Source: Lachnospiraceae bacterium
Lineage (GTDB): Bacteria; Bacillota; Clostridia; Lachnospirales; Lachnospiraceae
NCBI GenBank assembly: GCA_910575255.1
Contig: CAJTEM010000037.1
Location: 1-47,393 of the forward strand
Direction of reading: 5' to 3'
Length of the DNA stretch: 47,393 nucleotides
The notes under the pieces are model-generated. The model searched no databases. It saw only the letters and a program-made list of their open reading frames with translations, and was not told the origin of the DNA. The first letter of the stretch is position 1, and each line of letters starts with the position of its first letter. Shown here piece after piece: positions 1 to 47,393 of the stretch. The translations under genes were made by a program, and so were the position numbers.

Positions 1-246
1 TTGATCTCGAAACCGGAAAAATCCGCAGACCCTTTTCGATGGCTGCTCTCCCCGTTTCCCTGGCGTACCTTTTGGAACAGCTTAACTAACTGACATTGAC
101 CCCTGATCTATAACCAGGAATTATCCGGTTTCTCAAATAAAATGATAGCATCGTTCATAATACTTCCCTTTATTTCACTGTTGCCAGGTACCTTCCTAAC
201 CGGTCATTCTCTAAATTAAAGAACTGCCCAAAAATAGACAGATAAT
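1..246. other. Window edge, no confident gene
   Basis: No confident gene is visible. On the plus strand a reading frame is open from the left edge and stops with TAA near position 90; its last residues read AYLLEQLN. It could be the C-terminal end of a gene lying outside the window, but the other frames are also open over this short distance, so this is only a possibility. Between 91 and 246 I see no gene or strong signal. Confidence 0.3.
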
Positions 247-285
247 CAAAAATGCCGAAGTCTCATAAAATAAAGACCTCGGCAT
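247..285 (-). terminator. Rho-independent terminator after tRNA-Trp
   Basis: On the minus strand an 11-12 bp stem (ATGCCGAGGTCT pairing with AGACTTCGGCAT, one G-T pair) is followed directly by TTTTT. It lies just downstream of the tRNA-Trp gene and is the expected end of that transcript. Confidence 0.8.
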
Positions 286-306
286 ATTCTCTGCTTACTG
301 CAAAAA

Positions 307-377
307 CAGGGGAAGAGGGGCTCGAACCCCCATCTACGGTTTTGGAGACCGCCGCTCTACCATTGAACTATTCCCCT
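307..377 (-). tRNA. tRNA-Trp (anticodon CCA)
   Basis: The minus strand folds as a 71-nt cloverleaf. The acceptor arm is AGGGGAA with TTCCCCT and a G discriminator. The T arm contains GGTTCGAGCCC. The anticodon stem CGGT/ACCG closes the seven-base loop CTCCAAA, giving anticodon CCA, which reads the Trp codon UGG. No 3' CCA is encoded. It is a single tRNA with its own terminator downstream. A T-box leader elsewhere in this window appears to sense the same tRNA. Confidence 0.95.
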
Positions 378-456
378 AAATGGCATCTTGCTGCAACTTC
401 TTTATCCTATCACATCGCAAGCTTTTTGTCAATCTTTTTTCGACGTAAAGTTGCAA

Positions 457-1824
457 CTATATCCATCCTATCGCCTCCCGCACATTGCGGACTCCATGTA
501 ACGCGATCCCTTCAACCTTCTTCATCTTCTCCAGATTTACCTGGGGCAGAATGCAGCTCTCAAATCCCAGCTTAACAGCTTCCCTGACCCGCTGCTCTGC
601 CATGGAAACAGCCCGTACCTCACCAGACAGTCCCACTTCACCGAAAATGATGCATTTGGGATTCACGGGACGGTCCTTCAGACTGGACACCAGTGCCAGA
701 ACGATCGCCAGATCCAGAGCCGGCTCGTTCATCCGCACGCCGCCGGCAATATTCACATAGGCGTCATACCGGGACATCTCATAATGGCACCGCTTCTCCA
801 GCACCGCCATCAGAAGGTTCACCCGGTTATAATCCGTTCCCGCCGCGGTCCTCCTGGCCATGCCGAAATTCGTCTGGGCCACCAATGCCTGAACCTCCAA
901 AAGAATCGGCCGGGTCCCTTCAATCGAGCATGCCACTGCCGCACCGGAAGCCTCCTCCGGCCTGCCGCTTAAAAGATATTCCGAGGGATTGTCCACCTCC
1001 TCCAGTCCCTGTTCCCGCATCTCAAAAACCCCGATCTCATTCGTGGATCCAAAACGGTTCTTCACCCCACGCAAAATCCGGTAGGAGGCATTGCGGTCGC
1101 CCTCAAAATACAGCACCGTATCTACCATGTGCTCCAGAACACGGGGACCTGCCACCACTCCCTCCTTCGTCACATGGCCGACAATAAAGACAGAAATCCC
1201 CATTCCCTTGGCAATCTGCAGCAGAATGTTGGTTGATTCCCGCACCTGGCTGACACTGCCCGGCGCTGAGGATACATCCTCCCGGTACATGGTCTGAATC
1301 GAATCAATGACTACAACCTGCGGCTTCGTCTCCCGGATGGCTTCCTCAATATCATCCAGACTGGTTTCACACAGAAACAGCAGTTCTCCGGTAACCGTGC
1401 CGATCCGGTTGGCCCGCAGCTTAATCTGCTTTAAAGATTCCTCTCCGGAAATATATAATACTTTGTGTCCGGATGCTGCAAGATTCCGGCATACCTGCAG
1501 AAGCAAGGTAGACTTTCCGATTCCCGGATCTCCTCCGACCAAAACCAGGGAGCCGGCCACAATGCCGCTCCCCAGTACCTGATCCAACTCCCGATACCCG
1601 GTAGATATCCGGTCCTGCTCTTCAATGGATACTTCTGCCAGCCTTATTGGTCTTGCTTTTGTCTTCCCGCCGCCCACAGCCGTATGCCGGGATGACTCCT
1701 TCTTCCCCACGGGTTCCTCTGCCATCGTATTCCAAGCCCGGCAAGCCGGACACTGCCCGGTCCATTTCGCAGACTCAAAACCGCACTCCGTGCAGAAAAA
1801 CGCCGTGGTTCTTCCCTTTGCCAT
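457..1824 (-). CDS. radA: DNA repair protein RadA
   Basis: RadA (Sms) is a RecA-like ATPase and branch-migration helicase that processes recombination intermediates. The 455-residue protein has the family's full order: an N-terminal C4 zinc finger (CTEC at 11-14, CPAC at 25-28), a RecA-type core with Walker A GGDPGIGKST near residue 97, the RadA signature KNRFG, and a Lon-protease-like C-terminal domain that lacks peptidase function in this family. It is the last gene of the clpC cluster, 21 bp after the small conserved gene. A moderate GAAGGGA site precedes the ATG. Placing radA after mcsA-mcsB-clpC is a common Firmicutes arrangement. Confidence 0.97.
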   Translation of the reverse strand: MAKGRTTAFFCTECGFESAKWTGQCPACRAWNTMAEEPVGKKESSRHTAVGGGKTKARPIRLAEVSIEEQDRISTGYRELDQVLGSGIVAGSLVLVGGDPGIGKSTLLLQVCRNLAASGHKVLYISGEESLKQIKLRANRIGTVTGELLFLCETSLDDIEEAIRETKPQVVVIDSIQTMYREDVSSAPGSVSQVRESTNILLQIAKGMGISVFIVGHVTKEGVVAGPRVLEHMVDTVLYFEGDRNASYRILRGVKNRFGSTNEIGVFEMREQGLEEVDNPSEYLLSGRPEEASGAAVACSIEGTRPILLEVQALVAQTNFGMARRTAAGTDYNRVNLLMAVLEKRCHYEMSRYDAYVNIAGGVRMNEPALDLAIVLALVSSLKDRPVNPKCIIFGEVGLSGEVRAVSMAEQRVREAVKLGFESCILPQVNLEKMKKVEGIALHGVRNVREAIGWI

Positions 1825-1845
1825 ATGTATCTGTTCCCTTCGCGC

Positions 1846-2259
1846 CTATCGTCTCACTACCTTTACACGGCTGCCTACTCCCTCGTTCAATTCCACGCTG
1901 GCCACCAGCTTACCGCTCATATTCGTCTTCATGCCGCCTACAGCCATATCGTCCACAAACACCTCATACTCCGTGTCATCCTCCAGCTGAATGGTGATCT
2001 GTGCGTCTTTGTCGCCTTCCACCACAAACTCCACACCGTCATTACTGACTGTAAAATGCTCTACTGTCGTTCCCGGCACGGACTCGTAAACAAACATCCC
2101 GTTACGTTCCAGTTTGGTGATCTCATGATAAGTCTTGATCTTATAGGAATCTCCATCATGCTCGAAATCCTGGAGCTTTGACTTGGCTGACAGCTGATAA
2201 TTGCCAAAACTGATGGTCCCATCTGCTTCCGAACGAATTAAAGATTCAACTACCGGCAT
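1846..2259 (-). CDS. Small conserved protein, 'endosialidase chaperone'-type annotation
   Basis: A 137-residue, probably cytoplasmic, mostly beta-strand protein with no signal peptide or membrane segment. The ATG at 2259 is chosen because AGGAGGG lies 8 nt upstream; an ORF extending further (to 2367) has no comparable site. It begins with MPVVESLIR and is rich in charged residues. Homologues next to clpC/radA in Lachnospiraceae are often labelled endosialidase-like, from memory; I see no catalytic motif to support an enzymatic role, so the function is unknown. It probably shares a transcript with radA. Confidence 0.7.
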   Translation of the reverse strand: MPVVESLIRSEADGTISFGNYQLSAKSKLQDFEHDGDSYKIKTYHEITKLERNGMFVYESVPGTTVEHFTVSNDGVEFVVEGDKDAQITIQLEDDTEYEVFVDDMAVGGMKTNMSGKLVASVELNEGVGSRVKVVRR

Positions 2260-2344
2260 AACTTTTGCCCTCCTGTAAATTATGTGATTCATGTTCCGCA
2301 CTTCCGGACGCAAAAAGGCTTCCCAAAGCGCTCTGCCATGTCCT

Positions 2345-2371
2345 GCAGGTGCAGCTAATTGCCACACCTGC
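2345..2371 (-). other. Intergenic hairpin
   Basis: GCAGGTG and CACCTGC form a perfect 7-bp stem with a 13-nt loop between clpC and the small conserved gene. There is no T-run after it, so it is not a standard terminator; it may mark an mRNA processing or attenuation point. Confidence 0.4.
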
Positions 2372-2375
2372 GAAG

Positions 2376-2403
2376 ATATTATGAGTATACCCTAATCAGC
2401 CAA
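2376..2403 (-). promoter_or_regulatory. Candidate internal promoter
   Basis: TTGGCT, 16 nt, TAATAT on the minus strand lies at the end of clpC. It could drive the small conserved gene and radA independently of the upstream stress operon. It is a sequence match only. Confidence 0.4.
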
Positions 2404-2409
2404 AAAAGG

Positions 2410-4875
2410 CTAGCTGTTTATGAGTTCTTTGGTAAGAAATTTGAGGCTTCCGTCCTCCACCCTCACAGACACCTGATCTCCGCCCCGGATCGTTCCGTCC
2501 AGAATCGCCTCCGCCAGCTTATCCTCCAGATGGTTCTGGATCGCACGGCGCAGCGGTCGGGCGCCATATTTCTCGTCATAGCCTTTTTCTACCAAAAATG
2601 CACTGGCATCCTCCTCCACGGTCAGCTTCAGATCCATCTGACGTGCGGTGCGCTTGATAATGCCGCGCAGCATAATCGAGACGATCTCTTTCATGTGATC
2701 CTGGTTCAGCGGATGGAATACAATGGTTTCATCAATGCGGTTTAAGAATTCCGGCTTAAAGAGACGCTTTACTTCCCCCATGACCCGATCCTTCATCAGC
2801 TTATAACGCTCCTCCTCATTATCGGAAGAAGTAAAGCCCAGCCGTTTGGGAGAGATAATGCTTTCTGCTCCGGCATTGGAAGTCATAATCAGCACCGTAT
2901 TCTTAAAGTCAATCTTCCGGCCCTGAGAATCCGTGATATGTCCGTCATCCAGCACCTGCAGCAGAATATTAAATACATCCGGATGTGCCTTCTCGATCTC
3001 GTCAAACAAAATTACGGAATAGGGATTACGCCGCACCTTTTCACTAAGCTGCCCGCCCTCGTCATATCCCACATATCCGGGCGGAGACCCGATCATCCGG
3101 GACACGCTGTGCTTCTCCATATATTCCGACATATCTACCCGGATCAAAGCATTTTCCGTACCAAACATGGCCTCTGCCAGCGCCTTGCACAGCTCGGTCT
3201 TTCCCACTCCCGTCGGCCCCAGAAAGAGGAAGGATCCAATCGGACGCTTGGGATCTTTGAGTCCGACCCTTCCACGCCGGATCGCCCGCGACACTGCCTT
3301 TACCGCCTCTTCCTGGCCAACCACCCGCTCATGAAGGATGGATTCCAGACGTTTCAGCCGTTCCGACTCCTCCTCCTCCAGCTTGCGCACGGGGATCTTG
3401 GTCCATCCGGATACCACATCCGCGATTTCGCCTTCTCCGACAGTCAGCTTTCGCGACAGCTTCTCCTTCTGCCATCTTGCCCGTACCTTTTCTATCTTTT
3501 CCCGTTTCTTTTCCTGTTTGCGCTTGATCTCACCGGCCTTTTCGTAAGCTTCCGCCTTAATGGCAGCTTCCTTCTGCTGTTCCAGTGCCTCGATATCCTG
3601 CTCCAGCTCCTTGATCTCAGACGGTTCCACATAAGTAGTAAGGCGGACCTTGGATGAGGCCTCATCAATCAGGTCGATCGCCTTGTCCGGCAAGAAACGG
3701 TCATTGATATAACGGGCGGACAGACGGACCGCCGCTGTCAGCGCTTCATCCATTATCGTCACCTGATGATGCTCCTCATAGCGGGAACGCAGTCCCTTCA
3801 GGATACTGACAGACTCCTCCTCTCCCGGCTCCTCCACGGTCACCGGCTGGAAGCGCCGTTCCAGTGCTGCATCCTTTTCGATATATTTGCGGTATTCATC
3901 GATAGTAGTTGCCCCGATCAGCTGAATCTCTCCCCGTGCCAGGGACGGCTTCAAAATATTGGAGGCATCAATGGCGCCTTCCGCGCCGCCGGCTCCGATG
4001 ATCGTGTGGATCTCATCCAAAAAGAGCAGTACTTCCCCGTCCTCTTTGACCTCTGCCAGTACCTTTTTGATCCGCTCCTCGAATTCTCCCCGGTACTTGG
4101 AACCAGCCACCATGCCGGAAAGGTCCAGGGTCAGCACCCGCTTGCGGGCAATAATCTCCGGAATATCACCGGAAACGATCATCTGTGCCAGTCCCTCTAC
4201 CACAGCTGTCTTACCTACCCCCGGCTCTCCGATCAGACAGGGATTGTTCTTGGTCCGGCGGCTCAGAATCTGTATCACCCGACGGATTTCCTGCTCACGG
4301 CCAATCACCGGATCCAGCTTTCCCTCCCGCGCAAGCGCCGTCAGATCCCGGCTGTAGTTGTTCAGCGTCGGCGTATTGGCTCTGCCCTTTGTCCCGCGTC
4401 CGGCCGAAAGCTCCTCCCGTCCGGATGGCGCATCCTCTCCCATGGCAGATAAAATCTCAATATACAGCTTCTGAATACTCACCCCGATGGTGTTCAGAAG
4501 CCTGGCAGCCACACAGTCGCTCTCTCGAATAATAGCAATCAGCAAATGCTCGGTTCCGATCAGCGGCGCCTTAAAACGCACTGCCTCCCGATAGCTGTTC
4601 TCCAGTACCCGGCGGGCGCTCGGGGTATAGGTATTTCGCTCCGCTAAGCCCACATTCTGATTCGGAGAAATCAGCTGGCTTACCAGCTCGATGACCTTGT
4701 CCGCATTCACGCCGCAGCCGGTCAGCACCTTTGCCGCCACGCCGCTTCCCTCCTGCAAAAGTCCGATCAGCAAATGCTCAGTCCCCACATAACTGTGTCC
4801 CAGCTCCTGCGCTGCATCTACCGCAAGACTGATCGCCTCCTTCGCCTGTTCCGTAAATCTGTCTATCATTGCCAA
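2410..4875 (-). CDS. clpC: ATP-dependent Clp protease ATP-binding subunit ClpC
   Basis: ClpC is the HSP100 unfoldase that feeds proteins, including arginine-phosphorylated ones, into ClpP. The 821-residue protein shows two Clp-N repeats (about 1-150), a first AAA+ domain with Walker A GEPGVGKT, a coiled linker with a UVR-like segment ([20 protein letters not shown]), and a second AAA+ domain with Walker A GPTGVGKT and the small D2 C-terminal domain. Length is typical. The start is ambiguous: a TTG at 4875 lies 6 nt after GGAGG, while the ATG at 4869 lies 12 nt after it. It sits 63 bp downstream of mcsB, in the usual operon order. Confidence 0.97.
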
Positions 4876-4938
4876 TTTTGTCCTCCGATCTGTTTCCGTT
4901 CTTTTTTACTGTTTCTCCCCGAATGCACGCTCTCTCTG

Positions 4939-5973
4939 TCATTTCAGCTCCGGAAGCGTTCTTCGGATATAAGCAGCCCTGGCCTCATCCAGCTCTTCCT
5001 TTTCCAAAGGCCGTTCTGATATCTTCTGCAGATTTGCCGGCTGAATTCCCAGCATGACGCGATAAACCGCGCAGTCCTCTTCTGTCTCCAGAATCCCGTC
5101 CACAATTCCTGACATGATCTGGGACAAAAAGATCATCGCGTCCTTGGCGCTCATCTTCCGGGCATATTTTAACACACCATAAGACTTATAAACCTCATCC
5201 TCATATTCCAGACGACGCTTTTCCATGGTCATCTTGCGCACCTGCTTTTCCTGAGCCAGCAGCTGCAATGCCACCCGGTTCACCAAATCCAGGATCTCTT
5301 TTTCTGTCAGGCCCAGAGTCTTCTGATTGGATATCTCATACAATGCGCCGTAATTCTCACTGCCCTCTCCGTATACCCCACGGACTGCAGCCCCGAAGCG
5401 TCCCATCTCAGATACCAGGCCATTGAATTTCTTCCCCAGGGAAAGCATGGGCAGATGCACTACCACAGACGCTCGCATTCCGGTGCCTACATTGGTGGGA
5501 AAGGAGGTCAGATAGCCATATTTTTTATCAAATGCATACGGAAAGCGGGCATTGATATAATCATCCATCTGATCACACTGCTTCCACAGCTCTCCCAGAT
5601 GGAGTCCCGGAGCAATCATCTGCAGGCGGATATGATCCGTACCATTCAGTACAATCCCCACATCCTCCTGCTCTGATAAAATCAATCCCACCGGCGTCTT
5701 CTTGGAGGCAATGGTGGAATTAAATACCCTACGTTCCTGCAGAGCCTTCCGTTCCAGATCACTCAGATCGCCCAGATACCGGTATTCATAATGCTTTCCG
5801 TCCAGAGAACCCAGATTCTCAAGGCCAAGCTCCAGGCGGCGAAGCATCTCCATACTTTCCTTCTGCGGCAGCCGGGAAGGAAAGGCATACTGATTCCAGT
5901 TCCGAACCAGCCGCACCCGGCTGCTGATGATACCGGGACGCTTCGGATCCACACATTCAAACCATCTTAACAT
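4939..5973 (-). CDS. mcsB: McsB-type protein arginine kinase homologue
   Basis: McsB proteins use a phosphagen-kinase fold to phosphorylate arginines, marking proteins for ClpCP. The ATG at 5973 (start MLRWFECVDP) overlaps the mcsA stop in ATGTTAA; the longer ORF to 6015 would overlap mcsA by about 50 bp. Of 344 residues, the N-terminal SSRVRLVRN, the NVGTGMRASV loop and the YGEGSE loop match the family. Two divergences stand out compared with the B. subtilis protein as I remember it. The catalytic NEEDH loop reads NGTDH, losing both glutamates. The C-terminal RDxxRA phosphoarginine-binding motif is not recognisable. It may be a weak or regulatory kinase, or an adaptor. Confidence 0.9.
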   Translation of the reverse strand: MLRWFECVDPKRPGIISSRVRLVRNWNQYAFPSRLPQKESMEMLRRLELGLENLGSLDGKHYEYRYLGDLSDLERKALQERRVFNSTIASKKTPVGLILSEQEDVGIVLNGTDHIRLQMIAPGLHLGELWKQCDQMDDYINARFPYAFDKKYGYLTSFPTNVGTGMRASVVVHLPMLSLGKKFNGLVSEMGRFGAAVRGVYGEGSENYGALYEISNQKTLGLTEKEILDLVNRVALQLLAQEKQVRKMTMEKRRLEYEDEVYKSYGVLKYARKMSAKDAMIFLSQIMSGIVDGILETEEDCAVYRVMLGIQPANLQKISERPLEKEELDEARAAYIRRTLPELK

Positions 5974-6548
5974 TTTCCGATTCCCTCTTTCAATTCTCTG
6001 ATTTTGTCGCGGCACTGAGCGGCAGTCTCATATTCCTCCCGCACGATTGCCTCCTGGAGCCGGGCATTCAGAATCCGGATCTGCTCCTCAATATCAAGCT
6101 CCTTGTCGGGACCCGCATCTTCCTGTCCGGAGAGCGTTTCTACGGAAAACTGCTCTCCATCCTCCTGATAGTGATAGCGTGGATGCTTACCCTTATGGGT
6201 GTCGCTGCCCTGCAGCTGTCTGATATTCTCACCGATCAGCAGGTCAAAGACCCCATAACATTCCGGACAGCCAAAACGGCTGTTTTTGATAAATTCCTCA
6301 TAACTGGTTCTGCATGCCGGGCAGATCACCTGATGAGCCTTCTTCTGTTCCTCCTGCTCCTCTCCGATCCCCAAAAGGCCGGACAACAGCTTCCCCAGCG
6401 GAAATTCACTGTCAAAAATGGCAGCATAAGGTCCAAAATCCATCTCCTTGGCACACTGGGCGCAAAAATGATGCTCATTTTTCACTCCATTGATCACCTC
6501 GGTATACTGGATATTGGCCTCTCTGATTTTGCAACGTTCACATAACAT
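5967..6548 (-). CDS. mcsA: McsA, zinc-binding activator of McsB
   Basis: McsA binds and activates the arginine kinase McsB. The 193-residue protein opens with MLCERC and has paired CxxC motifs (CERC, CAQC, then CPAC and CPEC), the expected zinc-binding treble set, and ends with a UVR motif (EEYETAAQCRDKIREL). It lies between the GntR regulator and mcsB; the start of mcsB overlaps its stop by 7 nt, which indicates translational coupling. Confidence 0.93.
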   Translation of the reverse strand: MLCERCKIREANIQYTEVINGVKNEHHFCAQCAKEMDFGPYAAIFDSEFPLGKLLSGLLGIGEEQEEQKKAHQVICPACRTSYEEFIKNSRFGCPECYGVFDLLIGENIRQLQGSDTHKGKHPRYHYQEDGEQFSVETLSGQEDAGPDKELDIEEQIRILNARLQEAIVREEYETAAQCRDKIRELKEGIGKC

Positions 6549-6566
6549 AGTTTTCCTCCATTTTTG

Positions 6567-6965
6567 CTATTCTCCGCATTTTCCCGCATAATAATCATAA
6601 ATTTCATCCACCAGCTCATGTACCTCCCGGCGGCTGACCCGCCTGCAGACCGACCGGGCCAGCAGCACAGCAAGCTCCTGCCTCAGCTCCTCGACTGCGC
6701 GGATCTTATCGACATCCAAGGCAATGACCGCTCCCTTTCTGCGGTCAAGCTTGATAAAGCCCTCCTGCTTCAATACAGCATATGCTTTATTGACCGTATG
6801 CATGTTAATCCCGATATTATCCGCCAATTGCCGCACGGACGGCAGGGAATCCCCCTCCCGAATCCGGTCCGCGGCAATTCCGATAATAATCTGATTCCGC
6901 AGTTGGATATAAAGCGCCTCATCACTCTCAAAGTCAATTGTCAGAATCATATCCTCACCGTCCAT
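6567..6965 (-). CDS. GntR-family transcriptional regulator, YtrA type
   Basis: A 132-residue, probably cytoplasmic repressor. The winged-helix domain occupies about residues 6-80, with the recognition region SLPSVRQLADNIGINMHTVNKAY characteristic of short YtrA-type GntR proteins; the C-terminal tail is too short for a FadR- or HutC-type effector domain. ATG at 6965 is used, but MILTIDFESD (five codons later) is the more usual N-terminus for the family. It is the first gene of the mcsA-mcsB-clpC-radA cluster, the place often held by ctsR, and no CtsR-like protein is visible. The palindrome just upstream is its likely binding site. Confidence 0.88.
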   Translation of the reverse strand: MDGEDMILTIDFESDEALYIQLRNQIIIGIAADRIREGDSLPSVRQLADNIGINMHTVNKAYAVLKQEGFIKLDRRKGAVIALDVDKIRAVEELRQELAVLLARSVCRRVSRREVHELVDEIYDYYAGKCGE

Positions 6966-6973
6966 CTTTCGTC

Positions 6974-6996
6974 TTGTTATACAGATAATATAACAA
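6974..6996 (-). promoter_or_regulatory. Palindromic operator for the GntR regulator
   Basis: TTGTTATA and TATAACAA form a perfect 8-bp inverted repeat separated by 7 nt, directly downstream of the -10 box. The size and AT-rich symmetry fit a dimeric GntR (YtrA-type) repressor site. Inference: the regulator represses its own operon, including mcsA, mcsB and clpC. Confidence 0.7.
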
Positions 6997-7024
6997 TTAT
7001 AAAGCAGAAAAGCGGCGAAGTCAA
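6996..7024 (-). promoter_or_regulatory. Sigma-A promoter of the gntR-mcsA-mcsB-clpC operon
   Basis: TTGACT (7024-7019) and TATAAT (7001-6996) are separated by 17 nt on the minus strand, close to consensus. The -35 box lies in the loop of the terminator for the preceding gene, and the -10 box abuts the palindromic operator. Confidence 0.8.
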
Positions 7025-7035
7025 TACGCCGCTTT
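7009..7035 (-). terminator. Terminator of the secreted-protein operon
   Basis: On the minus strand AAAGCGGCG and CGCCGCTTT form a 9-bp stem with a 9-nt loop, followed by TTCTGCTTTAT. It sits 18 nt after the stop of the cohesin-like gene. Its loop contains the -35 box of the next promoter. Confidence 0.7.
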
Positions 7036-7052
7036 CAAATCCCTGCTTTTCC

Positions 7053-8660
7053 TTATTCATCCAGATCAAAGAACTCAAAGTCATCCGACTCTTCTCCGGG
7101 ATGATCTGCCGGCCCTTCTAAGGCAGCCGCCTCCCGGGACAGCGCTTTCTCCATATTGACAACCGGAGCCGCCGCACGTTTTCTGACCGGCGCCGGATCA
7201 GACGGCTCGGCTGCCGGCTTTCTTCCGGCTTCCACTCCCCCGGAATTCTTTGCCGGCTCCGGTCGGTAATCCTGACTGTATTCCGGCTGTGCCGGCTCTG
7301 GCTGATAGTCCTCCAACGAAAGATCGTCCTCGTAATCCTCCTCGTAGTCCTCTTCTTCCAGATCCTCTTCCTCTCCCATCATATAGCGCTCTTCCTTGCT
7401 CAGACGACGGTTCGTCGCTCCTTTGCGGACAGAGCCTCCTGTCTCTTTGGTATCCTCCCTGCGGGATATGCTCCGGTCATAGCTGTCCCGGCTGCGTCTT
7501 GCCGAAATCAACAGAATCAACAGAATCAATATCAGAACCAGCAGGGCTCCTCCGCCTCCGATGGCAATCCATTTCAGTTGATTATAATCGTCCACCAGTT
7601 CATTATACTTTTCTCCTGCCTCCAGAAGCTCCGGATTCACTTTCTCCCCGTCATCAAAATACCGCTGCAATGTCTTATCCTGACGGTCGAACCGGTAAAA
7701 GTCCGCATCCCCGTTCTCATTGATTCCATAGAATACACAATAAGCCGGATCCTCCTCTCCCTCGGGTACCCATCCGGTTACCTTGGCAGAACCGATCGTA
7801 ATCTCACTTTCTTTTAATCCCTCCGGAACCGCCACATCCGCTGACAAGGCAATGATCTGTACCTTTTTGGCCAGAGAACTTAATTCCGCAAGCACCTCCG
7901 GCGCCGGTTCCGGAATCGTAGCTTCTCCGCCGTTCTCTCCGCCTTCTGACTTGGTAACCAGAATGGTATAGGTCTTCACCGTTGTACCATCTTCTGCCGT
8001 CACCCGGCAGACCACTGTATTCTCTCCTTCCAGCAGTCCGGAGTCTCCCTCGAGTGTCACGGTTGCACTGCCGTTGTTCGGAACCGCACTGACAGCCAGA
8101 CTCTCCGTATCCAGTCCCACTGATGCCGTATAATTCTCAACTCCGGGCGTAAATGCCGGCTCAAGCTTTCCCGGAGAAATCTGCAGAGACTGCAGAGTCG
8201 CATCCTCGGAGGAGGTCTCCAGCCCCTGGATCGTGATCGTCGAATTCCCGGTCTTGACATCCGCCAGGGTCTGGCCGTTGTTATCATAGCCCTCCCAGTC
8301 ACCTACCGTAACCGTAGCAGTCCCTGCCCGCAGTGCCCGGAAACGCATCTCGGTAACCACTTCCGTCGTTCCAGAACCGCCGCGCACCTGCAGTATCCCG
8401 TTGCCGCCGCTTACCGTCCCGGTAGCATCCACATACTCCAGCATCGTCGGATCATAATTCAGAGTGACTTTGGTATCTCCTAAAAGATCCCCGTCTGTAG
8501 AGCTGAACTTCATTGTCACCCGAACCTCCTGGCCGGCCTGCGCAGACGGATCCGAAAATGCGATCCGCGCATTTGCCGCAAAGCTTTGAAATGCGATTGC
8601 AGCTGTCAGAAGAATTGCTGCCGAAATCCTGCCAATCCATTGTCTTAATTGTCTGTTCAT
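7053..8660 (-). CDS. Secreted cohesin-domain protein with one membrane anchor
   Basis: A 535-residue surface protein. A signal peptide (about 1-30, ending SFAANA) is followed by a cohesin-type beta-sandwich (about 31-150; VTLNYDPTMLEYV is typical) and a cadherin-like beta-sandwich domain (about 155-240; LQSLQISPGKLEPAFTPG). A single membrane helix (LLVLILILLILLI) lies near residue 370, and a long acidic, proline-containing tail is presumably cytoplasmic. The N-terminus would face out and bind protein or glycan partners. AGGAGAG precedes the ATG. It is 87 bp downstream of the glucosaminidase-like gene, which carries the same cadherin-like domain, so the two may work together at the cell wall. 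Confidence 0.8.
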   Translation of the reverse strand: MNRQLRQWIGRISAAILLTAAIAFQSFAANARIAFSDPSAQAGQEVRVTMKFSSTDGDLLGDTKVTLNYDPTMLEYVDATGTVSGGNGILQVRGGSGTTEVVTEMRFRALRAGTATVTVGDWEGYDNNGQTLADVKTGNSTITIQGLETSSEDATLQSLQISPGKLEPAFTPGVENYTASVGLDTESLAVSAVPNNGSATVTLEGDSGLLEGENTVVCRVTAEDGTTVKTYTILVTKSEGGENGGEATIPEPAPEVLAELSSLAKKVQIIALSADVAVPEGLKESEITIGSAKVTGWVPEGEEDPAYCVFYGINENGDADFYRFDRQDKTLQRYFDDGEKVNPELLEAGEKYNELVDDYNQLKWIAIGGGGALLVLILILLILLISARRSRDSYDRSISRREDTKETGGSVRKGATNRRLSKEERYMMGEEEDLEEEDYEEDYEDDLSLEDYQPEPAQPEYSQDYRPEPAKNSGGVEAGRKPAAEPSDPAPVRKRAAAPVVNMEKALSREAAALEGPADHPGEESDDFEFFDLDE

Positions 8661-8747
8661 ATTCTCTCCTGATTTCTTCTATACTTCATCCCTCAAGCCT
8701 GTCAGAAAGGTGGCTTCCCTGCTGCCAAAATCCTCTCCGCTCTGTCT

Positions 8748-11015
8748 TTACGGGCTGATCACAATGACATTGCTGCCGCCCGGTGTCGGAGCTGCGCCTG
8801 TCTGGCTGCCGCCCGGACTGCTGCTCATTCCCGGTCCTGTCACAGAAGCCGCCTGTCCGTTCCCTGCAGGACTTCCGCCGCCGCTGCCATACTGAGCGGC
8901 GCCTCCGTTCTGGCGGACCACTTGAATGACATAATCGCGTTCACTTCCATTCTGCGCCCGCACCCGCACCCGGATCTCATTGGTTCCGGCCGAGAGCTGG
9001 AAATTGCCGGTTCCGTTGATGGCGGCCTTGCTGTCGATAGCGTTGGCATAAACAGATACCGTACTTACCGAGCTGTCCACAATCAAATTGTAGGAACAGG
9101 TATCCCGATGAAAGGTCGGTGTCAGCGAAAAGCCGTTGACTCCCAGGGAACTCAGCTTATTATTCGGGCTTCCGTCTCCTGTCGGTTTTGCACAGGGGAC
9201 ATCCGGCATCCCGGTATAAACCGGAATTTTAAAACGCAGCGGCATGGACTTCAAGGTATCGGAATAGCTTTCCGCGAATATGGATCCCTCAGACGCCGCC
9301 CCGTCCACGTTTGTCATATACTGATGCTTGTAGAGATTGCTGCCCTGCACATTATATTTTTTTAAATAAAAAGTATCCTGCCCTGCCCGGACATAATTAT
9401 CCCCATAGAACTGGGCTCCGCCGATGATGGACTTCTCCGGCGTATTCCAGGGACGTCCGTAATTGCCGGACTGAGAGGCATACCACAATCCGCGTTCTAC
9501 TGCTCCCATGCCGTCTGCCGCATAGGCCCCCACATTAAAATAATTGTAGTAGCCGGGATAAGCGGAATTCGTACCGCTGATCGAATTCCCTCTCCCGTCC
9601 GAACCCTGCTCCTGAATGATCATTGCTGTCAGGACATACGGATTCACGCCGGAAGCCGCCGCTGCCTGCATGATAATATCCACATAGGGAATGGTTCCTC
9701 CTCCGCCGTGGGCATTGCCTGAGGAGGAAGAGCCTGAGCCTGACGGTGAAGAATTCCCTCCAGGGGAAACCACGGTCGGGGCAGAACTCCCCCCCTGTGA
9801 ACTTCCGCCGGGAGACGGTGACGTGCCGCCGGAACCTCCCCCTTGTGAGCCGCCGGGAGACGGCAGGGCTCCGCCCTGGGAGCTGCCCCCTGGGGCGACC
9901 ACCGGAGAAGAAGCGCTGCCCTGAGAGGAGCTGCCGGGAGACGGCAATGTGCCGCCCTGAGAATTCCCTCCCCCCGAACCGCCCTGTCCTGGTTTTACGC
10001 CCACCCGGACCGTAGCCACCCTTGCTGCGTCATGCCGGCTGATGGAAGCCTGCGGTCCGCGGAGGCGCACCCCCTGATCCCCGGAGGAACCGGAGCTGCT
10101 TCCTGGTGAGCCTGTCCCCTGGCCGGAAGCGCCCGGCCCCCCGCTGCCTCCGGATGCTCCCGGCGACACTACTACGCCTGAACTTCCCTGGGAAGAAGAT
10201 CCTCCCGGCCCTGCCGACTGCGTATTGCCGCTGCTGTTCCAGCCATCCAGGCTCCCGCCGGTAGTATTGCCATCCAGAAAGGTTCCCTTTACCAACGCCT
10301 GGAGGCCTTCCCGAGTCTGGGTGGACGCATCATATCCATGGCTCATAAACTGGAAAATATACACATCATCCAGAAAATTCCTTGGATCCATATAATACCG
10401 GATAATATCCTCAGACGCTGCCACCCAGGAGCTTCCGTCAAAGCCCGTCCACGTGCCGTTATCCCAGTTGTAAGCGCCGTCAGCCGTCGATTTGTGAGAC
10501 GAAATGCTGTTTTTATGAATCAGGCTGCGCGGAATAATGCTTTCATTCTGTATCACCGTATTCCAGTCCAGTCCCGTCTGCTGTGCCTCAAATATCCAGC
10601 TGGGATACTGAGCATGAAGCTGCCGCAGCGCGGGCTTATAGCTCTCCGGAAATCCCTGCGCCGTGAGATAGGCCTCAAAATTGGAATCCTGATTATAGGT
10701 TACCGGAAAACGTATGTAAGTTCCCAGAACATAGCCGGTGCCGCCGGAAAAGCGAATCTGATACCAGCGTTTGCCGTCAGAGCCATTCACTTCATTGACC
10801 ACGGTAACAGCAGTTCCCTTACCCAGACTTGCCACCCGTGAATAAGAAGTCCCTGGGCCGCTTCGTACATTCAGGGAAGAAGCATTCGTCACTGCCTGAC
10901 GTTCGGTATAGGCATACGCCTGTCCGAACAGCCCCGGCACGGCAAAAGGTATCTGAAAAGCAAGCATCCAAGCCAGAACAACTGCCATCCCTTTTTTCCA
11001 TATCTTTTGTCTCAT
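8748..11015 (-). CDS. Secreted SH3b/N-acetylglucosaminidase-like protein with long Gly/Ser/Pro linker
   Basis: A 755-residue exported protein, probably a cell-wall hydrolase. The signal peptide covers about 1-35. A bacterial SH3 domain (about 38-105, SLNVRSGPGTSYSRV) is followed by a glucosaminidase-related region. That region is split: its first part runs to about residue 250, then comes about 190 residues of low-complexity Gly/Ser/Pro/Gln repeats, and the rest resumes at YVDIIMQAAAASGVNPYVL, ending near residue 600. A cadherin-like beta-sandwich (LSSLGVNGFSLTPTF) and another Gly-rich tail close the protein. RBS GGAG precedes ATG. Substrate specificity cannot be read from the sequence. Confidence 0.8.
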   Translation of the reverse strand: MRQKIWKKGMAVVLAWMLAFQIPFAVPGLFGQAYAYTERQAVTNASSLNVRSGPGTSYSRVASLGKGTAVTVVNEVNGSDGKRWYQIRFSGGTGYVLGTYIRFPVTYNQDSNFEAYLTAQGFPESYKPALRQLHAQYPSWIFEAQQTGLDWNTVIQNESIIPRSLIHKNSISSHKSTADGAYNWDNGTWTGFDGSSWVAASEDIIRYYMDPRNFLDDVYIFQFMSHGYDASTQTREGLQALVKGTFLDGNTTGGSLDGWNSSGNTQSAGPGGSSSQGSSGVVVSPGASGGSGGPGASGQGTGSPGSSSGSSGDQGVRLRGPQASISRHDAARVATVRVGVKPGQGGSGGGNSQGGTLPSPGSSSQGSASSPVVAPGGSSQGGALPSPGGSQGGGSGGTSPSPGGSSQGGSSAPTVVSPGGNSSPSGSGSSSSGNAHGGGGTIPYVDIIMQAAAASGVNPYVLTAMIIQEQGSDGRGNSISGTNSAYPGYYNYFNVGAYAADGMGAVERGLWYASQSGNYGRPWNTPEKSIIGGAQFYGDNYVRAGQDTFYLKKYNVQGSNLYKHQYMTNVDGAASEGSIFAESYSDTLKSMPLRFKIPVYTGMPDVPCAKPTGDGSPNNKLSSLGVNGFSLTPTFHRDTCSYNLIVDSSVSTVSVYANAIDSKAAINGTGNFQLSAGTNEIRVRVRAQNGSERDYVIQVVRQNGGAAQYGSGGGSPAGNGQAASVTGPGMSSSPGGSQTGAAPTPGGSNVIVISP

Positions 11016-11055
11016 CTATATTCTCCAATAGTTTTCGTTTTTCATAATCCTCACT

Positions 11056-11085
11056 ATTATAATGACAAAAGGCGGGATATGTCAA
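11056..11085 (-). promoter_or_regulatory. Promoter of the glucosaminidase-like gene
   Basis: TTGACA and TATAAT with an 18-nt spacer on the minus strand, about 40 nt before the ATG. A strong match to a sigma-A promoter. Confidence 0.75.
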
Positions 11086-11202
11086 CAAAATCAGCAAAAG
11101 TTCACAGTTTTGGCATAATTCGTAAGAAACTGTTAATAGTTCATGTCTTTCGTTTGTCTTCAAAGGTTTACACACTTTTTTGCCTTTTATAACTTATGCA
11201 GG

Positions 11203-11250
11203 AAAACGGAAAAGTGCGTAACCCCTGATGTTTACGCACTTTTCCGTTTC
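11203..11250 (-). terminator. Terminator of the tRNA operon
   Basis: AAACGGAAAAGTGCGTAA pairs with TTTACGCACTTTTCCGTTT over about 18 bp with a 9-nt loop. On the minus strand it is followed by TCC after the TTTT of the stem. It is the first strong hairpin after tRNA-Thr and also isolates the downstream gene. Confidence 0.7.
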
Positions 11251-11270
11251 TTAAAAACCCTTATTCTCAA

Positions 11271-11343
11271 AGCTCCCGGCCGGACTCGAACCGGCGACCC
11301 ACGCATTACGAATGCGTTGCGCTACCAACTGCGCTACGGAAGC
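11271..11343 (-). tRNA. tRNA-Thr (anticodon CGT)
   Basis: A 73-nt cloverleaf on the minus strand: acceptor GCTTCCG with CGGGAGC, D arm with AGTTGGTAG, anticodon stem ACGCA/TGCGT enclosing the loop with CGT (reads ACG), and T arm CCGGTTCGAGTCCGG. CCA is not encoded. It is third in a tRNA-Pro, tRNA-Glu, tRNA-Thr run, behind an internal hairpin. Confidence 0.95.
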
Positions 11344-11382
11344 ATGCATAATCCGCTGCTGCTCATCTGCTTACCCCTGCAT

Positions 11383-11412
11383 AAAAATGCTTTGGACGAT
11401 GTCCAAAGCATT
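11383..11412 (-). terminator. Terminator-like hairpin between tRNA-Glu and tRNA-Thr
   Basis: AATGCTTTGGAC and GTCCAAAGCATT form a perfect 12-bp stem with a 2-nt gap in the sequence (effective loop slightly larger), followed on the minus strand by TTTTTAT. It lies directly after tRNA-Glu, so tRNA-Thr would need read-through or its own promoter. Confidence 0.65.
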
Positions 11413-11415
11413 CCA

Positions 11416-11487
11416 TGACCTCACCGGGAATCGAACCCGGGTTTACGCCGTGAGAGGGCGTCGTCTTGACCGCTTGACCATGAGGCC
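11416..11487 (-). tRNA. tRNA-Glu (anticodon CTC)
   Basis: A 72-nt cloverleaf on the minus strand: acceptor GGCCTCA with TGAGGTC (one G-T pair), anticodon stem CGCC/GGCG around CTCTCAC giving anticodon CTC (reads GAG), and T arm CCGGGTTCGATTCCCGG. The discriminator is A and CCA is not encoded. Confidence 0.95.
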
Positions 11488-11510
11488 GTAATCACTGATA
11501 TAGAAGCTCA

Positions 11511-11584
11511 TCGAGGCGACAAGATTCGAACTTGCGGCCTCTGCGTCCCGAACGCAGCGCTCTACCAAACTGAGCCACGCCTCG
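11511..11584 (-). tRNA. tRNA-Pro (anticodon CGG)
   Basis: A 74-nt cloverleaf on the minus strand: acceptor CGAGGCG with CGCCTCG, anticodon stem CTGCG/CGCAG around TTCGGGA giving anticodon CGG (reads CCG), and T arm GCAAGTTCGAATCTTGT. The discriminator is A and CCA is not encoded. It is the first gene of the tRNA run. Confidence 0.95.
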
Positions 11585-11595
11585 ACATCTTCTAT

Positions 11596-11624
11596 ACTAT
11601 AATACAGATTTAGCCGTTTGTCAA
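11596..11624 (-). promoter_or_regulatory. Promoter of the tRNA run
   Basis: TTGACA, 17 nt, TATAGT on the minus strand, about 12 nt upstream of tRNA-Pro. Confidence 0.7.
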
Positions 11625-11674
11625 CAAAAATTTCCATTTTTTAACTGAATTTAAGGTTCTCTCCAGAGGTTTCT

Positions 11675-12934
11675 CTACATCAGCCCCGGTATCAGCATCG
11701 GCACATACAGAATCATAAAGAACACTGCAACCAGTCCCAGCAGATACGGCACAACCGCTCTTGCAATCTTTTCAATCGGAAGTCCCGTAATTCCTGAGGC
11801 AACAAAGAGATTGATCGCCACCGGAGGCGTGATCATACCGATCGCAATCCCCACCACAAATACAATGCCGAAATGTATCAGGCTGATGCCCATCGCCTTT
11901 ACCAGCGGCAAAAATACGGGTGTCAGGATAATAATAGCCGAGGATGTCTCCATAAAGACACCGGCTATCAAAATGATCATGGCTATCAGCAGCATAATGA
12001 TATAAGGATTGCCGGAAACGCTCAGCACCGAACTGGAAATCGCTTCCGGAATCTTCCAGTTGGCCAGCACCCAGCCAAAGGGACCGCTGCAGGAAATGAT
12101 TATCATAATCACGGCAGAGGTCTTGGCGCTGCCCTTCATGATCTGAAACAGCTCCTTGGGTCCCATGTCCCGGTACACAAAAGCAGATACCAGAATCGCA
12201 TAAATCACTGCTACATCCGCAGCTTCGGACGGCGTAAAATATCCGGAAAAGATCCCGCCCAGAATAATCAGCGGCATCAGAATCCCCCAGATTGCTTTGC
12301 CAAAGGTCTTTCCCACATTTTTTAAGGAAAAGGAGGCTCCTTTAGGATAATTGTTCTTATGTGCTTCATACAGAGAAATCGCAATCAGTATCGCTCCCAT
12401 CAATACCCCTGGCAAAAAACCATTTTTAAACAAGGTATTCACGCTCTGCTCAGCGATAACCGCATAAAGCACCATAGGCACCGATGGCGGAATGACCACG
12501 CCGATGGTTCCGGCTGACGCAATCAGGGCAGCTGATCTGGCTTCGTCATAGCCTCTTTTCTTCAATTCCGGAATCAGGGTCGCACCCACGGCCGCAGTAG
12601 TCGCCGCACCAGAACCGGAAATTGCCGCAAAGAACATGCCGGCCAGCACGGATACAATGGAAAGGCCGCCCTTAATCATCCCCAGCAGTGCTTCCGCAAA
12701 TTCCACCAGCACCTTCGACACCTTTCCCTTTGCCATCAGATCACCTGCAAAGATAAAAAACGGCACTGCAATCAGGGAAAAGGAATCCGTGGAGGCAAAC
12801 ATCCTCTGCACGATCATCAGAAGCGGCACATCTCCCTTCACCATGACTGCCATGGAAGACAATACAATGGAAAATGCCACCGGAACTCCTAAAAGTAGCA
12901 TCACGATAAACGTTAGAAACAATAATGCTGCCAT
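11675..12934 (-). CDS. dctM: TRAP transporter large permease DctM
   Basis: The 12-14 helix membrane subunit that moves the substrate with a sodium gradient. The ATG at 12934 (start MAALLFLTFIVML) is chosen because AAGGAGG lies 6 nt upstream and DctM proteins begin this way; the ORF extends 70 codons further into dctQ without homology. Length is 419 residues, normal for the family. Typical segments include LLLGVPVAFSIVLSS, AAISGSGAATTAAVGATLIPEL and GMITPPVAINLFV near the C-terminus. The start lies just after the dctQ stop, indicating coupled translation. Confidence 0.93.
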   Translation of the reverse strand: MAALLFLTFIVMLLLGVPVAFSIVLSSMAVMVKGDVPLLMIVQRMFASTDSFSLIAVPFFIFAGDLMAKGKVSKVLVEFAEALLGMIKGGLSIVSVLAGMFFAAISGSGAATTAAVGATLIPELKKRGYDEARSAALIASAGTIGVVIPPSVPMVLYAVIAEQSVNTLFKNGFLPGVLMGAILIAISLYEAHKNNYPKGASFSLKNVGKTFGKAIWGILMPLIILGGIFSGYFTPSEAADVAVIYAILVSAFVYRDMGPKELFQIMKGSAKTSAVIMIIISCSGPFGWVLANWKIPEAISSSVLSVSGNPYIIMLLIAMIILIAGVFMETSSAIIILTPVFLPLVKAMGISLIHFGIVFVVGIAIGMITPPVAINLFVASGITGLPIEKIARAVVPYLLGLVAVFFMILYVPMLIPGLM

Positions 12935-12935
12935 A

Positions 12936-13433
12936 TCACGCCTCCTTCTTTCCAAACAGATGCAAAAGATTCTGAAGCACTGCATCTGCTGCATGGAATG
13001 CCATAATCGCACAGCCGATCGGAATGCAGGTATAGACATATCGCATCGGCAGACGCATGGCCGGCGACAGCTGCTTGCCCTGCCGGCCAAAATACTGGAT
13101 TCCATAACAGGCCACCAGCACAAAGAGAAAACTGCAAAGGCCATGAATCACGATCTGAAGCACATCCCTCGCCTTTTCCGGTAAAGCATCCTGAAGAATG
13201 GATATGGAAATATGTCCTGCATGCTTATATACACAGCCGGCTCCCAAAAGCGTACTCCAGATCAGCAGATACCGGGTTGCCTCTTCACTCCAGGCCAGTG
13301 AGGTGAAGAAAATACGACAGACAATCTGCGCTCCGGTGATTACTACCATTGCTCCCAGCATCAGTACAATCACGACCTCCATCATCTTATCCAGTATGTC
13401 ACTGAGCTTATGAATACCATGAACAATAATCAA
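12936..13433 (-). CDS. dctQ: TRAP transporter small permease DctQ
   Basis: The four-helix small membrane subunit that pairs with DctM. At 165 residues it is of normal length; hydrophobic segments lie at about 18-38, 50-70, 88-110 and 130-150, with the family motif AWSEEATRYLLIW in the first third. It sits between dctP and dctM in the standard P-Q-M order, with the dctM start 1 nt after its stop codon. Confidence 0.9.
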   Translation of the reverse strand: MIIVHGIHKLSDILDKMMEVVIVLMLGAMVVITGAQIVCRIFFTSLAWSEEATRYLLIWSTLLGAGCVYKHAGHISISILQDALPEKARDVLQIVIHGLCSFLFVLVACYGIQYFGRQGKQLSPAMRLPMRYVYTCIPIGCAIMAFHAADAVLQNLLHLFGKKEA

Positions 13434-13467
13434 GATTGGATTCCCCCTTTGTAAATCGTCCCCGGAG

Positions 13468-13510
13468 ACGGTCAGAAAACACCCTGTTTCAAAAAAGATT
13501 TCCTGACCGT
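13468..13510 (-). other. Hairpin between dctP and dctQ
   Basis: ACGGTCAG and CTGACCGT form an 8-bp stem extended by A/T pairs, without a strong T-run. Such intercistronic stems often protect the mRNA of the binding protein, which is needed in excess over the permeases; partial termination is also possible. Confidence 0.5.
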
Positions 13511-13530
13511 TTCCTCCGTTCTGACTGCAA

Positions 13531-14625
13531 TTACTTCATGTTCGCAATCACTTCCTGGATTCTGCTTACATAATCGCTGTACTCGCTGTACTGGTCATAG
13601 ACCGGCTGCACCGCTTCCTTAAAGGAGGCCAGATCCGGTTCCTCGATCACTTCCATGCCGTTATCCTTAAGAGCCTGAAGCTGAGAGCTTTCCTGCTCGG
13701 CAACCCATGCACGCTCATACTCTGCTGCCTCCTGCGCGGCATCCAGGAAGATCTGCTGGGTATCCGCATCCAGAGAATCAAACAAAGCAGCGCTCATGGT
13801 GATAATCGCCGTGGAATAGGAATGGCGATCCAGCGTCACATACTTCTGGGATTCCCACAGGCTGTAGGAATAAATGACATTGATGGGGTTCTCCTGTCCC
13901 TGAACCGTGCCCTGCTGCAATGCGGTCAACGCATCGGCCCATGCCATCGGAGTAGCGTTCACATCCATAGCCTGGAAGCTGGCCGTATAGACGTCATTCT
14001 CCATAATGCGGATCGTCATGCCGGAAAGATCCGCTGCTGTCTGAATCGGCTTTACACTGTTGGTCAGGTTACGGAAGCCACGTTCTGCATAAGCCAGACC
14101 CTTCAGACCGGAATCCTCTAGAGTGTCTAAAAGCTCACGGCCGATCTCGCCGTCCAGCACCGCATAGGCCTCCTCATTGCTGGCAAACAGATACGGCATG
14201 TCTAAAACACCCATGGCAGAAGAGAAATTGATAAATGGGCCGCTGGTGATAATGCCCATATCCAAGGTGCCGATCTGCATGCTCTCCAGCATGTCACGCT
14301 CTCCGCCCAGGGTCCCGTTGGGATAAATCTCGATCGCATAAGCGCCATTGGTGCGCTCTGCCACCAGCTCGGCAAACTTCTCTGCAGCTACCTGGAAGCT
14401 GTCCTGCTCATTGACGGTGGTTCCCAGCTTAAATACCGTAGCCCCCTCCGGAGCTGCCTGTTTGCTTTCATCGGCTGCTTCGCTCTCTGTCGGCGCGGCT
14501 GCAGAATTCTCTTCTTTAGCTGCTGTAGTCCCTGCACTCTGGCTGTCAGAAGAGCCACAGCCAGTCATGCCAAAAGCCATCATTGCTGACAACGCAAGCG
14601 CCATCATTCTTACATTCTTTTTCAT
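13531..14625 (-). CDS. dctP: TRAP transporter substrate-binding protein DctP
   Basis: An extracellular lipoprotein that captures the substrate for DctQ-DctM. Of 364 residues, the first 23 form a lipoprotein signal with lipobox GMTGC, then a Ser/Ala/Glu-rich linker leads to the DctP fold from about residue 62 (VFKLGTTVNEQDSFQVAAEKFAELV). The signature stretch near MRIMENDVYT with the conserved arginine that usually binds the substrate carboxylate is present (TIRIMENDVY). Substrate is therefore probably a carboxylate; the upstream T-box suggests a link with tryptophan or aromatic compounds, but this is inference. RBS GGAGGATGAACAATT precedes the ATG. Confidence 0.93.
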   Translation of the reverse strand: MKKNVRMMALALSAMMAFGMTGCGSSDSQSAGTTAAKEENSAAAPTESEAADESKQAAPEGATVFKLGTTVNEQDSFQVAAEKFAELVAERTNGAYAIEIYPNGTLGGERDMLESMQIGTLDMGIITSGPFINFSSAMGVLDMPYLFASNEEAYAVLDGEIGRELLDTLEDSGLKGLAYAERGFRNLTNSVKPIQTAADLSGMTIRIMENDVYTASFQAMDVNATPMAWADALTALQQGTVQGQENPINVIYSYSLWESQKYVTLDRHSYSTAIITMSAALFDSLDADTQQIFLDAAQEAAEYERAWVAEQESSQLQALKDNGMEVIEEPDLASFKEAVQPVYDQYSEYSDYVSRIQEVIANMK

Positions 14626-14650
14626 AATTGTTCATCCTCCTTAAAATAAA

Positions 14651-14802
14651 TCATGCATAATATTTATTCCTGCGGATCCATGAGCCAAACATTGCGGCAA
14701 ACAAACATTCGGCAAATCCTGCAGGGATCAGATATCTCACGTTCTGCTGTGGAATATCTGACTGCCAACTGCTGACAAAGCCAGCAGATATGACCCCATC
14801 CA
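14651..14802 (-). pseudogene. Possible relic of a membrane protein between T-box and dctP
   Basis: After the T-box terminator one frame reads about 49 codons to TGA, ending PAGFAECLFAAMFGSWIRRN and four more residues: a hydrophobic segment closed by basic residues, as at the end of a small transporter. There is no convincing start or ribosome site. I suspect the C-terminal remnant of the gene that the T-box originally controlled, perhaps a small substrate-binding membrane subunit of an ECF-type transporter. It could also be chance open sequence. Confidence 0.35.
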
Positions 14803-14821
14803 CGGAAAGTATCCGGAAAAA

Positions 14822-15095
14822 CAAAAAAGCCTTTGCCTCCTTAAGAGACAAAAGCCAAAACTTCTGCGGTACCACCCTTATTACTGCCTGACGGCAGTCA
14901 CTCATTCCCATCCGACCAGATACACGGTCTAACAGGCGGCGTGGTAACGGACACCTGCCGGTCTGACCTACACAGATACCTGTCCATTCTCCTTCAGTCA
15001 GACTGCTCAAAGGCGATTTTCCCGAAAATTCAGTCACCATGTCACACCCTCCCATGGCTCTCTGCCGGCCTCGTAATCGGTACTCTTCCTTATCA
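14822..15095 (-). promoter_or_regulatory. T-box leader, predicted tryptophan specifier
   Basis: A T-box senses uncharged tRNA and prevents termination. On the minus strand I see GGAAGAGTA near 15090 (the AGTA half of the specifier loop), AGAGAGCC near 15060, GAATGGA at 14989-14983 (GAA, specifier TGG, A), the conserved AAGGGTGGTACCGC at 14879-14866, and a terminator stem (GCTTTTGTCTC with GAGGCAAAGGC) followed by TTTTTT. The specifier reads Trp. The next intact gene is dctP, about 195 nt downstream. Confidence 0.88.
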
Positions 15096-15122
15096 ACACA
15101 TTTGCTTGTAAAATTATTGCTT

Positions 15123-15151
15123 ATGATAACTCTGAAAAAAACATTTGTCAA
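15123..15151 (-). promoter_or_regulatory. Promoter of the T-box leader
   Basis: TTGACA, 17 nt, TATCAT on the minus strand, about 30 nt before the first T-box element. Confidence 0.6.
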
Positions 15152-15228
15152 TCATATTTTAAAATTTTTAATCCGGTTTTCCGCCAATGCTGCCTTAAAC
15201 TCTGTCCAAAGTATATTTGCAACAACTA

Positions 15229-15257
15229 TTGTTATCCCGGCCTTTTTCTGCTATATT
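15229..15257 (+). promoter_or_regulatory. Promoter of the secreted protein gene
   Basis: TTGTTA, 17 nt, TATATT on the plus strand, about 57 nt before the ATG at 15314. Confidence 0.5.
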
Positions 15258-15313
15258 TATGATATCCTGATACATTGGCACCTCTATTTTCATATTCAGA
15301 AGGAGGATTATTC

Positions 15314-16228
15314 ATGAAAAAGAACCTAAAAAAAGCATCGTCGGCATTTCTGGTATGCTGCCTGTTGTCATCTGCACTTGCCACGGTTCCTGCTCTTGCC
15401 GCCGAGCCGGAGGATTCGTCTCTGACGGTTTCCTTCGCGTATTGTTCCATCAATACAATACCGGATAAGACCGGGCCGGATGGCTATCCCCTCCGATATC
15501 TGGACAATGACTTGTTCTACATCGAGTACCCTGGAAGCTGGTCCTTTGGCACCAGCAGAATCTGTCCTGTTGTATTCTTTAATCACTCGGAGATGCCAAA
15601 AACCACTCATGAATTTGAAACATTCCAGGATTCTGCACTGATTGGCAGTGAAGACGAGATCGATCGGTATATACAAAGCGGCGGCCTGAATCAATATCTT
15701 CAGCAGGTTTTGGATATTTCCGGTCTCACCGGGTATCAGTTTGACGTCCAGACAAAAGAAAGCGCCATTCTGGTCTATTCTCTGAAAAAAGATGACGAAA
15801 CTGTGGCTTCCATTATTGTCTGGACTTCCTTCGGCCAAGTCAGCATCCGGGATGAACGCCCGGACGTGTCCGTAAATCCGCTCCGGGACTACGGCAATAT
15901 TATGGTTATGCCGGTGGCCGATGCTGAAGATTTCAGCTCCCACGAGGCAATCCAGGCATATGTGGACAGCGGAAAGCTGAATGAGCGTCTGAAACTGGAT
16001 CCTGGTATGCTCTCCTGGACCACTAAACCTTTCCAGACAGAATACCACTCTTACCTGTTATGTGAGGGTTCCTGTGAATTTTTAAATACCTCCGTCTATA
16101 TTCCGGTCACCCCGCCCGGCACGAAAAACTGGATGGTCAGCTTCGATGCCTTCAAAGAAAGCGAAATCACCTCGAATGCCTATCATATCCGGGAAGATAT
16201 CATAAAAACCTTCAAAGTTTTAAAATAG
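15314..16228 (+). CDS. Secreted protein of unknown function
   Basis: A 304-residue exported protein. The ATG at 15314 is chosen because AGGAGG lies 7 nt upstream and it opens a clear signal peptide (MKKNLKKASSAFLVCCLLSS, cleavage probably after ALAA near residue 30). The rest alternates short beta-strand and turn segments; I do not recognise a domain. It has two similar halves in texture: each contains a pattern of hydrophobic strand, D/S-rich turn and a 'YI/YVxSGxLNxxLx' stretch (YIQSGGLNQYLQQ and YVDSGKLNERLKL), suggesting an internal duplication. It is transcribed alone, between divergent T-box/TRAP genes and a convergent glycosylase gene. Confidence 0.75.
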   Translation: MKKNLKKASSAFLVCCLLSSALATVPALAAEPEDSSLTVSFAYCSINTIPDKTGPDGYPLRYLDNDLFYIEYPGSWSFGTSRICPVVFFNHSEMPKTTHEFETFQDSALIGSEDEIDRYIQSGGLNQYLQQVLDISGLTGYQFDVQTKESAILVYSLKKDDETVASIIVWTSFGQVSIRDERPDVSVNPLRDYGNIMVMPVADAEDFSSHEAIQAYVDSGKLNERLKLDPGMLSWTTKPFQTEYHSYLLCEGSCEFLNTSVYIPVTPPGTKNWMVSFDAFKESEITSNAYHIREDIIKTFKVLK

Positions 16229-16252
16229 CGCTGCGCACGTTCTTCACATAAC

Positions 16253-16303
16253 CAGGCTTTGATCTGCCACTTGCCGTTGCTTGCCCGTGGAAATCAAAGC
16301 CTG
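16253..16303. terminator. Shared bidirectional hairpin
   Basis: CAGGCTTTGAT and ATCAAAGCCTG form an 11-bp inverted repeat with a 29-nt loop between convergent genes. It may end both transcripts, although no long T-run is present on either side. Confidence 0.4.
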
Positions 16304-16323
16304 AGGAGGTTTCCCATCCGTTT

Positions 16324-16848
16324 TCATCCGCTTACCTCCGGCATCTGCTTATTATCCCCTAAAATCTCCCTGAACCATACTTCAATCAATTTCTCCAGAG
16401 AACAGGCGGCATTGGCCGGACTGGTAGAAGGCAGTACGGTAATGCCGACTTTCGTTTTCGGAAAAATATATTTATTATAGAGGCTTTCCGCCTTTTTGCC
16501 ATTGGCATATATTTTGCAGATCTTTGTTTTTTCCGTCACTGCTTTGATATCAGCAGGCACCACATTGCGGATGCTGCTGTCGCTGGAGCCTTTAATCTCG
16601 CAGCTTTTTATCACATCCCAGACGGCAATATGATTCTCCAGCAGCAGCTTTTTCTTTTCCTCTGTTGTTGTCGGTATCTGGCAGCAGAATATAGCTGCCA
16701 GCACTTTCCAGAACCGGTTTTGAGGATGCCCATAATAAAAGCCCTGTTCCCGGGATTTCACCGACGGAAAACTCCCAAGGATCAGAATCCTTGACTGTGC
16801 ATCATATACGGGTTCGAAAGTATGGCAAATAACTTCATATTCCGCCAT
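16324..16848 (-). CDS. DNA-deoxyinosine glycosylase (uracil-DNA glycosylase superfamily)
   Basis: Removes hypoxanthine or related deaminated bases from DNA as the first step of base-excision repair. The 174-residue protein fits the short hypoxanthine-DNA glycosylase group: motif 1 LILGSFPSVKSREQGFYYGH with PQNRFWKVL following (the asparagine is the likely catalytic or base-contacting residue), and the C-terminal LPSTSPAN motif that intercalates into DNA. No signal peptide. It may be cotranscribed with the upstream TfoX-domain gene, 31 bp away. Confidence 0.85.
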   Translation of the reverse strand: MAEYEVICHTFEPVYDAQSRILILGSFPSVKSREQGFYYGHPQNRFWKVLAAIFCCQIPTTTEEKKKLLLENHIAVWDVIKSCEIKGSSDSSIRNVVPADIKAVTEKTKICKIYANGKKAESLYNKYIFPKTKVGITVLPSTSPANAACSLEKLIEVWFREILGDNKQMPEVSG

Positions 16849-16879
16849 AGGCTCCTTCCTCCCATTTCAGGAAATCTCT

Positions 16880-17227
16880 TCATGCTTTGCCTGCTGTCTT
16901 ATTTGTGCTTTTTGTTTTCTTCGGCTTCGGCTCCGGAAGCTCCTTACAAGTCGCCGTCACCAGTTCTGTGAGAGCCGCCGTATCATCGATATCTTCCACC
17001 AGCAGATAGTTTTTAGCTCCCTCATAAGGCGGCGCCTGTTCAAGCTCCGGTCTCATCGCTTTCCCGGCTTCCGTAATTTTAATAAACAATTGATTATCAC
17101 AGATCAATGCAAAAATTTTGCCATCCAGATACATCCCATACTCACCAAACATTTTTCGATAAGTGACCGTTCCCGCGCCTTTCAGCTGATCTGCGATATA
17201 TGCTACCAATTCCGGATTCGATGCCAT
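16880..17227 (-). CDS. TfoX N-terminal domain protein
   Basis: A 115-residue cytoplasmic protein made of the TfoX-N fold (about 1-95; VTYRKMFGEYGMYLDGKIFA is the typical core) plus a lysine-rich tail. In Haemophilus TfoX controls competence, but in Firmicutes stand-alone TfoX-N proteins have no settled role, so no competence function is claimed. It lies directly upstream of the glycosylase gene on the same strand. Confidence 0.85.
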   Translation of the reverse strand: MASNPELVAYIADQLKGAGTVTYRKMFGEYGMYLDGKIFALICDNQLFIKITEAGKAMRPELEQAPPYEGAKNYLLVEDIDDTAALTELVTATCKELPEPKPKKTKSTNKTAGKA

Positions 17228-17334
17228 ACTTTTTCTCCCATCTGTTTTTTATTCAGACAATAAAACATCTGTCGTCGATACATTGGTTTGTACTGTGATA
17301 TTACCATATTGCACAAAATATGACAACCCTTGTG

Positions 17335-17555
17335 TCTTTCCCGGCTAATTTACCGTCCGCTACAGTTGCTTTTCATGGGGTGGGGGGAGGTTCCTGAAGG
17401 TACGCCGTTCCCCGTTCTTTCGAGACCAGTAAATACCAGCTCCGGAACCCCAATCCGTGAAAAGCAACCCGCTACGTTCTTCACCGGAGCGAGAACGCGT
17501 TTTCCGGGGTACGGGAAACCGGCCAGGCGGTTCTTGCGAGATTCTCTATAAACAA
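17335..17555. ncRNA. Candidate structured RNA element, strand unresolved
   Basis: About 220 nt that are much richer in G and C than the sequence around them and full of pairing segments: GTTGCTTTTCA near 17362 pairs with TGAAAAGCAAC near 17460, GGTTCC near 17390 with GGAACC near 17441, and CTCCGG with CCGGAG. Frames across it look coding only by accident. On the minus strand a promoter-like TTGCCA, 16 nt, TATAGA lies just upstream. The size and density of pairs recall conserved Firmicutes RNAs such as the raiA motif, but I cannot confirm the family. It lies before the Na/phosphate cotransporter, so a plus-strand leader is the other option. Confidence 0.5.
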
Positions 17556-17628
17556 TAACTTTTATATGGCAATATGCCAAATATTTCCGAATGCAAAAAA
17601 ACCGGTAGCATTTTATGTAAAATTTTAG

Positions 17629-17634
17629 TACAAT
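17629..17634 (+). promoter_or_regulatory. Candidate -10 box for the Na/phosphate cotransporter
   Basis: TACAAT preceded 17 nt upstream by a poor -35 (TAGCAT). It is about 67 nt before the ATG. Weak call. Confidence 0.3.
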
Positions 17635-17702
17635 CCTAAGTAGGCTTTCTACATACGGACTTTTTATTTTCAAAGATTTAAGAAGAGAATACAGGTGAAA
17701 AT

Positions 17703-19523
17703 ATGACTATCTTTAACGCAATTACCCTTTTCGGCGGACTTGCCATGTTCCTTTATGGAATGCGCATGATGGGCGACGGACTGAAGGCCAGCTCTTCGGG
17801 CACTCTCAAAAAGGCCATGGAACGGATCACCGGCACCCCGATAAAGGCATTTTTCCTGGGTCTGGCTGTGACTGCGGTAATTCAGTCTTCCACGGCAACC
17901 ATTGTCCTTACCTCCGGTCTCGTGGGGGCTGGTATCATCTCCCTGCGGCAGTCCCTGGGGATTATTATCGGCGCCAATGTGGGAACCACGGTCACCGGAC
18001 AGATCATCCGGCTTCTGGATCTGAACTCCTCCGGCTCCTGGTTTCTGCAGTTTTTAAAGCCCTCGACTCTGGCGCCGCTGGCTCTGATTGTTGGTATCAT
18101 CATCATCATGGGCATGAAGTCCGACCATTCCGGCAAAGCAGGACAGATCATCATCGGTTTTGGCATCCTGTTTTCCGGACTTTTGAACATGACGGATGCT
18201 GTAGAGGTGCTCTCTGACAGCGGAATCGTGGAACACATCTTTTCCCGCCTGGGCAACAACCCTCTGATCGCCTATCTCTCGGGAGCAGGGGTTGCTTTTA
18301 TGCTGCAGAGTTCTTCCGCAACCATTGGCATTCTGCAGGCATTTTCCACTTCCGGCCAGCTGACCTTTTCGGATATCTACGCCATGCTGGTGGGAATTTA
18401 TCTCGGTGACTGTGTGACTACGGCCATTGTCTGCAATATCGGAGCAAAACCGGAAGCCAAAAGGGTCGGCGTGGTGAATATCCTGTTCAATCTGAGTAAG
18501 TCCGCCCTGATTCTGATCGTGGTTGCCGTGATTCACCGATTCGGGCTGCTGGACGGAATCTGGAATCAGACCATCCATTCCGGCGGCATTGCCAATACCA
18601 ATACCATCTTTAATCTGTCCTGCGCCTTTCTCCTGCTTCCGTTTGTGGGGATTTATGAACAGATCAGCCACAGGCTTATCAAGGATCAGCCTGCCGCAGC
18701 CGGCAAATATGACGAAATGCTGGACGCCCTGAACCCGGTATTCATCAGTACGCCAGCCGTCGCCTTTGGACGTTGTTATGATGTTCTTCTGGTCATGTAT
18801 CATCTGGCAAGAACGAACATCAGCCGTGCCTTTGACATGTTCGGCCACTATGATCCGGAGGTCAGGGAACAGCTTGAGAAGGATGAGGATACGATTGACA
18901 CCATGGCGGACCATGTCAGCAATTATCTGGTACAGATCTCCACAACGATCACCTATCATTATCATGTAGAGATCATGAATTACTATTTTTCCGCGATTAC
19001 GGAGTTTGAACGTCTGGGTGACCACGCCTTAAATATCGCAGAGATCGCTGCCGAACTCAACAAAAAAGAAAATACCTTTTCGGCAGATGCCCTCTCTGAG
19101 TTAAATGTACTCCGGAAGCTTCTGGATACGATCCTGGATCATACCAATGAGGCCTTCCGAAAGCAGAACCTGGTGGAGGCACGCCAGATCGAACCGCTGG
19201 AGCAGGTTGTGGATGACATGGTAAATGTACTGAAAAGCAACCACCTCGAGCGCCTCCGCAACGGCGCCTGCGGAGTCTTCAACGGCTCGGAATTCTTCAA
19301 TCTTCTCTCCGAGGCTGAGAGAATCTCCGATGTCTGCTCGAACCTGGGGGTCGCAACCGTGGCAAGGGCGATTCCTGAGATCCATCATCAGATCCACGAT
19401 TACATATCCCGGCTCCACTCCGGGCGGGACGAGGAATTCAACCAGGTATATCAGCAGGCTCATGACGAATACTTTGAGATGCTGCACAAACCAGTCTTTA
19501 CGGGGGAGGGGGCTTCTGTATAA
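17703..19523 (+). CDS. Na/Pi cotransporter family protein with PhoU-like domain
   Basis: A membrane protein that takes up phosphate with sodium, or senses phosphate. The 606 residues comprise two inverted Na_Pi_cotrans repeats in about 1-310, each with the hallmark glutamine-serine motif (VIQSSTATIVLTSGLV near 60; LQSSSATIGILQAFS near 203), then a cytoplasmic helical PhoU-like region from about 345 to 600. Start ATG with AGGTGA 6 nt upstream. It stands alone on the plus strand and is the last intact ordinary gene before the AT-rich island. The GC-rich structured element lies before it. Confidence 0.93.
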   Translation: MTIFNAITLFGGLAMFLYGMRMMGDGLKASSSGTLKKAMERITGTPIKAFFLGLAVTAVIQSSTATIVLTSGLVGAGIISLRQSLGIIIGANVGTTVTGQIIRLLDLNSSGSWFLQFLKPSTLAPLALIVGIIIIMGMKSDHSGKAGQIIIGFGILFSGLLNMTDAVEVLSDSGIVEHIFSRLGNNPLIAYLSGAGVAFMLQSSSATIGILQAFSTSGQLTFSDIYAMLVGIYLGDCVTTAIVCNIGAKPEAKRVGVVNILFNLSKSALILIVVAVIHRFGLLDGIWNQTIHSGGIANTNTIFNLSCAFLLLPFVGIYEQISHRLIKDQPAAAGKYDEMLDALNPVFISTPAVAFGRCYDVLLVMYHLARTNISRAFDMFGHYDPEVREQLEKDEDTIDTMADHVSNYLVQISTTITYHYHVEIMNYYFSAITEFERLGDHALNIAEIAAELNKKENTFSADALSELNVLRKLLDTILDHTNEAFRKQNLVEARQIEPLEQVVDDMVNVLKSNHLERLRNGACGVFNGSEFFNLLSEAERISDVCSNLGVATVARAIPEIHHQIHDYISRLHSGRDEEFNQVYQQAHDEYFEMLHKPVFTGEGASV

Positions 19524-19963
19524 AAGGACGGAGAAGCCGGTCTCAAATGTAAGCCTTTAATCTACCCGCTTACGTATGATTTGCTCCGGGACCGATATAA
19601 GATCAAGCATCCGTATTTCGTGCTAAATCAAATTAAGAAATGTGGGAAATACACATATGCTCCCGATAAGGACTGGTAAGCCGCAGCAAACAGGTCAGAC
19701 CATGTTTTTCTGGATTTGATGAATTATGTAACATAACTGCCATAAAGGCCAGAAGGCCCAATGGAAAGAAAAGCTGATACAGGAATTGATTGGCAATCAA
19801 CTGCTGACGGCTGAGCCGGTATTTCTCTTTATGTATAATGCAGACAATTCAGGGATTTCCAGAAGTGCTCTTGAATCGTCTGATTTCTTAGTGTTATAAA
19901 TGTTCAACTCACAAGTCCAATAAAAGGACTTTATTATTAAGCGCTGATAGTGTGACTTCTCCT
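19524..19963. other. Decayed sequence at the left edge of the island
   Basis: No intact gene. On the plus strand two short coding-like pieces remain. One, near 19557-19679, reads LTYDLLRDRYKIKHPYF and continues to APDKDW before a stop. The other, near 19758-19900, reads KEKLIQELIGNQLLTAEPVF and ends at TAA. Neither has a start or ribosome site, and I do not recognise the families. A weak 6-bp hairpin (AAGTCC/GGACTT, 19913-19931) follows the last gene of the chaperone operon, without a T-run. The region looks like genes broken when the island was inserted. Confidence 0.45.
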
Positions 19964-22900
19964 CTACAGTTTGAATTTTTTCATAACTTCTATATTCACT
20001 GGTGATAACTCTATCTGTTGCTTACTCTTTGTCTTTTCATGTAAGCCATGCGCAATCTGTGTGGTCAAAATGACATTCTTTCCATCAAATTCCGACTTTA
20101 TCAACGTACTCCTCAATCTTTGGCAGCAGTAAAAACATGCAACTGTAATAATATATGGAACTTCCATGTTAGTATCAGGATTTTCGTTTTCTAACAGAAT
20201 TATCCTTCTACTATGTTTCTTTTTTGTATCCTCACCATAATCAAAAGTTTCCATAGGAATATCTGAGCATATTGGGCAAAAAATATCATAACTGCCTCGT
20301 GCTGTCAGTAAACGGTACAAAATCTCCGTATCATAAATTAGTGATATTCCTTCTTGCAATTCAGTCCACTCTAACAGAAGTTTCTTCTTTACTTTTGCAA
20401 GATTTCTTCTTCGAGACATATAACTCATTGTCTTTGTTGTGTTGCCGTTATGAATATAACCTTCAAGAAGTTCCAAATTCTTTGTACTCACACCAATTTC
20501 ACCAAGCACATTCGTAACAGCCTGCTGAATACCATCCGGAATGTTATCATAAAAAATATACACATTCTTATCTGTCGAGCAATACTTTGCAACCTCTCTA
20601 AATTTCTTCGCGGCGTCTGTTTTTACCTGACATTTTCCTTCTCCAAAATATGCCAGAATTTTTCTTCTTGAATCAGACACAAATCTATAAGCATGAACTC
20701 GATATCCAGTAATCTTATAAACAAACTCAGCATTTTCCATTGGAACTTCATTATTACTATTTTCAACAATTTCCGCTATCTCTACGTCTGACGGAGCAAA
20801 TTCATCAAGCAAATATCTCCTGTTTTCACCTTCCGGGCTTTCAATCATAACAGGCAATACATTTTCGACTATGTCTTTTGTTGAAATTGATTCCTCTCGG
20901 CATGAGATATGAATATACTTCTGAAACTCTTTAGACAGCATACATCTGTACTTAATAGCATTTATAAAGTCTGCAAAGCTTTCTAAGTTAATATCTCTTA
21001 TGCATGACAATTGAATAATCTGCTGCTCATCAATCGTATAATTCTTGAACTGAGAATCCCTTCTCCTCATTCCCTTAGCCTTTGTTTCAAAAAGTCTAAG
21101 ATCTGTTCCAGATAATCTTAATCCTGTAAATTTCTCATCGATAGCTATTCTCTCTAGAAGTAGCTGTGGCTCTGAAAGATTTTCATAAGAATTCTGAGAA
21201 GGCCACATTTCATAATAATCATAGGTACCATCCCAACCAGCAACTGATTTGCCCACTGGTCGAATACATCGAATCATATATGAATTCTTTTTATTACCAT
21301 AATCCTGATATCTCTTTTGTAGTAATTCCTGTTTCAACTTGAAATACTTTTCATCATAAAATTGATTCTGATACTGTGACAAAAATCCATGATTTGAAGT
21401 TAATATTCCATTAAACAGATAATCTTTGAAACTCAGATTTACATACCGAATACTACCATCATAAGCAATGGCATCGTTTAATCCATATCTACCAATGAGC
21501 TTCAAAAACATTCTCTCCTCAAAATATTTACCAACTTCTTCTTGGAGCCTAAGAAGCCAGCCATCAATTTCTGCATCTGAAACAAATAGTTCATCTCTAC
21601 GTTCTTTAGAAATCTCGTAAACTAAATATTCCCCAACAGAAGGAAAATAATTAGTTATTCCAGATGCAAGTGTTCTATTTTGATTCGGTATTTCATTACT
21701 CTGATCTGAAAGCAATCTATATACCTTGCAAACGCCATAAATACATCTTGAATCTAAAATAAGTTCCTGCAAATCATATGTGTTTTTCTTCTCAACAAAC
21801 TCAAAATAATTCTCTCTTAGTTCCTTTACGATGTCACCTTCCTGGTATGAAGCACTATCATAAGCTTCTTTTCGCTTATGATCAATAACAAAAGTCTTTG
21901 CTCTCTCTTTATATTTTTTGGGTAAAAATGAATTGCTGTAATAAGCTTCATACAAAGGTGTTTCTGGATAATCTCTTCTGTCCACCATCAAATATCTTGC
22001 AACTATATTATGGAACACGTCGCTTATAGCATCAGCACAAGATAAATTCGCAACCTCCTCCGAGCACATCAATCCATACAGGTTCTTCATATATCCTCTT
22101 AATTTATCATATACTTCATTTATCTTTTCCTCGCTGTCACCAACATCATTTCTATGTATGTTTGCATACTTAGAGTCTACCAACATACCAATTGGCAATA
22201 GCTGCTCTTTAATATCTGCCTTCAAATAGTATGTTGAATACATTCTATTGTTATCTGTTGAAAACTCTGACACAGGAAATGCCACCGAAATATTGCTATT
22301 AGAGAAAACTATGTATTCCTTTTCATATTTGGCATTCTGATCAACCTCTACCTTTAGCTGAAGCACTCCAATTCTCCAGCTTTCCTCAGCTATTGTAACT
22401 GCCTTTACTTTTATAACATCTTTACAACCAATCTTTACATTATGCGTTCTTCCCTTAAACTCAAGATTTGAAACGCTTCGTTTTGTCTTTCCATTCAAAT
22501 GCATAAATATCAAAGATCGCATATCAAATACCATTTCTGAATCAGCTCCAGTCAGAAAAAACCTAAGAACATCCACATTTTGCTTGCCACATAAGTACTC
22601 GATAAGCGCAGACAGCTTTCCTGTATTGAACTCGCTTTCAAATCTTGGATCGTAACTAATAAAAAGCGATGTGTGTTCACCAGACCATGTTGGATTTATC
22701 TTTGTATTTCCTACTATATTATTATCACTGCCAGTCTTATTAATTGAGAAGTCAAATAGTACATTGCTCTCGATTCTCAAATTTTCTACAAATTTAAAGA
22801 ATGATTTTATTCCTACGCCAAACTTTCCAGTCTGGCTATCATCGTCGGTTTTATCAGACATTTCCCTATTTAAAAAAGCATATATATTAGACAGTGAAAA

Positions 22901-23254
22901 CCCTTTATCATCGTACTGGCATTCAAGAGTAAGTTTATTTCCCTTCTCTCCCGCAATTATTTTGATAGAATCACCATAATGAAGATCATTTGCATTTTGG
23001 ATAATTTCATTAAAATATCCTTCTCTATATCCTTGTAGTGAAGATATGCCTTGAGATACTGAAGTTGCCCTACATATTGTCTCAACCAACTTATTCCGGT
23101 TAGAATCCAAAAAATCATCTAGCCATATTGGTTTCTCCCCTTCTCTTCTCATCAAATATGCATTAGCATCAGATATTTCTTTCGCATAATCTGGAGACAT
23201 ATTTTCCGTTTTTATTCCTTTGGCAAGAATCTCATTAATATCCTGATAATGCAT
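19964..23254 (-). CDS. Large Hsp90-type GHKL ATPase with C-terminal Cys cluster
   Basis: A 1096-residue cytoplasmic protein, last gene of the chaperone operon. The N-terminal quarter is a GHKL ATP-binding fold of the Hsp90/sacsin type: the N box (E83 and N87 in EIIQNAND), the G1 motif (YDDKGF, 114-119) and the G2 glycine motif (GKFGVGIKS, 143-151). A middle Hsp90-like region with beta strands follows; the remaining ~700 residues are unrecognised. Near the C-terminus CPIC and CFYCC could form one zinc site. ATG at 23254 is preferred (AGTGAGG 7 nt upstream) over the GTG at 23260. Related GHKL ATPases occur in defence systems. Its job here may be clamp-like remodelling or sensing; that is inference. 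Confidence 0.8.
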   Translation of the reverse strand: MHYQDINEILAKGIKTENMSPDYAKEISDANAYLMRREGEKPIWLDDFLDSNRNKLVETICRATSVSQGISSLQGYREGYFNEIIQNANDLHYGDSIKIIAGEKGNKLTLECQYDDKGFSLSNIYAFLNREMSDKTDDDSQTGKFGVGIKSFFKFVENLRIESNVLFDFSINKTGSDNNIVGNTKINPTWSGEHTSLFISYDPRFESEFNTGKLSALIEYLCGKQNVDVLRFFLTGADSEMVFDMRSLIFMHLNGKTKRSVSNLEFKGRTHNVKIGCKDVIKVKAVTIAEESWRIGVLQLKVEVDQNAKYEKEYIVFSNSNISVAFPVSEFSTDNNRMYSTYYLKADIKEQLLPIGMLVDSKYANIHRNDVGDSEEKINEVYDKLRGYMKNLYGLMCSEEVANLSCADAISDVFHNIVARYLMVDRRDYPETPLYEAYYSNSFLPKKYKERAKTFVIDHKRKEAYDSASYQEGDIVKELRENYFEFVEKKNTYDLQELILDSRCIYGVCKVYRLLSDQSNEIPNQNRTLASGITNYFPSVGEYLVYEISKERRDELFVSDAEIDGWLLRLQEEVGKYFEERMFLKLIGRYGLNDAIAYDGSIRYVNLSFKDYLFNGILTSNHGFLSQYQNQFYDEKYFKLKQELLQKRYQDYGNKKNSYMIRCIRPVGKSVAGWDGTYDYYEMWPSQNSYENLSEPQLLLERIAIDEKFTGLRLSGTDLRLFETKAKGMRRRDSQFKNYTIDEQQIIQLSCIRDINLESFADFINAIKYRCMLSKEFQKYIHISCREESISTKDIVENVLPVMIESPEGENRRYLLDEFAPSDVEIAEIVENSNNEVPMENAEFVYKITGYRVHAYRFVSDSRRKILAYFGEGKCQVKTDAAKKFREVAKYCSTDKNVYIFYDNIPDGIQQAVTNVLGEIGVSTKNLELLEGYIHNGNTTKTMSYMSRRRNLAKVKKKLLLEWTELQEGISLIYDTEILYRLLTARGSYDIFCPICSDIPMETFDYGEDTKKKHSRRIILLENENPDTNMEVPYIITVACFYCCQRLRSTLIKSEFDGKNVILTTQIAHGLHEKTKSKQQIELSPVNIEVMKKFKL

Positions 23255-23270
23255 ACACACACCTCACTTT

Positions 23271-26255
23271 TTATTTCCAAGCATTACCTGCCCTATACTG
23301 ACCTACTTTTGACCTATATATCATTCCGTCTTTATAGCAAAAGATTCCTTCAGATGAAAAACTCTTTAACTCATCCTCATCAAAAACACATTCGTCTATA
23401 AGCTTAATAATTTCATCAATTTGCTGTCTGATAGTTTGCTGTTTTTTAGGTGGATTCACAATCTGACTATCATTTAGTGTAATCTTTTGTTCATCTCCAT
23501 CATTGGCACTTTCGGCTCCAACAAAAATATCACTATCACTTTCAACTTTTATCAGTCCTATGATTGCTAGCCAATTTTTAGCATTCTTCTTGGATTCAAG
23601 AAACATACGATACATCTTCTGATACGCTGTTCTGTCTGGTTTGGTTCTTTTCCAATATTCCAAATATTCACTTAAAATTTCATAATATTCATCTGAAATA
23701 TCATCTCGTTTCTCTCTAGACAAAGCTTCCACCGCACTTAGTCTCAAATTTCTACCAAAAGACTCTATCTTGTGCCACATGGGATCATCATTTATTCTTT
23801 TTTCATATTGACGTATGTCCCTACGAATTATTTTCATTTTCTGCTCATTCTCTTCCGAAAGAATATATTCTTTTTTATAATATTCCATCGATTCACGAAT
23901 TGCTTTTCCATTACGTTTTATAAATTCCGGATAATACAAAACAGTGTTGCGAATAGGCATAAACTGGCATGTAACATCTATTTTTGTAGTACAATAGTAA
24001 AGCATTCGATTTATTTCCAAATCGTTCTCATCAATTTTGCACTCATTAAGCAAGAACACCATATCTCTTGATTTGGCATCCTGTTGCGTGTCGATTCTGT
24101 CAACCCTACCAAAACGCTGTTCTAACTCAATACTTGTAAACGGGAGTTCATAATGAATAACTCCATCGAACTCCCCAAGGTTTAATCCTGTTCCTCCGGT
24201 TTTACCAGTTGTGATAAAAATGACTCTTTTGTTTGCTCTCAAGGATTGCATTAGCGTATTTATCAGCTGCCCATCCTGTACATTTTCTAATCCGTATTGG
24301 TTTTCATATTTTCCGTATTTTTCAGCAACAATACATTCTGTAAATACATCCTTAATCTGTGCAAAAATGTTATCTACAACATATTTATGTTCGCAGAAAA
24401 TAATATAGGACTTCTCATTTTCATTCAGTAACTCTATTAATCGCGCTAATTTGCCATTTCTCCTAACTTCATGGACATTACTATATCCATACTGTTTTGT
24501 TGCAGCCCAATAAAGATAATCATCATCTTGGTCATACTGAAGTGCTGCCAATGCTCCTTTATTTTCTTTAATTAAGTAGAAAATATCATCTCTATCCACC
24601 CATCTCTTACATGAAACAAAATTAATTTTACGTTCTGCTGATATCTGCCCCATATCTTCTCTAAACCAATTAACATACACATCTCTTGCTGACGGTTCAA
24701 ATTTGATTATCGGATCAATATCCGCAGTAATTTGCTTATTAAGTACATTTTTTACAAGCCCAACATAATCTTCAAATAGTCTCTTTCCCTTTGCATTTAC
24801 AACAATAGGTGTTGCTGTAAGCAACATTATTTTATTTGCTCTAATGTCAAAATAATTATCAAATGAAATATGTGCTTCATCAATAATAACTAGATCCCAA
24901 TCTTCTCTTTCAGAAAATGTTTCAACAGAGCCTTTTAATGCTGAGTATGAGCCATTCTTATCTGATCCCTGCTTTTGTCCAGCTATCATAATCAGATGTT
25001 CTGTGTTTTTAAAAAAAACCTTCTTTAGGTCTCCATCATACATCTCACCTTTATCACCCTGTTCAATAATATGTGCAAATCGGCCAAGCTGTCTTCTGAT
25101 ATCACTCTGCCAATCTTCACGCTTATTATATGGACAAACCACCAGTACTTTTGCCTTTCGTCCCTCTGATATACTCTTCTGCAATGCATCTCGAACAGCA
25201 TACAATGCCGAAACTGTCTTTCCTGTTCCTACCTCGTCCATAACAATAGAGAAATCATTATTCGCAACTTGTTCCGAAGCAAGAACCTGTTTTGGATAAT
25301 ATATAACATCCAAAACAGGTTGTCTGCCATTCCAGAAAATATCAAAAATATTTTTTCCTTTTGTATCCACTATATCGGTGTATTCCATCACTTCATCTAT
25401 GTGATCCACCTCGCCCAGATACGGTTCAAGACAACTGTAAATGTCTGTGCCATTCTTTTCATCATATGCAGTTATGTAATTCAAGTTCCACTTTGCACAA
25501 ACAAGAGGTGTTATCCATTCATATTCTTTACCTGCAAAATGAAAAGCTCTTTTTATTTCCTCTGCCGATAAATCCGAAATAATTCTGCTCACTATATCAA
25601 ATCTACGAAAAATGAATGCGTAATGTAAAAGTGAAAACGGATATTTCAATGAAAAATTTTCTTCGCATTTTTCATAAGATGTTAGGTTGTCCATCACATC
25701 CTCTGTCGACAAACATGGTTGATTATTAGATATCATACCTAACGTATATCGGTACAACTTATTCTGAAACGATTCAAAATTCTTATTTTTATCAGTTTTC
25801 TCAATTTTAGGAAATAATTGTTTTATTTCGTCATAAATCTCCTCTTCAACATAAAAATCATGGCATTCATGACAATAATACCCACTTATTCTCTTCTCAT
25901 ATCCAGCCACCCTAAATACACCATATCTGATATATTCCAACTCTTCTTGATCTTTATAACAGGTGTCCGGTATGAATGGTTCTGTATATGGTTTTAATGA
26001 CGTTATGTCCGAACACACAATTTCCAAATTGTCTTCCTGCCATGGTCCATCAACTAAATTAATAACTTTTTTTGATCCATAATCGAAAGAACTGTTAGGT
26101 AAAGCAGCATCAATATGGATGTAATAGTGACCACATTTTTCGCAATAAAATATTGGTTCATTTGAAGATACTCCATCTAGGCTAATTGGTATCATTCTCT
26201 CTGACTTTATTACTTTACCATGCACAGGACACTTTATTTTCCACTCTGATGCCAT
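23271..26255 (-). CDS. SNF2/SF2-type helicase-like ATPase with Cys-rich N-terminus
   Basis: A 994-residue SF2 motor, probably a DNA or RNA translocase. Residues 1-145 carry CP..H and CEKC (38-41) and CHEC (128-131) motifs that may bind zinc. The motor shows Walker A DEVGTGKT (340-347), DEAH (459-462), motif III TATP (480-483), and a C-terminal lobe with TGGTGLNLGEFD and motif VI QRFGRVDR (713-720), as in SNF2/RapA-like proteins. No nuclease or methylase domain is visible. ATG at 26255 has AGGAGG 7 nt upstream; the longer frame would use TTG. It lies 18 bp after the Hsp70 gene and 16 bp before the GHKL gene, so all three are on one transcript. Confidence 0.85.
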   Translation of the reverse strand: MASEWKIKCPVHGKVIKSERMIPISLDGVSSNEPIFYCEKCGHYYIHIDAALPNSSFDYGSKKVINLVDGPWQEDNLEIVCSDITSLKPYTEPFIPDTCYKDQEELEYIRYGVFRVAGYEKRISGYYCHECHDFYVEEEIYDEIKQLFPKIEKTDKNKNFESFQNKLYRYTLGMISNNQPCLSTEDVMDNLTSYEKCEENFSLKYPFSLLHYAFIFRRFDIVSRIISDLSAEEIKRAFHFAGKEYEWITPLVCAKWNLNYITAYDEKNGTDIYSCLEPYLGEVDHIDEVMEYTDIVDTKGKNIFDIFWNGRQPVLDVIYYPKQVLASEQVANNDFSIVMDEVGTGKTVSALYAVRDALQKSISEGRKAKVLVVCPYNKREDWQSDIRRQLGRFAHIIEQGDKGEMYDGDLKKVFFKNTEHLIMIAGQKQGSDKNGSYSALKGSVETFSEREDWDLVIIDEAHISFDNYFDIRANKIMLLTATPIVVNAKGKRLFEDYVGLVKNVLNKQITADIDPIIKFEPSARDVYVNWFREDMGQISAERKINFVSCKRWVDRDDIFYLIKENKGALAALQYDQDDDYLYWAATKQYGYSNVHEVRRNGKLARLIELLNENEKSYIIFCEHKYVVDNIFAQIKDVFTECIVAEKYGKYENQYGLENVQDGQLINTLMQSLRANKRVIFITTGKTGGTGLNLGEFDGVIHYELPFTSIELEQRFGRVDRIDTQQDAKSRDMVFLLNECKIDENDLEINRMLYYCTTKIDVTCQFMPIRNTVLYYPEFIKRNGKAIRESMEYYKKEYILSEENEQKMKIIRRDIRQYEKRINDDPMWHKIESFGRNLRLSAVEALSREKRDDISDEYYEILSEYLEYWKRTKPDRTAYQKMYRMFLESKKNAKNWLAIIGLIKVESDSDIFVGAESANDGDEQKITLNDSQIVNPPKKQQTIRQQIDEIIKLIDECVFDEDELKSFSSEGIFCYKDGMIYRSKVGQYRAGNAWK

Positions 26256-26273
26256 TTCATTTCCTCCTAACAA

Positions 26274-27737
26274 TTAACGGACTTTAACATCTTTATTTCC
26301 CTCAGTTCCCGTTTTTAGATCCCTGGAACTTACATGAAGAACTCTGTTTTTATCAAAATCGAATGTAACCTCTATCTGCGGTATACCAGCACGAGCACTT
26401 TCAATACCTTTATGCTCATACTCGTCATAGTAAAAATCATTTGAGATATCCTCTGTGTCTTCTCCCTCATATATTTTAATTGATACAGACTGCTGATAAT
26501 CGCTAACAGTTGTAAAAGTATCACTCATTTCTACCGGATACTCTGTTCCTTTTGGAAGAATGATACTGAATCTATCATTGATTATTCTGATACCAAATCC
26601 ATGAGATAATATATTGGTTACCTTGATTACCTTATCTTTAATTAATGTCTTATCACCAGTAGCTTTAATAGCCGCACCTATCGCCACTAACTTGGATAAA
26701 TCCTTATCGGAATATGGTTTTTGATTAAATATTCTTTCAACAAGCGATCTCACTGCCAGTATATTTGATGAGCCTCCAACAAGAATAACCTTATCTATCT
26801 CGCTTGTAGAACACTCTGCATCACTAAGACATCTTTTAATAATGCTTTCTATTCTATCAAGTAATTCCTCACTACGATCCACAAATTCATCGCGCGTAAT
26901 CCTTAACTGGAAATTAATTGCTCCATTATCACGAGGAATTAAAGAAGGAACAATTATTTCCGTTTCCTCCATCGCAGACAACTCAACCTTTGCTTTTTCA
27001 CACTCAAACTGTAATTTACGCATAACTTGCTTATACTGTTTCTCTTCTAATCCAGATTTTTCCTGACTTGCCAAATTTACACCAGTATCTCTTCTAATCT
27101 GTCTTAAACACAGTTCAACTAAAGCAGTATCAAAATCGTCACCACCAAGTTTACGGTCTCCATCTACATTTATTGTCTTAAATTCGTTACCATTAATACT
27201 TAAAATTGAAACATCAAAGGTTCCGCCTCCTAGATCAATTACAAAGATTTTCTGGTTATCCTTTTCATCCATTCCATATGCAATAGATGCAGCCATAGGC
27301 TCTGGAAGAATTTCTATAACCTCAAGACCCGCTGCCTCAGCTGCTTTTTCAGTTTCGCGATACTGCTTTGACGTAAAGTATGCCGGAACAGTTATGACTG
27401 CTGCACACTTTTCTGCTCCATAGGTTTTTTTTACTTCCTTCACCACTTCTTTTAGAACATTTAGTGCCACTTCTGTCGGTGTGAATTTTCTATCTTGTAT
27501 TTCCCACACCTTGTCATCATCACCCATGTAAGTCTTTGACGACATAATTACATTCTCTGGATAAGTGATGGCTTTTTTCCTTGCCGAATCCCCTACCATT
27601 ATTTTTCCATCTCTGTAACACAAAACAGACGGCAATAGTTCTTTTCCTTTGAATTTAACAAAATCAAGACTATTATGAAATCTACAACACACTGTATTTG
27701 TTGTGCCAAGATCAATTCCAAGCGTTACTTTTTCCAT
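26274..27737 (-). CDS. Hsp70 (DnaK-like) without lid, fourth in the operon
   Basis: A 487-residue Hsp70. The nucleotide-binding domain is complete: phosphate-1 GIDLGTTN (7-14), AVITVPAYFTSKQ, connect motif EPMAASIAYG, phosphate-2 DLGGGTFD, and adenosine motif VILVGGSSN. A short beta substrate-binding domain follows (about 385-487). The alpha-helical lid of DnaK and its disordered tail are missing (DnaK is about 610-640 residues). It is the most DnaK-like of the four Hsp70s here. RBS AGGAGG lies 6 nt before ATG; it follows the helical orphan by 16 bp. Confidence 0.93.
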   Translation of the reverse strand: MEKVTLGIDLGTTNTVCCRFHNSLDFVKFKGKELLPSVLCYRDGKIMVGDSARKKAITYPENVIMSSKTYMGDDDKVWEIQDRKFTPTEVALNVLKEVVKEVKKTYGAEKCAAVITVPAYFTSKQYRETEKAAEAAGLEVIEILPEPMAASIAYGMDEKDNQKIFVIDLGGGTFDVSILSINGNEFKTINVDGDRKLGGDDFDTALVELCLRQIRRDTGVNLASQEKSGLEEKQYKQVMRKLQFECEKAKVELSAMEETEIIVPSLIPRDNGAINFQLRITRDEFVDRSEELLDRIESIIKRCLSDAECSTSEIDKVILVGGSSNILAVRSLVERIFNQKPYSDKDLSKLVAIGAAIKATGDKTLIKDKVIKVTNILSHGFGIRIINDRFSIILPKGTEYPVEMSDTFTTVSDYQQSVSIKIYEGEDTEDISNDFYYDEYEHKGIESARAGIPQIEVTFDFDKNRVLHVSSRDLKTGTEGNKDVKVR

Positions 27738-27753
27738 ATCCTATCCTCCTATG

Positions 27754-29175
27754 CTATTCCCATGCTTTCACTCTATCGAAATGATTTTCAAACATATAAT
27801 CTTTTATCGTAATTCCCTTAAGCTTATGCTCAACTACATTATCAACCCACATACTATCGAGAATATTATAAAAATCAGACGCCTTACCTAAAGAACGGAA
27901 TTTCTGTAACGACTGAGCCAAACGTTCACAAAGCCTAGTAAGTTCTCTATTTTCTCCCTTTTTCATACTATGCTCAAAAAGCCATGAATAAGTTTTTTCC
28001 ATTGTCTGTGAATATTCAGAACTTAATTGGCTAAATGAATCAAGGATACTTTGTTCAAATTCTGGTGATTTCATATTAATCCAATAATAAGCAATCTCTG
28101 TAGGCGGAACACCTTTTAATACATCCATAGAGATGTCAGCAAATGATAAATACTTTCTCTTATCTGTCTGCTTAATTAATGACATCAAGCCATCTATCTT
28201 AGCCTTTCTCTCTTCATAAAGAATTTCATTTAACTTTGTTGTTTCCCATACCTTCTTATCAATTTCACGCTTAATATGATTCTTTATGTAAGGTGACTCA
28301 TATACTTTGCAGATAGTATCAAACATTCTAGCTAATGAATCCTTATCCTTCTCTGTACAAAAGAGTTTGCGAATTACTCTTATATACTGTTTAAACTTTC
28401 TAGGGCTTGTTGCCTTAATCTGTCCTACTGCTTCATTAAATGCTTGTTCACCATATGAAGCATATGCATCTATCAATGCAAAGTTATATGTATCCTCGAC
28501 AGCCCTCTTTTCAATCGACGGAGCTTCCATTTCCTTGCAAAGAAACTTAAAGAATTCTTTCTTTTCCCCTTCATCAAGAATTTCCTTAAGCTTTACAAAT
28601 ACATTCCTTTTCAAAACACTAGGATAATTATTAAAAGCCTCTAAAATGAAACCTATCTTAAACTCTAATGTCATTGAGGCATCTTTGTGTTTAGTCTCAT
28701 CTATTATTAACTTAAACAATGTGGCTCTTTCTTCCTCATCAAATTTACGAATATCTTGTTTCCAATAATTGAGTCTCGCCATAGATGTAATACTCTTCAT
28801 ATAATAGAAAAAAAGCATATGTCTTAATTTCTTCTGCATATATACGTTATTTCCGAGCACATCCTCCATCATATAGGAGAGAGCTTTATAATTTGCATTT
28901 TCAAGAATTGGCCGTAATTCCTTTTTAAACTTTCTAATATCTTTAACATCAAGAACACCTGCGTTTCTCATAATGACTTTAACAATAATATCATTACTAA
29001 TACCTTTAGCCTTTGCCATATCAACTACCCCGCCATAGGCTTCATTGCAAAGGTTCTTTTTAATCTCATATTCATCCTGCTTTGAGATATAAAGATTTGC
29101 ATTCTTCTCAAATCTCTTATTAAGAGAAGCATTAATCTTTTGTAATGTGTCATTTAATAAGATTTGATCAACCAT
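27754..29175 (-). CDS. Helical protein of unknown function
   Basis: A 473-residue cytoplasmic protein predicted as almost wholly alpha-helical, rich in Lys/Glu, with no signal peptide and no motif I recognise. ATG at 29175 (MVDQILLND) is chosen because AGAAGGAGAAGG lies just upstream; the longer frame would begin inside the preceding Hsp70 gene. The repeated pattern of ~35-residue helical hairpins suggests an alpha-solenoid (HEAT or TPR-like) scaffold. It sits between two Hsp70 genes with gaps of 13 and 16 bp, so it may be a co-chaperone or adaptor in place of the missing J-domain protein. Confidence 0.65.
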   Translation of the reverse strand: MVDQILLNDTLQKINASLNKRFEKNANLYISKQDEYEIKKNLCNEAYGGVVDMAKAKGISNDIIVKVIMRNAGVLDVKDIRKFKKELRPILENANYKALSYMMEDVLGNNVYMQKKLRHMLFFYYMKSITSMARLNYWKQDIRKFDEEERATLFKLIIDETKHKDASMTLEFKIGFILEAFNNYPSVLKRNVFVKLKEILDEGEKKEFFKFLCKEMEAPSIEKRAVEDTYNFALIDAYASYGEQAFNEAVGQIKATSPRKFKQYIRVIRKLFCTEKDKDSLARMFDTICKVYESPYIKNHIKREIDKKVWETTKLNEILYEERKAKIDGLMSLIKQTDKRKYLSFADISMDVLKGVPPTEIAYYWINMKSPEFEQSILDSFSQLSSEYSQTMEKTYSWLFEHSMKKGENRELTRLCERLAQSLQKFRSLGKASDFYNILDSMWVDNVVEHKLKGITIKDYMFENHFDRVKAWE

Positions 29176-29188
29176 TGTCCTTCTCCTT

Positions 29189-30874
29189 CTAATTGATTTC
29201 AAACTCATCAATAACTGCTTTCTTTTTTAACAGTTCCTTACTCTCTTCTTGATTAATCTTTATCTCTTCTCCAAGTTCTTCTAGCGAAATAATAATTACA
29301 CCATTTTTGTCAATACTCCAGGTAAATGTAACCTCTTCACCCACTTCAAATCTTCTTGGTAAGTCCACGACTTTTCCTGCAATCGGAGTAAAATCTTCTG
29401 GAAAATTTGGATCTTGACCATTGAAAAGAAAAATTGGCAAATGCGTCATGTTCTTTTCTGGGATTGCATATGTAAACTTTCCTGTCTTCTTAACAGCAAT
29501 TTCACTCTTTGAGATTAGCTTTTCAAATCCACTATTTGTTCTTAAAAAAATATCTTCAGCGAGCCTATCGTCCAAGTTCATTTTTTTCAAATGAATATTA
29601 TCTGGAGAATAATTATATGCATCAATTGCAGCCCCTTTTGATACAGAAGTTGTTGTATCTACCGTGATAATTGGTACATCCTCACCAAAATACTCTTTTA
29701 ACGTACTTTCTACTGCATAAAAGTTTGACATCCCACCAGTTAAAATAATCAAGGAGATATCTTCCTTTTTCAAATTTTCCGCCGCATTAATACTCTCTTT
29801 TACAGGTCTTAAAATATTCTGTCTACCAGAATCTTTAAGTATTCCGGCATATACTTCCTCAAGTGTAACTTTATCCAAATTGATTCCCAGAACAAACTGT
29901 CCATTTATTACTTCAAACTCTGGCGTCATAACAATCCTGGCAAGTCTTCTTGGATTGTCTAAATGCTCTTTCAGTTTATTATTAAGATCAATTTTGTATT
30001 TCTCTGCTTGTGATACAATTCGTGCAATTATTTTGTTCTGATCTTCTATAGGTCTTGTGCTAATCTTTTCCGTTCGATTTTCAAACTCACTTAAAAAATA
30101 TGCACCTAGATACTGATCAAAATCATTACCGCCAAGGTTTTCTCTTTTTGATCTCGAAGCTATACTAACCTTCATACTCTCGTACTCATAGTTCTCTTCA
30201 TCTTCCTCAAGTTTTGCAATGCAAATATCAAGTGTGCCTCCTCCTATATCGTAGATCATAATATGTTTACCATTTAAATCCAAACTATTTTCCATCAGAC
30301 AGCCATCGCCATTATTGATAAAATACAGCAACGTTGCTGCCGGTTCATCGAGAATATGAAAATCGGTAAAACCTGCCATCTCTACTGCATCCCTTGTAGC
30401 CTGACGTTCATCAGAATTAAAGGCAGCCGGAACAGTTACTACCAGATGGTCGATTGGCTGGTCAAACTGCTCCTCTATAGATTTTTTCATCGTTTTAAGA
30501 AGCAGGGCTGAGCACTGTGTCATATCCAGTTGGAGACTACTATTCTCATCCTTTCCGGGAACAGTAATCATAGATTCTCCACCTATTCTTGTCTTTATTC
30601 CAGTAAAAGTATTCATAGGTTGATTACCAGTAGCATATATATTTTTAGCCCATTCACCTGTATATACTCTTTTTCCATTTTCATCTATCTTGCAATAAAA
30701 GTATGATGGAAGTGTATACTTGTCTCTTGTTAGATTAAAATCCTTATCATACTGCAAAATTGGTATGGATCTGAGATGTTCTATAGGCTGCCTTAGCCTT
30801 CTCTCATCAGTCTGAATGACAGATACCGTACTATTTGTTGTTCCTAGGTCTATTCCGACATATAATTGTGCCAT
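29189..30874 (-). CDS. Hsp70-like protein, third in the operon
   Basis: A 561-residue Hsp70 homologue. It has GIDLGTTN at 7-14, LVVTVPAAFNSDERQ, the connect motif DEPAATLLYFI, phosphate-2 DIGGGTLD and adenosine motif LTGGMSNFYAVES. The C-terminal third (about 440-561) is a divergent beta substrate-binding region ending in a Lys/Glu helix; there is no full DnaK lid. Compared with the fourth gene it has an extra loop near residues 25-50 (IEHLRSIPILQYDKDFNL). RBS AAGGAGGTG precedes the ATG. It is 31 bp after the GrpE-like gene. Confidence 0.9.
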   Translation of the reverse strand: MAQLYVGIDLGTTNSTVSVIQTDERRLRQPIEHLRSIPILQYDKDFNLTRDKYTLPSYFYCKIDENGKRVYTGEWAKNIYATGNQPMNTFTGIKTRIGGESMITVPGKDENSSLQLDMTQCSALLLKTMKKSIEEQFDQPIDHLVVTVPAAFNSDERQATRDAVEMAGFTDFHILDEPAATLLYFINNGDGCLMENSLDLNGKHIMIYDIGGGTLDICIAKLEEDEENYEYESMKVSIASRSKRENLGGNDFDQYLGAYFLSEFENRTEKISTRPIEDQNKIIARIVSQAEKYKIDLNNKLKEHLDNPRRLARIVMTPEFEVINGQFVLGINLDKVTLEEVYAGILKDSGRQNILRPVKESINAAENLKKEDISLIILTGGMSNFYAVESTLKEYFGEDVPIITVDTTTSVSKGAAIDAYNYSPDNIHLKKMNLDDRLAEDIFLRTNSGFEKLISKSEIAVKKTGKFTYAIPEKNMTHLPIFLFNGQDPNFPEDFTPIAGKVVDLPRRFEVGEEVTFTWSIDKNGVIIISLEELGEEIKINQEESKELLKKKAVIDEFEIN

Positions 30875-30905
30875 TTACACAACACCTCCTTGTTTCTATT
30901 CCAAA

Positions 30906-32615
30906 TTAGATCTGAGCCTTTGCATTTTCATCAAAGCTCTTTTTAGAAGTTTTCTGTTCAACGGCTACTGTTTCCTCGCTAGCTTCCTGATTTACTTCTG
31001 ATTTAGGTTCATCAAACGTTGTTTTTCTCTGCTTCTCACCTGTCTGAACAGGAAAATCTCCGTCCTGTTTTTCCTCCTCTGTAACTTTAGAGAATTTGGC
31101 TGCACTAATTATCTCCCCATGAAATGAAAGACCAGTTCCCACAACTCTATACTTGCCTGCCCCTTCAAGTCCCGAATAGGTAGCCATCATCTTTTCAATA
31201 TCTTCATCGGAAAAATCTATTTCCTTACCCTTTTCGTAAAATCCATCTCCGTCGATTACTACTCCAAGTTCTGTCAACATTGTCCAAATCACATGAACAT
31301 AGTTCTCTGTCGAATCTTTAATTGCTTTAACATCTTCATATTTTGAAAGTAGTTGCTTAACCACCTGCAGTTTACCTTCTTCTATACCTTCCTGACGAGC
31401 CGTCTCAATTCTCTGAGCCATTACCTTCTGCTCATTTTCGTTACTATCCGCCTGATTTTTGAAAGTTTCACGTTTACGAACCAAATCTCTGGCAGCATAT
31501 CCAAGCTGTTCTGTTATCTTCTGAGAATAACGTACCAAATTGATAATATCCTCTTCTTCTGCATTTACAGGAGGAATCTCCATACTAATATTAAGTCCCT
31601 TATCTCTAAGCAAATTAGCTATCTCGTCCAGCTGATCAAGTCTCGTCAAATTTCCTTCAATGCCTTCGACAGACTCTACCAGATCACCCATATTTTTATC
31701 CATTGTCTTAACCCTAGATAAGATCTGATTCTGTGATTCACTTATGCTTCTTTCAATATCATTCACCTTTCGAGAATTTTGAGCAATAATATTAGTTAAT
31801 TCATCAATATTTCTTCCTTGTTCCTGAACAGCTCCTTTAAAGTCCGACCTGAGAGCCTCATCATTTTTCGCAATTGTTTCCAAAATATCCTCAACAGCAC
31901 TGATTATATCCTGATTAATCTGCTCTCCTAACTTATCTACAGCAGATACAATCTTTCTTGTATCACTATTGCTATCATCTTTTGTCTTACCATTAGATGT
32001 TTCTGTTTTTTTCTCATCAGCATTCCCCTTCTCAGATGACATATCTGAACCGGAATTGCCTTCAACAATCTGCGTTGTTTTTAAATTCAAACTTTCTTGT
32101 GAAATATTTTCCCGCTGCGATTCACTTTGTACATCAGTAGTTTTGTTCTCAACACCTCTTCCACTCTTTATCTTTTTTGCCTCAATAATTGCTTCAGCGC
32201 CTAACTGAAGCAATTTCGCCTTTGCATCCTCGCGAATCTTCTTCTTCGCTGCCTTTTTATCAGACTCTTTTTTAGTACGCATTTCCGATGAAAGATCAGG
32301 TACTTCAACCCTCAATGCTGGATCACTAACAATTTTCTTCGCATATTTATCTGTATTTTCCGGCCATTTTATGGGCGCACCTTCTTCAGTAATATTACTT
32401 ACAATAGGTTGCATATCCTTATCCAAGATTACATTTCTATTTTCACCTAAAGCAAGATACATATATTTCTTTCTAAATTTTGTTTCTGACATTGTCTCTA
32501 TCTCCTTCGCATTCATTTCGCTATCATCTGCTGTTTCAATAGCTTCACTCACAATCTGGCCTTTTGTGTCTTCTACTTTCACTTTCTTTTTTTTGTTGAA
32601 AGGAAAAATCCCCAT
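30906..32615 (-). CDS. Long coiled-coil protein with GrpE-like C-terminal region
   Basis: A 569-residue, very charged protein. It opens with MGIFPFNKKKK, followed by low-complexity Lys/Glu sequence, a predicted coiled coil at about 215-300 (IDELTNIIAQNSRKVNDIER) and a second helical segment at about 350-430. The stretch at about 415-505 (VIWTMLTELGVVIDGDGF, then AGKYRVVGTGLSFHGEIISA) resembles the helix-plus-beta end of GrpE, the nucleotide exchange factor of Hsp70. The similarity is weak and is my inference. Flanked by Hsp70 genes, it is the natural candidate to release ADP from one or more of them. Confidence 0.6.
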   Translation of the reverse strand: MGIFPFNKKKKVKVEDTKGQIVSEAIETADDSEMNAKEIETMSETKFRKKYMYLALGENRNVILDKDMQPIVSNITEEGAPIKWPENTDKYAKKIVSDPALRVEVPDLSSEMRTKKESDKKAAKKKIREDAKAKLLQLGAEAIIEAKKIKSGRGVENKTTDVQSESQRENISQESLNLKTTQIVEGNSGSDMSSEKGNADEKKTETSNGKTKDDSNSDTRKIVSAVDKLGEQINQDIISAVEDILETIAKNDEALRSDFKGAVQEQGRNIDELTNIIAQNSRKVNDIERSISESQNQILSRVKTMDKNMGDLVESVEGIEGNLTRLDQLDEIANLLRDKGLNISMEIPPVNAEEEDIINLVRYSQKITEQLGYAARDLVRKRETFKNQADSNENEQKVMAQRIETARQEGIEEGKLQVVKQLLSKYEDVKAIKDSTENYVHVIWTMLTELGVVIDGDGFYEKGKEIDFSDEDIEKMMATYSGLEGAGKYRVVGTGLSFHGEIISAAKFSKVTEEEKQDGDFPVQTGEKQRKTTFDEPKSEVNQEASEETVAVEQKTSKKSFDENAKAQI

Positions 32616-32629
32616 ATTTTCGTTTCTCC

Positions 32630-34117
32630 TTATTCAAGAATTCCATCATAGCATTCACCATTGCTATATACTTTATATGCAACCATTCCTGACTCATCTG
32701 TACCAAGAGCAATTTCAATCTTTTTATCATCTCCCAATACCAAATGCGAAACTGGTATCTTACCAATATAGAAACACTTCTTGATATCTCTTGAGTTTCC
32801 CTGATACACTTCGATATCACGATTATCCTTATTCTCTGCAAGAGCATAGGATCTTGGCTCTGAAAAATTGCCATATCTTTCGTTCTTTTCAATCAATTTA
32901 TCAAAATTTGCGCCTACTCTCACGCCAATTGAATAGCTCAACTTCTGAATAATTTTTATATTATTGCGGTTCTGTGCTTTCATGCCGCAATAAACCCCTG
33001 CACCATAACCAACCATTTTATTGATTTCAATGCCTTCACAGGCTTCAGGTTCTCGACCGAAGATATTCTCTAAAGCTTTCCTAACCATCTGAAGATTACT
33101 TGAGCCCCCAACTAAGAGTACCCTGTCTATATCATCCGGTTCTAATCCCTTGTCTCCACAATTCCAAAGAGCATCATTTACTGAATCCCTTATTTTCTCT
33201 AAGACTCTCTCTCCTCGAAGCCAATTTTCTATTTCTTCACCGCTTACTGTAGCTGAAACATGTATTCCACTGATATTATCATCCACATCTTCTTCTTCAT
33301 CTTCATCCCAGTAAAGCGATTCTTCTTTCATCTGAACTACTCTTGCATTCAAATCACTTTGAAATTTTAGTCTCTGTTCAGTATCACTAATTTCACTTAC
33401 ATTAATACCTGCTTTTCCAGCTACTTTTGTAAACAAAATATCATCTATAACCTGTCCCCCAAAATCTCTAATACCTTCTGTATTAAGAACCTCTATAGAT
33501 ACCCTTCCATCTGGGGATTTCTCGTATGCAAAAACAGTAATATCTAAAGTTCCACCGCCAAAATCAAATACCATGATTTTCTCACTGTGTCCCATAGTTG
33601 AATTCTTTTGGAATATTCCATAGCTTATTGCAGCAGCTACAGGTTCCTCAATCAAATCTAGCACATTTAGTCCTGCTCTTTCAGCTGATCTTCTTATTTT
33701 CAGTCTTTCTTTATTTCCATATGCATACGGTACGCTAATGACAACACCATCTATATCAGCACCACCATTGTTTGCTGACACCTTCTCTTTGATATAAGTG
33801 AATATGTCTGTGGCAACATCAACAGGGGAATACTTTGTGCTTAAAGCTGGTATTGTATATTCCCAATTATCTTCTACCAGTCTTCTCTTCACACCAATTA
33901 CACCATTTCTAGGATCGATAGAAGCACGTCTTACTGCTGCCTTTCCAACAAGTTTATCTCCATTTTGGCAATAGTAGATAGCATTAGGAAACACTTCATC
34001 TCCTGTATAAATTGTTGGATCCAAGTTTGGAACAGCCTTAATTGATCCATCACTCTCATTCCATCTAGTGACATAATTAGTACTTGTACCAAAATCTATT
34101 CCTAAATATATAGCCAT
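32630..34117 (-). CDS. Hsp70-like protein, second in the operon
   Basis: A 495-residue Hsp70 homologue. ATG at 34117 is used because its A overlaps the stop of the preceding gene (TGATG) and GGAGGAG lies about 9 nt upstream; the longer frame would start with TTG. Motifs: GIDFGTSTN (6-14), VVISVPYAYGNKERLKIR, connect EEPVAAAISYG, phosphate-2 DFGGGTLD and adenosine LLVGGSSN. The C-terminal ~90 residues are a short beta region; the lid is absent. An acidic loop (DEDEEEDVDDN, about 272-282) is unusual for Hsp70. Confidence 0.9.
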   Translation of the reverse strand: MAIYLGIDFGTSTNYVTRWNESDGSIKAVPNLDPTIYTGDEVFPNAIYYCQNGDKLVGKAAVRRASIDPRNGVIGVKRRLVEDNWEYTIPALSTKYSPVDVATDIFTYIKEKVSANNGGADIDGVVISVPYAYGNKERLKIRRSAERAGLNVLDLIEEPVAAAISYGIFQKNSTMGHSEKIMVFDFGGGTLDITVFAYEKSPDGRVSIEVLNTEGIRDFGGQVIDDILFTKVAGKAGINVSEISDTEQRLKFQSDLNARVVQMKEESLYWDEDEEEDVDDNISGIHVSATVSGEEIENWLRGERVLEKIRDSVNDALWNCGDKGLEPDDIDRVLLVGGSSNLQMVRKALENIFGREPEACEGIEINKMVGYGAGVYCGMKAQNRNNIKIIQKLSYSIGVRVGANFDKLIEKNERYGNFSEPRSYALAENKDNRDIEVYQGNSRDIKKCFYIGKIPVSHLVLGDDKKIEIALGTDESGMVAYKVYSNGECYDGILE

Positions 34118-34911
34118 CAATCTTTTCTCCTCCAAATTCTTGCCTGTCCATCAATAATTTTTACTCCATCAGCGAACAAATAAGGATATCTACGTATCTC
34201 ATCAATGGCATCAAACTTATTAAAATCATCTGTAAAATTCTCTGACGAATCAGTTGTCGGTTCCATATACTCTGGCTCGATTCTATCTCCAATTGCAACC
34301 GACTTTGTATACACTCCATTCGTAGCTAGGAAATTATTAACCTCTTTAATCACCATTTCGTATATCGGTCCCGAATTATTGTTAATACGTTCATACAACG
34401 CGTCAAATAGAACAGATATGATATAATTAGCAATCATTTCTCCGAACAACTGCTGCAGTTCGTCTCGAATTTCATTGACAGTAGATAACTCCTTAAACTT
34501 TGCTGCACGTCTCTTTTTCTGGGTGTTATACACATTCAGGCATTTTTCGATTGCGCCCGCATAACTCTCAAGACTGTTCTTGCTCTCGTCATCAAGATCT
34601 GTATTTCTGTCAAGCAGGTCATCCATACTATCAAGCAGGTCATTGAGTCTATCTTCAAAACAGCTCAATATATCTCTTACATCATCATATCCATTACAAG
34701 TTGCATAGATTGGCTCCGCTGTTTTTTCAATATAAAATGAAGTAATAGCTCCAGCAGCAGCTTCTTTTGTTTCGCATTTCTTTGTACTAATCCACTCAGG
34801 AACAATAACTTTTAACTCACTTTGAAAAAATTTTCTGACCCCAACCAGGAGATTCTTAGTCTCCTGGTGTTCATATTCCTTACTGGTATCAAACATTATT
34901 TCATTTGTCAC
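34117..34911 (-). CDS. Helical protein of unknown function
   Basis: A 264-residue protein starting with GTG (GGGAGGGG 6 nt upstream). It is largely helical, with an amphipathic central part rich in Asp/Asn/Leu (LNDLLDSMDDLLDRNTDLDD) that looks like a coiled coil. No domain is recognised. It ends inside the start codon of the next Hsp70 gene, so its amount is probably tied to that Hsp70 by coupled translation. It may be a partner or regulator specific to it. Confidence 0.65.
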   Translation of the reverse strand: MTNEIMFDTSKEYEHQETKNLLVGVRKFFQSELKVIVPEWISTKKCETKEAAAGAITSFYIEKTAEPIYATCNGYDDVRDILSCFEDRLNDLLDSMDDLLDRNTDLDDESKNSLESYAGAIEKCLNVYNTQKKRRAAKFKELSTVNEIRDELQQLFGEMIANYIISVLFDALYERINNNSGPIYEMVIKEVNNFLATNGVYTKSVAIGDRIEPEYMEPTTDSSENFTDDFNKFDAIDEIRRYPYLFADGVKIIDGQARIWRRKD

Positions 34912-34960
34912 GTATATCCCCTCCCTAACTCTCTAAAAATCCCTTGCAGGTTCAATCACT

Positions 34961-37120
34961 CTACATCGTACTCCGACGATCTATTGACATATTACCCTTG
35001 TCTACTACTGTCCCATCTTTTTTGATAAGCGTCACATCTGTTCTGAGCTCATACTGTTTTGTAATTTCAAACTTAACAATTACATCAATCTCTTCCATTT
35101 TCATTGGAGGAATATTGGTCATTATTAACTCGTCCAGATACTCGATTCCTCGATCGTAAGTCTTTACAGCTTCTTGTGCTTCACTCTTTCTTGAAAGCAC
35201 TTTAATGTTTAGCTGTGTCTGATAATCCTCAACAAGAGAATATTTTTTTTCTGCAGTTGCAGGAAGTGTTGTTCCAGCCGGAATAATACAGCTATAATTC
35301 CACTTTTCAAGTGCGACACCAAAATCCTCATATGTCATATCAAATACTTGAGGTTGCATTTTTATAAGATGATTTTCTCCAAACATAGCATCTGCAATAA
35401 TTGCGGCTCCTTCTGCAATAAGTGTTGCAGCATTTTTATCTGCTGAAGGTTTTCTTCCAAAATACTTTTCTACCTGTTCTTGAATACACGGAATAAGAGA
35501 TGTTCCACCAGCAAGAATAATATTATCGACATCTGATATCAGCATACCTGCCTTGCTTAATCCGTTGTTCATTTCGGCAATAGTCTTATTAATAGTAAAC
35601 TTAATGACAGTTTCAAATTCCTGACGACTCATATCTATGAATACTGATTTCTGTTCATCATCATTAATGTAAAGATCAATCAATGTCATCGTAGTTGACT
35701 CACTAGCACTTAATTCCATTTTGCAACTTTCAGCAGCCCAATAAATTGTTTTTACATTATAGACATAGTGTTCTGTACTAAGTTGAGTATCCTCCTCAGA
35801 ATACATGGATAAATCATAATGATCTTCCAAGTAATCATATACAAATTCCTCAATCTTATTAGTGAGATGCTCTCCACCAAGTTTTGAATTTCCAGCAGTA
35901 GCACACACTTCAAATCCGCCTTTACCATCTGACTTGATAATTGAAACATCAAAGGTTCCGCCACCGAAATCATATATAAAGACTGAAGCCTCATCGTTTG
36001 CATCTATATTGTAAGCAATGGATGCCGCAGTAGGTTCCTTCTCAATATGTATCTCTTTAAAACCCGCATCCAAACCAGCCTTTTTTGTATTCTCAATCTC
36101 AACAATCTTGAATGTTGCTGGTACAGTTATTACAGCCTTGCTAACCGTCTGCTTTAATGCTTTTTCTGCTTCCTGCTTAAGATAAGCAAGAAACATGGTA
36201 GTAGCTTGAGTTCCGGTAAGTTCTATTTCATCAAATTTCGACTCGTTACATTTCTCAAGACTAAACTCTTTCAAAGATAAACCTTTGATCCCCATAAAGC
36301 TTGCTTTAAGTTTAGCTAATCTATTATCTGAGGATATGAGTGTTGGATTCTGTTCCTTGTACGTAAGTGCAATAGAAAGTATTTTATTGTCATTGTTCGC
36401 ATTCCTGAAACTTTCTGAAAAGTTTTTGAAGAAGTCTTCTGAAAGCAGGGACTCATCAGATTCAGCAAATACAATTCTATCTCTATGTCCGATGATTTCC
36501 TCAAGAGCCTTCTCAGCAGAATATTTTGTATTAATGTCTGTTGCTCTGTATTCGAGTTCCTGTTCAACGGTGATTGGAAGAATAACAACATCGTCTTCAT
36601 CAAAAAGTTCAAGAATATTAGGTTGATCAATAAACACATTTGTATCAATCACATAATACTTCTTGTCATCCTGCCCTACTTTCTCAGTCTTTGGAATCCT
36701 TACCTTTATCTTTTCAGAATCAGTTCTTAAATGTTTCTTGAAAAGAGATACTGCTGCTCCCTGACTCATAGCCTTTGCATAAGATTTCGCTTTTTTTCCG
36801 TAATAGACAGTATCCTTATCCTTAAAGAAAATAAAAGATGGGATTAAACATTCGTTTTTTACTTTCACAAATTTTGTTGCGCCATTCTTATCTATATATG
36901 CAATTACAGAATTTGTTGTTCCTAAATCAATACCGATTTCTCGTCCTTCACTCTCAGCATCATCCTGGTTCTCTGCTGACGCCTCTTCTTCAGAATCATC
37001 ACTATCTGAAGATATGTTTTCACTGGTCTCCTCATAATCACTACCATCATTAAAAAAGAATTCTTCATCTTCTTCGAAATCATCGAGATTAAAACTATTT
37101 TTTCTTTCCTTATCAAACAT
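34961..37120 (-). CDS. Hsp70 with a PIN ribonuclease-like domain inserted in its ATPase domain
   Basis: A 719-residue protein, first gene of the operon. ATG at 37120 has AGGAGG 8 nt upstream; the longer ORF has no support. Residues 1-60 are acidic and disordered. Hsp70 begins with GIDLGTTN (63-70) and is broken near residue 150. Residues 154-285 look like a PIN domain: D159 in VIDTNVF, E187/E189 in VEQELE, D244 in NDNKILSIAL and D265 in SSDNRLA match the four acidic metal-binding positions. Hsp70 then resumes (AVITVPATF near 329, DFGGGTFD 384-391, ILAGGTSLIP) and ends in a beta substrate-binding domain with no lid. Likely role: RNA cleavage controlled by ATP or client binding; inference. Confidence 0.88.
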   Translation of the reverse strand: MFDKERKNSFNLDDFEEDEEFFFNDGSDYEETSENISSDSDDSEEEASAENQDDAESEGREIGIDLGTTNSVIAYIDKNGATKFVKVKNECLIPSFIFFKDKDTVYYGKKAKSYAKAMSQGAAVSLFKKHLRTDSEKIKVRIPKTEKVGQDDKKYYVIDTNVFIDQPNILELFDEDDVVILPITVEQELEYRATDINTKYSAEKALEEIIGHRDRIVFAESDESLLSEDFFKNFSESFRNANNDNKILSIALTYKEQNPTLISSDNRLAKLKASFMGIKGLSLKEFSLEKCNESKFDEIELTGTQATTMFLAYLKQEAEKALKQTVSKAVITVPATFKIVEIENTKKAGLDAGFKEIHIEKEPTAASIAYNIDANDEASVFIYDFGGGTFDVSIIKSDGKGGFEVCATAGNSKLGGEHLTNKIEEFVYDYLEDHYDLSMYSEEDTQLSTEHYVYNVKTIYWAAESCKMELSASESTTMTLIDLYINDDEQKSVFIDMSRQEFETVIKFTINKTIAEMNNGLSKAGMLISDVDNIILAGGTSLIPCIQEQVEKYFGRKPSADKNAATLIAEGAAIIADAMFGENHLIKMQPQVFDMTYEDFGVALEKWNYSCIIPAGTTLPATAEKKYSLVEDYQTQLNIKVLSRKSEAQEAVKTYDRGIEYLDELIMTNIPPMKMEEIDVIVKFEITKQYELRTDVTLIKKDGTVVDKGNMSIDRRSTM

Positions 37121-37540
37121 ACTACTATTTCCTCCTGCTACTTTTGTTTTTGTAATTTCATTTGTTATTTTTATTCTTAATACTACTCTACAATTTATTA
37201 AAACAACCACATTACTGTTTCGCCAGAGCAAAGTTTTCATTTTTGTACTCTGCTTACTACCTCTAGAATTTGTTAGTCTCTCCAGCTCTGCTGGGGATTT
37301 ATATTGTTTTATTAACAATTCCCTGATATCTTTCTCAGCAAATGATTCTCCCTGTAGCTTTAGATAAACCTACTCTTCACTTCTTTGTATTTTCCTGCTT
37401 TCTTGTCAGGCGCGAAAATGCTTTCCTCCTCCATCCTTAACTGCAGATCAAGAAGGATAGCATTTTTTGCCCTGACGAAATGTTCTACCTCCATTCCAGA
37501 TTATTCACTCTCTCCGTAATGCTGTTCTATTGCTGTTCTA
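37121..37540 (-). other. Intergenic region before the chaperone operon, with a possible gene relic
   Basis: About 420 nt between nrdD and the PIN-Hsp70 gene. Near 37493-37359 one minus-strand frame reads 44 codons from ATG (MEVEHFVRAKNAILLDLQLR, then EEESIFAPDKKAGKYKE) and stops; another frame continues in coding style (AEKDIRELLIKQYKSPAELE). Together they look like a short protein broken by a frameshift. TTGTTT, 18 nt, TATTAA (37206-37177) is a weak promoter candidate for the nine-gene operon, about 57 nt before its first ATG. Confidence 0.45.
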
Positions 37541-39220
37541 TCATCCGTCATATCTGCCAACTCCCATAGAGTTTGCGGCCATATGAAACCGTCTGTCTTT
37601 TAGCTCTTTTCTCTTTCCCGCAGTAAATTTATCCTCTTCCGCCAGATACCCCGATACTCTTCTCAATCTTCTGATCGCGGCAGACTGACAGCAGGGACAT
37701 TTTCCGACAATCCTTCCCATATACCCACAGTCCGTACAATGATCCATGGGAAAATTGATTCCGATATAGTTACAATCCATTTTACAAGCATATTCGATAA
37801 TTTCTTGAACAGCCTCCACATTTCTTCCCGGCATCTCGCAGAACTCCACATAAGTTATGGATCCTCCATTACACAAACTATGGAATTCTCCTTCCAGTGC
37901 AATCTTCTCCTGATAACTGACATCCATATTCACAGGGACGTGAAAAGAGTTCGTATAATAGCCTTTTTTACACACTTCAAAGTCTTTTCCCTGATGGGCG
38001 CTGTCATACTGGGCGAAACTACCTGTAACTCCTTCCGCAGCTGTGGCCAAAAGAGAGAAATTCAAATGATCTTCTTCTGTAATCTTATCCGTATATTCTC
38101 TCATATGACGGATTATGGCTATTGCTTCCTCATAATACTCTTTTATTATAGAAGCCGAATCTATGGTGCGGCCCTTAAGGACAGCCATCGCATCCCATAA
38201 ACCGATAAATCCGATTGACAGTGTTCCATTCTTCAGCATTTCCCTGGCATCACAACTTTCCGCGCCCAAATAATATCCCTTCCCGTAATATTCCTCAAAT
38301 ATACCTTGCTCACAAAGAGTCTGGAATCTGTGCAGCAATACCCCTCTGGCATCAGCCAGATTTTCATCTAATATAATATAAAACCTGTCCAAATCTCCCT
38401 CTGACTGGTATGCCATCTGAACCAAATTCAACGTTACACACGCAACATTTCCTCTGTTCAGCGAGCCTTCTCTGCCATTGACATTCGTCACTACCCTTGA
38501 CCTGCATCCCATGATTCCAATGGTATCAGCAGGAAACAATGCATTGGCCTTACTGTCGCAGTTAAAGTAGGTAGGCACCATACGTTTGGCCGTAACATCT
38601 AACGCCTTCATATATAAATCATGATTTTCCGTATCCTCTTCCTGATTTATTCCAGTTTTTATCTTAAATACCATATTAGGAAAAATAAACGGATTTCCTC
38701 TGCCATCGCCCCGCTCATAAGCCTCCAACATCAGGAAGGACGCACGTCTTCCCTTTTTACTGGTAGCCAAACCAAAATTAAATGTCACATAAGGATTTTC
38801 ACAGCCTTTCCTGGTACTCATATTCAGATCTAAAAAAAACTCGTGAAAAATTTCGATAATCTCCTCGTCGTTTTCCTCCTCAATATAAGCTGCCACGTCC
38901 GAATCAAAATGAATAAAGCCGATCCCTCCCGACTGCATATTCGTAAGTTCAACGATTGCACGATGTAAAGCATTCATCATGTTGCCAAAGCTTCTCTTCC
39001 TGTCACCCACCATATCCTTTACGGAAATCCCCAAGCAATTATATGTAGTATTATAGTATTCAAGATCATGAATATGGCAAGTACGGCTGTCATGCTTCTC
39101 AGCATACCTCTTCGTAACAATATTGCTTAATATATCCTTCTTTTTGGAATCTTGACCAGCCTCCAAAATTACCCCTGCTGCATTTCTCTTTCTATTTGCC
39201 AAATCAATTACTCTCTTCAC
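37541..39220 (-). CDS. nrdD: Anaerobic ribonucleoside-triphosphate reductase-like protein lacking the ATP-cone
   Basis: Class III reductases make deoxynucleotides using a glycyl radical. The catalytic barrel is present: DLEYYNTTYNCLG, the active-site region RGNVACVTLNLVQM, the C-terminal zinc site (CTDC and CPCC) and the glycyl-radical loop RRVSGYLAEE. At about 559 residues it is 100-150 shorter than usual because the N-terminal ATP-cone, which senses dATP, is absent; the protein starts at the core. A GTG start at 39220 fits AAGGGAAG 7 nt upstream; a TTG at 39223 is the alternative. It overlaps the nrdG gene. A relaxed or specialised paralogue seems likely. Confidence 0.85.
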   Translation of the reverse strand: MKRVIDLANRKRNAAGVILEAGQDSKKKDILSNIVTKRYAEKHDSRTCHIHDLEYYNTTYNCLGISVKDMVGDRKRSFGNMMNALHRAIVELTNMQSGGIGFIHFDSDVAAYIEEENDEEIIEIFHEFFLDLNMSTRKGCENPYVTFNFGLATSKKGRRASFLMLEAYERGDGRGNPFIFPNMVFKIKTGINQEEDTENHDLYMKALDVTAKRMVPTYFNCDSKANALFPADTIGIMGCRSRVVTNVNGREGSLNRGNVACVTLNLVQMAYQSEGDLDRFYIILDENLADARGVLLHRFQTLCEQGIFEEYYGKGYYLGAESCDAREMLKNGTLSIGFIGLWDAMAVLKGRTIDSASIIKEYYEEAIAIIRHMREYTDKITEEDHLNFSLLATAAEGVTGSFAQYDSAHQGKDFEVCKKGYYTNSFHVPVNMDVSYQEKIALEGEFHSLCNGGSITYVEFCEMPGRNVEAVQEIIEYACKMDCNYIGINFPMDHCTDCGYMGRIVGKCPCCQSAAIRRLRRVSGYLAEEDKFTAGKRKELKDRRFHMAANSMGVGRYDG

Positions 39221-39746
39221 CAATTATCTTCCCTTTCTGAATTGTTTTTCTGATACTATCCTGCGTTAAATCTAATTCTCTAATATCACCGTTATCAATA
39301 GAAAACATATGCTGATTAGAAGAACCCACATACTGAATATTCGGATTTTTCAAATCCATCACAAAGCTGCCAGTCTTAATGTAATCAACATGCCAGAGAA
39401 TATTTTCAGGTACTCTTTCTATCTCCCATCCGGTATAGAGACATATATTATAGCCTTTTTCCTTCAGTCTGTGGATTAATCTTCCCAAACTATTCGCCTG
39501 TTCCAGCGGTTCCCCTCCAGAAATTGTAATTTTTTTATTATCGCACCGCGATTCGATAAATACCATCAGTTCCTCTATAGAATTCGTTCTTCCCTTGCCA
39601 TGCTCTTTGATACCTACATTGTGACATCCCATGCAGTTCATGCTGCAGCCCTGTAAAAAAAGTACACTCCTGACACCAGGCCCATCATCACAACTATCCT
39701 TATGCCATCCTGCCCATTCTATTCTATCTGCCATCCCTACTTTCAC
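39204..39746 (-). CDS. nrdG: Anaerobic ribonucleotide reductase activating protein
   Basis: A radical SAM enzyme that installs the glycyl radical on NrdD. Its 180 residues carry the activase cluster motif CSMNCMGC (C-x3-C-x2-C, holding a 4Fe-4S cluster), the SAM-binding ISGGEPLEQ motif, and DYIKTGSFV. The GTG start at 39746 has AGGAGG 7 nt upstream; an ATG four codons later is possible. It precedes and overlaps nrdD, reversed from the common nrdD-nrdG order. Directly upstream lie the two tandem repeats that may regulate the pair. Confidence 0.9.
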   Translation of the reverse strand: MKVGMADRIEWAGWHKDSCDDGPGVRSVLFLQGCSMNCMGCHNVGIKEHGKGRTNSIEELMVFIESRCDNKKITISGGEPLEQANSLGRLIHRLKEKGYNICLYTGWEIERVPENILWHVDYIKTGSFVMDLKNPNIQYVGSSNQHMFSIDNGDIRELDLTQDSIRKTIQKGKIIGEESN

Positions 39747-39775
39747 TTTCGCACCTCCTACTTTCTTTACTTTAT

Positions 39776-39989
39776 AAGTCTATTTTAAAAGGTAGACTTA
39801 TCCCTTTAAAAATGTGTAACTCGGCTTTTTACACTGCCCCAGCATTACAAGCGCCTTCGCTCTTAGTCGATGCAGGTCGACTGCTAGTATATTCTTTGAA
39901 AAGCTTTCCTAGCGAAGCTTTAACCTATTATTGACATTTTTTTGTCAATTTCAGCTTGTTCCAGGCTGAATCTTTGATTAATAATACCA
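39776..39989 (-). repeat. Tandem structured repeat, copy A (proximal to nrdG)
   Basis: About 214 bp, one of two similar copies. On the minus strand it can fold with a closing stem CTTCGCT/AGCGAAG (39917-39911 with 39861-39855), an inner AGTCGA/TCGACT hairpin, a GTGTAA/TTACAC hairpin (39834-39829 with 39819-39814), and ATTGACA/TGTCAAT at the 5' side. Both copies end with TTAATAATACCA (read on the plus strand). It sits about 35 nt before the nrdG start, as a leader RNA would. Confidence 0.7.
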
Positions 39990-39996
39990 TTTACTT

Positions 39997-40226
39997 AAGC
40001 CTATTTTACTAAAAAAGAGTAGACTTATCCCTTCAGAAAAGGTAAAAACTCACCTGAACAACGTGTAACTCGGCTTTACACACTACCCCGACATTACAAG
40101 CGCCTTCGCTCTTAGTCGATGCCGGTCAACTGCTAGTATATTCTTTGATAAGCTCTCCTAGCGAAGCTTTAACTTATTGACATTTTTGTCAATTTTAGGC
40201 TGAACCGCCTGTGGTTAATAATACCA
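39997..40226 (-). repeat. Tandem structured repeat, copy B (distal)
   Basis: About 230 bp, the second copy, with the same order of stems: CTTCGCT/AGCGAAG (40166-40160 with 40110-40104), the inner hairpin AGTTGA with TCGACT (minus strand), and GTGTAA/TTACAC (40081-40076 with 40068-40063). The one change in the inner stem keeps pairing as U-G on the minus strand but would be a C-A mismatch on the plus strand. It is separated from copy A by only a few bases. Confidence 0.7.
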
Positions 40227-40330
40227 AATCTATTTCGTTTTTGCAATAATAAATTGTATTTTTCTTCAATTTTTTGTAACAGTTCAGCCTTACAGTCAAA
40301 AGGGAGAAATTTAAAAAGTTTATTATGGTA

Positions 40331-40394
40331 GTTATCCACAAAGAAAACAGGCATTTATGTAATCAGCCGGATATTTCTGTGCTTTGTGGACAAC
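40331..40394. repeat. Inverted repeat with DnaA-box-like sequence inside the IS
   Basis: GTTATCCACAAAG (40331-40343) and CTTTGTGGACAAC (40382-40394) form a 13-bp inverted repeat with one mismatch. The left arm contains TTATCCACA, the consensus DnaA box. It lies in the untranslated left end of the IS66 element. Confidence 0.55.
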
Positions 40395-40579
40395 TTTCCT
40401 TTAAAACTTCCTAAAAACGGTTTTTTTATTCATTCACACAAAAAGATTTCCACACCAGCCCCTGATTCCGGAGGTGTTTTCCCCCGTCATTTTGACGGAC
40501 CGCTTTTGAAAGGGAGTTCCCTTTTTTCCCTGTTTCTGATAAACTATGTTTATCAGAAATGCACGGAAGGAGAAGCCCC

Positions 40580-42043
40580 ATGGGAAGAAGCAGCGATTAT
40601 GGCAGTGGAATGTACCAGCAGCTCATGGACATCATGGGACGTCTGGAAACCGTGGAAAAAGATTCCAAAGAAAAAATAAATACCCTGAATGACCGGATCG
40701 ATACCCTCGAAAAAGAGAACATGGGATTAAAAGAAGAAAACCAGCTGCTGAAAGAAGACAATGCGCGCCTGAAAAGCATGATCAACCATGACAGTTCCAA
40801 TACCTCCTTCCCGCCTTCCACAGACCTGAAAGGCGGAAAACCTGCAAATACATTCAACGGCAGGAAAAAAACCGGACGGAAAGCCGGAGGGCAGAAAGGG
40901 CACGCGGGAAGCACCCTTACAAAATCCATGGCAGAAGAAAAGATTACGTCTGGCAGGTGCCGACATGAGGTCAGGACGATCGGTAGTGTAATCGGGCAAA
41001 ACTATGTAAAAAAATATGTCATAGACTTACAGACAGAACCGGTCATTACAGAGATCCGCATTTATCCGGATAAAGACGGGGCGATCCACATCCCGCCGGA
41101 ATACCGCAGCGATGTGACCTATGGCGCAAATGTAAAGGCGCTGGCGGTCGCCCTATACAGTGAAGGGGTGATGTCAAATGACCGGATTGCGGCATTCTTA
41201 AATGCGGCAGGAGGAGGGGAACTGGAATTATCAGAGGGAAGCATCTATGGCTTCTGTAAAAGGTTTGCGCAAGCCTCGCAGGCAGACATCCAAAGACTGG
41301 AAAATAAGCTGCTCTGCCAGGAGGCAGTGGCAACCGATGCTACAGTCGTAACGGTAAACGGGGAACCGGATTATATCAGGAACTTCAGTATCAAAGATAC
41401 CGTGGTATATCATGCCATGGACAGCAAATCCATAGAAGCCTTAAAGGGGCTGAATTTTCTGCGTCAGTATGCAGGAATCCTTGTCCATGACCATGAAACA
41501 GCGCTGTATCATTTCGGGACGGATCATGCGGAATGCAACGTACACATCATCCGTTACCTGCGTAAGAATACGGAGGAGACCGGAAACCAGTGGTCGGCTG
41601 AGATGATCACACTTCTGTGTGAAATGAATAAAAAACGCAAAGAATTCATGGGACAGGGGAAATCCATACTGCCGGATGAAAGGATAAGGGAGTATGAGGG
41701 AAGGTATTTTTCCCTGTTGGAAAAAGGACGGAAAGAGAACAAAAAAACCGTCCATAAATATGCAAGACAAGAGGAAACAACACTGCTTAACCGGATGGAG
41801 AAGTACAGCCACAACCACCTTCTGCTTCTGCACAATTTTTCTGTGCCATTTGATGACAACCTTTCAGAAAGGGATTTAAGGAAAGCCAAAAACAGTCAGA
41901 AGATGGCAGGGGGATTCCGCAAGGAAAGCGGTCACAAGATGTACTGTTCCATCATGACCATAATCGAAACCCTAAAGAAAAGGGAAATGGGAATCATTGA
42001 GAATGTAAAAAAGGTATTTATGGGCACACCGGCTATATTTTAG
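40580..42043 (+). CDS. tnpC: IS66-family transposase TnpC
   Basis: A 487-residue DDE transposase. The ATG at 40580 is chosen because AAGGAG lies 7 nt upstream; the ORF itself opens seven codons earlier. The N-terminal 90 residues form a leucine-zipper-like coiled coil; then come the IS66 zinc/linker region (KTGRKAGGQKGHAG), the catalytic core with ATDATVV, the second aspartate in VHDHETALYH, CNVHIIRYLRK, and the C-terminal glutamate in NLSERDLRKAK. All DDE positions are present, so it is probably active. A 9-bp hairpin (42027-42049) covers its stop codon. Confidence 0.93.
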   Translation: MGRSSDYGSGMYQQLMDIMGRLETVEKDSKEKINTLNDRIDTLEKENMGLKEENQLLKEDNARLKSMINHDSSNTSFPPSTDLKGGKPANTFNGRKKTGRKAGGQKGHAGSTLTKSMAEEKITSGRCRHEVRTIGSVIGQNYVKKYVIDLQTEPVITEIRIYPDKDGAIHIPPEYRSDVTYGANVKALAVALYSEGVMSNDRIAAFLNAAGGGELELSEGSIYGFCKRFAQASQADIQRLENKLLCQEAVATDATVVTVNGEPDYIRNFSIKDTVVYHAMDSKSIEALKGLNFLRQYAGILVHDHETALYHFGTDHAECNVHIIRYLRKNTEETGNQWSAEMITLLCEMNKKRKEFMGQGKSILPDERIREYEGRYFSLLEKGRKENKKTVHKYARQEETTLLNRMEKYSHNHLLLLHNFSVPFDDNLSERDLRKAKNSQKMAGGFRKESGHKMYCSIMTIIETLKKREMGIIENVKKVFMGTPAIF

Positions 42044-42099
42044 CCGGTGCTATACCCGTTAGTTCAGCCGGAAGGCTGAACTGTTACAATTTTTTCTTC

Positions 42100-42623
42100 A
42101 ATAAGTCTTTTGGCTTTTGGCCAAGTCTTCGTGACAGACCTGGCCCCATTATGGGAAAGCGATGAGCCGGAGCAGGATGTCCCCATAAATGCCTGTGTTA
42201 TGCATGATAAAAAAACAGATAACTCTTTATATTTATGACGACAGACACCAGCAGGATGGCCCGACAGATCATAAATACCTACGAACTGCGTCCGGAAATA
42301 GAAGAGGATTTCCGCCAGATGAAGGATTTCTGCTGGAAGATTTTAAAAGTACCAAGTACAACGATATCACTTATCACATCATAATGACACTGGTGGGATA
42401 CGTTTATTTCCAAATATACAAGAACCTAGACGAAGGAAAAAGATATTCCGGGAGATCTCTTCCTGTCGTAGTGAAAAACTACAAGGAGACCAGGTCAAAG
42501 GCCGTTATCCTATATGCCGGACAGTATTTTGGTATCTTTTCCTTCCTTGAACTTCTGCAGATTTATGCAGAATGCACTTTAGAAGTACGACGGCTTCTTG
42601 ATCCGATCCTGGCTAAAGTATAG
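42100..42623 (+). pseudogene. Broken transposase, C-terminal part
   Basis: Coding-like pieces in changing frames: VTDLAPLWESDEPEQ and so on up to a stop near 42228; then TSRMARQIINTYELRPEIEE, FRQMKDF; then, after a frame change near 42328, LEDFKSTKYNDITYHIIMTL through to TAG at 42623. The order is that of the end of a DDE transposase of the IS4/IS1634 kind, with at least two frameshifts and no N-terminus. It is a relic beside the IS66 element. Confidence 0.7.
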
Positions 42624-42759
42624 CAGGCTTTTGGGAATATTACCTGCTTCCTTTTTACTGCTCCTGCCTCTATCGTACCACAAGCATTGTCTGGATTTGT
42701 AATTATCATTTTCAGGAATACAATTATGCGTTAAATGGCAGAAAAACGTGCGCTCCCTG

Positions 42760-45342
42760 TCAGCGCCTCAGCCGGCTCATAACCCGGAACATTTTTCTGA
42801 TATCCACAGGCTTGGCCAGATGTTCATTCATTCCGGCGTCCTTTGCCAGAGCCACATCCTCTTCAAATGCATTGGCCGACAATGCTATGACCGGCACATC
42901 CTTTGCATCCGGGCGGTTCATGCCGCGGATTACCCGGGTCGCCTCATATCCGCTCATAACCGGCATCATCAAATCCATAAGCACACAGTTAAAGGTTCCT
43001 GGTTCGGACGCCGCAAAGGTATCCACGGCAATCTTTCCATTGCCGGCGGTCACTACCTTTGCACCCGCCTCCTTCAGCATAAACTCCATGATCTCACAGT
43101 TGATCTCATTATCCTCCACCAAAAGCACGCGCATTCCGGTAATATTGTCCTGTACATTCCGCTCCTCATCCACAGACTGTCCGCTCCACGTCTGATCGAT
43201 CTTCAGGGGGAGTGTGATCTCAAACATGCTTCCTCTACCGATCTGGCTGTCCATCTCAATCGTCCCCCGCATCTGCTCTACCAGCTTCTTTACAATGGAC
43301 ATTCCAAGCCCGACACCGGTATAGTGGGTTCTTGCACCTTGATGCTCCTGGGTAAAGGGTTCAAAGATATGTTTTTTAAAGTCCTCCCCCATACCGATTC
43401 CGGTATCCTCGATCACAAAACGGTAGCTTGCCGTCTGTCCCTCACAGACGATTTCCTCTGCCTGCAAAAACACGGAACCATGGGGCCGGTTATACTGGAT
43501 GGCATTGTCCATGATATTCATCAGAATCTGCTTTAAATGCAGCGGATTTCCTATCAGCCTGCTGTGCTTAAGAACTACCTTCTCCAGCACCAGCCGGATT
43601 CCCTCTTCCTCTGCCTGCGCAGACAGAATCGTGATACAGTTCTCCAGAAGATCATGAAGATCAAAGGACTCCTCCACCACCATCTCGCTTCCGCTTTCCA
43701 GCTTGCTGACCTGAAGAACATCGTTGACCAGAGACAAAAGATGCTCTGCTGATACCCGGATCTTCCTTTGGCATTCTTTCTGCCTCTCCGGATCGTCCTG
43801 GATTTTCTCCTGAATGGCCAGCATCCCCATAATTCCGTTAATCGGCGTACGCAGATCGTGGGACATTCGGGAAAGGAATTCGCTCTTTGCCGAATTCGCC
43901 CGTCTGACCTTCTCTAACAGCTCCATGATGGCCTGCTCCTGCTTCTTCCTCGTCACCATAATTTCTGTAATATCCTGATGGTATCCGTTCAGGCAGACAC
44001 CCGGTTTTTTGAAGGTTCTGTCAGGCACACCGCCGCAGCGAATATAAATTTTCCCAAGCTCCGGGTGATTCCAGGGATAGATCACCTCAGAACGGCCGGT
44101 TTCCAGTATCTCCTGCACAGATTCCTGCACCATCGTTACATAGTCCGGCTCAATGTTATCAAACCAGTGCCGGTAGCACTCCTCCGGTTCGATCTCATCC
44201 GGCACTCCCAGAAGGATCCGCATGGTCTGGTCCGCATACATTCTCGGACTGCAGCCCTCCTCCAGCTCAATGGTCCAGATACCGGTTCTGGCTCCCTCCA
44301 GAATCCCCTCCAGGCTCTGCCTTGCCTCCAGCTTGTACTTTTCCTCCTGCTCGACCACAGCATTCACATCCCGCAAAGCGAAAATCACGATATTCTCTTC
44401 CCCGATCCTGTTCATGGCGGAAAAATGAATCTCCAGATGCCTCAGCCCATAGGAATTATCCTTCACCTGATACCGGACATAGAATTTCTTTTTGCTCTTT
44501 AGCTGAGCAAGCACATAAGCTTTTTTCGTCACAGTGCGGATCCGTTCCTGATCCCGGGATGCCACGCACTGAGAAATGTACTGTTTCATAGCCGTCTGAT
44601 AGCCATCCACAAAGCTGACATTCCAATCCATACTCACCTGCTCGCTGTCCCGGTATATCTCGCATTCATCTGTATCGAAATTCACCTGGTAGATGCCCAA
44701 ATAATCCACACTGAGAGAATGAAGCACATTATAACTCCGCTTTTGAAGCTCGCGGACCAGGTTCCGCCTCTTCAGGGAAGATACGATAAAATAGGCGGCA
44801 GTCTGGAGCATATTCGATGCATACTCCAGGGACTTTACAGGCAGATTGTCCACACCGTAAAACCCGATAAGCCTTTTGCCGTCATAAAGGGGAACTACAA
44901 CAAGAGAATGAACCTTCTGCCGCTTCAGGTTCTCATACGGAAGAGGATCCGATTCCCTGATATCCTCCAGACTCCCAATGACGATATGCCTGCCGATGCT
45001 GAAATTCCGATACCAGTTGGCACACACCTGCGGAGGAACATTTTGCAGATTCTCCTTTTCAGGCTCCACTCCTTCTGCCGTCCACTCATAGGTATTGTCA
45101 TCCCCGCCCGCCTCATTCCGCTCAAAGATATAAGTCCGCTCTCCCTTAAGCGCTTTCCCCAGATGCTCCAGCAGCACCTCCAGCGACTGATCCGGCGTCT
45201 TCTCCAGCAGGGCCACACGAAGCCCCTCATTGATGACAGCCTCCAGATTCTGAACGCTTTGCATCCCGCTGTGCTGACCACGGTTCCTGTCAACCGGCAC
45301 TTCTTTACCCGCTCGTCCCCAAAACTCTTTTGAATTCCCCAT
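42760..45342 (-). CDS. Hybrid sensor histidine kinase with response-regulator domain
   Basis: An 860-residue cytoplasmic signalling protein (no membrane segments). ATG at 45342 is chosen because GGGAGG lies 8 nt upstream; the longer frame lacks a site. Order: GAF domain (about 20-190), a PAS-like segment (about 340-470), HisKA with phospho-acceptor histidine in SHDLRTPINGI, HATPase with NIMDNAIQYNRP (N box), DTGIGMG (G1) and GVGLGMS (G2), then a C-terminal receiver (RVLLVEDNEINCEIME; phospho-acceptor Asp in VLMDLMMPVMSG). No output domain or partner regulator is adjacent, so phosphate probably passes to a distant protein. The signal is unknown. Confidence 0.93.
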   Translation of the reverse strand: MGNSKEFWGRAGKEVPVDRNRGQHSGMQSVQNLEAVINEGLRVALLEKTPDQSLEVLLEHLGKALKGERTYIFERNEAGGDDNTYEWTAEGVEPEKENLQNVPPQVCANWYRNFSIGRHIVIGSLEDIRESDPLPYENLKRQKVHSLVVVPLYDGKRLIGFYGVDNLPVKSLEYASNMLQTAAYFIVSSLKRRNLVRELQKRSYNVLHSLSVDYLGIYQVNFDTDECEIYRDSEQVSMDWNVSFVDGYQTAMKQYISQCVASRDQERIRTVTKKAYVLAQLKSKKKFYVRYQVKDNSYGLRHLEIHFSAMNRIGEENIVIFALRDVNAVVEQEEKYKLEARQSLEGILEGARTGIWTIELEEGCSPRMYADQTMRILLGVPDEIEPEECYRHWFDNIEPDYVTMVQESVQEILETGRSEVIYPWNHPELGKIYIRCGGVPDRTFKKPGVCLNGYHQDITEIMVTRKKQEQAIMELLEKVRRANSAKSEFLSRMSHDLRTPINGIMGMLAIQEKIQDDPERQKECQRKIRVSAEHLLSLVNDVLQVSKLESGSEMVVEESFDLHDLLENCITILSAQAEEEGIRLVLEKVVLKHSRLIGNPLHLKQILMNIMDNAIQYNRPHGSVFLQAEEIVCEGQTASYRFVIEDTGIGMGEDFKKHIFEPFTQEHQGARTHYTGVGLGMSIVKKLVEQMRGTIEMDSQIGRGSMFEITLPLKIDQTWSGQSVDEERNVQDNITGMRVLLVEDNEINCEIMEFMLKEAGAKVVTAGNGKIAVDTFAASEPGTFNCVLMDLMMPVMSGYEATRVIRGMNRPDAKDVPVIALSANAFEEDVALAKDAGMNEHLAKPVDIRKMFRVMSRLRR

Positions 45343-45524
45343 CCCTGCATCCTCCCTGTGAACCGCTTCCTGACCCGACCGATACGCCGCAAAAGCAGCT
45401 GTCTCTGTCTCATAATACCATGTATTCCTCAATCACGTCAATCACAAGGATACTATTTGCAGAATATCCTGTACTCCTCCGATCATATCCTGCCAGGTTA
45501 CGAAAAAAACATGGATGCCCGCAG

Positions 45525-46106
45525 TCAAATCAAACGCAGCTCATAATATGCTGCCCCGCTCACTGGTTCCCACCTGGCAGTCCTCTGCTGTGTCCATACC
45601 GGCATATTCACCTCGCCGGCCAGATCATCCGGTTCTGAAAACCGGACATACAGTATCAAAACCGTTTTCTTTTCCAGATATTTCGTCTTCCGGATCTCGG
45701 CCCCCAGCCCGGATAATATAAACTTTTCCTTGTTGCCGGTAAAGGAATAACCATCAAAGGCTTCTTCCTCCACCACGTAAATAAGCTCTGAAAGATCTCC
45801 TATGGCCCGGTAAGTACGGTTTCAGGCCAGGAGATCCGTATCGATCTCGCGGTCATCACCGGTACCGTCAAAAACAGAATCATAATCTGCATCATAGATA
45901 TCATCTATGCTGTTATAAGACCAGTCACTCCACTCACTGGCATACTCTTCCAGAACCATGACGCTGCTGATCGAATAGGTATCGCTTTCTGCTTCCGCCT
46001 CGATTACAGGGACTCCATATCCGTCTGTTTCTTCCGTAGAAAATTTGATCCTCAGTTTGGTATAGACGTCTTCCCACTCCCCGCTTTCTACATGGTGCAG
46101 TTCCAT
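45525..46106 (-). pseudogene. Gene split by an in-frame TGA
   Basis: Two pieces in the same frame: codons from ATG at 46106 run to TGA at 45824-45822, then NRTYRAIGDLSELIYVVEEE and more continue without frame change to TAA/TAG at 45525. Removing the stop gives a protein of about 193 residues. The C-terminal part (ARWEPVSGAAYYELRL) looks like the start of a fibronectin-type beta domain, as in many secreted clostridial proteins, but the gene ends there. A CGA-to-TGA change would explain the stop. Its ATG follows the upstream stop directly (TGAATG). Confidence 0.6.
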
Positions 46107-46382
46107 TCACTTTTCCAGGATATGCCGCTGCCGCACTACATGGTCGATCAGATTCCAGCCATATTGGGTCGGTTCATGCCTGTCATCCAGAATCCCCTTT
46201 TCCGCCAGGCCATGAAGTGCCTTCTGGACAGCTGTTCGGGAAACCCCAAGCCGCTTCGCAACGACTGCCAGCATAGGGTTTCTTCCTCCAAGGCGGCTCC
46301 AGACGACCAGGCATCTCAGCTGCAGTTCTGTTAATTCCCTGTATGAAATCGTGTGCCATAGGAAGCGTCCAGGAGCAGACAA
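46107..46382 (-). CDS. Winged-helix DNA-binding fragment
   Basis: About 80 meaningful residues carry a helix-turn-helix (AVVAKRLGVSRTAVQKALHGLAEKGI). There is no good start codon: the frame opens with TTG inside the TetR relic and no ribosome site is seen. It may be the C-terminal part of a truncated regulator, or a short protein coupled to the upstream remains. Confidence 0.5.
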   Translation of the reverse strand: MSAPGRFLWHTISYRELTELQLRCLVVWSRLGGRNPMLAVVAKRLGVSRTAVQKALHGLAEKGILDDRHEPTQYGWNLIDHVVRQRHILEK

Positions 46383-46561
46383 AACTCGTCAAAATGTTCA
46401 TAAATATAATCCACCATATCCAGCATGGCATTGCCGGAATACTGCCCCACCTCCCTCTTCTGAGTCTCACTGTCAAAGCCGTGAAAGGTCTCCTGCACAT
46501 CCTGCTCGATCTTATCCCCTATCCCCCTCAAGGTAAACTTTCGAATCTGCCTTTTGATCAC
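46331..46561 (-). pseudogene. TetR-family regulator relic without its DNA-binding domain
   Basis: The frame reads QYSGNAMLDMVDYIYEHFDEF, then a short end; this is the ligand-domain sequence typical of clostridial TetR proteins. The N-terminal helix-turn-helix is missing (the DUF4340 gene ends 5 nt upstream), and the C-terminus breaks off after GTRF into the winged-helix piece. Confidence 0.6.
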
Positions 46562-46565
46562 TGCT

Positions 46566-47303
46566 CTATTTCAGGACGACTCCGTTGACTGCCTCCACCA
46601 GGTCCACCACGCTGGCTCTTGCCACAAATGCCACCGGTTCCCTGTCCACCACCGCGATACACGCCTCCCCGTTATATCGGTATAATTGTATGGTAGTTTC
46701 CGGATAGTTGTCATTGTCCATGCGAATCGTCAGGCTGATCTCCTCTTTCCCGTCAGGAGTTTCATCCGTAAAGGCTTCCGCCCTTAATCCCTTTATGGCA
46801 CTTCGAATGTCCGCCAGCTCCAGTTCCTCATCCAGATAACGGTAGACCCTCTCGTCCCCCTTCTTGTCAGATGTAATGGTGTAGGTGTTTCCCTCCAGAA
46901 GGATTTCCAGCTCACTGACATCCTTAAAATCAGCCCAGAACATTTCCTGATGGCGCAGGGAATCATAGCTCCTGTCCATAAGACTTTCGTATTCCTCTGT
47001 GGAAAGCTGATAGATAATCCGGGACTCCCCTGCCCTGGCATATGCTGTGATCTCTTTTTCCTCGGACTCCTCATCCGTTTTCTCCTGGTTTTCCCTCTTT
47101 TCTGCCTTCTTTTCTTCTTCCGCCCGTTCCTTCGGGTCCCTGGCGATGTTCAGGACAAAGGATTCCGTTTTTTCTTCATCCGTCCCTTCCTCTGTTACGG
47201 TATAATCAACCGTAATGGACAGTTCCGGAGCATCCAGACCATAAGATGCCAGGTCATTCTCCGATACATTATAATTTATATAACTCAAACTTCGCACTTG
47301 CAT
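46566..47303 (-). CDS. DUF4340 protein, N-terminus missing
   Basis: A 245-codon frame. DLASYGLDAPELSITVDYT, the Lys/Glu-rich linker, the YESLMDRSYDSLRHQEMF stretch and IKGLRAEAFTD match DUF4340, a family of exported membrane-anchored proteins often found beside ABC exporters of the gliding-motility/lantibiotic type. The usual N-terminal membrane helix is absent: the first codons (MQVRS) probably come from foreign DNA joined near 47290. The gene is likely truncated. Confidence 0.6.
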   Translation of the reverse strand: MQVRSLSYINYNVSENDLASYGLDAPELSITVDYTVTEEGTDEEKTESFVLNIARDPKERAEEEKKAEKRENQEKTDEESEEKEITAYARAGESRIIYQLSTEEYESLMDRSYDSLRHQEMFWADFKDVSELEILLEGNTYTITSDKKGDERVYRYLDEELELADIRSAIKGLRAEAFTDETPDGKEEISLTIRMDNDNYPETTIQLYRYNGEACIAVVDREPVAFVARASVVDLVEAVNGVVLK

Positions 47304-47393
47304 AAGTGCCTATGCACCTTGAAAATTCAATAAAAACTGGCAATAAAATAGCATGAAACACTCTGGTTTTGGTATAATTGAATTGCTCAGAAA
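47285..47393. mobile_element. Probable edge of a second mobile element
   Basis: Sequence is abruptly AT-rich up to the right end of the window. On the plus strand TGGTATAATTG is a strong extended -10 box pointing outwards, as found ahead of transposase genes. The near-palindrome GCACTTGC/GCACTTAT around 47295-47320 may belong to the element's end. The rest lies outside the window, so the family is unknown. Confidence 0.35.

Follow-up and report, generated by a model that had tools for sequence, protein, structure and literature searches.

A rare nine-gene operon on the minus strand of a Lachnospiraceae contig (genes A-I, positions 19964-37120 of the window, which is the whole stretch of 47,393 nucleotides that was analysed) consists of two separable modules, an array (A-G) that contains four Hsp70 proteins without a helical lid and a pair (H-I) that encodes a SNF2-type helicase and a sacsin/Hsp90-like GHKL ATPase. 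The operon may be an undescribed defence system with chaperone proteins as its switches.

Organization and recurrence of the operon

An earlier note, made from the DNA alone, had described nine genes with short gaps, a TGATG overlap and individual ribosome sites, and this is borne out by the gene starts, which are backed by the sequences of relatives, and by measurement of the intergenic gaps, which from A to I are 49, -1, 14, 31, 13, 16, 18 and 16 bp (the -1 bp being the TGATG overlap of B and C). All nine genes are preceded by a purine-rich ribosome site, the weakest being that of I (GTGAGGT). The AT-rich island reported beside ordinary genes and an IS66 element is also found, with 35.2% GC in the operon versus 51.2% at positions 1-19500 and 49.6% at positions 42500-47393. 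One flank begins with a Na/Pi cotransporter gene (17703-19523) and the other contains NrdD (560 aa, 37541..39223, minus strand), an NrdG-type radical SAM protein (39204..39746, minus strand) and the IS66 transposase (40559..42043, plus strand); the flanking genes in the window resemble ordinary metabolism. NrdD and NrdG were rejected as operon members because 420 bp separate the end of NrdD from the start of A, because neither is seen upstream of A in Lachnospiraceae genome MA2020, and because the genome has a second NrdD elsewhere. In an empty-site comparison, for which the stretches of relatives took in the kinase side of IS66, 29 of 61 genomes matched the kinase gene that lies downstream of this element, six of them, besides the genome itself, with long alignments.

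The search for the same gene order in other genomes, which the earlier note had proposed, found it in two Lachnospiraceae, SIG304 and MA2020 (C of MA2020 being visible in part), for a total of three genomes. Matches of E 2e-5 to 9e-4 in some of the searches did not count as relatives. Since the order is repeated in two other genomes, the arrangement exceeds chance, and within the searches made the operon was neither a set of genes never found together nor a known annotated system. With three complete copies in one family, the company of these genes may reflect few acquisitions. Between this operon and that of SIG304, protein identity ranges from 45.9 to 88.5% across the nine genes and synonymous difference, which is near saturation, from 0.73 to 0.81 per site; an unsaturated comparison of I with U_127133 gave a dN/dS of 0.16. 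Between A and B, the SIG304 copy carries a fifth Hsp70 gene along with genes for a 364-aa protein and for a metallo-beta-lactamase/RMMBL protein, and it has an IS110 fragment within it; relaxase and MT-A70 genes lie near the MA2020 copy. Genome 28-4 (L022) retains a broken I, and a tblastn search with the operon proteins yielded no others in the 43 kb searched. By eye, the surroundings of the operon in SIG304 and of I in 28-4 have the look of ordinary metabolism.

The Hsp70 array and its inserted PIN domain

The four minus-strand genes assigned to Hsp70 are A (34961..37120, 719 aa with an acidic N-terminus, Pfam HSP70 6.3e-77), C (32630..34117, 495 aa, 2.5e-54), E (29189..30874, 561 aa, 1.6e-51) and G (26274..27737, 487 aa, 4e-104, the most DnaK-like). 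Their HSP70 scores of 175.7 to 349.4 bits (curated cut-off 20.6) and intact ATP-binding motifs place them in the Hsp70 superfamily, as the earlier note had said of all four. MreB_Mbl is a secondary Pfam match in each, and the HSP70 profiles score far above the MreB profiles. Alignment to the host DnaK shows that all four terminate ahead of the helical lid, a loss with which chaperone work need not have been lost. The canonical DnaK-DnaJ-GrpE machine has both the lid and a J-domain partner, whereas the operon has neither: no J family was matched at E<=0.1 in Pfam, and no HPD J-motif was found, in the nine proteins. All four also match a DnaK-like phage family (phrog_22485 of PHROGs, G at 5.7e-99), and C matches the PADLOC candidate PDC-M61B (9.7e-15). 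Plasmid records matching A number 254, none covering more than 80% of it and, among the matches listed, mostly annotated as DnaK.

The PIN domain that had been reported in the first Hsp70 is present within the ATPase domain of A, after LFKKHL (36275..36655, minus strand, Pfam PIN_4 7.6e-16), in the region of subdomain IB. Its score of 59 bits (cut-off 21.9) places it in the PIN nuclease superfamily, a family-level assignment that makes it a predicted nuclease. The four acidic motifs that we take as defining for PIN, at residues 157 (VIDTN), 184 (TVEQELE), 242 (NNDN) and 261 (LISSDN) of A, are intact and are kept in two aligned relatives. At E<=1e-12, the PIN of A was found in one of 397 genomes of the family, its own.

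The remaining genes of the array (B, D and F, all on the minus strand) encode proteins that match no family above the curated cut-offs of Pfam and NCBIfam. B (34117..34911, 264 aa) is an orphan with a distant homologue in an array of Ureibacillus (L038, blastp 2.9e-11) and one chance-level match (E 0.35) in the PDB profile search. F (27754..29175, 473 aa) is an orphan for which AlphaFold2, run on a longer frame of 485 aa, predicts helices only (mean pLDDT 78.6). D (30906..32615, 569 aa), the least conserved of the nine, appears coiled-coil-like, and its model is of low confidence (mean pLDDT 47.8). The 'GrpE-like' factor of the earlier note is D, of which a C-terminal region (31089..31490, minus strand) is kept as a tentative candidate on weak signs: the HMM-HMM alignment of D to GrpE is collinear over 117 aligned columns but non-significant (hhalign E 0.13), and the GrpE family model does not find D, yielding only the housekeeping GrpE in this genome and one GrpE each in SIG304, MA2020 and Ureibacillus, where a counterpart of D was not among its matches. 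The housekeeping GrpE sits elsewhere in the genome, with, by eye, DnaK and a DnaJ-like frame beside it. GrpE is not among the three matches of D in the PDB profile search (E 0.048 to 0.32), and D weakly matches a transposase family of PHROGs (3.5e-4), in which B, F and I have no match.

A helicase-ATPase pair found with and without the array

The helicase H (23271..26255, minus strand, 994 aa), reported earlier as SNF2-like, is confirmed as such by Pfam SNF2 and Helicase_C; it has a DpdE/DrmD/RapA-like motor with intact SNF2 motifs, an N-terminal extension with two CxxC motifs (25707..26255) and matches to phrog_62 helicases. The Hsp90-type ATPase of the earlier note is I (19964..23254, minus strand, 1096 aa, with a C-terminal CPIC...CxxC). 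Its GHKL motifs are intact, in GHKL-type stretches conserved across three aligned sequences, and its match to NCBIfam P_loop_sacsin (3.4e-11, 43.5 bits) is under the cut-off of 50. The ATPase part of I matches TmtA of PADLOC (2.7e-15), and no PDB profile matched I at 0.01.

Genes H and I are adjacent in 14 of the 17 loci found (L026 and L027 being near-copies) by a scan for I that reaches only relatives bearing two scanned patterns, and 13 pairs measured have a gap of -56 to +21 bp. Ten full pairs have 6.9 kb or more of upstream sequence, and eight of these show no Hsp70 genes in the stretch covered. The Hsp70-linked helicases form a single clade (support 98/97), and the cysteine-rich extension is present in the three of them and in none of the other helicases compared; the corresponding clade of I (100/100) also includes L015, the sequence of which stops short of the upstream region. 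Conversely, Ureibacillus has a partly homologous Hsp70 array that adjoins no H-I pair. Its A-like, B-like and G-like proteins alone are BLAST matches; the C-like and D-like proteins were assigned by gene order and appearance, the C-like one having no Pfam HSP70 match, a very long tree branch and, in 250 genomes of the order of Ureibacillus, no match outside Ureibacillus itself. The array adjoins a phage-baseplate OB-domain protein and a DUF4280 protein. Because the pair and a related array each occur without the other, a single nine-part machine was rejected; of the interpretation proposed earlier, what stands is that the nine genes lie together in three genomes, that the first Hsp70 has a PIN domain and that the helicase-ATPase pair has neighbours of known defence families in several other genomes. 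Another Hsp70 cluster (L059/L081) is by eye an HscC-like J-Hsp70-GrpE set, unrelated to the operon.

On co-occurrence with defence islands, raised by the earlier note, genes of known defence families lie near H-I in several other genomes; the flanks in the window look ordinary. The H-I pair has a Wadjet system on both sides in L018 (two systems), a type IIG restriction-modification enzyme, a GajB-like helicase and, per the record annotation, an AbiEii-type protein in the vicinity in L011, TmtA in L026, AbiH in L020 and TIR in L021, all chosen by eye from other loci, with no background rate. A phage origin was rejected: viral contigs held no relatives of C, I and F and two weak helicase-core matches of H, and phage records no match of I. 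Among plasmid records, I matches one, and D and two proteins of the Ureibacillus array match none.

By the tests run, which compare sequences, the operon appears to be none of the DO-GTPase/Hsp70, CoCoNuT, DISARM and Dpd systems. The GAP1-N2/DO-GTPase systems, as far as the excerpted source describes them, are predicted conflict systems with HSP70, GrpE and variable partners, some holding a second Hsp70 without a peptide-binding domain (Kaur et al. 2020, PMC7159879). They share the use of Hsp70 with the operon, which differs in its four Hsp70s, the PIN inserted in one of them and the SNF2-Hsp90 pair; at E<=0.1 in Pfam, the nine proteins showed no match to any DO-GTPase, GAP1 or FNIII family. 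The DO-GTPase family weakly matches another locus, L033, and the Hsp70s of DO-GTPase-like clusters L033, L036 and L037 form a separate group in a tree that has long branches. CnuD of CoCoNuT, a predicted RNA-targeting defence, is described in the excerpted source as an Hsp70-like NBD/SBD protein with HEAT-like repeats and partly degenerate Hsp70 motifs (PMC11090510), whereas those of the operon are intact; no McrB-type GTPase or CnuC/McrC of CoCoNuT was matched in the nine proteins (Pfam, PADLOC). The motor of H is nearest to DpdE of Dpd, with DrmD of DISARM among the next, but scores 71.6 bits against the DpdE equivalog (cut-off 500) and 51.4 bits against that of DrmD (cut-off 610), and the other eight proteins match no Drm or Dpd model of PADLOC at E<=0.01. 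In the G448 pair, a helicase gene immediately precedes that of a sacsin-like protein, as H precedes I, and the pair aligns with H and I over short stretches only.

A predicted switch and the competing explanations

The reading that we favour, tentatively, is a two-module, probably anti-phage, defence operon in which the Hsp70 array is an ATP-driven switch that gates the PIN nuclease. The H-I pair would engage invading or abnormal nucleic acid; the array, acting as an ATP-driven switch instead of a folding machine, would bring the lidless Hsp70s, the coiled-coil D and the orphans B and F into one assembly; and the nucleotide state of the Hsp70s, perhaps set by a GrpE-like action of D, would gate the PIN of A. 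Upon a trigger from H-I, the PIN would cut RNA, halting the infection. The modules probably came together once, inside Lachnospiraceae, as the helicase acquired its cysteine-rich extension, the proposed docking site. A functional analogy, with different parts and no sequence relation claimed, is Hachiman HamAB, in the excerpted description of which a helicase sensor restrains a nuclease effector until triggered. A wider proposal, possible but doubtful, is a new type of bacterial immune machine: different lidless Hsp70s, assembled in a set order, would themselves form the switch, would gate a nuclease embedded in the ATPase domain of one of them, and could be coupled to one executor or another (the SNF2-Hsp90 pair in Lachnospiraceae, the baseplate/DUF4280-associated set in Ureibacillus).

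It is rather unlikely that H-I alone is the defence and the Hsp70 cassette its chaperone for assembly, activation or quality control, with a PIN that regulates expression or is not the executor. Eight of the ten full H-I pairs do lack Hsp70s in the upstream stretch covered, some H-I pairs being flanked by defence genes, and an extension limited to Hsp70-linked helicases would suit a client as well as a docking site; however, the Ureibacillus array without an adjoining H-I argues that such arrays are not specific to H-I, and four Hsp70s with a conserved PIN seem beyond the needs of an assembly chaperone. A stress or proteostasis operon, in which accessory Hsp70s, an exchange factor and an Hsp90-type partner refold or sequester proteins while the PIN RNase slows translation, is consistent with intact Hsp70 ATPase motifs alongside an Hsp90-like ATPase, but we consider it improbable given the lidless Hsp70s, the missing HPD motif, the rarity of the PIN of A, the low-GC block, the presence of a SNF2 helicase and the housekeeping chaperones encoded elsewhere.

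PIN domains are common toxin RNases, and the relaxase and MT-A70 genes of MA2020, the IS66 element here and the IS110 fragment of SIG304 would fit a mobile-element stabilisation or addiction module in which the rest of the array holds back a PIN-Hsp70 poison. To our knowledge, addiction modules are far smaller than nine large genes over 17 kb, here the PIN belongs to a large ATPase instead of forming a small toxin of its own, and 28-4 retains a broken I alone in the stretch searched, all of which leaves this explanation with a slim chance. Least probable is that the Hsp70-fold proteins are actin-like assemblers (for scaffolding, for partition or for building an injection apparatus) and not switches: the baseplate-type neighbours in Ureibacillus and the secondary MreB_Mbl matches point that way, but the HSP70 profiles far outscore those of MreB and no tail, tube or baseplate family of Pfam or PHROGs matched the nine proteins.

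The Hsp70 protein is customarily seen as a folding and housekeeping machine, and one or two Hsp70s were already known in predicted conflict systems. The SNF2-Hsp90 pair is singled out as a separable two-gene defence candidate. If the favoured reading is true, four or five lidless Hsp70s in a fixed order, with a nuclease embedded in an ATPase domain, would make Hsp70 nucleotide cycling an immune signalling device.

Composition and conservation of the operon

As an earlier note made from the sequence alone had described, the ORF list and motif checks give nine successive minus-strand genes, A to I (19964-37120), each preceded by a purine-rich ribosome site. With starts fixed by alignment to relatives, the gaps from A to I are 49, -1, 14, 31, 13, 16, 18 and 16 bp, B and C overlapping as TGATG. 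The operon is indeed an AT-rich island (35.2% GC versus about 50% in both flanks), with NrdD, NrdG and an IS66 transposase upstream and a Na/Pi cotransporter gene downstream. NrdD and NrdG (37541-39746) were excluded as operon members because this NrdD (560 residues) is a second copy in its genome, the other being a 740-residue frame elsewhere, and because none was seen upstream of A in the Lachnospiraceae relative MA2020. In six relatives, DNA similarity stops at the 3' end (42753-42767) of a kinase gene (42760-45432), and therefore the right flank varies among relatives.

Pfam finds HSP70 in A, C, E and G, with PIN_4 within A, as the earlier note had read them, and SNF2 and Helicase_C in H. 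The PADLOC candidate PDC-M61B is matched by C and more weakly by E and G. I has a sacsin/Hsp90-like ATPase part scoring slightly under the NCBIfam cut-off; its EI[IV]QNAND, D.GF and G.GIKS-type stretches are conserved in all three aligned sequences, and its C-terminal end bears a conserved CPIC...CxxC. B, D and F matched no accepted Pfam or NCBIfam family and nothing in PADLOC. The model of F is entirely helical (mean pLDDT 78.6). D, a coiled-coil protein, is probably the "GrpE-like factor" of the earlier note. The GrpE family model finds one housekeeping GrpE each in this genome, the relatives SIG304 and MA2020, and Ureibacillus, but does not find D. Comparing D with 11 GrpE proteins of these four genomes gave a collinear, non-significant alignment (117 columns, E 0.13), and a low-confidence model of its C-terminal half (mean pLDDT 47.8, with 68-76 in the last 55 residues) has a long helix, a pair of shorter ones and a small beta part, in the element order of GrpE. 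These signs are at most suggestive of a GrpE relationship for D, the least conserved of the nine genes (41-46% identity).

The nine-gene order recurs in SIG304 (L016, L031), with three extra genes between A and B (a metallo-beta-lactamase/RMMBL protein, a 364-residue protein and a 943-residue Hsp70) and, between D and E, a fragment of an IS110 transposase, and in MA2020 (L017, L032), where C is partly seen. Protein identities to SIG304 are 82.0% (A), 61.0% (B), 88.5% (C), 45.9% (D), 86.1% (E), 64.8% (F), 84.6% (G), 66.6% (H) and 66.5% (I), and the proportion of synonymous differences is 0.73-0.81 in every gene, close to or beyond saturation; I compared with U_127133, which is not saturated, gives a dN/dS of 0.16. 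These figures are unaffected by the start of A having been set one codon upstream or by the use of longer frames for C, F, H and I. Searching 14 genomes with A found the PIN-Hsp70 in two. Hits to I occur in 3 of 391 class genomes (this one and two weak) and 3 of 397 family genomes (this one, G558 and one weak), B in 3 of 398 phylum genomes (this one and two weak), and the PIN of A in 1 of 397 family genomes (this one). The operon is real, conserved and rare.

Proposed action of the Hsp70 array

Alignment with the housekeeping DnaK shows that all four Hsp70s end short of the helical lid and, in the portions inspected, retain the phosphate and adenosine motifs. The PIN insertion splits the ATPase domain of A directly after LFKKHL, in the region of subdomain IB and at a point where the DnaK sequence is short; its position is identical in SIG304 and MA2020. 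The N-terminus of A is an acidic tail (25 D/E and 3 K/R in 58 residues), and both relatives have a longer one.

From these conserved parts, we infer an order of events in which H and I would engage foreign or damaged nucleic acid in the manner of helicase-based defence systems. Without a lid, an Hsp70 is not expected to hold clients as Hsp70s normally do, and there is no J-protein among the nine operon proteins; thus the Hsp70s are read as ATP-state switches that would assemble with B, F and D. Gating is placed at the PIN insertion site because exchange factors of the GrpE kind contact that side of DnaK: nucleotide exchange would open the ATPase domain of A, and the PIN domain thereby exposed or aligned would cleave RNA and cause arrest.

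The helicase-ATPase pair and the Hsp70 array as two modules

Of the 187 pattern matches that a genome scan with an alignment of I produced, 16 encode a relative, a lower bound because the scan detects solely relatives bearing the two patterns used; a seventeenth locus is in one plasmid record. A complete H adjoins I in 14 of the 17 loci, two of which (L026, L027) are near-copies judging from their length and match values, with an H/I gap of -56 to +21 bp in the 13 pairs measured. The remaining three are L015, where the contig ends inside H, L030, which has no H, and L022 (9968-13296, Lachnospiraceae 28-4), which retains a broken I alone, with no further operon gene in the stretches searched. 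Ten of the 14 pairs have at least 6.9 kb of upstream sequence, and two of these ten (L016, L017) have Hsp70 genes there; no Hsp70-like frame occurs in the upstream stretch of the other eight (L011, L018, L020, L021, L023, L024, L025, L029). L019, L026, L027 and L028, with less than 1.4 kb upstream, were left out of this count. More distant pairs of helicase and sacsin/Hsp90-like genes were seen in L013 (6655-13806) and L014 (4741-9689), the latter by eye amid division and peptidoglycan genes.

In midpoint-rooted trees, the Hsp70-linked loci form one clade for H (3 of 14 rows, support 98/97) and one for I (4 of 15 rows, 100/100); the I clade also takes in L015, whose contig stops short of the region where Hsp70 genes would lie. 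All three H proteins of the clade carry about 180 extra N-terminal residues that include CxxC motifs; in 13 other H frames from 12 contigs that match most of the motor, the match starts at their own residues 3-34 and at residues 189-218 of the operon's H.

Ureibacillus xyleni encodes a partly homologous array (L038, L039, L040; G782:C13) with no H-I pair beside it, its pair being on a separate contig (L021). BLAST matches its A-like (4e-56), B-like (3e-11) and G-like (3e-116) proteins with order kept; C-like and D-like proteins, named by position and appearance, lie between them, and two further Hsp70-fold proteins were recognized by eye and matched no Pfam family. The A-like protein groups with A at 100/100 in the Hsp70 tree and has a weak kinase-like N-terminal stretch and no PIN, the G-like protein has a C-terminal VWA domain, and the C-like protein sits on a very long branch and its phosphate motif is degenerate. 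Flanked by ispD-like and ispF-like genes (identified by eye), the array has a phage-baseplate OB-domain protein, a DUF4280 protein and a WYL regulator as neighbours and may put the Hsp70 module to a different use.

Genomic company and known systems

A role in defence is suggested by the neighbours of the H-I pair in several other genomes, chosen by eye and then scanned: JetA/JetC in L018, where the pair (7440-13300) lies between Wadjet type I and type II gene sets; a type IIG restriction-modification protein and a GajB-like helicase in L011; TmtA in L026; a HerA-like protein in L024; AbiH in L020; TIR in L021; and PARG in L023. Scans of the neighbours picked in L019 and L029 gave nothing telling. 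Around the operon itself the genes look metabolic, as they do by eye in SIG304 and 28-4. Near the MA2020 operon lie a relaxase, an MT-A70 methylase and a 2303-residue helicase/methylase-like protein. A cluster that recurs in genomes also bearing H-I (L033, L036, L037) includes a DnaK-like Hsp70; scanning showed an AAA protein and a weak DO-GTPase2 match in L033 and an NrdG-like radical SAM protein in L036; in L034 (9423-13934), two tandem Hsp70-fold proteins precede an NrdG-like radical SAM gene.

No description of this gene combination was recognized in the open-licence literature searched, including the portions compared of a HEPN survey (PMC3710099), a YprA preprint (PMC12458937) and work on TRADD-N (PMC8195603). 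Closest among known systems are those that pair a DO-GTPase with Hsp70 and GrpE (Kaur 2020, PMC7159879) and the CoCoNuTs with CnuD (PMC11090510); the defining GTPases of both gave no match here. The operon is best read as a variant of the NTP-driven conflict systems, of which the Hsp70 array would be the distinctive part.
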